A stretch of DNA of 64,000 nucleotides from Capitulum mitella (taxonomy: Eukaryota; Arthropoda; Thecostraca; Pollicipedomorpha; Pollicipedidae): the NCBI GenBank assembly GCA_030062745.1, contig CP099854.1:10628014-10692013 (forward strand), written 5' to 3'. The position numbers and the translations under genes are program-made. The notes below the pieces were generated by a model. That model ran no database searches, was not told the DNA's origin, and saw only the letters and a list, made by a program, of their open reading frames with translations. Below are positions 1-64,000 of the stretch, piece by piece (the stretch's first letter is position 1; every line of letters starts with the position of its first letter).

Positions 1-732
1 GGAAGTAAAGTAAAATGGAGACTACGTTCAGTGTATTAATGGAGCGTGCATTTAACTAGCATATGAATCATTTAGACCAAAGCAGTAGGTGCCCAGGAAA
101 AAAAACAAAACTTCACTTTGGGGCACAGACCAGATTTAGTTTTACTTGGCGTGCGGTTGTGTTTTCGTGTCCTCCATTCACAGCCTCGAAATACAGAATT
201 TGTTCGTACCAAAAAATCGGTTAGTTTCGGAGAAAGCGTCAAAACCCCAGAATCATGGCAGCTCGAGCCCTTTGCACCATCGTCAAGGTTTCTTTTTTGT
301 TCTGTTGGGGATGACTCACGAAAGACTTATGGCCGGAAACAAGCGAATCGTATGATCGCTACTCATGTGACAGGAAATCACGTTACTTGGTCTGCCACGC
401 CCTACTTCGGGAGCGACGATAACCATAGGCGTAGGAACGGGGGGGGGGGACAGGGGCCCCTGTCCCTCCGCTTTTCAAGGTGGGGCCTGCAATGTTAACT
501 GCACACTCACTTTTCAGAATTAGTCTCGTTTAGTTTACTTTTGATCTATTTAAAATACGCATGATTTACCAAATTCCCAAGTAATCTACCTCAGTACCTA
601 CTGCATAAAACTGCGGCATATTACCAAGGAATACTTAAACTGACTGCGTGAAAACACTGATGCTGCGGCGCATCATGTTAACATATATTTCGGGAGTCAG
701 GTATTCTGAGGCAAACTGTATCGCATGCTCGC

Positions 733-1237
733 ACATAGGCGTAGGAACAGGGCGGGGAGCCATTGTCCTCCCCTCTTATTAAAAGTGGTAGAGCCAGCAG
801 CCTGCCTCCACTTTTCCAGACTTAAGAAACACATGACAACAGCAAAGTCGAAAAAGTGACAAGAGGATGATCAATTTTAATAAATCACTCAAAACTAGAA
901 AGCAAAGGCAAAGCACCGCATTAGACAGCCGTTAGAGGGAACTTAGGTATATTTTCAATGTGCATTTAACTGGTGAAAGTCAAGACGCCGCCTTAACCAT
1001 ACCTGGTATAAAAATAAAACCAGATTTGCAGGGCACCCGTATTCTGAATTTTGGACAAGACCGCTTCTTGATTTTATGACGCTCTTACTACATCTTTTAC
1101 GCCCTTACACTGATTAGGAATGAGCGGATTATTTGGCAACACTGGGTCAGACGACTTCTTTTTGTCGGACCGCATCCCCCGTCAGCTAAAATAGTTTGGC
1201 TCCTGGGCCCCCACTTTTTGAAACGTTCCTACGCCTT
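733..1237. mobile_element. Element bounded by inverted GCGTAGGAAC ends
   Basis: Left GGCGTAGGAACAGGGCGGGG and right GTTCCTACGCC are inverted; the right flank also carries GGGCCCCCACTTTTTGAAAC, matching AAAAGTGG inside the left end. A related left end sits at 427-485 (GGCGTAGGAACGGGGGGGGG). Probably debris of a common DNA-transposon family. Confidence 0.5.
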
Positions 1238-1354
1238 CGACGATCACCCTCTGAATCCCTCCTCGGAGCTACCATCGGTCACAGAACCTACGAATGAAAT
1301 CTTTCCTGACTTTTCCTTTCCCGTTACATCATTGCCTGGGACAGTGGTGGTTGC

Positions 1355-1640
1355 ATCTTCCTGTCTTCACTGTTCTTCGGAAGGATGAGGGAGGGCTACC
1401 TCCTGCGGTCTTCAGTGTTTCCAGTGACGCGGTTTCTTCCTGTGATGGTCTTCACCTCTCCAGTGGCCTTCGCTGCTCCTGCAGTCTTCACTGTTCTCCA
1501 GCGGTGACCCCTTCCGGCTATTTCCATTGTTTTCCAGTGGCAGCTGCTTCCAACTGTCTTTGCCGCTCTCCAGTGTTGGCCCCCTACTGCGGTTTTCACT
1601 GTTCGTCAGCGGTGGCTGCCCTCCGCGGTCCTCATGGCGC
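1355..1640. repeat. Degenerate ~36-bp tandem repeat
   Basis: Recurring words GGTCTTCACTGTT and TCCAGTGGC/TCCAGCGGTG define about seven irregular units. Both strands are open over part of it, but the translations are only repeat products. No gene is called. Confidence 0.65.
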
Positions 1641-2567
1641 CGCTGTTCCGATAGGCGGACAGATGGCGCTTAGTACACCTGTCCGCCGCCAGGGCTGCTG
1701 TATTGATCGGCCCTGGCACGCGGCGTTCGGCTCGGCGGATTAATTACCCGCTGTTCAGTCTGATTATCGGAGCCTCATCTCGTCTTCACGGAAACCAGCT
1801 GGCGGCCAGGTTGGCGGCCGAGGATGTGTCGACACGCGGGGACGGATCGGACAAAGGACGCTCCTGGGACGGTTCAAATGTAACGCACTGCCGCCATCTG
1901 CGTAAAGCAAGGAAGACGCGATTCGTGAAACATTGCACACAGACATCGCGCGCCATTGCTGTTTTAAGGTCTTGGTAACATGATTTATGTGAGACAATGC
2001 TTAGCTATGGCGAAGTAATAAACAGAAGTCGATCCACGTCAGTTCTGGGTAAATACATATTCTGGACTTTTAGAACCAATACTGTTCTCGAAGACCAGCT
2101 TATCCTGGCAACCAACTGTCCGGCCTCAGGTGGAATATCATTATTTCATTTGGTTAAAGAGGCCTTACCAAACTATTATGTAAGATTCGACGAATATTCC
2201 GAGAATCTGAACCTGCGACTAACGAACATACGGAACCTGCCGAAACCGGGATGCCAACAGGCTGGGTTAAAACCAGGCTCATGCAGGAAACCAGGATTAA
2301 TTTACCGATTTATACGGCTCTATTGCATTAGTCATCACGCTTGAACGGAATTTGTAAACTAAAATCCTGCTTCGCACAATTAATTAGCCATGATCATTAG
2401 ATTCAAGCACCCTTTCTGACCAGAAGGGCGCGGGGTTTGTCAGAGGGGTAACTTCAGCACCCCTATGATCAAAGGCCCCAAAAAGTGGCTATTACTACAA
2501 ATTCAAGGAAAAAACTTTGAAAACAAAAAAACTGTGGCATTTTTGTCCCAAATATACTGCATATATA

Positions 2568-2573
2568 CATACA

Positions 2574-2624
<51 letters not shown>
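2568..2624. repeat. (AT)n(GT)n microsatellite
   Basis: An AT dinucleotide run followed by a GT run, imperfect at the start. Confidence 0.95.
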
Positions 2625-5068
2625 TTCGTTAAATATGACCACATATCTGGTACTGATAAGCTTTTTTGCAGGCATTCGAGCTTGCTTGCTGATTTTTTTA
2701 CTTGAACACATGAGTTAGAGATTATAGCACCCGATTTTGTTACATATCAAGTTAAATAGTAACGTTTTGTCTAAACGTGAACATTTTCAGACTATGCCAA
2801 GTTGTAGCATTCGCGTGTCAAACGGTGCGTTGACGACATTTTCCTTGAAACTGACGGTGGAGACGGTGTCAGTATCGAGAGGTCATGCATACGTGCCCGG
2901 AAACGTAACTCAGCGTAACTGCCAGGGAATTCTCACTTTATGTGGTGCTTTCCATAGCCTCTACCCAGACATCTGACGTGAATAGGCCTCAAATAGATGG
3001 CCTGTATTGAAGCATGTTCTTGTGATCAAGATACAGTTTTCTTGCAGCACATGTCATTAATTCGAAATTTGGCTCAAATGTTTCCAACGTTTTAAATGTT
3101 ACAACTTGGCATAAATAGTCTGAAAACTAGGGCACGCCGCTTGCTTTGTTAAACAAAGTTGCTACACCCCTCTACATTCCATAGTTTGCATTGATACTAT
3201 TTCGGAGTCATTCGGATTTCTGGATTCAATCTTAAGCCCTGGGAAATAAAAGCAGCATTTTCAGCAGAAGCAGCACACGAAAATGAGACGGGCACCACGC
3301 TCAATGAAAAACCTTTACAGAAAGGCCGTTCCAATATCCTTATCGACGACGGAAGAAATCCGCCTCTAGGTCCGATGCTAACTATAAAAGAGACACCACA
3401 AAAACGCCCTTTAGTTTGCAATTCCATGAATGTGGCCCGTGCTGTCTACTGTTACACGTGCATGATGCCTTGCCATTGGGCGTTCGACGTCCTCCGAGAC
3501 GATACCCATTGGCAGTCACTCTGCCTTAGTCTGTCGATCCAGTTCGCTGGGACCTCGACTGCTTTGATGTCATAAAGTGGGCAATATCTTTTTCTTTTTT
3601 TTACACAGTAAAGCCCAGTTAGTGGGTGGTGCGTGCGTCAGTATTGCACTGCAGATTTAGCCGAAGACTGCAGTCAGTAAGCGATTTTTTGCAAACACCT
3701 GTATTTGGACGTGAAGAGCTTCACCAAAGAATGAATTACGACGCAAAATGTAATACGATAGTAGTAAAATTATGTTCTGGGTGCATGGGGGCAGGGACGT
3801 AAGGGCGGGAGACACGGGGGCCATGCCCCCTCCGAGCCAAGCGGTCTAGACTAGATGTATAGCGATTTCACAGGAATTGGTAATAGTTATCATATACATG
3901 TTGCAAAAGCAAATATTATATGTTTTCCTGTGCGTTAAACATGAGCTAAATTACACACGATGGCTGCTTTTTTCTATAAATTTCGCCATACACCAGTGGC
4001 ATATAACAAAATTTGGCATTTCACCCCCCTCCTGAGGAAAATCATGGCTACGTGCCTGACATGGGGCACAAAAGAGCAGGCTACACATCGACGTAATTTT
4101 CACTGCAAAAGGTCGACGGTCCCTACACGACACTGAAGTGGAATCGATAAGAGGTCCGACAACGATTGCGTCGTCGGTTTCCAGGCGGCGTGGCGCTTGA
4201 ACCGTGAGCCAGTCTTTGTGTTGCCGGTACGAACAAAAGACGGTACGCCGAGCCACACCGTTACGCCTTTTCCGAGTCGTTGCGATCTCTGGATCGTCAG
4301 CACCGCACCCGATCCTGAAAAACGCCCAGCAACAGCCTATTGACATTGGCATCGCTTGCGCGTGATGCGTGCCGAGCTCAATGAAACGTGCTGTGTGACG
4401 CACGATTGCCCGTTCAATTCTCTTTTCAGGTTGGTACGTCTTGAGGTGATTCGACAGATGGTTACTGAAAATCACCTTTGCAGCGCGCGGCGCGCGCCAT
4501 TGACGGCTCGTAGCGCGACGGAAATTAGCGGGTTTTCTGGTGGCGCGCGAGACTTTTTGAACGGTGCACAGCGCGCACCGATCCGTCGATCCGATTCGGC
4601 CCTGGACTGGAACAAAGATTTGTCAACAACAAAAAAGACAGAAAGACAGACAACCAGACCGAGGTTACTCAAGTGCTCGAGTGCTTGTTTTGGGGGGAAG
4701 GGGATCCCCATCTCAAAATTTTGATTCCCGGCCTGGAAAGTTTAAATAATGAATAGGGGGAAATGTGGGATTTCCCCTGTCAAATTTTAGGCGTGTTCCC
4801 CACTGGAGCAAGGGCTGATAAAGTCGCAGATTAACCTGGAGAGTAGGGGTGTCGTTTTTGTATTCTTTTGAGAGGACTGTGGCCCATCCATTGTTGATTT
4901 GGGCTCACCCAATGTTGGTTTGCCCCCCCCCTCCCCAATATTTTCTGACAGTGTAAAAGAAAATGAGTAATAATAACGGAAAGAACGGCCACAACAGGTA
5001 AAAGACCGGCAGAAAATAAAGAATTAAGTCTAAAGCGATGCATCTGTCGATCTTGCTATCTTCTGTAT

Positions 5069-5070
5069 AA

Positions 5071-5148
<78 letters not shown>
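5069..5148. repeat. (CA)n(TA)n microsatellite
   Basis: About ten CA units followed by a long TA run. Confidence 0.95.
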
Positions 5149-5151
<3 letters not shown>

Positions 5152-8100
5152 GGGGTAAATGCAGTTTTCTAGTCGGTAAATAGTAACAAAAAACCTATAA
5201 ATTTCCTCTGATTAAAATAAAGTGGGCTAAGTCCGTTGAGAAACTCACACTGGGGGGGGGGGTAGGGTTGTCGGGCCCCCGTTTTAGCCCCCCATCCCTG
5301 CTGGAGAGCTTTGGATAATGCGTTGAAGTCAGTTCCGATCTATGATTTGCATTCGAAATGTTTCCAATAGGAACGAATGAGCGGCAGATGACATTGCATG
5401 ACCCTGTATTGTGCAACAGGAGTCGATCTAGTGGTAAGGAATGGGACTCTATTCCAATTGGATTTATGCTTGTTTATGGGAAAGCAGGTGAAACGAAGGC
5501 CCTCTCAGAAAGGCAAAATTCGTTTTTTTTTAAAATTCCGTCTAGTGTTTGTGCCTAGCGCTTACGAAGGACACAAAACCGGGCCCAAAAAATGAAGTGT
5601 GAAGACAAGCCTAAATCGCCTCTGACCTAGCCATGACGGCCCAGCGGGCCGGCTAATGCTCCACTGAAATAATATCATCCAAATGTTATGTTGGATTGTC
5701 CTTTCTGGTGATTGCCTGGATTTATTTGTCCTGCAAGGATCATTCTTAGCCTGAATAATTAAAGGTACATGGTCCCACATAACCATAGAAATATCAGTGC
5801 ACCCTCCGATTTGCTCGGAAACTGCGAGGGAATCAGCACACTCGCCTAGCGAACAACTGCTGGGAGAGAGGGATACACATCCTGCCTTGGAGCCAGACTA
5901 ACAAATTTCTGGTCGTGAAATATCTTCAGTACATGGAAATAAGTAGGAAGCCTGACCTTATAACCCGTACAACTTTGCAAGAGAATCACCGCACTCGCCC
6001 AGCGAGCAAGTGTTGGGCGAGAGGAGCACGCAGCCTGCCTGGGAGCCAAAGGAGCAAGTTTTTGGTCGTGAAACGTGTCCATTCAATTCAAGCAGCTAAG
6101 AAACATGATCTTGCAGTCCGTGAGCGAACCATGCCGGAAGAGGGTTATGGCTGCCTGTCTCACTAGCCGAGACGTTGAGACAGCTCCCCACAAACACACA
6201 GTCGAGAAGCCATGGCCTGAGGGCTTAATAACGATGACAATGGACAGTCTCCCCGTAGTATGTATTAGGGAAACGTAAAGCTGACACAAGTTTCAAAGTC
6301 ATGGGATGTATCGAAGTTATGGGAAGACTTCTGATACCAAATTCCTGAGAAGGCTGAGCTGTTTTATTCAGATTTTGTCCCTGCCAAGCTGTCGCAGTGA
6401 TGCATGCCAGAATCCAGCCATTTAACTCGCCAAAACATTCATGATGCAGTCCTACTTCATAGTACCTGATGTCGCTATCTACTAACAAGCCTCAGCTTCG
6501 CAGCTCGACCAGAACTGATTTCGGGAAGTGGCCAAATACAGAGTTCCGTCGCCCATCCTGGCTTTGGTTTGCAGTTAAGATCAAGGAATATCACACACCA
6601 TTCCTAACTGCATTTCCCCGCCGATGAAGACAGGGACCTATGGAGAGCTTCCGCTTCACGTCAGATGCGGGTATATGAACACGTTGGATGATTTCTGAAG
6701 GCCAGTGTGCAGACTTCCTGAGTTTTCCGCGCAGTTTTTTTCCGCAGTTTTCCCAAATTTCCACTTAAAAGAGCCCTGAGTATATAAATGTCCATGGTTG
6801 GAATAAGGTCACTCTGCGACTTAATATGTGACAAAACTGGGCGATGTAATCTTCGTGTCATGTGTTGAAGTAAAAAGATCCGCAAGAAAACCTCAGCGGA
6901 AATCCTGGCTACGCTACTGGTCGCTACCACTATGGGTACCGCCACGTCACACGCTTCCGTATCTATTTACCACACGAAGAAAAGCCCTGGGCCGTGCTGA
7001 GCTGTAAAATCGGCATTTGTCTTAATCAGGTCGTTTTACTCCTGATCGACTGTAAAGGACTGCACTCCGGACAAAATACGAGGCGATGGGCCCTGGGATA
7101 TGATGTTTTGAACCGTTCGTATCCCGTCCCACTCAAGGCGGAGGACCATCAGAGGAGGACGGTTCTAAAGCTGGTGGGGCCAGAGCTTTTCTTCGGCGAT
7201 TCCTTCCCATGTATCACCACAAAGCTAATATTAAAACTATTCAGTGAGAAGGGCCGCGGCTAAGTTAGTAGGGTAGTTGCCGTGGCTGCCCTATGGGCTG
7301 ATACACTTATGCTGGAAATGGTTAGTCATCAACGGACCACCGGCATTGACGAATGGGGATATAGTGTGGTTTCCTCCTGCCTCCGACAGGATGATGCAAA
7401 AAAATTATCGAAGCGTAGGCAACATTAATGATAAAGGCAAACGCTCCATCATTAATTTTCAACTGAAGGAATGGTAGGTCCACATTTATGTCCTGTGCAG
7501 CTTAACCCTATTCTCGGCAGGGGTGGCTGAATCCGCCCCCCTCGGACTTTTTGCTTGCTAATTCCTGGGTTTTTGACGGAGCTCCACGAAACTTGGTCAC
7601 TTTTCCTAGCTATCCTTTCTACGTACTGTGAAAAATTCAAATTCTATTTTGTTCAGGGGCGGAGCCAGGCAACGTTTTTGGAGGCACATCTCGCCATTTT
7701 TGGCTCTGTTAAGGGTAAAAGGAAAATGACTGTCAAAACTAGCTTTTTTAAGATAGATTTAAAACTTTATATGAATGTATGGCTAAATAGTTGGGCAACG
7801 TACAAATACAGTTTTGTTCATCCGAGGTCATTTTACGAGGTCAGGTAAAGGTCAAAAGTCAAAAATTGTTTTTATAGTAAGAATTTTGGCGATATTTTTT
7901 GAAATGCCAAACCCTGAATATATATGACACAAAATGGTGCCCTCTATTTGCGTATCAAGTTTCAGCTTGATATCAGGTCGGGTCAGGGATCTATGACATA
8001 AAATGTCAGTGCGCGTGCCCTATATCGCAAGTCGTGAAATGAAATTTCTGAAATAGAGTAAATTCAAACGATTGAAACGTTTACAGATAATATTAAATGT

Positions 8101-9329
8101 ATACGAGATTATCCCAAGTGATTCCAAGGTCACTGGAGGTTATTTAAGGTAAAATATCAAAAATTGAGCTGAAGAACATGTGACCATGACAGTCCCGCTT
8201 TTTCATATCCCTGGCACCACCTATGCTAACATTATACAAACAATGTAATACGATTTGCACTTCTTTAGCATAACATAACTAGCAGAAGCCCAAGAAGTGC
8301 TTTTGCCTTTTTTGTTTATTCAGTGGTTGAAAAACTAATCCTCCTATGTTTGCAATCCTGTGAACGCCTATGGATTTTCTCAAAATTTCAAATGTATGGA
8401 CCAATGGCAAAAGCCCCATACATAATCTCTCCATTTATGCCAATTTCATCAAAATTAGTCCATAACCAACGGAGTTATAAGAAGTCCAAAAATATCCCCA
8501 ATTTTGACTTTTGTACCCCCTATATCCATCCTTTTCAAAATTTTGAAAACTTCGTTTTATAAAAATGTAGTTTACGTCATGGGAAATTGACTGCCGCTTG
8601 TTGCGATGAAATCGGACGAGTAATTCTCGAGATCTCGGGGGGGGGGGGGAAACCGGCCCCCATACCGCTAGCCCTCCGGGAATTAACCGAAGTGCTGGCG
8701 CATCATCGGATTTCGGCCATATTTTGACCGAAAACCAGCAACGAAATTTTGCAAATTAAACACGATACTCCGAACAGCCGCGCGGTGGAACGCAGCCTTC
8801 CCACCAGAGTCGGTGAACCATTCCACACCGTTCACTCGACGGAGACGCAAACGTCCGCGAACAGCGCAACGGTTTAGCCGTAGCCTTGGGCCAGCAGGGA
8901 CGGTCTGGTTTTGACGGGGCGCCGCGCAGTTGTCCAGGCCCACACTAGATGTCGCTGAGGAGGGAAACTGAGAACGCAACGATCATTCCCTGGCGGCGCC
9001 GCAATTATGGAGCTGTCGGCACAGAGCTCATTTGTGCCCATAACTCCAAATTTTGAGCACAATACGTCCACAAATGCCTCATTGTATTTCTTTGCAATTA
9101 TAAAGGAAAATCGCTCAGCCATAAATGATGTGCTTGCGCTTTGCACTGCGGGTCTACTATGTCAAAGATGGATATGTAATCAAAACAGCAACGGCCACTT
9201 AAAAGCCAACTTGCTCGGCTCAACGTTTCCAGCACGCAACACAGCGCTGTGTTCAGGTGGACACGCGACCGCACGGCAGTGAACGCGACGGACAAGTCTG
9301 CGACTCTATCACGACCACATGCCGCTGCC

Positions 9330-9600
9330 GACCGAGCAGTGCCCACAGCGGCACAGCCAGGCGAATGGCGGTCCTACACAGCAGCCAGTACCAACACACA
9401 GCGTCGGATCGAACAGCGTCGGCAACGGCAAAGGTACAGCGAGCGAACAGCGGTCCGGCACAGCGGAATAGTTCAGCACATAGCGGAACGGCCCGAACAG
9501 CCTCCACAGCGGCACAGCGGGCAGTGGCGGCACAGCGGAGCAGTTCGAACAGCCTCCACAGCAGCACAGCAGGCAGTGATAACACAGCGGCGGACCGCAC
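9330..9600. repeat. Degenerate GC-rich CAGCGG-type repeat
   Basis: Words ACAGCGGAAC, CACAGCGG and GAACAGC recur every ~10-25 bp without a fixed period. Long ORFs exist on both strands here, as expected from such a repeat; none looks like a protein. It lies about 0.7 kb downstream of the ICE1 stop. Confidence 0.6.
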
Positions 9601-10298
9601 CTATCTAGCTCCAGTTGCTCCGCAACCTCACATCTGCCGGCGCCGTCATAACACCACACGCAGACCACAAGTCACAAGCATTTGAGCAGTAGCGTGCTGC
9701 AGACCCGGGGTCACGCAGTGACGGGCGTGGTGACCCGGTGTCACGTCACCAGGAGCGGCCGTCACGCAGCCCGAGACCCCATGACGCGAGATGACGTCAA
9801 CGCACGTCACGCGCGGGAACACGAACAACGTGGCGCGCCCACGCTCGTGGCGTACACGTGCCGATGAGTAAGGCTTCTGGCGGCAGCGCCTCCACAACAG
9901 ACGTACACAGACAGGCAACAGACTGCGATCCTATTACTGACACGAGTATGGCAAACGACGACAAAACCGGTGGGAGTCAATGACTCGAGCCCGTTCAAAA
10001 CAGGCGGACATCAACACAGTGATCACCATGTGGTGCAGCCTGAACGGCGGATCGCTTCCAGCGCTCCCCGTCTGAGTATCACAAGCGTGGCGTCATCGAC
10101 GACATCTGACGCCACCCGATGACGTCATTCCGGCGCCACTAGCTGACGCCACCCCGGCAGCCGCAGCAGCTCCAAGTCAGCTCCAGCCGAGCTTCGGTTC
10201 AATTTAGTTCAGCAGCTCGGAAGCGCGATCTTGGACCGCAGAGCGAGCCGCCGTCACCGGGTCGTACCTCACAGCTCGTCTCCTTCACAAATTATTCC

Positions 10299-10483
10299 TC
10301 ACGGTCGTACCACATAGCGGCCGCTGTCATGGCTCAGCTTTTCTGACCCGTTCACAGATGTCGCCCCCGTCGTCGGCGGCAGGGCTTCGATACAGCGCAA
10401 AAGGCGGCCGGCCGAGTCGGCCGGCACGCGGACGCGCAGGAGCTGCGCCGCCTTCTTCGCCGCCGTGCACACCAGCGCAGAAG
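10299..10483 (-). CDS. ICE1: ICE1 exon 15 (terminal, with stop)
   Basis: 185 nt, acceptor TGATTTCAG, phase 1 in, ending in TGA at 10,301-10,299. It encodes TSALVCTAAKKAAQLLRVRV then PADSAGRLLRCIEAL and a short tail. Human ICE1 ends EAWRREASNSVPSAIVSCLE then EVSAL, so the order and length to the C-terminus agree. The acceptor and exon start are repeated upstream in the degenerate minisatellite 10,484-10,940. Confidence 0.78.
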
Positions 10484-13400
10484 CTGAAATCACAGGTCAC
10501 ACAGAGGTCAAACGCTGGCAAAATAGTGCAGGAGCCGAAGATGAAGATCACACAGAGACCAAACAATGACACATCAGCCCAGGAACTCAGGATAACGGTC
10601 ACACAGAGGTCAAATACTGACACCAGTGTAAGAGCTGAGGATACAAGTCACAAAGAAGTCAAACAATGACGCACCAGCCCGAGAGCTGAGGGTACAGGTC
10701 ACAAAGAGGTCACACACTGGCACACCAGCACAGGAAATGAGGATACAGGTCACAAAGGTCACACAATGGCACACCAGCGCAGGAACTGAGGACAGAGGTC
10801 ACACAGAAGTCAAACACTAGCACACCAGCGCAGGAGCTGAGGATACAGGTCACACAGAGGTCAAACACTGACGCCCCGGAACAGGAGCTGAGGTCAGAGG
10901 TCACGCAGAGGTCAAGAACTGACACAGAGGTCTGGGCGGGCCTAAATACCTCAATTAATGGCTCAGAACATGAGCCGGCAAAACGGGCCAAAAAAAATAA
11001 CTCGGAAGATGAAGAACTGAGCAGCGGGGAAGCAGAAGAGTAATATGGACTCATCAGAGTCCGTACCAGCTTTGAAGCCAAGGTTATACTATTACTCGTC
11101 AGGTCTACTGTTAAGAAAGTCACACAGAAGATGAACACGGGATAAATCAGTAAGACGCTTTGTAGGGCGTATGACGACCGACGCCTACTTCTTTGTTGCT
11201 GCATAATGATTTTTCCTTTAGGCATTCTGAGTACAAAACGATATTAGTCCATCTATGCCAATACTTTGCATCAAGAGAATTACAAGTTAAAAAACCATGC
11301 GAGCCAATGATGTTGTTCGCGGCCACTACTGAGAAGTTCAAAACATCCGTGGAAAAACAGGTCTGAGAGCGAACATTATTCCCCGGATAGTTATCTGGAA
11401 CAAAGAGCTTGCAAGCTAACTCACTACAAACAACAGCACATGAAATTAAAGGATTAGGCTATCGTCTACTGCAAACGTCATGATCCACTATTTAGTGGTT
11501 GTGCGGCTACTAGCCGCCAAGAACTGTCAAGGCCGGGCCGGGCTGGGTCGTTCAGTTTGATTTTTTTCTGCCAGTTGAGCTATGACTCACTAAGCCTTCG
11601 CGCCTCGCTCCAAATAACCGACAATGCCACAAAGAGAGCAGCCATGGCCAGGACCTGACGCCACACAAACAGACACATACGCACGCATACGCACACACAA
11701 CACTCACGTCTTACGCACACACACACATACACATTCACACAACACTCGTCAGCCTCACGAACTGACGGAGGCAACAATGAGGCCATAAATTAACCAACAG
11801 CCAAATGGAACATTTACTGTTCAAAGTGGGAACAAGAACTTGTCACTAAAATGAGTAGGGACAAGGATGGATCCAATCACACACAAAGTTCATTTTCCAA
11901 GGCAGTGCTCTTCTACGACATGTCACTCCCCTACTTGCATTCTGCGACAACAAACTGAACAATAGTTATATGTCTCATGACAGGTCATAATCATCATGCA
12001 CAAGCCCGGCTGTCCGATGAAGCTTCGGTTTGCGCGACTTACCTTGTTTCTTGTGCAGAGCAACTCCTTCCAGTATACAGACGGCCTCCTCCACCATCCT
12101 GTCGCTCCTCTCCGGGTACAGGGCCGTCAATTCAGCTGACAACATCACAGCCACAGTCAGACAGAACTGTTACCCCTCTCCGGGTACAGGGTATCGACAG
12201 TTCAGCTGACGACATCAAAGTCACCGTTACACAGAACTGTTGGCCCTCTCCGGGTACACCGGGTACCGTCAGTTTAGTTGACAACACAGCCACCGTTACA
12301 CGGAACTGCCAGTCCTTTCCGGGTACACAGGGTACCATCAGTTCAGCTGACAACACAGTCATCGTTACACGGCGCAGGGCGCGTCTGCAGCTGACATAAC
12401 ACCACCAAGCTGGGCAAGATGCCGAGATAAAATGCGGAGACCGAGAATGGTTTAGAGAAGCGCCGGAGCACATTACAATCCATTTGAGTTCAGACCCACC
12501 ACAGCTGGGTACACGGGTCAACACTATGGCAAGACGTGGCTGAACATGAGAAACATGATTTTGTTCGAAAATTTTACGCATCCATGAAAACATAAAAGGT
12601 GCTTTTGTTCTACTCAAGCTAAATCGTCCCGATTTAGCTCATGGGGTACACGACGAACACAGCAAAACGGCGAATATGACACTGATTGCGAATGCAATCA
12701 GTTGGCCAGGAGAAGAACTGAGCTACGTTCCACTTTCCGTGTTAAAACGGGTCACCTGCAAAAGAACAGCTCTGCCGATAAAGACAGATATTTAACGGCA
12801 AGTTCAACCATTTCTTTCTACTTAACGCAACAAGTTTAGCCCCTCGTTCTCCAGCCGTTCTCCCTCGGGCCGACTGACCGGTGAGCGTGAGGCAGGCGGC
12901 GGCCGCCTGGTCGGGCTCCCGGCCGCAGCGCCAGTCGTCCAGCAGCGGCACCACAGCCCGCTCCAGCGGCTGGTCATTGGTCCAGACCGGACCGCACAGC
13001 GCCGAGAGCAGCAGCAGCGCGGCCCGCAGCTGCGCCCGCTCCTCCTCTGGCGGCCAGCCTGGCAAACACAGAGTGGCTCTGTCACCGAGAGATGGCGACA
13101 CCGCGCCACCGCACGCCATGGGTGTCAGAAGCGAGCCAACGCCGGAACAAGATGGCGGACAAGACACGAGGTGCACTGGGGAAAAAGGCGTTTTTCCATG
13201 AACGCTTGCAATGGTAAAACTGCTCGGTATGGACGCCAGAAAAAATCGAAAGAGCAGGTGTAAACAAAACCACTCGCTGCAATACCGAACAAAAGCAGAC
13301 AACACAAGGAAAAGTGGAGCGATGAAAAAGGCCACCACGGGGCCACAAGACAGGGAAGCCAGGAGAAAAAACGGGGTGCATAGCGGCATCGAGCCAATCC

Positions 13401-16400
13401 GTTCCGAGCGCTGCAGTGCCCGGCACAGCGTACACAGTCGTCACAGCGCCCCTTACAGCTCAGCTCAGAGCGATCCCTGCAGCCGGCCGCAGCGCTCACA
13501 GCACTCATTTCGCAGAGGCGCCGCCCGCCGGCACCAGTCAGCTCACATCCAGAGCTCACGCTCACACGTCAGCTCACCGGCCAGCCGCCTGACGAGGCCG
13601 AGCGCCAGCTGGTCTGGACTCTCCTCGGGTTTGTACTGCCGATATCTCCGCCTCAGTTCCGGCGCCAGGGCGGCCAGCGTGTCGTCCGGCCCAGTACCGG
13701 CCGCCGTCAGCACGTGCTGCAGCAGCACCTCCTCCACTGGGGAGAGGGCTACACCTGTCGGACACAGCGGCACCGTCAGCACGTGCTGCAGCAGCACCTC
13801 CTCCACTGGGGAGAGGGCTACACCTGTCGAACACAGCAGCACCGTCAGCACGTGCCGCAGCAGCACCTCCTCCACTGGGGAGAGGGCTACACCTGCCGGA
13901 CACAGCGGCACCGTCAGCACGTGTTGCAGCAGCACCTACTCCATCGGGAAGAGGGCTACACCTGCCGGACACAGCGGCACCGTCAGCACGTGCTGCAGCA
14001 GCACCTCCTCCACTGGGGAGAGGGCTACACCTGCCGGACACAGCGGCACCGTCAGCACGTGCTGCAGCAGCACCTCCTCCACTGGGGAGAGGGCTACACC
14101 TGCCGGACACAGCAGCACCGTCAGAGCACCGCTCACAGGGTGAACCGTCACTGGCGGCCCCGCCGGGCGATGGAAGGCAGGCGGTGACGGCGGGGCCAGT
14201 CAGCGGAAGATCGGCTCAGGAGGGGGGGGGGGGGGTCAAGGCAGGGCCGGCGGCCGGCAGTCAGGGAACAGGAAAGCGCCGAGAGCTTCAGACGGACGGC
14301 AACGTCTCAAGACAGCCGCTACTGATATTTTGGCACATATGGTGTCGGTATTTCCTCATTCCCAGTCCGTACCTCCTATATATTTCGTACGCATTACCTA
14401 ACTCTCCCACATTACTGACGGCCCATCGAAAGGTGAGACCTGTGTTGCCTACAGTCGTAAATCAGGGCACAAATGCCCACATTTTCTCACCTTCCTGTCA
14501 GAAATGGCTCTTCACATCGTCAAAAATCATTTCCTTTTCCGCGCCATCATATGTCGTCTTCGCCACCCTCAGTTCAGACGGAAGACCACCACACATCCCT
14601 TACAGAACAACCATTGTTTACTATCAGACCGGCCACCGGCGGTTCCGCAGGCTAACATCCGGGCGGTCCGGCAGCTATAATCCCCGCGCGGCGGCCAACT
14701 GAACGGCCTGTGAGCCGGCCGGCCGGCCGCCGATACCTTGTCTGACGTTGAACGCCTTGCTCCAGGTGTGAATGACGGCGAGCAGGGCGCGCGGCGCCTC
14801 TAGCGGCCACAGTACGGCCGCGTCCAGCAGCAGGGCGCGCGCGGCGCCGGCGGCCCCGCGCAGCCGACAGAGCGCTGTGTGCAGCCGGACCAGCTGCACA
14901 CGGCACGGCGGCTGAAACACACGCAGCGGCTCAAACACACAGCGCTGTGTACAGCCGGACCAGCTGCAGACGGCACGGAGCCTGACAGCGGCTAAAACGC
15001 ACACAAACAATGACGGAACAGAGGCAGCACAGGACTGGAACACAGGTACAGCAGGGATGTGAGACACAAAAATAACAGGAAGGCTGAAACACAGACAAGG
15101 CGGGAGGGGGGGGGGGGTGTTATACGAACACAGCAGCGCCAACAGGGCTGACACAAAGACACAGCAGAGGATGAAAAACAAACACAGCAGGCAATGAAGC
15201 ACAAACACAGCACGGAAACTGAAACATAAAGATAGCAGGGATGAAACATATCCAGCAGGGGATGAATCACAAACGGTCAGGGCTGAAACAATGATACAGC
15301 CCGACTAAAACACAGACAATGCAGGGAGCTTGAACACATACAGCATGGGTCTGAAACAACGTACGGCTGAAACCGACGGCAGGGCTACAACAAAAGCACA
15401 GTGGGGCTGAAACGTAGGCACGGCGCTGTGTTCAGGTTGACGGCAGCTCAGCGAACAACGCTGACGCTGGCCCAATAGCGCACTGTATCGGCCCGGCGAG
15501 AGACTCACACGCGGAAAACGTCCACAGACGCAGCGAATCCTACCGCACGACCATACCCCATCAAACTGCAGTAACTTATCGTACCAAGAGCACACTCATC
15601 AGCAGCAGACCAGCACGACATGTCACCGGGCTGACGCAATTCACCACATGGAGATGCCGGGACACTACCATCTGACAAGGCTTGTGCCTGATCGTAAATA
15701 GTTTCTGAATCGATTCAGTAATTTCAAACTTTCGTCGTGAATCAAAAATAGAATCGATTCACCTGAAAGTGCAATGCATCAGAATCGGATTCGAATCGCA
15801 GACTTGCCATCCAATCATCACTAAACCAGAGCTAAATCAGAACACCTCTTTTAAAGTCGCCATGAATCAGAACCAGAATCGACCACCACCTCCGTGCCTT
15901 GGGCGGTGAATTGATTCCGCTGAGGCGAGTCACGCACACGCCTGAGCCGGACCGGACCTCACCACCCCGCAGCTGAATGCCGCAGGCGGCCCCATCAATC
16001 CCCGGCGGCCACTGACCGGCAGCGACGGCCTCCTGTTCAGCAGGTGTCGGCGGGCAAGACGGGCCAGCAGCAGGGGCGTCCGGGGCCGGCCGCGCCGCTG
16101 CAGCTGGTGGACGAGCAGACAGGGCCGTAGCAGGTCCGTCTCCGGCACCAGTTCCCAGGCCGTCAGGCACGGCACCGGGCGCACGCACACCTGGTGCACC
16201 ACGTGGCTGCCGGCACCACACAGCATACCGTCAGCGCCGCGGACAACCTCACCTGTCACGGCCACACGCGACGCAGCGTTCTCAGAGTCGGGGCGAGGGA
16301 GGGGCACAAAACACATTTAAGTCGATTCCTTCCATCCTACGCTACGTGGCTTATGTCCATTTGCCCAAATTACGGAAAGGAGGGCGAGTAGTTGCCCCGG

Positions 16401-19400
16401 CAGCCCCCCCCCCCCAGTTTCGCCGTCTCCTGGTCAGCGACGCTTTAGGGCGGAGCTGGTTCTCGTCATTCCGAAGTTGACGGGACATCGGGACTGCTGC
16501 GCCCTAACAGAGACACACGCCTTTTCTGTGGCGGGGTCACGCAGCACCTCTGCGCTTACAGTACTAGTGGTGACTGTCTCAGACCAGCGGCGCTGACCTC
16601 GGCCACCAGCGGAGAGCATCAACACGCAGAGAGTGACATCGAAACCAAGAAGGCCAGGAGACAATGAAACAAGTGCGACAGCACACAGCAGTGCAGCTTG
16701 GTGTGCAAAAGCTGTTACGCGGCACTTCAGGCACGCTTACGGGAAACAGTCGAGGACGTCTGACTGCACAACATCGCAAGAGGAGAAAGGAAACGGTGAT
16801 GGCGACACAGTTCATCGCGCTGCCTCAACAGCGCCCAAAGTCCGACATCTGGACTAGATTTGTGTAACGTCGGCGAAAGGCTTCACAGAGGCGGACCGCG
16901 CCGAGATATAAGGAGACAAAGAAAGATAAACGTCTCCGACCCTCCGGCATAGCCAAGATGACAACACGACATACGTGGCACACCACCAACGGTATTGCTA
17001 ATGCGCAATTAAAAAGGCATGAGCCTGCATAAAGTCAGTCGCCTGCATGTTTCGCTGCCAAAGCACCTCTCCTCATTCGCACCTTACATCCTTATCAGAT
17101 CACGCGAGATTTGGCGCCGACGTCGACCACTGAAAACGACTGCAGCTTTCCCAGGAAGCCCAGTCGACATATATTTGAAACTGGCGCACGTTTCAGTGAA
17201 GGCTGGCCCAACACACGTTAAGAAACTCGTTTGACCAGGTCGACTCGGGGGCGGGGGGGTACATCATCGTCAAAACAAGACCACGACTCCGCATCTATAT
17301 CGCCAAACCTTTCTTCAGCACCGACGCCACATAAACAGTCAAGGAGGAATAAAATGGGCAGAACGGAATAAGTCCCTCTCACATAAACAAAACGGAACAG
17401 ATCTCCCTCACCTAAGCCTCCCCCTCACCTGCAGATAGCCTCGTCCGTTGCTGGGCAGGACACCAGGATGGTCATCAGGCGGCACCAGGGCGCAGAGTCC
17501 GGCTCGGCGTCCAGCAGGTGCTTCAACAGGTCCGCCAACATAGCGTCGCACTGCTCTTTCCCGGTCACGGGCCCTGAGGGGGCGACGGGGTACAACAACG
17601 TCAAAAAACAAGATCACGACTCCACGTCTATATCTCCAGACTTTCCTGACCAGACCAAAGACACACGGAGTCAAGGAGGCCTAAAAAGTTCATGGCAAAT
17701 GTCAATCCATCATCCAGAAACATCATGGAATAGACGGACACATTAAGAGGTCTGCTCTATATCTCCCAACACCGAGTAATCCGCAAGCGGACACGCGCCC
17801 CGCACAACACTACGGTTCAACAAACCCCTTGAAAGGCCTCTTCACAAACCTCTTTAACAGCCACATGAATGAGGACTACCATTATAGCTCAAGTCAACGC
17901 TGCCCTGAAAGATGAAAACCTTCACAGCACGCGTAAAACAAGAAGGAGCGCAAAATTAAAAGCCAGGTTACTACTGAAGCGGAACATCCTACCATCCGTG
18001 AGGACGGAAACAGACAGAGAGGAGAGGAACAGAACAGAAAACGGAGGCAAGAAGACTGAGAGGGGTGGAAAGATGTGCGGGGATGAGATAAGGAGAGGGA
18101 CAAGAGGACAGTCATTAACCGACAGTTAGGGAGCGTGAGTGGACGGGAGAGAAACACGCACGCACGCACGCACATCACGGGGCGGGGCGCACATAATGAA
18201 CCGAAGGCCGGTCGATCGGTCAACACGTGAACCATCCACCGACAAATGGCAGCTACTGTGAAAACATCGGATCCCAGGCGGACCTTCGACCGTGTGTGAC
18301 CACAGCCCGGACTACTCACAGCCGGCTCCTATGATGGGCACAGCCGCAACGCCCGGCACAGCTCCGCCGGCGGCGGCAGGGCCGGTGGCAGGGGCGGATG
18401 CAGGGGCGGCGGCAGGCGGGGCCGCCGGGGGACCGCCTGCCGCTCCGACCGGCGGGCAGGCGCCGGCCGCCTGCGCCTGCGCCGCCTCAGCCTCGGCCGC
18501 TCGGCGGGGCGTCATGGGCGCAAACCGGCCGCCTCCTGATCGCCGGCGGCGCCGCCTCCAGCACCCGGTAGAAGCTGGGCAGCGGCGGCGGCGCGGCGGC
18601 GGCCGGCGGCCGGCGCGGCCGCTGCCGGTGCTGCTGGTGCTGGTCTGCCGCCGGAGGATGCTGGTGCTGGTGCTGGTCTGCCGCCGGAGGGTTCTCGGGC
18701 CGCGGGGACGCCATGTGAGCCAGCCGTGCCCGCTTCACCGGCGGCCGCCAGTAGGGCGCGACGTCCGCCTGCGGCGCCGACGGCGGCGGCGGCGGCGGCA
18801 TCTGCGGAGAGCCGGATCTGAGCCGGTGGCGCCGCGGTGGCGCCGCCGGCGGCCGCCGGGCCGACACGCGCACGGGCCCGGCGGCCGGCGCCGGCGGCGC
18901 GGCGCTGCGCGGCGCGTCGGCCTGTGGCGCGCGTGGCGCGGCTGGCGGCGGCGGCGGCGGCGGCGGTGGCGGCCAGCTCGGACCGTCGCCGCTGGAGCGG
19001 AGCCGCGACTCGTGCGGTCGGGTGATCCAGGTGCCCAGCGGCTGGACGTCGTCCGGTGGCCGCCGGCCAGAGCGGTAATCGGTCCGTTCGGCCGGCGCCG
19101 GCACAGACAGAGACCTCCGCGCCGGAGCCGCGGCCGGCGGCCGGGCAGGGGCTGCGCCCGCAGTAGGAGCTGAAGGTGCAGTTCGAGCTGGAGCTGGAGC
19201 TGAAGGTGGGGCTGAAGGTGGGGCTGAAGCTGGAGCTGAGGCTGACATAGGAGCTGGAGCGACAGCTGCAGGTCGAGCCGGGGCTGAAGTCGAAGCAGCA
19301 GCCCGGGCAGGAGCCGGAGCAGAAGCCGGAGCTGTGCGCGGCGCCGGCGGCCTCCGGTCTGCCCGCAGCCTCGCCAGCAGTCGGGAGCCGCGGCCCAGCG

Positions 19401-22400
19401 GCTTCTTCCGTGGAGGCGCCTCCGGCCGGCCGGGGGGCCGCGGCCGCCTCGCCGCGGCCGCCTCCAGCCGAGAACCAGCCGCCGCCAGCTCGGCCGCCCG
19501 GCCCGACGCCGGCCCTGCTGGAGCCGCTGTTGGAGCCGATGAGGCACACGACGTCTCCTCTACGGCGACGCCGGCTCGACTGTCTGAAGCGGCTGCTGGA
19601 TCCAATGATAGAGACGACGGTTCCTCTAGCGTGACGTCAGCCGGGCCGTTTGAAACGGCTCCTGTATCCGGTGTGACAGATAGCGCTTCCTCTGGGGTGA
19701 CGTCGGCTGGACTGTCTGGTGCTTCAGGCGGGGTAGTGGCACGAGCAGATCGTCCGGTTCGTCTGTTCGGAGCGTGTGAATCCCTCCTCTTCGCCATGAC
19801 CTTCCGCTTCGCTGCTCTGCTCGTTACCTCCTCAAGACCCAACGAAGCATGACCATTCGACGAATCGGACCGTTTCCGTTTTCCCACTGCCGCCGTCGCG
19901 TCGTCGGACGTCTCCGAGCACGACCTCTCCGTCTCGGGGTCCTCAGCGCGGCCGTGCCGGGGCAGAGCTGCTCCGTCAGCGTCCGCCTGCCCGGCCGTCT
20001 CCGGCGGCACATGCAGAGGCTCGCCCGCCTCCCGACCGGCCGGCGGCTCCTCCGGACCCGCCTTGATTCGCGGCGCCGGCGCGGGACCGGCCGGCTCCTG
20101 CTCCTGTCCCTGCTCCTGGGAGCCCGGCCGAGTCAGGAGACGGCCGGCGACCGCTCTGGAGCGCGTCACCCTGGCCGGCCGCAAGAGCGCCGATAAGGCG
20201 TCCACCGGCAGGTGCGTCGCGGGAGCCGCTGCTGGAGGCTGGACCGGGCCGGGATATTGGACCGCAGACGGATGTGTCGCGGGAGCCGCTGCCGGAGACT
20301 GGACCGGGCCGGGATATTGGACCGCAGACGGATGTGTCGCGGGAGCCGCTGCCGGAGACTGGACCGGGCCGGGATATTGGACCGCAGACGGATGCGTGGC
20401 GGGGGCCGCTGCCGGAGGCTGGACCGGGTCGGGATATTGGACCGCAGACGGATGTGTCGCGGGAGCCGCTGCCGGAGACTGGAACGGGCTGTCAACTCGG
20501 TCCGCAGGCGTCTCCGATACCGGAGCCGCGTCCGGTGCCGAACCTTCAGCGGCAGCCACGCCCGGGGTCGGCCGCCCTGGCGTACGCTCCGCCCGGGAGT
20601 CGACCTTACCACAGCCGCCGCCGGCCGACGGCTGCTCAGTCGGAGGCGACGCCGGACGCTGAAGGCCGACCGCGGCACGTCGCAGAGACGAGCGTGTCCT
20701 GAGCATCACTGTCCGAGACTGTACACCTCCCACGACTTCGACGTCTTCTGGCTCGACCTTGACACGCACGGCCGAGTCGGAGCAGGCGGGCACCGGTCTG
20801 TCGTTTACCGCAGAAGGTAGCGTCCCAGGTGCCACTGTCGGAGACTGGACGCCGCCGGTCGCCCTGGCGACAGACCGAGTCCGCCTGACTGGCCGCAGCA
20901 GCGCGGCCACGGCGCTGACCGGCAGGTGCGTGCCGGGCGCCGCCGTCGGAGACTGGACGCCGCTGGCGGCTTCCCCCGCGCGCGACGCAGCCCGGCGGGC
21001 CGGCGACCGCGACAGGGCCCGACGGCGAGCTGTAGCTGCAGCCCGCCGATCTGACGGCGGCGCTGTCCGAGACTGCACCTCTCCATGAGCTGCAGCCCGC
21101 GGCAGAGGTGTCCCAGACGTCTCCGCTGGTGACCGAGCGTCTCCGCCGGGTTCACTCGAGCCCTGGTCTCCGTCGGTCGGTCCAGTCTCTGGCGGCAGAG
21201 CGGTGGCGCCGGCCGGCGGCGCCGCCAGCAGGGCCTCCAGGCGGCGTTGGTAGGCGCGCGCCGCCGCCGCCGGCTGGTGCGCTGACAGCGCCGCCGCCGA
21301 GAAGCCGAGGAACCCGGGAGACGCCGCCGTCGGCTGGCCGCCGCTGCCGGCGTCAGATGACGTCCTCCTGACGTCAGACTGACGCTGCTCGGTGTCGGAT
21401 CGGCTCTTCGTGACGCAGACGGTGACGGGCTCGGCATCCTTTTCATTGTCACTGGAAGAGCCGCTCGCTGCGGTGACTTCTACTTCATCGGCTTCTTCTT
21501 CCAAATCGGCATCGGCGCCGACATCCGGCGAGCCTTCTCCGTCCTCGGCTGGCTCCGTCGCGCCGCTCCTCAGTTCTGCGGCGCCGCCGTGGCCGGTGGG
21601 TCGGCCACCCCTGGCTAGCGTGGCCGCGGGTCGGTGAGCCCTGCTGGCCGGTGCTCCGGCCGAGTCGAGAGTCCGCCCGGGCTCCACCAGAGGTGGACCG
21701 GGCCGAGACTCCGAGTCGGGCGTCTGACTCGAGTCAGCGGCGGCGCCGAGTCGCCGAGTCGTCCGCCGCGCGGCGGTGAGTCGGGATCGGCGGGGAGCGG
21801 GCAGGGCACCCTCTTCTTCAGACGACTCCCTCTGCGGCGGCACCGGAACCGGGCCAGTTTCGTCCACCCTATTCCCAGACGGCTTTAGACTGTAGTCCTC
21901 AGGTTCCTCAGCAGCACAGATCTGAGCAGGCAGCTCCTTTTCACCTCTTTCCGCGCGGTTCACGGCAAGGGCAAGACAAACTTCAGCTTCAAGAAGACTG
22001 TCCTGAAGAGGGGTCTCCGCCGCGAGCTTGTTTCGCCGCGTGGCCAGATCGGCCGCGCAGCGCTCTCTCTTGTTTCCACCGGGCGCGGCCACCATGGGAC
22101 TGTCAGAGACGCCCGTCCCCGCCTGACTGTCAGCAGAGCCTCCCCGCGACGACACCGCAGCCGGCTGAGGCGCCTCTGCCGGCGGCGGCTGGGCGGCAGC
22201 TCTCCCTCCGGCGGCGACGACCGACTCCGTGTCGAGCCCGCGGCTGCCGCCGGCCGGCCGCCAGCTGCTGGACGCCGTCCGGTCGGCGCGGGGCTGCTCG
22301 GCCGGAGACGACGCGCCGACGGCGGCGGCCGGCCGGCAGGTGGCGCTCTGAGAATCGTGTCCAGCGCGTGCCGCCGCCGGCTGGCCTCCTCCCGACACCT

Positions 22401-25400
22401 CTTCAACGTCGCCCAACGGCTCTTGGACGTCTCTCGCCCCCTCCTGAGCTGCCGACGCCTGGTCAGGCTCGGTCGACTCCGCCTCTGAGGCCGGGGCCGG
22501 TCCGAGGGGCGGTGGGCAGAGCGGCGCTGGCTCCTGGTTCAGACGCCCCAGCGGCGCAGACGAACCCGTTCCGGCCTTCACTGCAGACGCAGCGCTGGGT
22601 CCACCGCCGCCGCCGCCCTGCCGCGGCCCACCGCTCCACCCGGCCACAGCGTTCACCTCCTGCCCACCTCCGCCGGCGGCGTCCAGGCGGCGCCACCGTC
22701 GCTCCAGCTCGCGGCGGTGGTGGCGCCACCAGGCGGGCGGCAGCAGCGGCGCGCGCGGCTCCCCCTCGGCCAGGTTATTGGCCGAAGCGCCGGCCAGCCG
22801 CAGCGTGTCGGCCAGGCGGGCGGCGCGCCGCAGGCCGGCGCCCGGCAGCAGGCGCAGTACGCGGCGGCGGCGGCGCGCAGGGGCCGGACCAGAGGCCTTC
22901 ATCAGCCGCCGCCGCGACCAGTCGAACCGGCAGCCGGCCGCCGGACGCGCCGCAGGCCGGCCACGGAGAGCTGGCCACCGCTGCTGCTGCTGGCGACGGC
23001 CGGACGTTGATGACTGATGGAGCTGGTAACGGCGAGGTGTTGACGGACGGTGCTGCTGGCAACGGCGAATTGGTGACGGGTGGTGCTGTAGGCGACTGAG
23101 GGGCGACGACAGCTAAAGCTGGTGAAGACGTATCAGGCTGTCTCGATGGACACTGTGAGGAAGTGGTGGCAGAAACGACTTCTGACAAAGATGTGGTGGA
23201 CGCAGCTGACGAAGTGGTGAGGGGTGCACCTGGTGATGAAATGGTGACTGCTGAGGACATGAAGGTGGTCGGTAGTGTTGGTGGCTTTGGGCTGGTGGCG
23301 GCGGGCAAACCCAGTGCTCCTGAGCTGGAAGCGGACGTGGACGATGACTGCCAAACAGTGCGCGGGCTCACCACAGCCCAAGACGACGGCGACTGACACA
23401 TGACGTCATCGCTTCTCAGGTCCGCAGCCGAGGCGTCTGCCGTGCTCCCGTGTCCGCCAGGTACTTCCTCGGCCACTGTGGCGTTTCCATTCGCCTCTCG
23501 GCGCACGCCTGCAGACGCCGCCGGGGATCGCCCAGTCGCCTGACGCGTTCAACAGCGGAGCGGCAAGAGCCATCTGTGGGCCACCGGCCGAAGCACTAGT
23601 TCCGCAGCCGGCCGGCTGGTGATGCGACGCTCGGATGGAGGCCACACGGGGCGCCGCGCCCGGCGCCGCAGCAGCCGGCGGTGCGAACGTCAGCTCCAGA
23701 TCGAGCACGATCTCCGCTGGCAGCGCCGCTGCCGGCGGCGGCGGCGGCGGCGGCGGAGAGCAGGTGGCGCCACCGTCGCCAGACCTCCTGGCAGACCTCG
23801 GTCGGGGCTTGGTCCTTCTGCGCGCGCCTCCCGCAACAGCCGACCGCGACAGCCGACCACGCTTGGCGCCGCTCTGCACCGCCCCGGCGGACGGGCCCGA
23901 CACTTGAGCTTCGACCCGCCGCCCAGAGATGGCAGCCCCGTCTGCGGCCGGTCCCCGATCGTCAGGACTCCGTCGCGACCGATTGTTTTTCCAGAGATGC
24001 GGCCGCCGACCAGCCAGCGCGCCGTCCGCGGCGGCCCGCCGACTGCGGCCGCGGCGAAGCGGGTCAGAGCCGGCCGCCTCCTGCCACGCGGCCCGCTCTG
24101 CGACCTCGCCGTCCACGCCGCTCCGGGCCTGGGTCCGCGTTTCCTCCTCCCCGACGGCGACCTCGCTCTCGGTCGCCGTGTCGTCCTCTCGTGAGCCATC
24201 ACAAGTTGGACCTGACGCGCTGATCGGCGCAGCTGAGCAGCTACCAGCCAGGGGAAGTATCTCGTTCACCGAGCTTCTGCTCGCATCATTTGCGGTGGTG
24301 TCGTTCTCGGACTTTGCACTGCCGCCCTCCGCTTCCAGGCGTTTCCCGTGTTCTACAGCTTCTTCGCAGGCACTTATCACAGCCGCCACCGGTTCTAGTT
24401 CTGAGCAGGTTTGCCCCTCTGGAAGGCCCGTCCCGCGGGCCCCTACCAGGACTGAACTGTCCTCTGATGCTTCCTCCACAGTCGGTCTCGTCTCTGCGGC
24501 TCGCTCAGAGGCTCCAGCCGCTCCTGCCAGTGGCGGCAACACTTCATGGCTCTTTCTCAGCGCTGGTTCCTCCTTACTATGTCCGATCTGCGGACTAGGA
24601 ACGCCCGTAGGCGGCGAGACGCTCCTCGGAGTTTCCACCATCACTGGAGCTCTCCCCGGGGTCTTCGCGAGCTCAGCGGCCCGGCCCGGGGTACCAGTGA
24701 GCTGCCGGACACTCTCCTGGGTTTCTGTCCATAGTGGAACCCCTTCTGGGGTTTCAGTCGGTGAAGGTGCCTTCTCTGAAGTCTCTGCCAGCGTTGGGAC
24801 ATTTTCCGTGGTTTCAGTCGCCGGCGGTACCCTCTCCGAGGTCTCGTTCAGAGATGGCACCCTCTCTGAGGTCTCAGTCGGTGCAGGCACCCTCTCTGGG
24901 GCCTCGGTCGGCGGTGGGACCCTCTCCGAAGTCACAGTTAGTGGTACGATTTCCTTCGAGGTCTCAGTCTGCCGTGGAACCCTCCCTGGGGTGTCCGTCA
25001 CCGGCGGGACCTTCTCTGGAGTGTCCCTCGGTGGTGACGCGCTCCTGCGGGGCCTCCGCCAGCGGGCTGGTGACCCAGGCCGGAGGGGTGGTCTTCTCCG
25101 TCAGACCGTCAGACAGCTCGAATCCGGCCGAGTCCAGGTGCAGCAGCAGCCGCCGGGGGCCGGCCGACCCGCCGTCACCTTCGACCAGTTGATCCATCCC
25201 CGCCCTGGAGCAACGCCACAGCGCCGGCCGCCGCCACCTCCGGCCGCTGAACAGCCCCAGCACCGGCCGGCAGCCGCTTCCGGCCGCTGGGCAGCCCCAG
25301 CGCCGGCCTCGGCAGGCCTCCGGCGGCCGCTCCGTCCCGCTCTCGGCGTCGTCCCTGTCCCCGCCGTCCTCCGAAACCTGGTCCTGCCCGGCGACGCCCT

Positions 25401-28400
25401 GCAGCGGAGACAGCGGGCTGAGCGACGCCTCCAGCGGCAGCAGTCCATCCGGCGTCGCCTCCAGCCGCGTCATGTTCCGCAGCAGGTCCAGCACGTCCAG
25501 GGTGTGGGCCGGCGCCCGCAGGCGGCGCTCCCAGTCGGCGGTCGCGCCGCGCCACCCGTGCCGCCGCCGCCGTCTCCGTCTGCCGCGCGGCTCCGGCTCC
25601 GGCGGCGGCAGGCAGCGGCGGCCGGACCCGACCGCTTCCTCGGCCGGCGGCCGGCGCGGCGAGACGAATGGCGGCGCGGCGGCGGCGAACCCGGCGCTCG
25701 GCTGCGCGCCCTCCGAGCCGGAGCCGGAGTCCGAGAGCACGCAGCCCAGCTCCGAGAGAGTCATCAGGCGCGACTCCGGCCGTTCCGAGTCAGCGTCCGG
25801 CTCACACGGAGAGTCAAACATCGAGACAGGAACAGCAGGCTTCTCTGGCGAGTCAAACATCGAGACAGGAGCAGCAGGCTTCTTTGGCGAATCAAACATC
25901 GAGACAGAAGCAGCAGGCTTCTCTGGCGTGTCAAACATCAAGGCCCGAGCCGCAGGCTTTTCCGGTGAGTCTAAAACACACTGAGGGCTTCCCAAACACT
26001 TCGCCGGCGAGAAGTCTGAGCCCTGGTCTACGGAGGCCAACAGTGGCATCGATTCCGTGCAGGCCGTCCGCTCCTCGTCGCTGTCGTCACTTCTCTGGCC
26101 GCCATAACCCTCCTTTGTCGTCGCCTTCTCCGTTGAAGGCTCCCCTGTAGAGTCCCCCACTGACGGGGCGCTGTCTGCAACGGCCTTTTGTGTCAGAGCC
26201 CCTTCTGTCGGAACTTGCTCTGTCGAGGCCTCCCCTGTCGAAGCGTTCCCTGTCGGATCAGCCTTTGCACGGGCCTCTTTGGTCTCCTGCGGCACAGCCT
26301 CGACTCTCGCGGCCTCTTCCACCTGTCCCGTGTCTGCTGTGATCTCTGCTGTGCGCCTTTCTGCTGCGTTTGCCTCGGTCGTGATCGCTTCTGTCGGTTC
26401 TTGCCTCTGCTGCCGACCCTGACGTTCCACAGTCCCGGGACTGAACGACACTGGACAGGGCCGGCCTGTCCGACGACCCCTTGTCGCCACCGCCCAGCTG
26501 AGCCCCCCTCCTAGCGGCCGATCTTGTGGCACGACTTATCCGACGTGGTCGCGCGGCCGACTGGGCAGCAATGCCATCTACCAAGGGCTCTGGCAAGCCT
26601 GAGTCCGCGACAGCGCCGCCCGAACCTTCGGCGGTCGTCGTTGACGCCTTCTGTCGGGAAGCGCCGGCGCGTTCTGCAGCCACTGACAACGGGTCCAGCG
26701 GCGGCGTCGTCAAATCACAGCCATCGTCACTGAGCACTGGCATCGGCAGACTCACATCCTCGCCGGCGCCATCTCCGGCGTCTGCCGCGTTCAGAACTTC
26801 GCTGCCATCACCTGCACCAATCGTCCGCGGCATCGGCACATCACCGTTCGCATCGCCCTCGTCCCCACCGTCGCCCAACACCGGCATCGGCAGGTCCGAA
26901 TCCAGACCATCGCCTCCGCCGTCCGCAGCGCCACCTACACCACGCGACGGTAAGCTCGAGTCCGTCCGGTCGCCGTCGGAGGGCAGCACCGTAACGTCCA
27001 GGGCGTGGCCCGCCTCGACGTCCAGCGTGACCAGGACGGGCATGCCCTGGAGCAGTTCGAGCGGCGGCTCCGGCGGGGCCGTCTGCGGCCGCCCGGCGTC
27101 CGGCGGCAGCGGCACGGCCGGCACCGCCGCCACACGGGGCAGCGGCCGGCCGACGGTCAGGACCGGCTCCGGCCGCCGGGCCGGCGCCGCCTCCGCGGCC
27201 GGCAGCGACGGCGGCGGCGGCGGCGCCGGCAGCAGCCGGCAGCAGCGGCTCCAGCTGCGGGCTGTGGCAGCGGCTGGGGCCGGCGGCCACCGGCGGGGGC
27301 GGCCGGGAACTGGCGACCTGAGACGGGCAGCCGCCTCCGGCCGGGTCCTCGTCCTGATCACGGACCGCGGCGCCAGCCCGGGCCCGCTCGCTCGAGACGC
27401 CAAGCAGCGAGGCTCGCAGCCGACTCGACGCCCGGCTGGGCGACGGCGAGCGACTCGGCCGGCCTCGCCGCGAGTCGGCCGGTGACTCGGGCCGACTCAC
27501 CACCTCGGGAGGCGACTCGAGCCGGCCGCCGGCCGCGCCCGGCTCGAGGCGCTGGCGAGCTGTCTCGAGTCGGTTCCGAGTCGCTGTCCGCCGGCTGACG
27601 CGGCGAAAGGTCTTCGTCGCCTGAGTCGCTGCCTGAGGCAGAGGAAACGGCGCCGTCGCCGGAGCCCTCCTCATCAGAGGTTCCCCTGAGCTGCAGGTCA
27701 CTGGCGGGATCGTCTTGCGAGTTTCCGACACTCGGGGAGCGACCGTTGCCTTTCTGTCGCTTCGCCGAGCGTCGCATCGCGCGCAGCTGACGTCGGCACT
27801 TTTCGTAGGACTTCAACTGAGCGTCGCGCAGGGCGCCTGAAAAAGCGTCAACACCACATCAGTCGATCTTTCTGCGAACGGTTCCAGACGACGGCCGCCC
27901 AAATGCTCCAAATCCGTTCGAAACCCTTCCGCTTAAAAACGTCACAAAACTTTCGGCCAGGAAAAAGGGCCATCCAATCGAGGCCACACCGTCCCACTTC
28001 TATTCAGACCCGGCCGGCAGACGGTCCGCCAGACACCGAGCCAGACGTCACAACACGGGCCGATTTCGTGCCATAAAACATGCACAGCGCCGGTGAATCA
28101 TGCAAACTGGCGGCCGCCGGCCGGCCGGCCATGCAATATTAACCGGCGGGCGGCGCCGCGACCTGCAGTTTGACAGCGCGAGCCGAGCGTAAGCGTCCAC
28201 CTCCCTCTCACTGCGCCGGCTGGTCATGACACTGACACGACGACATCAGCGACTGACACCGTCCAGCCGCCGGCCGGTGAGGCCACTGACACGGCGGCAC
28301 CAGCGGTTGACACCGTTCAGGTGGCGGCCGGTGAGGCCACTGACACAGCGGAACCAGCGACTGACACCGTCCGGCCACCAGCTGGCCATGCCACTGACAC

Positions 28401-28466
28401 CGTCCAGCCGGGTGACTCGACATCACAACACACGCGACAAGCAGCCATTACTGAGGCAAATGAACA

Positions 28467-28516
<50 letters not shown>

Positions 28517-31500
28517 CAAAATAATATGTACGACAGGCACAATGACGCTATTGAAACAACCGAACACTAGACGCGACGGCTGTTCACGAAACACACGGAC
28601 AGAATACTACCTCACCGAAATACAAAACCAATCACAAGTGTGTATAGCCAACCAAACCACACAGCGGACGATACCACGATGTGACAAACAAAACAATGTG
28701 ATATGACGTCACCAACGACGTGTCCAACCACTGGGGCAACTTATCCAGGGGCGTGGACCAAACCAACAGAAAAATCGTCGATGAACTCTGAAACGCCTCA
28801 AAAGCCGACAATGACCAAACGACCGAAACTTACACATTCCGGGCCGATCAGGAGACACGATACTGACCAAACAACCGGGACTGACATATTCCTGGACGTT
28901 CACGAGACACGATTCTGACCAAACGCCCGGAACTGACACGTCCCGAGACATTCACCAGACACAATATTGACCAGATGTCTGCGACAGCTGACCCCGGCCA
29001 CAAGACTGCGGTGAATCATACCGGCCGACGCCTGACCAATCAAAGTATTAACTCACAGGGCCGTGGTCCTTGGCATGTCCAAGATATGCTGAACAGTCGA
29101 CGTGGAAATTTTAAACCCGCCCGGGAACAGAATTTCAACCACCCCGTAGAACACGACAAACAAAGCAAAGAACAGCTGCTCATGCTTTATGTCGATTTCC
29201 ATACAAAATGTCCCGAAGTTTCTTTTACAGCCACATTAACCACATCCGAACCAAGCCTTCGATGTGACCAAACACATAATGACGGGTTAATATCATAATA
29301 AGACTTCCATGTCACTTTCAAGTCACCTTCAAAGAGAACTTAAATGAGACAGTCCACCGCTCTGAGAAGACTAAACATAGCGTGACATGGACAATGAGGT
29401 GTCACAAGCTACAAACGACAAACATTCTTGCCATACACCAACAACAATAATAAATGAGCTGCGATAACTCAACACGCGAACACGCGTTAACTTAAAACAC
29501 CGAACGTGCATGAAGTATTCCTTTTCACAGTATTCTATGATAACTCCTAATTTTCACACATCACGGGTACACTTTTGTCACACGAGGGTTCATTCTAACG
29601 ACAACAATGCAGCAGACATTTCATGCGGTTTCCGGTCCATGGAAAAACGTCGAACTACACTGAAATTCACTATAGCTTTACGCCGGGCCCAACATCACAT
29701 ACTACTCATACCCGTGTCCACTGGGAGCCCCCCCCCCCCTCTCTCGTCCCCTCCGACCCATACCAGTCTTTCTCGCCAGCCTGCCGAACATCACAGCCTT
29801 CTCCAGTAGCTGGACCTTCTCGGCGGTGAACGTTTTGCGCTGAGCCGTTTCCGTCGCCTCGCGTCTCCTCGCTGAAACAGGACGGAGACGGTGAGGACGG
29901 CGTTCGCCGAGCGTCCGTCCATCACCGGCACAGCGACGTGACCGACTTTAAGGGCGTCGATAACGACGCCGTCCTCTTAAAACCACCACGCTGAACGAGA
30001 AACCACAGGAGCCCAACTGGGAACCGAGAACGCTTTATCGCCGCCGATCCTCGCCAACCGGCCAGCTTCTGGATCCAGCTGACCCTGCTACACTGCAGCA
30101 TTGCACAACGGCAATCGGTTCGGCGGACCGAGACAAACACAGGCCGTACAAACTCCGGCACACATCATCACCCAGCACCCGTCACAGTCGCCGCGGGCGC
30201 TGTACGTCCGATGATGTCATCGTCGTGCGGCTAACAGGGCGCGTTCCAGTGCCGGCCGGCGTCTGGTCCCCAAAGGCCCGGCGCCGGCCGGCGCCTACAT
30301 CCACCCCCCGCAGGCGGGGCGCGCCCGAGGCCCTTAATGGGTCGAGGAGTGCCGGCGGTAATGGCGCTGTCGGCGGCCCCATTACTGTCGGCGGGGCGCT
30401 CCGCCTGGCGGTACAGCCGTAACTGTCACCGCCCGGGGCCGACCTTCCGGGCAGTGGAGTCGGCCGCGGCCGGCAGTCCACCGGGCGGGCTCTGCAGGGG
30501 CTCCGGCCCGGGCTCCGTCACTGGCCGGGCTCAGGGCTCACGGAGAGACAGACCAGAACACATCGGGCAATCCAGGAGCCCCGTAAGCGGTGAGACTCTC
30601 GGGGCAGGTCAACATGTGCCGTGTCAGGAGGCCATCCCAAAGCCGTCAGCGGTGGTCGACGCGGCGCCTCCCGGGGAGGCCGTCACGGGCCGTCACAGGG
30701 CGTCACGGGGCGTGACGGCCGCCGTCTCCGGAGGTCTCCACACCGTCCGGCGGCTCTCTGAGGCCAGAGGAGCGGCCCTGGACCGCGGCCGGCAGCAGTA
30801 CGGCGGACAGCGCCGGCTAACGCCCCCGGGCTGGCTATTCCACCTACCGATCACCCCACCAGCCGGCCGGCGCCGCCGAAGAGCGCAGCGGCCGTCCACA
30901 GAGCAGCGCACGCTGGTGACTAGACGAACGCACCACGTCACTCAAAACCTATCTCAGCACAAACTACACTGGTCCATACAACTGCTGTCTGTGGAGCGAT
31001 GGGAGGGGGAACGACGCACCTCTCGATATCGACGAGCAGTAAAAAAATCACAAGCCGCTAGTTCCACACTGCCTGGCGCTATCAGAATCACCGACGATCC
31101 AATATTGATGCCACTGCTGTCAGCAGCGCAATCCGTGCAATCGTCGGCCGCCGCTGGCAATCGTTACCGATGACGGTGGGCCGCCGGATGGCAATGGGTA
31201 CGCAGTGGACCAGCGACACAGGCCACTGGCCGGCGCCTGACGCCACTCAACACGTCCACAGCACCGCCCTAATCAGAACAACGCCTACAGAGCCGGCCGC
31301 CGCCAGCAAGGACAGCCAACGTGGCACGCACAGTGACTCAGGCGGCACAGTAGATGGGGGGGACTGGAGGCCGGGAAGGATCGATTAATTTCCTCGGCAT
31401 GACGCTCGTCAAATGATGGCCGGTACTGCATTCCATGGTTAGCAAACAGAAGCGAAGTATTCTGTTGGACGTGCAGCGTTTAAGCAAATGAAGCGACTGA

Positions 31501-34500
31501 GAAACCGCGTCTTTCATCAAGATACGAATGTACGTTCTCGAGTGCCTTCATGTTCCAGTCCGCAGCCAACTTCCAACATCACGTCTTCACACTTCCCAGA
31601 CTAATAATGCCCTGGTCACGTTGGTGGTCCAATTCAATATTAACCTCGACACACATATCTCGCACCTCCCAATCACAAGGGCCGGGTCGATGGTGTCTAG
31701 GTTATTTAGCGGCACACTCAGCCGACGCATCCATAACTCATAGCAAACAATAACACCGGACACAGCACTAAGGACAATGTGCTCGGTATTATGACTGTTG
31801 GCATCATTTATTAATACCGCCTAATCATTTTTATCATGATGAATGTTCGTGGTTCGAATGCCTGGCCACGGCCGGAACGTGGTGAACATAGCTCAAAACA
31901 CCACCGCGCCGTCTATGTGTTCTTGCTCAACGTCACGAACTGCGCCCGTGACGCCGTCTCGAAACAGCGTCCTGACCAACAGCTCCCCGCGGCTCTGACG
32001 CCGACAGACTCGTTAGTCTTGGCCTGGCGCTGAAGACAATAGCACGGCCAAAGCCCGGACCAGCACCAAGGTACGAGACATCGTTACAGGCGTCGGCCGC
32101 CGGCCGCCGGGCCCCCTGGGCCGGCCGGTGCCAGGCACAGGCCGGCCCCACACAGGGGGCCACAGAGCAGCGCGCGGAGGCCACAGAAGCGCCGGCCGGC
32201 GCCTGTCCGGTCCGGAACAGCAGCGCGCCGGGCCGGACGCCGCCCTTTGAACCTGCCCGCCACGCAAAGGTCGGAGGTCACGTCAGGGTCGCGGGCGGCG
32301 GCGACAGACCGCCGCGGGGCGTGACCCCGCGAGCCGAGGGTTGACAGACGGCCTCCAGCAGAGGGCGGCGTCACGCAGCAACGGCGTCACGCCCATCTGC
32401 AGCGGACTACCGTCACAGCGGTCCACAGCCAATAGAAGTTTGACGCCCAGCCTCTGAAAATTTCCCGGCTCCGACAGCCAACCGCTGGGAATTTGGCCGT
32501 TCCACGAACAACGATCGACCGGAACCGCGCCAACAGCAGACGCTCGGGATCAACTATCAATGTAGGTCAATAGGACAGATTAAGCCAGCGTAATGTCAAG
32601 GATACGCCCATTGTCTCTTAATGTTAGCTTTAAGACAAAGTTAACGAGGTCAAACGTGGAGCATGACGACCTCAACAGGTCATCGGCCAAACTTCGGGAC
32701 CAAGCGTAAAACTACGGACCCAATATCCCCTGTTCCGAGAAGCAGCAGCCTGACCTTGCTCTCTCTACAGGTCAGAATGCTAGGCCGACTCGCTGCTTGC
32801 CACAAAGGCGACACGAGCGCACGCCTCGCTCTTACACCCGAACTGAACGCGATAATCACCGCCGGTCACGGGCCATGGCGATGCGTCCAAACGGTCACCG
32901 TAATCCCCCAGAGATTAGCGCGTGTTGGCATCACATGACATGATAATGACAGGTGGTAGCAGACGGGAGCGTGCCGTCAGATTTTTGGACGGTACGTGAT
33001 AGATGCTGCCTTTTGGTGACGTCACCGACAGTCCAACTACCTGGTGTGACGTGCAACATTGAACCTGGCGGTGCCAAGTTACCTGGCCACACTGGAACCT
33101 GGGCCTTGACGTCAGCGGTTCAGGTCAGGGCGGCCAGACGGGTCACCAGGTCAGAGATCAGTCCAGAGCGGCCAGACGGGTCACCAGGTCAGAGATCAGG
33201 TCAGAACGGCCGGACGGGTCACCAGGTCAGAGGTCAGGTCAGAGCGGTCGGACGGGTCACCAGGTCAAAGGCCAGGTCAGAGCGGTCGGACAGGTCACTA
33301 GGTCAGAGATCAGGTCAGAACGGTCGGACGGGTCACCAGGCCAGAGGTCGGGTCAGAGCGGTCGAGCGGGTCACCAGGTCAGAGGTCAGTCCAGAGCGGT
33401 CGGACGGGTCACCAGGTCAGAGCGACCGGAAGAGTCACCAGGTCAGAGATCAGGTCAGAGAGGTCAGACAGGTCACCAGGCCGGACGGGGCGCGGCGGCG
33501 GCCGCCTCAAATCGACCGGGCTGCGCCGGCGGCGGCGGCGGCGGCGGCGATCGATGCTGGAGCGGGCCTGGTCGACTGCAGTCGGTCCGCTCCGTCCGCC
33601 GCCGCCGGCGCCCACAGCCGCCCCGGCCAGCACCGTCTCACGTCGCACGCGCCGTGGATGGCGGCTCGCTCACGGCTGCGGCGGGAGACTCGCGGGCCGG
33701 CCGTGAGAACGGTCCCGAGCCTGTCTCGTCCGACACCGAGTGGCTTCGAGTGACAGCGCGTGACAGCGCGTCGTTTCTGGAGCGTCGTGCAACGCCGCGT
33801 GACCTTGTGTGACCTCGGCCAGGGAGGGCGCGTCCTGCGAGATATCCAGGAGGGGCAGACGGCGCGCCCGACCGTCGCCAGGATCTCCCCGCTGACGCCT
33901 GACCGCCAGCGTTCCTGACCTCCCTGCCCTCTGACCAGACCGGGCCCCGCCGCCCGGCAGCAGTCTTCCAGTGGACGGCAGGCCGGTGCAGTGATGCGGC
34001 TCTCCCGACGGCAGCCGCCGCTGCTGCTGCTGCTGCTGGCCGTCCTGCTGGCGGCGTCAGCTGCCGCTCGCGAGGACGCCGCCGAGGGCAGCGGCGGCGG
34101 CGTCCTTAGCTGGGAGGACGACGAGGACGGCGAGGACGGCGGCCGGGTGTCGGACATGGCCCGGTTCCGCGACGACCTCATCTGGGACGCCGAGAACGAA
34201 CTGGAGCGGGCTCGGGCCGCGCTGCTGCCGCCCGACCGGCCGACGCCGCCCCACGAGAACCTGAAGGCCGCAGCCGGCGCCGAGCCGACGGCCGGACCAG
34301 CGGCCGCACCGACGGCAGCACCGGCGGCCGGGCCGGCCGCAGCGCCGCCGGACCGACGCCAGGCGGGCAGCGGAAGTCAGAGGCCTGGCGGCCAGAGACG
34401 ACCTGTATTTCCAGGAGGCTGACACTGGCGGCGCGGCCATTACGGAGGGCACCCCGCCCTCCCCGCCGGCGGAGGCGCTGCAGAAGCTGTCCAGTACCGC

Positions 34501-37500
34501 CGGGGCCACGACCTCGCCCCGGGAGCCACCGTCCACGGCAGCGGCCACGGCGGGGCCAGCAAGCACCGTTCCCAGTCCCGCTGGTAGGACGGACCAGGTC
34601 AGGGACGCCACCTCTGACCAGGAGACGGACAAGGCGGCCACGTCAGGGGACAGAGTCCGCGGGATCGGGGCAGGGGACGACCAGGCGGCGGCGCCGGGGG
34701 GAAAGCACGGACGAGAGCAGGGAGGAGAAGTAACACCGCCTGCCGGCAGAGAAGCGACAGCCGGCGCTGAGCACGCGCGACTCCCGCCGACCTTTACTGG
34801 CGACAGCAGCGCTCAGCAGCCGCCCCCGCCCGCTGCGTCAGCGGTCACCGTCAGCCGCCGCCAACCGCTCGGAGGCCACACCGACGGAGGAGACGGCGAG
34901 CTTTTCAGCCGCAAACGAGTCTGCAGAAGTCAAGCCCGACCGCGCCAGCCCAACGGCTGACGAGGCCGCCAGCGTCAACGGCACGGAAACGGCGCCGGTC
35001 CTGGCGGCGGCCAACGTCACCGAGATGATGTCCGTCTTGGCGTCAGTGTCCGTCGACGCCGCGAACGTCTCTGATGCCACGTCAACGGAGGCGGAGGAGG
35101 ACAGCGTCAGAGGCCAAACTGACGTCAATGCGACTCAGCCCGGTCTTACGGAGTTCGCCGCCATAAACGGAAGCAATGGAAACGACACGACCTCATCTAA
35201 TGATCCACATCCTGAGGGAACTTCGCTTACGGGTAACATGTCACAGAAACACTTACTCCCCGGCCAAGACCCGGAGACGACCACTTCATGGAACAATGCG
35301 TCGAAGACGTCCTTATCCGTCGACCGCGACCGCGGAAAGATCCTTTTAAATGAAACCACATCGCAGACATCCGATGTGCACCCGGCGAGGAACCCTCTTA
35401 ACGACAGCACGTCTGAGACGAACAGCACGACGGCCGACAGCGTCCTGACAGCTCCCACCAAGTCCAGCATCCCCCCAAGCGCCCCAGCCACCGCAGCACG
35501 CCAACACCTCTACCTCAACCTCCGCCCTCCTCACGCCCCAGCTCCACCCCGGCGACCACCGCCGCCGGGCCGGCGGCCCCAGCCACCGAGCCGGTCCAGG
35601 CCGAGCCGCGGCCGGCGGCCGTGCTGGCGGTCCGGCCGGCGTGCCTGCGCCGGTGCCGGGCCGCGCTGGCCGGCCTCCGGCTGACCGTGCGGCCGCCGCG
35701 GCAGCTGGTGGCCGCCGGCGCCGCCGTCCGGCTGCAGTGCCGGCTCCGCTCGCGGCCCGGCCTGCTGGTCGACCTCGGCTGGACGTTCGCCGGCGCTGGG
35801 GGGCGGCGCCGGCCGTGTGCGCTCAGTCCCGGACGGCCGGGGACCGGCGCCGAGCGCTGCCGCGGCTTCGGCGACACGGCGCAGATCTACTACGTCAACC
35901 AGACCGTCACAGAGTCACGGTGAGTCTCGCTCACCGTCGGCCGCCACCGAGTCGCGGCGAGTCGGCCGGACTGTCACGGAGTCAGGGTGAGTCAACAGAA
36001 GTCAGTCAGTCTCAGATAGAGTAGCCCAGTGTTCAGAAGGACTTCACACTTAAGTCAGGAGACAGCCGTTCGAGGCTCCACAATTAAGTCACAAGACAGT
36101 CGTTCGACGTAATAGCGACTAATCGCCTCCATACCAGACATGTGCCGGGATCTCGATGGAATGCAGGTTATCGTTTTGCGTCGGATTCTAAAGCCGACCA
36201 GGGTAAGTGTTGCGTCACCTGGGGCACCGCTTTGCTCCGGAGAGACACGACCTTTCCGAGATGACGCAATGACCCGCCCAGGTCGACGAGAGGTTGCATA
36301 CAACACGGGATAGCCTGTATTCCATTGTGACCCAGGCATACGTCTGTTCTATACGAAGCGACCAGTACGTCAATACAGCTCCCGCTTCGAAAATGCCTGC
36401 GTAAGGATCCCAGGACTGCGAGCTGGCAAAATCCATCACAGCAATTTCATCAGTTCCGGCCAGCGCCGAACGGACAGCATATCATGCGACAGCTCCGCTT
36501 AAAATAGCCCCGCCCTGGCCTGCTGAATGTCCATCGGCGACAGGTGGCCTGCACTTAATCACAGCACTGCAGACAGCTCTTTTCTACGAACGCCCCACTG
36601 ACTAGGCTGTTAAAGCCGACGTCACTAACCCCTCAGTGTCGCTCTTCGTCACCCGAACAGAGCAGTGTCGCGCGCAGCGCTGACGGTCCACAACTCCGGG
36701 CCGGGGTTCCAGTTTTGCCAGGTAACTTGGCACCGCTGGGTTCACTGTTTCGCACCACGGAGCTGAGATGCTGTCGAAATCCAGCATCGTCACTTGCCGT
36801 TCGAAAAACTGACGGCACGATTTCGTTTCCTGCCACTAATCATATCACATCGTATAATACCACACCATCCACACATCAGCCCCATTCATTCAATCGTTCA
36901 ATCGCCCGCAGGCCTGAATAATTAACCCCGATGCCGATGATTCTGAGTCGGCCGAAACTGACCGTGTCCTCGGCCGACTGCCGCAGGCTGGAGATTCCGC
37001 GGACGACGGCCGAGCTGAGCGGCCGGTACACCTGCACGGCGCGGGCCCGCTGCTGCCCGGGGGCCGACGCCGGCGGCGGCCGCGGAGGCGGCGTCGCGGT
37101 CGTCCGGCAGCTCTCCACCACGATCCAGGTGTACGGCCGGCGGCCGGGCGGCGGCCGCTGGACGCTGGCGGCCGCCGCCGCCGGCTGTCTGCTGGCCGGC
37201 CTGCTGGCCGCCGTCGCCGTCCGCCGCTGCCGCCGGCCGAAGGGCGGGCGGGGCGCGGCCGGCGCGGCGGCGGCGGCGGCGGCGCGGCCGGCCGCCGGCT
37301 GCCGGTACCAGCCGGTGACCGTGCTGCGGCTCCAGCAGACGGCTATCGGCCGACCCGACGTCGAGCGTCCGCCCGACGAACACGAGGAGGAAGAAGAGGA
37401 GCAGGAGCAGGAGCAGGAGCAGGAGGAACAGCGTCGGCTGACGGCGCCCATCGACGGCGCACCGTTCGCCGGCCTGCCGGAGACGACGATCGCGCGCACG

Positions 37501-40500
37501 CACGCGCCGCGGCCGGCCCACATCCTCACCAACCCGCTGTCGTCGCCGCAGTTCGAGATCCCGCTGACTCCGCCGGACACGCTGCCGTCGCCGCCGCGGC
37601 CGGCCGCCGCCGCCGGCGCGCGCTGGCGGCTCGGCGCCGCCGCCCGGCAGTAACGTCACCGCTGCGCCTGGCGACGTCACGCCGTGACGGCCGGGGCGGT
37701 ATCGGCCGAGCGAGGAGGCCGCTGAAACTCGCGGCGACGCGGAAGATGGCCCTGGACAGACTCTGTGGACACGACACCTGGCCGGTCCACACTGTCCACG
37801 CCTGGCTTGAACCATCGGCCAGCAAGTGGGCACGGTCTGGCCTGAACCATCCGCGGCGCACCCGGCCGGCGGCGGCGCAGGCAGCCGCCGCCGCAGCCTG
37901 CAGAGAGCGGCCCGGACACGGCCTGGACGTCAGTCGTGTGGCGGCGCCGGCCGCCGAGGCCCCGGAGCTCCCGACCCGCCACCGTCCGGGACGACCTGGG
38001 CTGCCGTCAATCGCGGCGATCGTGGCGGGAAACAGAGCGCAGCGGCGAGCCACGGCGCAGACGCGTCCGGCAGCGGCACGTGACGCGGCGCCACGTGCCG
38101 CCTGACAGGGTCGCGGGACGCACGACGGCGCGTGTTACGGACGCCCGACTCTTGACGTGAGACACGTGATCTGCTTCTGGTGTCCAAACTCTCCACCCCT
38201 CAGCCTCTGGTTCAAGATATCCGTCTGCTTTCGAATTGCACCGGCTGGGCGAGGTACGTTCGCTCCAATTGTCGCCCGTTTTCCACCCCGTTCTTATATT
38301 GGAGGCCGATACTTTAAGCCCGTATGAATTTCGTGATACTGCATCCATTCCATCTCGGTCTAGCTTGACGAATGCAGCTTAAACCATGCATGCTACACAG
38401 TGCGTGGAATTTTTCCACATATGACGACAGATTCAAGTTTCTCGCACGCGACCAAGCCATAGACGACCGCGACATCGCTTCTGGCTCTTTCTCATCCCTG
38501 TTACCATCTCACGTACGATCTCACTACCCGCCGCCAGTGCTGCCACCTGTTATGAGCTTTTGCTATCCACCGCCACGGCCGGTGCTGCCACCTCTTGCCA
38601 ATTTTCCGAACCAGCTTCGGTCGGGGCGCTGCGCCGCCTGGCCGCTGAGGCCGCGTTCCGTACTCAGGACACCGTGTCCGCCGTAGCTAGGGGGCGGAAA
38701 CGCCCGCCAGGCGCCGCTAAATCTCAGCCTGCCCAGCGTGGCTGCGATCTCTCGGCGCGCCACAGTTCGTCATGACTGCGCGACGATCGGCGCGGTTCTC
38801 GTTTTGCGTGAGGAACGTTGCTCGTCGGTCCTATCCGACCGGGCACGAGCCCGCCGTGTCTTGCCTCTGAGGCAGCCGAGACGGTCCGAACTCCCAAATA
38901 CACGGCTGGAGAACCGAGACTATGTTTACCGGCGCAGAAGGGGCAGGAGCACCAAACGAAACAACGTATTCCGCACCGTCAAACGACAGCAACGTCCATC
39001 ATCTCGTAATCTAGTACGTCCAAGTACTTACAGAACGACTATACCAGATGGCTTAAGAACATGACACAGCCACTGCATCATGTTCGTTGGCAAGACTTTC
39101 CAATCCACCGGCTTATGTCGCAAATCAAAACTCGTAACATCAAAGCCGTCAAAATTTACGCACGGCAAATCACAGAAGTTAGCCAACTCCCCGTTTATAT
39201 CCACGGGTCTAAAACGCGTCGAACAACATGCAAACAAGTCCACATAACTTCGGCGCGTCCGCATACGAAATACACCGGCACATCATCCCCGGGCATGTTC
39301 AGAGCCCCGTTCATAAACTGACCCGGAGAGCGCCAGACGACGTTCATAAACTAATCTACGGAGTCACCCAAATCATCTCGACGGGCACACAAAGTTACTT
39401 CGCAGTTACACTGCCAGGCCCCGAAGTAAGTCTCTTGTTGGACGGACTTGATGAGAATGTTCTAATGAAGTTTGTTCACACTGAAGTTTGCTCTTGAGAA
39501 GATTGTTTACCGTTTCTGTAAACAATCGATCATGGCCTTGCAATCAGCACGCCAATTTCCATGCATCATGCTTCCAGTGGAGTATGCGATATATGTTCGC
39601 AGCGAAACGATCGACGTTCAAATGCCGTCCGAAACCTACGCGGCTAACATTTCTCTTCGGTTCAAGCGTCGGGATCTCTCGAAAGAGGCTCGCAAACAGG
39701 GCTCGTGTGTGTGTGTGGGGGGGGGGGGGTGGTTAGCGTGGCGGCAGGATGCCGTGAGCAGCTCGCCCGCTATCACCCAGCCCACCATCAAAACACCGGC
39801 CAGCGCCTAAACCGAATGGCGGGCCGCTGCCACCAACCCGTGACCTTCGTGACCCCCGCAACAACACGTGACGACCAGGTCAGCAGGTCAGGGGGCGGAC
39901 ACGAGACGGTCCCCCTTCCCCTGGCCTTCAAGGTGACCATGTGCAAGGGGAGGCGATGCAGCACTACCCGACCCCTTCGTGTATCTAAAGCTATTTCGCA
40001 AACGCAAAACGCGCGGACCAAACCAATTTCATTTCCAACGTGCAGCACATAAAGATACGTGACAAACGAGGTCCTATTGCATACCAGTCACTCCTGCTAC
40101 ATCAGCGGAACACGTTTGTGATGATCAAACACGGCCGACCTCGTCCAGCGTGATGACTGGATCAGTCTGAAGTACGCGGATCTATGTTATACTGGCCAGT
40201 GGTAAAAATGCTGTTTTAAAGGGCTGCAGGCCATGTCAGCGACATCAAAACTGACTGGCGGAACATTAACCTAGACCACATGTCTACAACAGTGATTTCT
40301 TCGTAGTCACGGTGACGAGTCACATCACGGCCAGCTCATTAAAGTAATAACATTTATATGAAACTTCAGTTCCCCTTCCCCGAAAACGCAGTTAAGGTAG
40401 TAAAAACCAACAGGCAACTAACTTATGGGTCAGAGCTTCTCTAAATAGCAACTGTATCGTCAAGGCAAACGAAACGATAGAAAATGGCGCAGCGTAGGAC

Positions 40501-43500
40501 ATACCCTCTTGTTGGCAGCATCGGCTAAGTTGCTCATATCCCCGAAACGCAGTCACTTGCAACATGTATAAAAACAAGGCTGCAAGCACCAACTGCAGGT
40601 ATGTGCAAGCCGTGCAACGGGCTTAAAATGCACGAATGAATCAAAGCGAATCTAACAGAACGCATGACATACAGGGCAACTTCAGCATGCGTGCTGTCCA
40701 CATCACATCACAACCATGATATCACGATCACCAAATCACGGCTGCCACATCACAAACATCATGTCATAACCATCGCATCAACACCATCAAGTCACAACGG
40801 CCAGGTCATCTCAGTTATCACGAGTGACATGAATGCATTCATTGCCTAGCATAGACTTCCTATGGCAAGAGCAACAAAACGGCAAACCACGACGAGCCGC
40901 TGCTGACGAACTTGACACGTCGTACGACAAAACAATCGCCACAGGTCAAACCAATGACACTCTAGAATGAGTACCATGTACCATGACTAATTATGATACA
41001 TGACTAATTTGTACCATGGCTTACGCAACCGCTTAATCCCAAAGACACAACGGTGCAAAAAAAGTCTTCGGAGAGATAATTTCCCTGAGGGGTTGAGGGA
41101 AACAACACACATGGCTAGTAGCCATCTACTGATGACCCAGCCCTGGCGTCGGCCGCGGCCACTTCGTCACAGACATAGCCTGTCCCGTTCAATTCGCCAG
41201 CACGCCAGTCTGCCGCTGCCCGCCTCCGCGTCGTCCCACACAGCGAAGGCGGCGGCGGCGGCGGCCCGGCGGGCGACCGCTTTAAATTAATCCAGGACTG
41301 GACCGCTGCGGTAATTAGCCGCTAAAACGAAGCAGCGCGACTGCGGGAGGGGGGGGGGGGGCTTACGCGGCCGGTAGGATGTCTTTATGCGACTACGGTG
41401 GAACACTGGCCGTCTTAACTGATACATTACTGCCGTGGCAATGCGATGAAGTACGGCTTTTCTGTGTGGCGTTCAAATGAAGCGTGGCGCCAGGACACTC
41501 AGTCAAAAGGCAGAAATAACCGACCCGGCATCGCACAGCACGGCCACTGCTGCTGAGCACGCCCAGCGTCAGTGACGTGTCTATCACCGACATCAGGTGA
41601 TCACTGACCACAGCGGATCCGCCGACTCGGCGAGGTCACGAGGGACACCACAGGCGCCTGGCTTCGCTGCGGAGAGCCGGCCGCGGGACGGTCCACGTCA
41701 CCACCAGCCCGCGAGGGCCCCTCCTGCCCGGCCGCCCTGCCCGCGTCACCGTGTCACCGTGTCACAGCGATCATGTCAGTCCCCGCCCGGCCACAGACGT
41801 ACCGGGCGTACGTACCGATCAGACGATGTCAGTATCATTCTCTGTGTCAGCGTCCGTGTCAGCGTCAGCGTACGTGCGGTGCGCTCCACGTCCGGCAGGT
41901 CCCGGTGTCAGTCAGTGTTGGTGTCAGTGTCAGCGTCCGTGTTGGTCGCCGGCCCGTGCGCTGGCTCCACTCTGCCGGTCAATACTCAGCCTTCGCCGAG
42001 CGCCCCGGGCAGTGGCAGCTGATTTTACAGCCGCCCAGCGCCTCCAGCCAGGCCCCACCAGAGGGAGTCCAGACCCACTCAGACCCACCAGAGGGAGTCC
42101 AGAGCCACTCAGACCCACCAGAAGGAGTCCAGAGCCACTCAGACCCACCAGAGGGAGTCCAGACCCACTCAGACTCACCAGAGGGAGTCCAGACCCACTC
42201 AGACCCACCAGAGGGAGTCCAGAGCCACTCAGACCCACCAGAGGGAGTCCAGAGCCACTCAGACCCACCAGAGGGAGTCCAGACTCACTCAGACTCACCA
42301 GAGGGAGTCCAGAGCCACTCAGGCGCACAAGACGGAGTCCAGAGCCACTCAGACCCACCAGAGGGAGTCCAGAGCCACTCAGACCCACCAGAGGGAGTCC
42401 AGAGCCACTCAGACCCACCAGAGGGAGTCCTGATCCACGCAAACCTCACCAAAGCGGAGTCCAGACCCACTCGAGGCTCCACCAGAAACAGTCTAGACTC
42501 ACTCAGACCCCACTAAAGGGAGTTCAGACCCACTCGGGGCTCCACCAGAGACCGTCCAGACCCACTCAGGGCCCATACCAGACCACATGAGCGTTCTGTC
42601 CAGGGTGCCAGGCCCAGTGGCAGAGCGCTGCTGTTGCCACGAGCAAACGGCAGGGCTGGGTCTCTAGCGGCGGCCAGACAGGGGCCGGAATGGCGTACAG
42701 CGGTTGCCATGTGTGACACACTCGAATGCAGGTCCAGGAAAGTGGCTTAAACATTCAGGTCAAACGCAAATCCAATATCCATCCAGACCAGCTGCCTGAC
42801 AATACGCGCAACCGTCACGCAACGAACGAGTGAAAGAAGTCGGCAGACTGCTGCACTGGACGTTTAAACGAATTCTGAAGCACGAAGCAAACGAGGCAGA
42901 AGGACGAAAACGTGACCGCAAACTTCCCACCCTGCCTTGCGAAACTGAGGAAAGAACTACAAAGCAAATATCCATGAGTCGAGATGGAATTCGGTCAAGG
43001 TCTGGCTGTGTGATCAGTGTGACAGACCATGGTGCCGGACCAGCAAGGCAGTCATTGACCGCAAAAAGCCCGCACAACACGAATTCTTTCATTCTGTAAG
43101 TAAAAAGCCTGCCGATGGATTCGCGCGTGTACAACCATTCACTGGACGCCTCCACAGACGGGGGAGCATAGCGCCTATTCTCGTCAAACGGCAGCAGCCT
43201 GGAACGGCAGCCCGGCCGGTCAGCCGATTTCGGCGTCGGTCGGGGAGAGGGCGTGCCCCTGCCCGGGCCTGGGCAGGGCCGGTCCAGGTGTCGACCGTTT
43301 GACTGCCAACCGGCCGACTCCGACGATCAATAGCCCGCTGGGATCGCCCAGCGGCCGCGGCGCCGGGAAACAGACCGCACGGCAACACAGGCGGGACTCC
43401 GGTCACAGGCAGGCGAAACTCCGGTCACACAGGCGGAACTCCAGTCACAGACAGGCGGAACTCCGGATACAGGCAGGCGGAACTTCGGTCACAGAGACAG

Positions 43501-46500
43501 AACTCCGGCAACAAAGAGACGGGATTCCGGTCACAGAGACGGAAATCCGGTCACAGAGACGGAAATCCGGCCACACGTGTGGAACTCCGGTCACAGAGAA
43601 GCGGAACTCCGGTCACAGTGACGGGCCTTCGGTGACACAAGCGGAACTATGATCACAGACACGGAACTCCGGTCACACAGGCGGAACTCTGGCCACAAAG
43701 GCATAGCTCTGGTCACAGAGAAATAAGTCCGGCCACAGTGTTTTCGCCGCTAGTGGGTCCAGACGCAGTCATTTCCGCTCAGTGGCCACCTCAGTACACC
43801 TGTGACCATGTGTGTAGCCATGTTTCCAGTAACTGGGGGAGAAATCAGAATCTGGAGGATGGTCTGACCCAAAATCATATTTTTCAGCGGGAAATTTCGA
43901 AAAAAAATCACTTTCCGACTGAAACTGGGGGAGGGGCAAAAGCCATTTTGCCACAATTGGAGGGGACATGTCCCCCAGCCCCCTCCCGGTGGTTACACCC
44001 ATGGCTGTGATTTATCACTGTACCTGTGGCCATGTAAGAATTTCTGTGACCGTTGCAGCGTCCGTGTGCCTGTCTTAGCATCTCTATGACCGTCCTGGTG
44101 CACCTATGACCATTTCAGCGTTCCTCTGTCCGTCCCTGTGACGGGCTGCACCTGTGACTGTCTCGGTGTCCCTGTGACCGTCTCGGCGTTCCTGTGACGG
44201 TCCCGATGTCCCTGTGACCGTCTCAACGTCCCTGTGACCGGCTGCACCTGTGACCGCCTCGGCGTTCGTGTCCCTGTGACCATTCCAATGTACCGGTAAC
44301 CGCCGTCGGCCGGTGCCTGTCCGGTACAGGCGCCTCCCGTGACCTGCTGTCCGTTTTTGGCCGCCACGGCCCACCTCAGGAAGGCGGCGCAATTTGGCCA
44401 GCCGCCGCCGGAAATAGCGGACCGCACCGGCCGGGCGTCAAGTGACACGGCCCGCCGGTCACGTGACCAGGCCCGGCCGGCCCGCCCGGCGGCCGGGTTC
44501 TGTGGCATCGGTGGTCCTGGGCTGGGTCGGTGGTGCGCTACCCGGGCCGACAGTTTTCGTCTATTTTGTGGAGGGGATATCGAGGTGATCAGCGTTCTAG
44601 CGGTCCCACGTGTGCCGGGACCCCGGGGAATGAGGGCTATCGTCATTTTGTATTGACCGCTTCGCTGACCTGGGCGCGTTGTTGCGTCATCTCGGAAACG
44701 TCGCGTCCCGCCAGAGTAAAGCGGCGCCCAGATGACGAAACACTCACCTTGCTCAACTCAGGGTCAGACGCAAAACGGAGATCACCCGCCTCCCGCGGGG
44801 ATTCAGGCACATGTCTACAGTGGTGGCGCTGCGCCGGTAATGCACATTTCCGGGGCGCAAATCTTGGCGCAGTTAGAGGGGGGACGTGGCACAGCCGGGT
44901 AGCTGTCGCACCTGTATGTGTCCGTGTCCGTGTCCGTTCTGTTCCAGGGTCCGTCCAGCCCTGTCCGTCGCCTCCTGGTCGAATTGACGTATGGTAGGTC
45001 CTGTCATTCTGGCTTGCGGGAGCGTGTGTGTTTGTGTGTCCTGGTGTGTGTCACGGGGTTTAAGGAGCCACGAGATCATAGTGAGTGATCTCCAAGTGAG
45101 CGTATGCTCTGTCTTTTTTCCCACGCAACTGTGAGTCTGGCGTAGTTCTGCGTGAGTTTTGTGCCGAATTATGGCGCTTTACCGCCGTGGCCAGAAATCC
45201 TTTTTGTGGCACATCTGCCGGTCCTGCGCTCCCAAAACGAAACGAAAAACGCCGCGAAAAGGCCGGGTAGCAGGCCGGGCTACGTCAGAGCAGCGATGAC
45301 GTCATCATCGCAGAGAGCAGCACGCCTCCCACACGGCTCGGCTGCACCCTGGCGCACGGTCCAGCGGCCTCCTCCAGCTGGCCAGCCGGACAATAGGGCC
45401 GACTACAGACAGCAGTAGGGCCGGCGGCGCGCGCGGAGCAGGGTGACCATCAGACTGGGCTCCCAGTGAGACGGTACTGCCCGCCGCGTCGCCAACCAGG
45501 GATCCCGACGGAATGCAGGCTATCCTCGTTTTGTGTCCGATTCTAAGCTGGCCGGGGTAACCATTACGCAACCTCTGCGCCCCTCTGCTCTGACGGGACA
45601 CGATCTCCCCGAGACGACGCAGTGACACGCTACGGCCAGCAAGGGATTCAACGCAAAAAGACATAGCTTGCATTCCATCGGGATCCCGGCACATGCCTGC
45701 CAACAGCGGGACGTAACCTCAGCCCGCATCACGCAGACGACAGCCCTGAGGTGGCGCCACTGACCTTCGGCGGCCTTGACCCTGTCCACGGCCGCCTGCA
45801 GATCCGAGTCGGTCCTCTTCTCCAGGTCTCTCAGCGCGGCCTTGTACTGGGCCTGGAGACACAGTGCGGGTCAGCGGGGTGGCCAGCATAATGCCCCAGG
45901 GCATAGTGTAAACAGACAGCACGCGGTGAGCAGAACACCTTCGGGGCACTGCCGTCCTGTACAAACCGGTACAACGGAAGAGGGGGCAAATCTGCACAAT
46001 CACGGACAAGTTGCACCTCTCCCCCGACCCCGGTTGCAGTGCATTGGGACATTTGAGACCCTCCTCACCAACTCACGGACTGTCGGACCACCTGCTGGAC
46101 CATCAAGAGCCCGACTGCGTGAAGTGCATTAAATCGAAAATGGGCTTTACTGATTTCCGGGCTTTGGGCATGATCATCGGAAAAAAACTTTTTATGTCAG
46201 GAGAATATGGGTCTCACACGTAAAACATATGCCGCAGTACTCGGCTTCTTGTTTCAGCTCTGTAGTCTTCTTCTCTCTGGCCATTTTCGGGAGGTGTACA
46301 GACGAAACGTTACGCAGGTTCTGTGCTTCCATAATCATGTGCAGAATGCAGTTGTCTTCTAGACACGGTTCTGAAGTTTCAGACGACAGCAGGCCGCGAC
46401 CTGATAGAAACTGCCATCCGACCTGGTCGATTTCACTTAGCAAGTCAAAAAGAGCCCGATTTGCAACTGATTTTCAAACGGAAGCTGGACGCCCCCGTAG

Positions 46501-49500
46501 CAAGCCTCCACCAATCTATGGCAGATGGCAGCCGAGCGGGGCACCGGGGTCCCAGAACACACTCACCATGGCGGCCTCGGCTCCCTCTTTTTGGTCCCGC
46601 ATCTCCACCATCTGCGCCGACATCGCCGACAGCTGCGCCGTCTTGGTCTCCACCTCCTGTCGACAATAACGGCTCAGGACTGCCCATCGTCGCAGCGGCC
46701 ACCAACAGCAAACTCAGTTAACAAGAACTGTCGATAGATGGCGATACGCGCACTCCGACTTCGGAAGCCGCAGGTGTTATGACGATGAGCCAAACGGGGA
46801 AGTAGGGGAGGGGAGGGGGGCACTGACGACAGATCAATGGGGTAAAGAGGCATGGTTCAGTCGTGTTCACAAGACCCCCGGCAGAGATGATCCATTCAGC
46901 TCCGTCACTACAGCCTGCGGTCAACGTCATAACATAGCCAGACAGAGCAAACCCTCCAAAGGCGATAACCAGGAGAAAGAGCTGCAGACCGGCCAGACAG
47001 ATCGCGACACGACACACGCCTAGTCCACTACGTTCAGGACAAAATCAACTTCACTGGCGAAACCGAGCGCACGATGCCTACGACTTATGATCCACCCGCT
47101 GAACTCAACTACGCTGAACTACGCAACGAACCGCGAAAACACGAAACATGCAGGGCGGCTTTCACTGCCCCAACAAACACTGCCAATCCTGAGACACGTC
47201 TGATACCCCGCGGCCCAGACTCTGCGCACGCCTAGCGCTCCGAGCAGTGCAGACCCCCGAGGCCGGCGAGACCACAGCTCACATACAGGCCGGCCATTAA
47301 TCAGTCCGAGGTCCTCCCCAATATCGACCAGTTCAGCACACCGGAGGGTGTTGGGCGCCGCCTCAGTCCCAGCCAGTTTAGCTCACCTCTCTGAGGGTAT
47401 CGAACACCGCCTCAGTCCCGGCCAGTTTAGCTCACCTCTCTGAGGGTATCGAACACCGCTTCAGTTCCAGCCAGTTTAGCTCACCTCTCTGAGGGTATCG
47501 AGCCCGCTTCAGTCCCGGCCAGTTTAGCTCACCTCTCTGAGGGTATCGAACACCGCTTCAGTCCCGGCCAGTTTAGCTCACCTCTCTGAGGGCATCGAAC
47601 ACCGCCTCAGTCCCAGCCAGTTTAGCTCACCTCTCTGAGGGTATCGGGCCCCGCCTCAGTCCCGGCCAGTTTAGCTCACCTCTCTGAGGGTATCGAACAC
47701 CGCTTCAGTTCCAGCCAGTTTAGCTCACCTCTCTGAGGGTATCGAACACCGCTTCAGTTCCAGCCAGTTTAGCTCACCTCTCTGAGGGTATCGAACACCG
47801 CTTCAGTCCCGGCCAGTTTAGCTCACCTCTCTGAGGGTATCGAACACCGCTTCAGTTCCAGCCAGTTTAGCTCACCTCTCTGAGGGTATCGGGCCCCGCC
47901 TCAGTCCCGGCCAGTTTAGCTCACCTCTCTGAGGGTATCGGGCGCCGCCTCAGTCCCAGCCAGTTTAGCTCACCTCTCTGAGGGTATCGAACACCGCTTC
48001 AGTCCCAGCCAGTTTAGCTCACCTCTCTGAGGGTATCGAACACCGCTTCAGTCCCAGCCAGTTTAGCTCACCTCTCTGAGGGTATCGAGCCCCGCCTCAG
48101 TCCCGGCCAGTTTAGCTCACCTCTCTGAGGGTATCGAGCCCCGCCTCAGTCCCGGCCAGTTTAGCTCACCTCTCTGAGGGTATCGGGCCTGCCTCAGTCC
48201 AGCCAGTTTAGCTCACCTCTCTGAGGGTATCGAGCCTCGCCTCAGTCCCGGCCAGTTTAGCTCACTTCCCTGAACGTGGTGAACCCCTCCTCAGTCCCGG
48301 CCAGGTAAGCTCACTTTCCTGAGTGTGTTGAACCCCTCCTCAGTCCCAACCGGTTTAGCTCACTAAACATGTTGAGCATCACCTCAATCCTGGCCAGTTT
48401 AACTCATTCCCCTGAGCGTGTTCAACATTACCTCAATCCCAGCCAATTAAGCTCTTCTCCCTGCGTGTGCTGAGCCCCAACTCAGGTCCTGCAAGTTTAG
48501 CTCACCTGAGCGTGTTAAGCCCCTCCTCAGTCTCGGCCAGCTTAGCTCATCTGAGCGTGCCGAGCACCATCTCAGTCCCGGTCAGTTCAGCTCACCTCTC
48601 TGAGCGTGCTGAGCTCGCCCAGCTGCCGGCCGAGCTCGGTCTCGTGGCGGCTGCAGTCGCGGTGCAGCTGCGCCACCTGCCGGGCCGACGACTCCAGCTG
48701 TCGGGTCTGCTCCTGGTGCCGCGCCGACAGCTGATTGTAGCGCGCGATCAGCTGACTGCCGGACGCAGGGGGAGACGTGGTCAGAGGGGCTCCGGACGTG
48801 CGAGGACGGCAGGCGACGCGGCCACCTCGTCAACGAATGTACGGAAAAGGGCGTCAACGGACGTTCACTGGCACAACGACAAGACGCCCAGCAGATCAGC
48901 GAAGATACAGAAGGAAAGTGCAGTCAGCTGATTACGTCCGCACGAAGAAAACACGGCAGAAGGACATCGGAACGGAGAAAGAGCCGCCAGCCGACTGAAC
49001 AGGGCTGGAGGAAAACGCAGTCAGATGACTCCTGACTGTAAAATGGATTTGCCCTCATACAACAGTGCTGCTGAGATCGGATACAGCAAACACCCAACAG
49101 CCAGTTTTCAGCGTAAATGAAATCAGTTGGCTGTGTCGCACTACGATAGAGTGTGTCACATTAAGTCGTGTTATGTCGCACACAAAAAACGTTCATTATT
49201 TCCGTCGCAAACTTGCAAAAACAAAACATATGGCCCACAGGGAACGGTCCGTCATCGACAGACGCAGGGTGACGGATAGGGCGTGGTGTCTGAGCCGGCT
49301 ACAACAGTGCGGTGAGGCACAGCGCTTTGACGAACAACGCTGGATGCCAGCGTGCACCAAAACGCAAACGAGTGACAGTTGCCAAAGTCAGGGCCCGCGA
49401 GAACGAATCCTGCGGCCGGTACCAGCGGTACCACTCACTCAGTCTTGATGATTTTCTGCTTGATCAGCTCCAGCACGCGCAGTTGTCTCCTGAGCTCCGC

Positions 49501-52500
49501 CAGCTCCTGAAACAGGTCCGAAGACGTCGCACCGCATCACAAGGCAGCCAACAGCAGGCTCAGTACCACCTGCAGCTTACGAGCAGAAAACTGTCTGTCA
49601 CCCCACCCCTGCTGACCGTGCGACCGCTGAACAGTGGAAAACATCCAGCTATCAACAGGACTAAGACCCCACCAGCCACCGTCATTAGCCACTACATGAG
49701 GTACATACCCGACACCAACGTCACCAATCACCATGCCAACTGTATATCCCGACACCACCGTCACCCGTCACCACGATAACTTCACACCACTACACCACCG
49801 TCACCAGTCACCACAGTAACTGCACACCCCGACACCACCGCCACCAGCCCATTACGGGAGGTACAGTCCATGACAGACCACCGTCACCAGCCCATTACGG
49901 GAGGGACAGTGCATGACAGACCACCGTCACCAGCCCATTACGGGAGGTACAGTCCATGACAGACCACCGTCACCAGCCCATTACGGGAGGGACAGTGCAT
50001 GACAGACCACCGTCACCAGTCACCACGGTAATAACAAATTCTGACACCACCATCGCCAGTCACCCCGGGACCTACAGGTCACGACACCATCACCAAGCCT
50101 GGCAGCGGCGGCGGCGTGCGCCGCGCGGGCGGCCGGCCGCCGCCCCTTCCCCTGCCCCCTCCCTCCCCCCCCCCCGGGACGCTGCCGACAGTCATGCAAG
50201 GCCACGGACGCCGCAGCAGCAGATACTCCTGGCGGCGGGCCGCAGCAGCTGACCATCAACACACACATACGCCAACTGATAGCGCGCTGGCCGGCGCAAA
50301 CGTTACGAGATAGAACTGAGGATTCGGATTCGCAGGATTCGAATAGATCCGAATCAAGCCAATTCTCGAATCCTGAAAACGAAGAATCGAACCTCGAAAA
50401 GCAAGATTCGATTCCTAAAACCCACTGTTGAATGCTGAAAGCCACCATTTAAATCGGCAAATGGACGAACTGAAATACGCTCTAGATTTAAATTTTCTTC
50501 AAATACGCTAAATGTAACACGAATATGTTCGCTCTACATCTGACTGAATCTCCCGTCCTGCGTTTTATTACACTACATTAGTTATTGTCGGAACCAACTG
50601 TTGACGTTACTGGTTTTACTCCACCAACACCCAGTTTCGTTGGTTTGTTGAGGGAGTGAAAATAAGACTACCTTTGTAGTGACTCAAACAGCAACTTTTT
50701 GGCTGGCACGGTACCACGCCGACGTCGAGGTACCATACCCACGTTGTCATATATTCTTTCCACACCATCAAAAATCAAAACTTCGACACCTACACAAACT
50801 GATGTCAATGCCCCTTCCCCTTTCTGGCCGAGTTAAAAATGCAAAACTGGCAGAAGCATTGAGAACAGTAAGCCAAAAACCAATAAAATCTGTTTAAAAA
50901 TGGGAGCTACATGACGTTAAAAATTTCGAGATTTCGAAGCAAACGATTCAATTTTATTCGAATCTCGAATCTCCAATCCGAATCCGAGTCCGAGTCCACC
51001 CACCCTAGGATTCGAACACTAAAAAGCATGCGCATCCCTGGCTGTAAGCTCTCCTCTGCAGTCGTCCGTGTACTGGAGGCATCGCAGAATTTCAAAATAA
51101 ACAGCTTTTGCTGGGAAGTGAGACCCGATCCACAGTGGTTTTCCATGCTGAATCATCAAATTTCTCACTCCCAAAACCATGACAAATTATCCCAAGCAAA
51201 CACAGACCACAGCTTCATTTGCATCTATATCCACTCAACAGGTAAAAATGGCTGTGAATGATGCATGAATATGTATCGCTTCATATCAATCCAGGATTAA
51301 ATTTTTCGATCCAAGTCCAAAATCCTGAGCATTTTCCACTCCTACACCGAAGCCAAAACTGAATTTTGGGACTCTGCGGCATCGTCTCGTCTCGCGCTCT
51401 TCACTGACATTTATTCCGTACTTTATCGATTGTTACGTACCTTGCGATGTTAACATGATATATATTCGTTAGGCAAAATCTATACATTTAGCCATTAATC
51501 TTCATCAGTGGGCTCGCATACAATTTTAGTCGTCGAAATACACAGATTTTTATCACATCAGAATTGCTCACGTCTCATCTCACATTGTGGACGGCAATAA
51601 TTACGCAAATAAAACGCATTTTTTATAAATAAATTTCGAAGGGGTGCAAAACAGAACCAATTCATGGGACCAGGACAACGGTGCTGCCCGGTGGTGCTGG
51701 CTAGTGTTTTCGTTGGCAACAAAGGGACTGAAACGTATAATCGCCATTAACTTTACCTTTAGCTTTGTCCCGCTAGTATCGCCAAAGAGGCAATCTTTCC
51801 TAACTCGCGCCGCCTCGGCACGACATCATTAGCAGCACATGCAAAATCAAAATATCGCGACAGGAGACATTTAATGACCCTGATCATACCCACATCAAGC
51901 CTGACACTGTTTTTCCTGGAATAAAAATTGCGGTCTTTCGAAAAGTTTGTTCAAAACATATCATAAAGACGATAATCGGAAGCCGTTTGTATTACTGCAA
52001 GGACTTATTTCAAGTGGTTATAAAAAAGCATGGACAACCTGACGACATCGCACAGTTTGTGTGCAATGCCGCATAATCAAAACGCGGCATGAACACAGTC
52101 TGTCATTGTTTTTTTTTTATTCATCCGGACTACTTGCTAGAATATGAATGCGATCGGAATAAGTGTTAACGAGAGCTTCGTGCAAACACTGAAACCCGCA
52201 CAAAATCATTCAATTCCGGACAGCGACAGATTTCGCATGGAAATGTGAACGTGCCGTCCACGACACGACAAGATTAAGCACTGGTCAGTGAGTATTGAAC
52301 TGACCAGCGGGCCAGATCTCCAGCACAACAGCGAACCGAAACATTAACTGCTCCTCTTCACATCACTGTACCACGAAACAAACAGTTCAGAGGGCTCATT
52401 AAAGGGGGGGGCTACGATTTGTTGTGTTTTATGGCGATAAGGACGACTGGGACAGAGAAGCGATCGCCACGGGCGTCCCTGTCGGTGTCCAGTCCGCCCG

Positions 52501-54210
52501 CCGCCGGCACCTGGCCGGAAACCACGACACCGCCGCCCGTGAAACGTTAAATCAAACCGAGTCAAACCCACTCTACGGCAGAATGCAAACGGCCCGAAAT
52601 ATGGTGACAACTGTCGTGGCGTTAGCCATAGTATGAAACTGAAAAGTGTGCACAGGACAACTGTGCTGGGGCAGCAGAGACTCGAGATAATGCGTAGTTA
52701 TGTCATTTCAGGACGGCAGAACAGACTCGAGATAATGCGTAGTTATGTCATTTCAGGACGGCAGAACAGACTCGAGATAATGCGCAGGCATGTAATTTAA
52801 AGAGGACAGCACAAACTAGAGACAATGCGTAGCCATGTAATTTAAGGAAGGCAGCAGAAAATCGAGATAATGCGCAGCCATGTAATTTACGGATAAGGAT
52901 TGCGCTCAAGGCTATTTAAAGGCCTGCTTCCACTATGTCTGTCTGCCGAGGTACGGCCCGTCTTCCCCAACCATCCAGGAGACAATATTACGCACAAAAC
53001 AAAGCATTGGTACAGAGCAAAGCACAGGGCTCCACAAATAGTTTGCTTAACACAGAAAAAAACTGTTCAGAAAACACGAAAATGAAAAGCTTATCCCGGC
53101 CAGCAAGTCCAAACACCACCTCTAAAAATAAAGGAATGGACATCACAGAGACATCTTTTTCCAGGCACAAAATGTTGGAATACCGAACGGCCACTATCTC
53201 TGAGCCGATGATTTGCCACATAAACACAAATCCTACAACGGGTATTAAAAATCCAGGGCATTTCATGTAATAGCATTTCATAAACTGTTGCACACGGATC
53301 CAATTCTTAAACATAATCCTTCATTCATATGCAGATCACTAGTCCCGGGCACCAATGTTAACGGCAAAACGTGTACGTACCAGACGTCGCGTAAAAACGG
53401 AAAACGCGTCACACCCATCACGGGCGTCTACCGAAGGGGCTTGATTATCAGTGGAGGGGCTGACCACAGCACACTTACCAAACTGACCTACCCGACATTT
53501 CTACCACTAAATAATTTACCCCAAAAAGGCCTACCGTTCAATTAATATTTAACAATCTACTACCCAATTCCTCCATTACACTGTGGCATACTGGAGGAAG
53601 GGTTAACAATTATGCAACTAAAATTTAAGCACTTTGGGGACTTTTGAAGGAGAATGGAGACCTATGCAAGAGGAAAGGACAAAAAAAGATAGTCCATTTC
53701 AGGCAGACACCTATAAGAAAAATAAATCACTTTCGGTAGGGATGAGAAATACTTACGACAAGGCATTTACATATTCGCACCGCCAGAAGAGTAAAAAAAC
53801 TACCGCATAAAACAACAACAAACACAAGACATAACGCACACGTTAAACCACAGCTAACCCAGACAAACAGAGCAAAAATAGACCTCAAATCAGTTTCAAA
53901 GCTGCACCAGGCCTGTTTGGCCCCCTGAAGACGGGGTGACCCCACCAGGCTATCAGTCATTAGCTGGCCGTGTGGTAGCGGCACCAGAGCCCATTCCGGC
54001 TGCGCTCCGCCTGTTACTGACCTGCTGGGCCTGCTGACAGCCCAGGGCAGCCAGCAGGCGGGCCGGCCTCTCCGCTGGCCAGCTGGCTGAAGAAGTCCTC
54101 CATCCTGCTGCCGATCGGCTGGCCAGGGCTGCAGACTTGCCAGGCAGCAGGGGCTCACATCTGCTGTCTGGTGGAGGAGTCCTGAAGCAAGGGTCAGCAG
54201 GGTGAAACAT
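10299..54210 (-). CDS. ICE1: ICE1-like little elongation complex subunit 1 (whole gene, 15 coding exons)
   Basis: Product: scaffold of the little elongation complex (with ICE2 and ELL), which supports Pol II transcription of snRNA genes in the nucleus (family knowledge). I joined the exons 54210-54022, 49506-49439, 48755-48596, 46656-46567, 45852-45765, 29871-29764, 27836-18320, 17573-17429, 16206-16017, 14911-14737, 13754-13578, 13058-12879, 12135-12043, 11761-11591 and 10483-10299. All 14 introns begin GT, end AG and agree in phase. The N-terminal stretch ELIKQKIIKTD resembles TLKQKIINTD of human ICE1, and the exon 10 and 12 proteins resemble its C-terminal domain (human sequence recalled, not searched). 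Joined exons give about 3,840 residues after removing seven apparent extra bases, against about 2,270 in human; the excess lies in the disordered middle. The join is inferred; no transcript data were available. Confidence 0.82.
10484..10940. repeat. Minisatellite derived from the ICE1 exon 15 acceptor junction
   Basis: About nine to ten degenerate units of 36-54 bp abutting exon 15. A typical plus-strand unit carries ACACCAGCGCAGGAGCTGAG followed by GATACAGGTCACACAGAGGT. The exon edge itself reads ACACCAGCGCAGAAG|CTGAAATCACAGGTC, so each unit is the first ~15 exon bases plus the acceptor CAG and ~25 intron bases. The repeat therefore provides several decoy acceptors upstream of the last exon. 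Confidence 0.85.
11591..11761 (-). CDS. ICE1: ICE1 exon 14, with GT-rich microsatellite inside the coding sequence
   Basis: 171 nt, acceptor GCCTCCGTCAG, donor CTTA|GTGAGT, phase 1 in and out. The distal part encodes WRQVLAMAALFVALS, matching human ICE1 WGIQLAAVYALCDLS with the same W-to-S spacing. The proximal part is a (GT)n/(GTGTGC)n tract coding a Val/Cys run such as CVNVYVCVCVRRECCVCVCV. The nearest AG to the conserved part (11,655-11,657) gives the wrong phase with exon 13, so I chose the acceptor before the tract, which is the only phase-correct one seen. The repeat is thus probably translated, but that start is inferred. Confidence 0.6.
12043..12135 (-). CDS. ICE1: ICE1 exon 13, C-terminal domain
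   Basis: 93 nt, acceptor TGTTGTCAG, donor CAAG|GTAAGT, phase 1 in and out. It encodes AELTALYPERSDRMVEEAVC then ILEGVALHKKQ, comparable with human ICE1 FPSAVKNISSVIGMFIQHAH. The exon start and its acceptor are repeated upstream as a 68-70-bp minisatellite (12,136-12,380). Confidence 0.75.
12136..12380. repeat. Minisatellite derived from the ICE1 exon 13 acceptor junction
   Basis: Three units of 68-70 bp plus a partial one, directly continuing from exon 13. The shared core is CTCTCCGGGTACA (starting at 12,108 in the exon, then about 12,176, 12,246 and 12,315) followed by GTTCAGCTGACAACA. On the minus strand each unit contains the acceptor TTGTCAG|CTGAA and the start of exon 13. Confidence 0.85.
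12879..13058 (-). CDS. ICE1: ICE1 exon 12, C-terminal domain
   Basis: 180 nt, acceptor GTTTGCCAG, donor ACCG|GTCAGT, phase 1 in and out. It encodes WPPEEERAQLRAALLLLSAL then CGPVWTNDQPLERAVVPLLD and DWRCGREPDQAAAACLTL. Human ICE1 has AIDLLCCHQKWIWTHDNIIS then LWPVMDKWIKYRKG: the W-T-N/H-D turn and the later D-x-W have the same order and similar spacing. This is the strongest C-terminal marker. Confidence 0.85.
13578..13754 (-). CDS. ICE1: ICE1 exon 11, C-terminal domain
   Basis: 177 nt, acceptor GTCCGACAG, donor GCCG|GTGAGC, phase 1 in and out. It encodes VALSPVEEVLLQHVLTAAGT then GPDDTLAALAPELRRRYRQY and KPEESPDQLALGLVRRLA, comparable with human ICE1 NKAMQLVARQRAKGEVLNCL. The first ~50 nt plus the acceptor are repeated five more times upstream as a 69-bp (23-codon) minisatellite. 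Using the first or second upstream acceptor would add 23 or 46 residues in frame; the third copy contains a stop (13,936-13,938). Confidence 0.78.
13702..14120. repeat. 69-bp minisatellite derived from the ICE1 exon 11 acceptor junction
   Basis: Six units of exactly 69 bp (starting 13,702, 13,771, 13,840, 13,909, 13,978, 14,047) and a partial seventh. The first unit is the real exon 11 start and acceptor; the others lie in the intron and differ at few positions. The core is CACGTGCTGCAGCAGCACCT then CACTGGGGAGAGGGCTACAC. Because 69 is divisible by 3 the array stays open in the exon 11 frame except for a TAG in the fourth unit. Confidence 0.92.
14737..14911 (-). CDS. ICE1: ICE1 exon 10, C-terminal domain
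   Basis: 175 nt, acceptor TGTGTTTCAG, donor CAAG|GTATCG, phase 0 in and 1 out. It encodes PPCRVQLVRLHTALCRLRGA then AGAARALLLDAAVLWPLEAP and ALLAVIHTWSKAF. Human ICE1 has CRVYVGICRQLGDLERARLF and LTLFIANMWHDIF in the same order, a good match in spacing and hydrophobic pattern. A second copy of the acceptor and exon start lies 70 bp upstream in the intron, with its acceptor boundary at 14,981. Confidence 0.82.
14870..15440. repeat. Duplicated exon 10 acceptor followed by degenerate short repeats
   Basis: The sequence AGCGCTGTGT..CAGCCGGACCAGCTGCA, which spans the start of exon 10 and its acceptor, occurs twice 70 bp apart (14,873 and 14,941). Beyond it the intron continues as ragged ~20-30-bp repeats around GGCTGAAACACAGACA up to 15,440, where GGCGCTGTGTTCAGG recurs. 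A 9-base-plus G run lies at about 15,107-15,117. Confidence 0.7.
16017..16206 (-). CDS. ICE1: ICE1 exon 9, C-terminal domain
   Basis: 190 nt, acceptor GTGCCGGCAG, donor CTGCCG|GTCAGT, phase 2 in and 0 out. It encodes HVVHQVCVRPVPCLTAWELV, PETDLLRPCLLVHQLQRRGR and PRTPLLLARLARRHLLNRRP. The protein is helical and Leu/Arg-rich. Alignment to human ICE1 is weak here; the assignment rests on position, phase and an open frame with clean splice sites. Confidence 0.65.
17247..17690. repeat. Direct repeats flanking ICE1 exon 8
   Basis: A ~105-bp sequence occurs at 17,247-17,350 and again at 17,578-17,690 in the same orientation, with exon 8 between them. Shared blocks include GGGGTAC, CGTCAAAA, ACGACTCC, TCTATATC, and GTCAAGGAGG. 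The copy next to the exon includes the polypyrimidine tract and acceptor. Confidence 0.7.
17429..17573 (-). CDS. ICE1: ICE1 exon 8, start of C-terminal domain
   Basis: 145 nt, acceptor CGCCCCCTCAG, donor TGCAG|GTGAGG, phase 1 in and 2 out. It encodes PVTGKEQCDAMLADLLKHLL then DAEPDSAPWCRLMTILVSCP and ATDEAIC. The part KEQCDAMLADLLKHLL resembles human ICE1 KKHLAECLLHSILSEL. The exon is flanked on both sides by copies of the same ~105-bp intronic sequence (17,247-17,350 and 17,578-17,690). Confidence 0.75.
18320..27836 (-). CDS. ICE1: ICE1 exon 7: giant exon coding the disordered central region
   Basis: 9,517 nt between acceptor CTTTTTCAG at 27837-27845 and donor GGCT|GTGAGT. It starts GALRDAQLKSYEKCRRQLRA and ends IIGAG-W when joined to exon 8. 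The protein is low-complexity and rich in Ser, Pro, Ala, Glu and Arg, as the middle of ICE1 is in other animals, where it is also one huge exon. A 4.4-kb stretch (22,902-18,487) is open without interruption. Over the whole exon the reading frame changes seven times (about 27.54, 27.23, 26.45, 25.03, 23.50, 22.93 and 18.52 kb), every time by skipping one base. Plus-strand ORFs opposite this exon are shadows of its GC-rich sequence. Internal coding repeats are listed separately. Confidence 0.75.
20205..20500 (-). repeat. 60-bp coding tandem repeat in ICE1 exon 7
   Basis: Five units of 60 bp, translated in the ICE1 frame as a 20-residue repeat around VQYPGPVQSPAAAPATHPSA. The plus-strand core is GGGATATTGGACCGCAGACG. 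It is flanked by related single copies of LSALLRPARVTRSR and GGVQSPTVAPGT farther upstream in the protein, so the 20-mer belongs to an older, dispersed set. Confidence 0.9.
24700..25045 (-). repeat. ~36-bp coding repeat in ICE1 exon 7
   Basis: Roughly nine degenerate units coding a 12-residue motif such as TETSERVPPPTE. The motif continues across an apparent frame change near 25,030: EAPQERVT in one frame is followed by PRDTPEKVPPVTDTPGRVP in the next, which argues that a single extra base, not an intron, separates the two frames. Confidence 0.85.
25820..25990 (-). repeat. 39-bp coding repeat in ICE1 exon 7
   Basis: Five units coding a 13-residue motif of the form MFDSPEKPAAPVS. Each has a Ser-Pro or Thr-Pro core within FDSP/FDTP, a possible proline-directed phosphorylation site; that role is inference. 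Plus-strand core: GAGTCAAACATCGAGACAGG. Confidence 0.88.
28205..28425. repeat. ~58-bp tandem repeat 370 bp upstream of ICE1 exon 7
   Basis: Three to four units with CACTGACACGGCGGCACCAG, CTGACACCGT and GCCGGTGAGG. It does not overlap a splice junction of the gene, unlike several other arrays. Confidence 0.75.
28469..28514. repeat. (AT)n microsatellite
   Basis: About 22 AT units in an otherwise GC-rich intron. Confidence 0.95.
29764..29871 (-). CDS. ICE1: ICE1 exon 6, end of coiled coil
   Basis: 108 nt, acceptor TCCTGTTTCAG, donor ACTG|GTATGG, phase 1 in and out. It encodes ARRREATETAQRKTFTAEKV then QLLEKAVMFGRLARKT. The segment RKTFTAEKVQLLEKAVM sits where human ICE1 has IDKRKVKLLLKELWL. 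Phase agreement with exons 5 and 7 supports it although the neighbours are 16 kb and 1.9 kb away. Confidence 0.78.
29872..32960. other. ICE1 intron 5, distal part: no gene called
   Basis: GC-rich patches at 30,200-30,900 and 32,080-32,400 give long ORFs on both strands (for example 30,337-31,173 plus), but no signal peptide, domain or repeat of protein type was recognised. CpG-rich sequence could be regulatory for the nested gene. Confidence 0.4.
32966..33110 (+). mobile_element. Small repeated element, family B copy 1
   Basis: Shares GTGCCGTCAG..TTTTT.GA.CGG and GGTGCCAAGTTACCTGGC with the inverted copy at 36,690-36,821, in the same order. The element is about 145 bp, non-coding, and precedes the 41-bp minisatellite. 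Confidence 0.65.
33118..33482. repeat. ~41-bp minisatellite upstream of the Ig gene
   Basis: About eight to nine units of the form GGTCAGAGCGGTCGGACGGG then TCACCAGGTCAGAGATCA. It is within ICE1 intron 5 and ends about 510 bp before the Ig-gene ATG. No exon edge match seen. Confidence 0.88.
33994..35919 (+). CDS. Ig-domain single-pass membrane protein, exon 1 (nested inside ICE1 intron 5)
   Basis: Starts ATG at 33,994 with a signal peptide (MRLSRRQPPLLLLLLAVLLA). An acidic segment with LSWEDDEDGEDGG and MARFRDDLIWDAENELERAR follows, then a long Thr/Ser/Pro-rich stalk with many N-x-S/T sites (ANRSE, ANESA, VNGTE, ANVTE, ANVSD, VNATQ, NGSNGNDT, GNMSQ, LNETT, LNDST). The exon ends in the first half of an Ig-like domain: VRLQCRLRS with the first Cys, DLGWTF with the core Trp, then DTAQIYYVNQTVTES and donor CG|GTGAGT. 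The frame moves by one base at about 34.3, 34.85, 35.47 and 35.55 kb, each time skipping one base; with these removed the exon is exactly 640 codons plus two bases. I do not recognise the family. Confidence 0.65.
35471..35476 (+). other. C6 run at a frame change in the Ig gene
   Basis: A run of six C (positions approximate to a base or two) lies where the stalk frame changes from TKSSIPPSAP to QAPQPPQHANTSTSTSALLT. An extra C here would explain the change. This is the one frame change of the gene that falls on a homopolymer. Confidence 0.5.
36139..36343 (+). mobile_element. MITE-like element, family A copy 1
   Basis: About 205 bp with imperfect inverted ends of about 30 bp: left ATGTGCCGGGATCTCGATGG, right end the reverse complement of ATGCCTGGGTCACAATGGAA. 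Interior blocks TCGTTTTGCGTC and TTGCGTCACCTGGGGCACCG are shared with copies 2 and 3. It lies in the intron between the two exons of the Ig gene. No coding capacity. Confidence 0.75.
36690..36821 (-). mobile_element. Small repeated element, family B copy 2
   Basis: Reverse-complement relative of 32,966-33,110. Plus-strand blocks are GCCAGGTAACTTGGCACC and CCGTTCGAAAAACTGACGGC. It lies about 130 bp before exon 2 of the Ig gene. Confidence 0.65.
36948..37653 (+). CDS. Ig-domain membrane protein, exon 2 (Ig end, TM helix, cytoplasmic tail)
   Basis: Begins RPKLTVSSADCRRLEIPRTT then AELSGRYTCTARA, the F-strand Y-x-C of an Ig fold. A transmembrane helix (about 37,159-37,225, LAAAAAGCLLAGLLAAVAV) is followed by a basic stop-transfer VRRCRRPKGGR. 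The cytoplasmic tail of about 150 residues has a Glu/Gln run (37,378-37,430) and ends at TAA 37,651-37,653. The acceptor I use, GATTCTGAG|T, fits the phase-2 donor of exon 1 but lacks a good pyrimidine tract; the better-looking CCCGCAG at 36,911 leads straight to a stop. Tail and TM are open without interruption. Confidence 0.65.
37660..42050. other. ICE1 intron 5, middle part: no gene called
   Basis: Unique-looking sequence with poly-G runs at about 39,717-39,729 and 41,347-41,361. ORFs such as 39,061-39,321 and 37,746-38,105 have no recognisable features. Confidence 0.4.
42052..42440. repeat. 30-bp minisatellite
   Basis: About 13 units of exactly 30 bp, GAGGGAGTCCAGACCCACTC then AGACCCACCA, with alternating GACCC/GAGCC variants. 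All frames are open through it because 30 is divisible by 3; the resulting ORFs (e.g. GVQSHSDPPE repeats) are not accepted as genes. Confidence 0.93.
43375..43735. repeat. ~18-27-bp minisatellite
   Basis: Units around GGCGGAACTCCGGTCACAGA with variable length, about 16 copies. Confidence 0.85.
44040..44300. repeat. ~24-bp minisatellite
   Basis: Units around TGTGACCGTCTCGGCGTTCC, about 10 copies of variable quality. Confidence 0.8.
44608..44823 (-). mobile_element. MITE-like element, family A copy 2
   Basis: Inverted relative to copy 1. The left end reads GTGCCGGGACCCCGGGGAAT and the right end reads ATTCAGGCACATG. The interior contains TCAGACGCAAAACGG and GGCGCCCAGATGACG, the reverse complements of copy 1 blocks. 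It lies in ICE1 intron 5. Confidence 0.7.
45493..45699 (+). mobile_element. MITE-like element, family A copy 3
   Basis: Best-preserved ends: GGGATCCCGACGGAATGCAG at the left and CATTCCATCGGGATCCCGGC at the right are inverted copies. The interior TCGTTTTGTGTCCGATTCTA matches copy 1. It ends about 65 bp from ICE1 exon 5. Confidence 0.78.
45765..45852 (-). CDS. ICE1: ICE1 exon 5, coiled coil
   Basis: 88 nt, acceptor TGTGTCTCCAG, donor GAAG|GTCAGT, phase 0 in and 1 out. It encodes AQYKAALRDLEKRTDSDLQA then AVDRVKAAE, continuing the coiled coil. The following 15.9-kb intron contains the antisense Ig-domain gene and most of the small repeated elements of the window. Confidence 0.8.
46567..46656 (-). 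CDS. ICE1: ICE1 exon 4, coiled coil
   Basis: 90 nt (30 codons), acceptor TTGTCGACAG, donor ATG|GTGAGT, phase 0 on both sides. It encodes EVETKTAQLSAMSAQMVEMR followed by DQKEGAEAAM, a charged helix that fits the human coiled coil AELEEKKSSLKLYQDTHQEY. Skipping it would keep the frame. Confidence 0.8.
47375..48596. repeat. 49-bp minisatellite derived from the ICE1 exon 3 donor junction
   Basis: About 18 near-identical 49-bp units (47,375-48,240) followed by about 8 diverged units up to the exon. On the minus strand every good unit contains CTCAGAGAG|GTGAGC followed by TAAACTGG; exon 3 itself ends CTCAGAGAG|GTGAGCTGAACTG. The array is therefore a series of intact donor sites copied from the exon edge. 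Units nearest the exon are the most diverged, the far ones the most uniform, suggesting that recent expansion happened at the distal end. Confidence 0.93.
48596..48755 (-). CDS. ICE1: ICE1 exon 3, coiled coil
   Basis: 160 nt, acceptor GTCCGGCAG, donor GAGAG|GTGAGC, phase 2 in and 0 out. It encodes QLIARYNQLSARHQEQTRQL followed by a further 33 coiled-coil residues ending GELSTLRE. Human ICE1 continues NLLTEYQKKCDELQFARREN in the same position. The final ~19 nt of this exon together with the donor are the seed of the large 49-bp minisatellite that follows in the intron (47,375-48,596). Confidence 0.85.
49439..49506 (-). CDS. ICE1: ICE1 exon 2, start of coiled coil
   Basis: 68 nt between acceptor CTGTTTCAG and donor GA|GTGAGT. 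It encodes ELAELRRQLRVLELIKQKII plus KT and joins exon 3 in phase 2 to make Asp, giving KQKIIKTD. Human ICE1 has LITLKQKIINTD at the same place. Heptad-like Leu spacing indicates a coiled coil. This is the clearest N-terminal identity marker of the gene. Confidence 0.85.
49835..50035. repeat. 43-bp tandem repeat in ICE1 intron 1
   Basis: Units starting CCACCGTCACCAGCCCATTA at 49,878, 49,921 and 49,964, with partial ones on each side. GGTACAGTCC and GGACAGTGC versions alternate, giving an 86-bp higher-order period. Confidence 0.88.
50315..51010. mobile_element. Possible hAT-type non-autonomous element with GATTCG-rich ends
   Basis: The left part is full of GATTCG/CGAATC words (50,320-50,430), and the right part (50,930-51,010) is the inverse, ending CCGAGTCCACCCACCCTAG. 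Such GGGTGG plus repeated GATTCG ends are common in hAT-like elements. No transposase inside. A third GATTCG-rich patch lies at 15,700-15,800. Boundaries are approximate. Confidence 0.4.
51010..53950. other. ICE1 intron 1, AT-rich part
   Basis: No coding exon recognised; the 48-bp tandem repeat is the only structured feature. Confidence 0.4.
52660..52895. repeat. ~48-bp tandem repeat
   Basis: Five units with ACTCGAGATAATGCGTAGTT and ATGTCATTTCAGGACGGCAG; the last three units are diverged. AT-rich context, no coding potential. Confidence 0.88.
54022..54210 (-). CDS. ICE1: ICE1 exon 1 (first recognisable coding exon)
   Basis: Open from an ATG at 54210 for 63 codons to donor CAG|GTCAGT (phase 0). 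The last residues, LLAALGCQQAQQ, run into exon 2 as human ICE1 CASLQQNLNEYVEAL does, which fixes the frame. The start is uncertain: a TATATAATG string lies directly before the ATG on this strand, and a good acceptor (GCTTCAG) lies at 54184-54190, so the exon may instead begin at 54183 behind an unseen 5' exon. Another in-frame-looking start (MEDFFSQLASGEAGPP) is in the wrong frame for exon 2. Confidence 0.6.
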
Positions 54211-54249
54211 TATATACGGCCAAGGTCGGGGGTGGTCAAATCATAACCA

Positions 54250-57200
54250 CGATGCCACGTTTACAGAAATTAATTTACTGAAACGTGTTGTTCGTCAGTG
54301 CAATTTTGGGTGCAATAAAAGCTTAGTAATCCTTTTTATAACAGGAAAAGCTGGTACGGTTATGGACCTCCACTCTCTATCTTTCTCAGTGCAAATGAGG
54401 ACTGTCTGTTCTTGAAGGTCAATGAACAGCTTCTGACTATTACTTCCCAAAATTTTGCGTATTTTTCGGTCTTGCGCATTTTTTTGCGTACAATTTGGCG
54501 ATTACAGACCTCCTCAAATGAAAAATACACGCAAGGTATGGACAAGTCGTCCTTTGCAACAACCTATCAATAAAAGTCAAGCTAGGTCAAGGGAATACTA
54601 AGAGACCATCAAGATGGAAAGTCATGGTTTTCACATGTTTAAATATATATCACTCTAAATGAATAAAAATCATAAGTTTTAAGGAGTCTTATACACTTGC
54701 AAACAACTCTACAAACACCACTCATGACAAATGTATGGCTTTAAATACTTGGGACTGTGCCAAAAATGGATGTGAACTTTGGATGTATGATGTAAATGTA
54801 CACTTGGAAACTGCAGTTGTATCAAACTGGCTTAAGATGAGCTTGTAAAGGGACAATGATGCATTGACTGATTTTGACTGTGCATGAGCAAAGTCTGATT
54901 GACTGACCTGTTGTTGTATGAGCATTATAGCATGTACCATACAATGACAAACATTTGGCACTACCAGTGTTTGGATGAAACTTAAGGAAACTCAAAAAAT
55001 CGGCAAAATCCATACAACTTGGCATACAACAATCCGTACAACTACTTCCCACTTAATGCATGACAAAAATAGCTTATCAACGGTTTATGTCGCAACATTC
55101 CATGATTTTTATTGACATGTTGTCTTAAGAAAAGAATCTCACAGTTCTTTCCCAGCAGGGCACTGTCTGCTTGGTACTGACTGACTGGAGCCAGAAACAA
55201 GTGTTACACACCCCTGAAACTGGCAAAAATCTAGTTTGGGCCACCAGTATTTGGGCAATTATACCTACAAATAGCAAGACCCCTGACCTTCACCCAAGTA
55301 TGGTAGTGCTGACAGACAGTATAGCAGACAGTCACAGTACAGTAAGCATGTTTCAGCAATGTTACCTACATGTACAGATATGATTGTTGGCATTCACTGA
55401 AGTAAGTTCATATATCATTATTCTGTTTTCAATGAATAAGGAAAGTGACAGGAGTTCTCAGGACTCAGACTGCATGTAGACATCTGCAGTCTACCAGAAC
55501 CTGTAACCAAAATGTTTGGTCTTTAAACCTTCAGAAATTCTGAAACGTGGTATCATCAGGTACCATAAACATCAGGTCCATTAAATGGGAAACAAATTTA
55601 TTTCAGCAACCAATTTCTAAAGGCAAGATTCTCAATAAGATACTGGCTCCCTAGAAGGATTGATTTATCTTAAACTTAAAAACCACCAGATCAGATGGTT
55701 TCATATCCTGAATATTTACATATATGATACTGAGCCAAAACATACCAAATTTCCAAACTGCATGGCACAAACAATCAGAATACCTTTCTAAAAATACAAA
55801 AGTTAACTCAACAGATTTTGTTAAAATCCCAATCACAGATGACAGATAATGCTCTTATACTGACTTCACACGCAGGAAGATTTCCTCCAAAATTTTGGCA
55901 GGTACAGATTCTCAATATGGGGTAATACCTCTCCATATACTCATATTTCTGTTAACTGTTAAGACATTTAACAATAAACATGGTCAGGTAAGCATGCAGG
56001 TTTGGGACAATGGACTGCTGAGTGCTGAACAGACAGATCACAGAACATGGCATATGCACACCCAAGATGTGCCATGATTATCCCGAATGCATGCCTGGTT
56101 TGTGTTTTGACCTGCATATTGCACCCACAACATACATGCACTTTGAGCATTGTACACCAGGGGGAATTTGGTTGCTTCCATTCATCTGATGAATGAAAGG
56201 CCTGTATAATGCAAATTTTGTTTGTTGGGTTCTATTTTAGTGGCAAAAGGCCACTTATGACTAATCACAATTCAACCAGAAAAGCCAACCAAAGGGAAAA
56301 TATTAATGATACTATAATGTTTAATTCTTCTGGAAGAGCAAACTACAACCTCACAACCTTATAAGGCCTAGAGGGTTTTAAAATGTACTCAAGAAAACAA
56401 ACAAACACTGCAAGCTAGGCAGTACACAGATGTGCAGTTTCCAGCAACTTGCCATCTTTTAATGACTTCCCTCCAGGGATTTATGCTACATGTTTAAACC
56501 CTGAAATTCCCCACAGGAATATGGTTACAATAGACTTTTTTGTGCCAAGACATCTGAAGATCACCAAATGAATATCTATTTCAGGAAATCTGAATGATGA
56601 CATAGTTTTCCAGTGAACTTTTTCAAACTCAGTGATAATCTGGAAACTACTGTAAACAACAATTTTGGAGCACACTGTTTCTCCTCCAATTCTGCTTGGT
56701 ACTGTGCACTCTTTCCTAGTCCCTAAGTGAACTTGCTGTTATATCTTCCCAAACCAGTTTTTTAGTGATGGTGGCAGTATAAGCATGAATACCTGGGTAC
56801 ATGTCAAAACCACTAAGAGCACACCTTGCAAAGTGCATGCCTGAGCTAGCATAAACTGTCTGGTGCACATGTGCATGACCTTGTCATAACCTGCTGTGGT
56901 TTGTAGTCTGGCTGAACACTGGGAGATATACATGGTATCACTTCAGTCCATCTGCAAATATTCAAACTAGAACCAGGAATGTTTCACACAACATAACCTG
57001 ATGGCTGACAATAAAGTATGAAATGCAACTCTTGAACTCACATCACCTCACAGATGTATGAATGCAACTCTTTGAATTTAGTCAGTGGAGAATGAAATGT
57101 TGCAGGACATTGTTGGGCAGCTTGAGATGAATGTATGGTGTTAACCTTGTGAGATTCTGCAATGCCTAGAAATGACCCTGAATGCAATAGAACAACTTCT

Positions 57201-58960
57201 GTCCTTTTGCCAAAGCAATGTAACTATCACTTCATGACATCTTTTGGGTTAATTGCACAACTACAAGCACCAATATACTGCATAAGACACCACTAAAAGG
57301 AGATGGCACTTGTCATCCGTCATCTCACTGCCTTACTTGCTTAAATCAACAGTATAATAAAATCACTGCAAAAAATAAGTAAAAACAAAGGTAACCACCA
57401 AGGCGAGGAACAATCCCTATAGCTGACCATGATAACCAAGCTATTCACTATCAATATTCTGGTACATCGCTCCATCTTACCGTCATTATTTCCAGACCAG
57501 GTTCAGTGAGGTCCACATTCAGTCCACCCTGCAATGTTGCCTGGACCGTGGGTGAGTCTTCTCAGTCGCCATGCGCACGTGATCAGCAATCCCATATCCC
57601 ACGTTGTGCCGGACCACCATGCTTCGGCAAGATTGGGGAACGTTTTGCGCGCGACATTGTCACAGGTGCGTTAGTACTGTCTCTGACGTCACTAGGGTGC
57701 TGGCAACCAAATAGGCAGCATGCATGGATAGCTGATTTAAGGAAACATTGAAATTTAAATTTGACCACCATCTGGAGGGTATTTTTCGTTTGTGAGGTGC
57801 AGTTGGAGCTTTGTGACACCAGCGAATCCTTGGACTCAACTAAAGGAGCATGGCTTTAAAGGCATGGCATAGGACAGGGCATTGTATAAGGAATTTCGAC
57901 GGAGGAGGGGGACAGGTCTTCCAGCCTGCAACTCCAATAGCACTAGGGGAGCAGCAAGCTAAAAAGGTCGGCAAGCGTCCATTCACGTAAAGTTTTCACT
58001 GGCTGTTTTATTGAAGGGGCCCCATCATAGGATAGGGACCCACTATTGGTCAACCAAACCTCCTCCCCCTAAAAAATGGGCTCGCTGTGCCCCTCCTGCC
58101 AGTCCCCTTGTAAAATGCTATGTTCATGTTTTGTCCATGAGGTTCATATGAAAGGAGGGAACCACGGCTAGGTGAAGACCTCCTCCCCGAAATTTTTGGC
58201 TAGCTGCGCCTCTGGTTGGTGTACATAGTCGCATTATTGAATCGTCTGTGAACAGCTCCAAAATGTATAGGTAACATTCTAAGTTAATTCAAAGTGTAAA
58301 CATGTAATATGTTAATCAATAACTACTCTACAAACACATTCGTTTCTTCGCCACTGATGTTAGCTCGCGCGTCCTTCGTCGGTGAGCGCGACGGTGGCGC
58401 CGCGACGGTGGCGTTTAGGGGAGTCGTCTCGCCTGAAGGTGCTCTGTCAGTTGTGCTGGAGGCGGCGGACGTAACAGTTTCGCGGACATTCACCAGGGGC
58501 GCTGTACTACATAACATTTTAGGCGGGTGAGCTGGTTGCCTCTCTGGCCGCCTTGCAAGGGAAGCGGGGGTGGGGATGCGGCGCGGGGTGGGACGAGTCC
58601 CCTGCTGTGCTGATGAATGCGGAACAAAATGAACATATTATTCTAGTTTAACCATACATTCAATTTTATAACCGATTTTACTGCACAAATATTATGTATA
58701 ATTTTAATTCCACATTTCCCGATATTTTTGGTGACGCACTGCCTCAGTTTCCTGTAATGACGAGCCGCCACTGCAGACGTGGACTGCATAACAATGTGCT
58801 GCTATATAATGCATGTTATAACCACATGCGACATGAAGCAAAGATATCGCGCAATAACATCAATGAACATAATGTAATTTTTTCGCAGTACCGACCCCAA
58901 TAACCATGCACGGCTTTGCCGAGTTTTGTTTCACCACGCATTTTTCGTGCAATACTATAA
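54250..58960. other. AT-rich region upstream of ICE1
   Basis: No protein-like ORF apart from the doubtful exon at 57.5 kb. Two CpG-rich patches (57,540-57,700 and 58,340-58,520) could be promoter sequence for ICE1 or a neighbour; this is inference from composition only. Confidence 0.35.
57481..57528 (-). CDS. Possible isolated coding exon
   Basis: 48 nt between acceptor CATTGCAG and donor ACG|GTAAGA, coding GGLNVDLTEPGLEIMT in phase 0. The translation looks protein-like, but its phase does not join to ICE1 exon 1 and I see no partner exon. It may be an exon of a neighbouring gene or chance. Confidence 0.25.
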
Positions 58961-58967
58961 TCATGAA

Positions 58968-60206
58968 GTTAACCCGCGGACAACCGTGGGTCGGCGACGA
59001 TCACGCCCGACTGGGGGAGGGGGCGGTTGACCTCCCCTCTCTAACTCATGAACGGTTGGTCGCACGATAAAAAAATAGCACTCCGTTGGAAAGCTTGTGG
59101 CTACTATAGCTCGAAACTGGTCTCATTTTTAGTTTTAGATAATATGTAAGCACTTTACGTCCTATATATGTTTTCTCATAGCCGACTGCATGAGACCGAG
59201 AAATGGCCTGAATCTCAAGGACTGTCACTAATAACGCAAAGGCAAAAACACCAACGCATAAGTAAAGGTCCGCAGATGCCGATACACGTCTAATTTCTCA
59301 GATTTGTTCAATATATGCGCCGAAAAGTTGAGTTAAAGACGCGGCAATTTTCACACCGGTTGTCGGCCCGTGCCGCGGCCGTACGCAGTAAGAAATTAAC
59401 GGGAACCAATTTTAACGTTCCTTTATTTCCGCGACATAAGCCTATCCATGGAAATTTGATTGATTTCAGTGGTTCTTGTGATGGTTTCTCATACTTGAAT
59501 TTAAGAAAAATTCATTAGTTGCCAATCTACACAGATGGCGGGGCTTTATTCGCGAGAGCCTGTTTATTTCCAAACTATGCAATTTTTCAAACTTTTGGAC
59601 GTTCTTGGTGTTACTTACGTTTGTGCAAGCCAATTCTACCATTTTCTACCCATTCTGAGTCATTCATCGCTGATCTGGACGGTGGTACATTTTGGCTCAC
59701 AACAGTTATTCATGACCTGACATCAGGTCAATGACCGGAAGTCATTGATACTTTGCCCAATGACGGTAACTAGGTGTCTGCTTCACTCCACACTAAAAAT
59801 GTTATGAAAAATTCCCCAATTTCCGAAAAGACGAAGACATGTCTTAAAAATGGGTCTGACCCGAGGTCAATGACCTAGAAAATTCCGAAAAATCTGAGAT
59901 AGCGCATTTGTTGCATATATCAAGATCACTAATCCCTGAAAGCATTATTGTGATATCTTGTTTTCCGAAAAAGTTACAGAGCAATAAACTTTTTTGGACA
60001 TAGGTCCATTTGACCTGGCCTAGGTCAAACAACTGACTTGACCTGAGGTCAAAACGTTGACGTAAGGTGTAAAAATGATCAAGCAAACGGTACACAAAGT
60101 TTCATGGCGCTGTGTTTGTTCGTCCTATCGCAATCCTAGAAAACCCTCGGGGGGGGAGCGGTCAACCGCTCCCCCAGTCGGGGGCGGGTTAACTTTCGCA
60201 AAACTC
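58968..60206. mobile_element. Transposon-like unit with ~60-bp inverted ends
   Basis: The left end has GTTAACCCGC, then CGACTGGGGGAGGGGGCGGT and TGACC. The right end (60,146-60,206) has GGTCAACCGCTCCCCCAGTC followed by GGGGGCGGGTTAAC, its inverted copy. The interior is AT-rich with repeated TGACCT/AGGTCA half-sites (59,700-60,060) and no plausible protein. Likely a non-autonomous DNA element; class unknown. Confidence 0.6.
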
Positions 60207-60925
60207 GGAGGGATGTATTTTAGTCTGACAATGATACATGTCACTATATTGATGTACTGCTCGACTTGCTGTGTTCCTTGGGATGCTAGAAACACCTCCA
60301 TGGATCACACCTGCAATTTTAGGTCTTCTGGTGTCATTCCTACGGTACATGTGGGTCCATAGAGTCTTTCTTTGCTCCATTCAGTGAACTCTGACCAGTG
60401 TAGTGAGTAACGACCAGGGAACAGGGAAATTGTTCAAGAAGTCCACACCTTCACCATACTTATGCCCATACTAAATATCATACTAAAACCATACCTTTCC
60501 CGTGGTAGATTTGCATTGCAGTGCATTGTGGTAGACTGCACTGCATGAGGGTATCGAAGGACTACGGTGGGTCATAGTGTCTGTGGGTCTGTGGCGCCAG
60601 ACAACTTGGGCTGCCATATCAAGGGACATTTGCGAAGCGTGTGCGTATTTAGAAGCCGTGCGCAAATCCATCCCTTTACCCTACTACTTTCCAGACGCTA
60701 GTGACAAACGAAGCTAGGAAAACCCCTGGGAGCTAGGTTATACTGCTGGTCATCAATACGCACCTATTGGGACGCTGTAGGGATCATGGGTATCAGTGCA
60801 ACACGGTATACCTACACGTCGATTTGCACCCTGTAATGTTGTGCCGCCCTGCAAAACGGTACCGTGCAGTGTTTTAGCTCATTCCTACCGTTCGTTAAAA
60901 AAGCTTTAGGTATTTTTCATTTCCT

Positions 60926-62685
60926 CTCTCCCTCCCAGGCCATCATGAAAAGCGAAAGTGGACACAGTAGGGGATGTTAAGGGCGGTCGAAGAGGTGCGG
61001 GAGAAGAAGATAAGCCTTCGCGGTGCCATTAAGGAGTTCAACGCCCCCTTCAGAACGATTAGGGACCACCTGACACGGAACGTCCGGGAGACGCGAGGCC
61101 GCCCGCCGGTCTTCACTGAGGATCAGGAGATGCACTTGACTGAGAGGCTGAAGAGGCTTTCGAGAGTTGGGTTTGGCCTCAAGCGCGACGAAGCGAAACG
61201 GCTAGCGTATGAAATGCCAAAAAAACAGGATTGGCTCACGGTTCAGTGGATCGGCCGGAAGACGGTGGCTCGAGGGCTGCATGAGGAGGAGCTCCGACAT
61301 CAGAATTCGTCAGTCGATAAAAAAATGAACTTCGCGCGTGGTCAGAAACTGAACAGGGCAGCGGTGAAGGACTACGTTGACCTCCTGACAGACATCGTGA
61401 CGGAAATCGGCGTCATAGACCGTCCAGAGCTGGTTTTCAACGCAGACGAGACCGGTGTTCAGCCGACGCCGGGCAAAACACCCGAAGTGTTTGCCGCAAG
61501 AGGGGCCAGGCGCGTCCACCAGCAAATGCCGTCTGAGAAGGCAGAGGCCGCTTCGGTTATGTGAGCTGGCAGCGCAGTCGGTTCGTACATTCCGCCGTCC
61601 GTGGTATACAAAGGGGTCAGGATGCATCCGCACTTCGTCAAAGACCTCCCGGCAGACGCACGAGTGGTGATATTCGAGACCGGCTACTTCAGCAAGGACA
61701 TGTTGCTGCACTGGCTGGATCATTTCCATCGTCACCGTCCCCCGCAGACGTCCTCTGGTCGTCGATGGGCATCGCAGCCATGTCAACCTCAAAGTAGCAG
61801 AGAAGGAGGAGGAGTATGGGATTGAAATCGCATGCCTGCCGTCGAACACGACCCACAAGCTTCAGCTCTTCGAGAAGGGGTTCTTCAAGCCGTTCAAGAC
61901 CAAGTATGATGCAGAGGCCAGCAAGTTCAGACGGCTGAACCCAGGAAAGAACATCTGCGAAGGAACCGAATTTGAGCGAATTCTGATGGCCGCCTACCAG
62001 CAAGCCGCAAAAGCGGCTGGTAGGCGAACAGCTTCAAAAGCTGCGGAATCTTTCGCCGAAACATGGCTGCACTGGATGATGCGGCGTTGGCACCGTCAGA
62101 GGTGGCCAACAGGCCTCTGGGAGCTGCCTCTGAGCGGACTGTCCCGCAGTCGAACTTCAGCCGGCCAGCAACGTCGACGCCATCGCCAGCGCGGAGCATG
62201 ACTATGATCGTTCTGCGCCCGACACTACACCACAAAGAAACCGAAGAAGACGAAGAAGTAGCTGACATCCCGAGGTCCTTCCAAGAACTAGCTCCTACCC
62301 CAAAGTCTGTACAAGGTAAGAGGCCGAAGAAAGACGCGGTGAACAAAAAAGCTGTTCTGATTCGCAAGGCACTGTTTACAACGATAGATGCAAAAAACAA
62401 TGAACCAGACCCGATACCTAGACCAAGCGGACTGCCAACACGGCCACAAAGAAGCAAAGCTGCTGTGAACACAGCGGGAAACGCAAAAAAGGTGCAGACA
62501 AGACTGTGAAGAAGTCAAAAGTGCCGGAAGATAATGATGATTGCAATTGTTTCGTATGTGGCCTGAGATACACGCTATCATATGATCCGTGGATTCAGTG
62601 CGGCACATGTGAGCAATGGTCTTTCGTTCCCTGTACTGATGTGGATAAGGAGCAGAGGTCGTACACTTGTGACATTTGCAGGTAA
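60926..62685 (+). pseudogene. pogo/Tigger-like (DDE_1) transposase with PHD-like finger, decayed
   Basis: Domains in order: psq-type helix-turn-helix (MLRAVEEVREKKISLRGAIK), CENP-B type HTH (FTEDQEMHLTERLKRL), DDE_1 core with first acid in VFNADETGVQ, second in LVVDGHRSHVNL, and THKLQLFEKGFFKPF where the third acid is expected (Glu rather than the usual Asp). A disordered linker and a Cys-rich PHD-like finger follow (DDCNCFVCGL, WIQCGTCEQW, SYTCDICR), ending in TAA at 62,683. Breaks: TAG at 60,968-60,970, TGA at 61,562-61,564, and frameshifts near 61,740 (C5 run), 62,015 and 62,488 (A6 run). It is a dead copy. I could not define its terminal inverted repeats. Confidence 0.85.
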
Positions 62686-63689
62686 ACGGTGAAGCAATGT
62701 GGCAAGATTGCCAGGTCTACTTTTCCATAACCTTCGCCGTTGAAGCATGGCATCGTTTGCTGTGGCCTTGAAGTTAGCTTCTAGACGCGTATTTCTGTTT
62801 TCAAGAAGTAACATTTTTGTGCTGGCTGCTTCATCGCAAGGGATGTACAGTTTTTGTAGTAGTCTGGATACAAGCTTGCGGACTGTTGATCGACGGACGG
62901 TGACTGATGCCGGTTTTGTCATGTGTCAAGTTTTTTTTACACCCGTTACAGACCAGCACTTTCCTTTGTAACACAAGATTGGTCTCTATGAGTTCAAGAT
63001 GCTTAAATGCTACCGTTTGCTATGGTACGTGGTGCTCGATTCTGAATTTCTGTATTTCAAAAAAATAGTTGTTTCATGCTTCCTTTTGATTCACGCGTTA
63101 TTAAGGACAAAGGGAGTGCGGAAATGTGTATATCAGTATACAATCACGCACACATGAAAGGCCTATTTGAAACGCTTATTACATGTATTTTGGCAACAAT
63201 GTTTGAACTGCAACTGGTTTCGTTAGACGCACAGTTGTCTAAAGCTGCATTTAAACCCTGTTTCTTGAGAGCAGGCTCTTGGACTCCTTCACAGCAACAC
63301 AACAAAATCTTACCATATCCCAGTTACATCCCTTTACCCTATGTGAATAGTTACGAGGGTAGGGGCGGATTTTTGAGAGTCAGAAATCTCTTGAAATGAT
63401 GGCACTGTGAGATGCACAGGGGTGCGAAACACTGCTACTCACAAGTAAACTACTGTAGACATCTACATTCCGTACGACGAATAAATTTAGCTATGAAGCA
63501 TGAGAACAGTTGCGGGAAAATCGGCAATGGCTAGGATACGACACGGCGCAAAATAATCAGATATCTTTGATGTCGCATGCAATTAATAACTATGCCGGTT
63601 TCTAGTCCACGTTTGCCCCCCGAAAATGAACGCGGGCTCTAGCCAAGATCCCTAGTTCCAGCGGAGCTAGAAACAGCGGAGTTGCCAAA

Positions 63690-63830
63690 TAAAGTACCGC
63701 GCCGCAAAATGTCCAATGTAAAAATACTGAAACAGAATGTCAGAAGCAAAATGTCGAACAGGCCAAATGTCGACAGAGACGAACATCAAACGGGGAGAAC
63801 GTCGAATGGCAATTGATCGGATTGTGAGCC
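63690..63830. repeat. Degenerate AAATGTCGAA-word repeat
   Basis: AAATGTC, AATGTCAGA, AATGTCGAAC and ACGTCGAATG recur every ~13-25 bp. Nature unknown. Confidence 0.5.
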
Positions 63831-64000
63831 ATGTTTATCAAAATAGGCAGTGACAGAGAGCCGGTACAGGGAACCGGCCTATTATGCAATATTTACATTT
63901 CCCGTCTGCCCATCCCATCCCTACCCGCCCGTGAGAAAAATGCTCTGGGTGCGTCCTAGTCTTCCCGTCGATTTGTTAGCCTGTTCTTTCTATGTCATGC

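Follow-up and report, generated by a model that had tools for sequence, protein, structure and literature searches.

Intron-exon boundaries that have been copied in tandem in the manner of a minisatellite, termed 'mirages', are described for amphioxus in PMC3087553 and PMC3902484, where they are attributed to Adh3 (Canestro 2002, as cited in PMC3087553), the globins BflGb6 and BflGb9, TnC and PGBD5. According to these papers, mirages occur at donors and acceptors, AG or GT persists in many, not all, copies, the core is homogenised with the borders left out, and RT-PCR suggests that splicing is undisturbed. Tandem duplications involving splice signals are further reported, in PMC4974935, for potato RdRp, ATP2A1 and fission yeast. 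Nothing on boundary-spanning repeats was found in passages of PMC11331182 and PMC3152781, and no arthropod report was found by title or abstract among the matches listed, which is weak evidence of absence.

Here, four such arrays were found in one gene within a window of 64,000 nucleotides of the Capitulum mitella genome (GCA_030062745.1, contig CP099854.1, positions 10,628,014 to 10,692,013). The phenomenon is one already described: the arrays match the amphioxus mirages in spanning exon-intron edges, in occurring at donors and acceptors, in keeping AG or GT in many but not all copies and, at exon 3, in a homogeneous core with diverged borders. The animal is a different one. Unlike in amphioxus, several mirages lie in a single gene, and a rate per junction was sampled. 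Unlike the potato, ATP2A1 and fission yeast cases, no evidence of a new intron was seen, the arrays lying at one intron end.

Exon model of the split gene

The arrays belong to a split gene on the reverse strand (10299-54103), which was modelled from reading frames and splice signals. Fourteen exons, 13 introns and 26 junctions were placed: exon 1 (3' end at 54022; its start was left unplaced), exon 2 (49506-49439), exon 3 (48755-48596), exon 4 (46656-46567), exon 5 (45852-45765), exon 6 (29871-29764), a compound exon 7 (27836-18320), exon 8 (17573-17429), exon 9 (16252-16017), exon 10 (14911-14737), exon 11 (13754-13578), exon 12 (13058-12879), exon 13 (12135-12043) and the last exon (10483-10299). 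No counterpart of the exon 14 in the initial annotation was placed. With corrected edges, one open frame runs through exons 1 to 6 and the start of exon 7, and another through exons 9, 10, 11, 12, 13 and the last exon, with a stop at its end. An ATG is present at 54103 but does not share the frame. Because exon 7 contains several frame changes and the join of exon 8 to exon 9 is open in none of the three frames, exons may be missing from the model. In the junction counts and the copy scan described below, the positions used for three donor edges deviated by 1-2 bases; the junctions carrying arrays were unaffected.

The gene had been named ICE1, and this was not confirmed. A homolog search with the exon-joined protein (residues 1190-1560 of 1658 scored, part of the C-terminal half) gave no match at E ≤ 0.01 among 7993 scored candidates; the exon 1 portion of this query had been translated in the wrong frame, but fell outside the residues scored. 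Two C-terminal pieces matched no Pfam family, an N-terminal piece (its exon 1 part in the wrong frame) gave matches below the cut-off only, and the C-terminal piece had no match in the PDB. The name is thus that of the initial annotation and of no other source.

Tandem arrays at four exon edges

The presence of four tandem arrays with units spanning exon edges was borne out by TRF and the placed exon edges. At the acceptor of the last exon (exon start 10483), TRF, the sequence and a copy search defined an array at 10468-10926, its intron side at the higher coordinates, with a basic unit of ~51 bp (100 and 151 were also given by TRF) and nine junction copies. The array at the exon 13 acceptor (12107-12370; exon start 12135; TRF and copy search) has a unit of ~69 bp and five junction copies. 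At the exon 11 acceptor (exon start 13754), an array at 13704-14124 was identified by TRF, copy search and reading of the sequence, with six copies of a 69 bp unit at 94% matches by TRF; three of the six, including the genuine one, are open into exon 11 and the other three hit a stop. This acceptor lies at 13755/13754, not at 13771 as first annotated. The fourth array, at the exon 3 donor (47358-48612; exon end 48596; TRF, copy search and genome search), has a 49 bp unit for most of its length and 25 junction copies, at least one diverged copy having been left out by the score threshold of the search. As judged by eye, without a tree and for this array only, its distal core is homogeneous and its exon-side copies have diverged.

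Thus one donor and three acceptors carry junction-spanning arrays. Each array has one end inside an exon, and its units copy the exon edge at that site together with adjoining intron. The arrays have grown on the intron side throughout, extending into the exon by no more than about one unit. When the exon 11 and exon 3 array regions were searched against the genome, each had one match, itself. These observations support the proposal that exon edges of the gene itself served as seeds for the arrays.

The GT or AG had been taken to be intact in every unit. Counting the genuine copies, it is kept in 22 of 25 copies at exon 3, 6 of 6 at exon 11, 4 of 5 at exon 13 and 7 of 9 at the last exon, 39 of 45 altogether. 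This retention, and units that are multiples of 3 in three of the four arrays (69, 69, 51), would suit the suggestion that selection keeps redundant splice sites. However, the GT or AG is no better kept than other positions: adjacent column pairs were at least as conserved in 21/41, 32/43, 24/43 and 20/43 cases, and GT is lost in three of the four scored exon 3 copies nearest the real donor. Across eight junction arrays (49, 69, 69 and 51 bp; 44, 45, 26 and 55 bp elsewhere in the genome), four units are multiples of 3, too few for a preference. Copy conservation therefore lends such selection no support, and we regard it as highly improbable.

Other repeats in the split gene

The acceptor of exon 10 carries a single direct duplication on the same strand (14867-14997; copies at 14997-14937 and 14935-14867), which alignment and the similarity scan both recovered as previously reported; 55 of 61 aligned bases of the second copy are identical, at an offset of 62-70 bp. 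Exon 8 is flanked by direct repeats (17247-17734; 17734-17578 and 17401-17247), which are real: 119 of 144 aligned bases agree, and none of 1000 block shuffles aligned equally well. They are intronic and end 4 bases before the exon, so no junction was copied. Hence, of the 'six of 14 introns' originally counted as affected, the four arrays and the exon 10 duplicate stand, exon 8 does not, and 13 introns are placed.

Two further intronic arrays found by TRF (28214-28973, reverse strand; units of 54 and 52 bp) touch no exon found. Among the non-coding arrays of the gene with a score ≥ 100, 8 of 12, these two among them, lie away from junctions with no exon edge found in their units. Such ordinary intronic minisatellites share the unit length and GC richness of the junction arrays.

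Junction-spanning arrays in other genes

Arrays spanning exon-intron edges were also found in four other genes of the genome: at acceptors in a CCT-family gene (C5:25675778, 55 bp x 7.4), an ALDH-family gene (C14:6335422, 26 bp x 39.8) and a kinase gene (C5:30653251, 44 bp x 2.2), and at a donor in a myosin gene (C2:10684332, 45 bp x 7.9). These reach ~10-34 bases into the exon. Since they end within Pfam-matched coding sequence, copying most likely proceeded from exon to intron. A fifth spanned junction (C10:6465652, 18 bp x 2.1) is a weak case, mostly an exonic repeat.

Array copy numbers are often wrong in assemblies, of which one was used here. An assembly artefact is nevertheless hardly credible, as the copies differ among themselves and the junction-spanning structure recurs at unrelated loci.

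Mirages are proposed as intron sources in PMC3087553, and AGGT straddles several of the junctions, including those of exons 3 and 11 and of the ALDH, myosin and kinase genes. The arrays might accordingly be left over from introns gained when an exon piece containing AGGT was duplicated in tandem (the Rogers model), in which the intron is bounded by two copies of the duplicated exon segment. Against this, the exon 11 array fills 13755-14124 of an intron running to 14736, and the donor side of this intron, the only one compared with the model, bears no copy. Intron gain is very unlikely as the origin of the arrays.

Frequency of arrays at splice junctions

A sample of 261 junctions (130 acceptors and 131 donors) was assembled from 158 Pfam matches, adjoining same-frame matches being merged in two cases. 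The sample is non-random: it comprises the families PF00069 and PF00063 (30 loci each) and PF00171 (13), together with one kinase, seven dynein and three CCT places hand-picked as exon-dense. Each junction was assigned to the best-fitting GT or AG close to the HMM edge, and individual positions may therefore be wrong by a few bases.

Arrays spanned 5 of the 261 junctions at score ≥ 50 and 4 at score ≥ 100, whereas 14.8 and 11.6, respectively, would be expected for random noncoding points. The four clear cases comprise three acceptors and one donor. Arrays overrunning an exon would be purged; this coverage null alone was therefore not taken as the verdict, and a seed null, requiring that a single unit overlap the junction, and its GC-matched form were used besides. 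The seed null gave an expectation of 2.1 (1.8 at score ≥ 100), a 2.2-2.4-fold ratio with P 0.06-0.11 that counts against an undirected origin. GC content is 0.63 in arrays versus 0.54 in other noncoding blocks, and 0.62 in junction windows versus 0.55 in noncoding windows; after GC matching, 3.0 were expected at score ≥ 50 (P 0.18). At this score, arrays covered 6.7-7.8% of the sampled sequence lying 40-220 bp inside the intron, 2.8% of the first 20 intron bp and 1.5% of the last 20 exon bases. The claim that arrays centre on splice sites was thus not supported in this sample. Given these counts and the fall in coverage towards the junctions, there is no clear genome-wide attraction of arrays to splice sites. 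A similarity scan of the sample gave 11 junctions at score ≥ 25, of which 7 lie in myosin genes with whole-exon copies and are not mirages.

The split gene is an outlier, with 4 of 26 junctions spanned, compared with 5 of 261 in the sample from elsewhere (Fisher P 0.005, post hoc; counted against an undirected origin), but its array coverage is ~3 times that of the sample and it was picked after the fact. When its arrays were placed at random, 3.5-3.9 of the 26 junctions were covered, so that 4 is unremarkable; with one-unit overlap required, 0.35-0.39 were expected (nominal P 0.0005-0.0007, post hoc and not GC-matched). A close nearby copy was present for 5 of the 26 junction windows and for 18.3% of 1000 random intron windows (4.8 expected).

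Tandem occurrence of the donor word

Counted by loci among the pairs listed, the per-occurrence rate of short-range tandem placement was 3.0 times higher for the donor word CAGGTGAGT than for CAGHTGAGT (33 per 2288 donor words versus 31 per 6452 one-base-off controls, P 2e-5); loci with at least two listed pairs numbered 19 and 8. Donor-word loci were taken from 100 listed pairs of 188, and control loci from the 60 of 100 listed pairs (of 184) in C1-C9:5.15 Mb, which is 59% of the genome and to which word totals were scaled rather than counted there. Raw tandem pairs were 188 per 3851 for CAGGTGAGT and 184 per 10859 for CAGHTGAGT; reversed, the two words gave 13 per 2374 and 56 per 5781. The comparison is confounded by gene location, as donors are genic and array density may be higher within genes. 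It would allow an excess of two- to three-fold at junctions.

Origin of the arrays

The donor-word excess, the seed-null ratio before GC matching and the clustering of four arrays in one gene would each fit a tandem duplication initiated preferentially at exon-intron boundaries, through R-loops, a paused polymerase or RNA-templated repair. The sense-strand GC skew of three of the four split-gene junction arrays (0.11-0.24, versus 0.07 in the other intron blocks of that gene) points the same way. In the sample, however, mean sense G skew was 0.026 in 40 arrays versus 0.043 in 607 other noncoding blocks (P 0.45), which gives the R-loop origin put forward in the initial annotation no support; 5 junctions were spanned against 3.0 expected under the GC-matched seed null (P 0.18), and coverage does not rise towards the exon (3.7%-10.9% further in, against 2.8% in the first 20 bp). 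We consider preferential initiation at boundaries improbable.

The split-gene arrays are probably mirages in which the founding tandem duplication chanced to include an exon-intron edge, with no splice-site-directed mechanism needed. In this genome, replication slippage or repair would give rise to tandem duplications within the GC-rich introns. Duplications including a junction would be tolerated as long as neither the exon nor the outermost real junction is damaged, which would let junction-containing seeds survive. Later slippage and unequal exchange may then amplify and homogenise the inner copies, and the exon-side copies would drift, with GT or AG lost from some. The arrays are best read as the outcome of ordinary birth and turnover of minisatellites in a genome prone to repeats.

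The finding extends mirages from amphioxus to Capitulum mitella, with a rough rate of 5 per 261 sampled junctions. A genome rich in boundary-spanning minisatellites would allow a direct study of how the splicing machinery chooses among near-identical sites, and whether such arrays feed intron gain. It is conceivable, though rather unlikely, that exon-intron edges seed tandem duplication ~2-3 times as often as comparable sequence, with ~1.5-2% of junctions carrying a mirage; if so, the genome would offer a rich natural supply of splice-site duplicates from which splice variants or new introns could be drawn.

Structure of the split gene

The genome searched comprised 477,042,490 bases in 16 contigs, with the window at C16:10628014-10692013. 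Within it, 14 exons of the minus-strand gene putatively named ICE1 (here the split gene, 10299-54103) were placed from ~54.1 to 10.3 kb on the basis of open reading frame, phase and splice signals. When joined, exons 1-6 plus the first part of exon 7 formed a single open frame, as did exons 9-13 with the last exon. The minus-strand join of exon 8 to exon 9 (16017-17573) was, as read, open in none of the three frames, and an exon or splice site was therefore probably missed there. The large exon 7 (18320-27836, minus strand) contained overlapping long open frames in differing phases (23406-25100, 24964-26535, 26258-27496 and 18487-23112), which suggests that small introns were missed or that the assembly contains indels. 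Four arrays with a score of at least 100 lay in this exon; the unit was a multiple of three in three of them (60, 60 and 39) and was given as 40 in the other. An intronic GC-rich stretch (33500-38150) carried long plus-strand open frames and is possibly a nested gene; neither of the two frames tested there (36918-38102 and 34734-35681) had a Pfam match. Separately, two neighbouring plus-strand open frames at 60971-62201, one matching DDE_1 endonuclease (E 4.8e-10) and the other weakly matching HTH_psq below the cut-off, resemble a pogo-type transposon.

Arrays at exon edges

TRF arrays lay over three acceptors, those of the last exon (10468-10926), exon 13 (12107-12370) and exon 11 (13704-14124), and over the exon 3 donor (47358-48612), confirming the initial annotation of four arrays with units spanning exon edges; at 4 of the gene's 26 junctions an array extended 8 bp or more to either side. 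Counting the genuine one, the junction context was found in 9, 5, 6 and 25 copies, respectively, with expansion on the intron side. In the exon 3 array, built of 49-bp units, the distal core was homogeneous and the exon-side copies were diverged, three having lost the GT. Of the array regions, those of exons 3 and 11 were searched against the genome, and each matched only itself. The duplication described for the exon 10 acceptor was recovered as one additional copy. The direct repeats said to flank exon 8 were present on both sides, but were intronic and stopped before the exon. All 16 arrays in the window with a score of at least 100 and period of at least 20 were inside the split gene, and the 20 kb of flanking sequence (1-10298 and 54104-64000) had none; at a score of at least 50, the proportion was 35 of 38.

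At the sequence level, the split-gene arrays have the features of mirages, the minisatellites with units spanning exon-intron boundaries described in amphioxus. A further paper adds PGBD5 as an amphioxus mirage and cites TnC (PMC3902484). No arthropod mirage was found among the matches listed from the open-licence literature.

Arrays and junctions across the genome

For comparison, 261 junctions (130 acceptors, 131 donors) elsewhere in this genome were anchored on Pfam matches, from chosen rather than random families; they lay in 73 merged stretches totalling 272,447 bases. Arrays spanned five of these at a looser cut-off (period at least 10, score at least 50) and four at a stricter one (period at least 20, score at least 100). 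Four cases were clear: one acceptor each in a CCT-family, an ALDH-family and a kinase gene, and a myosin donor. Their array ends fell within HMM-matched coding sequence, which argues that copying most likely ran from exon to array.

Within these stretches, noncoding points drawn at random were spanned at rates of 14.8 per 261 (looser) and 11.6 (stricter). A null requiring one array unit to overlap the junction (seed null) is fairer, because an array whose exonic part exceeds roughly one unit would not survive. Under it, 2.1 were expected (1.8 stricter) versus 5 (4) seen, P 0.06 (0.11). Arrays and junction windows were alike GC-rich, and GC matching at a score of at least 50 raised the expectation to 3.0 (P 0.18). 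Array coverage in the sample showed no increase towards exons: it was 6.7-7.8% at 40-220 bp into the intron, ranged from 3.7% to 10.9% beyond that, and stood at 2.8% over the 20 intron bases next to the exon and 1.5% over the 20 exon bases bordering the junction.

The split gene, which was picked for its arrays, exceeded both the sample (4/26 versus 5/261, P 0.005) and the seed null, here not GC-matched (0.35-0.39 expected, P 0.0005-0.0007). Its array coverage (12.0-14.6%) was about three times the sample's 3.8-5.2%. In a similarity scan, 5 of its 26 junction windows had a nearby copy at scores of at least 25 and at least 30, versus 18.3% of 1000 random intron windows and 15.3% of such windows, respectively. 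The same scan picked out 11 of the sample's 261 junctions, versus 81 of 1500 random noncoding points; 7 of the 11 belong to myosin genes carrying exon copies. In several myosin heavy chain genes (L044-L050, L053 and L056; C14, C15 and C16), the exon for Myosin_head positions ~377-440 occurs in repeated copies, like mutually exclusive exons. Repeated alternative exons are typical of arthropod muscle myosin.

Genome-wide, the donor word CAGGTGAGT occurred 3851 times, 188 in pairs 20-50 bases apart (reverse reading: 2374, 13 pairs). The one-base-off control CAGHTGAGT had 10859 occurrences and 184 pairs, of which more than 30 came from one array (reverse: 5781, 56 pairs). Reduced to loci over 59% of the genome, among the pairs listed, the counts were 33 per 2288 for the donor word and 31 per 6452 for the control, the donor rate being 3.0 times the control rate. 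The exact word was present at 3 of the 131 sampled donors. This result favours splice-site targeting, with the caveat that donors sit in genes and control words not necessarily. Overall, the proposal that arrays centre on splice sites was not supported; sample and word tests combined allow an excess of no more than about two- to three-fold, and possibly none.

Origin and persistence of the arrays

If tandem duplication began at R-loops, as had been suggested, arrays should show added sense-strand G skew; three of the four split-gene junction arrays exceeded the gene's intron mean, but 40 sample arrays were not above background. Selection retaining spare splice sites, also put forward as a cause, predicts that GT and AG are kept better than their neighbours, and in the array copies they were not. 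The likely reading left is that these minisatellites arise and turn over by ordinary processes, and that those containing a junction would persist since the genuine exon edge stays intact. In amphioxus, RT-PCR suggests that mirage copies are ignored in splicing (PMC3087553). For the split gene, we infer that splicing ignores the array copies.
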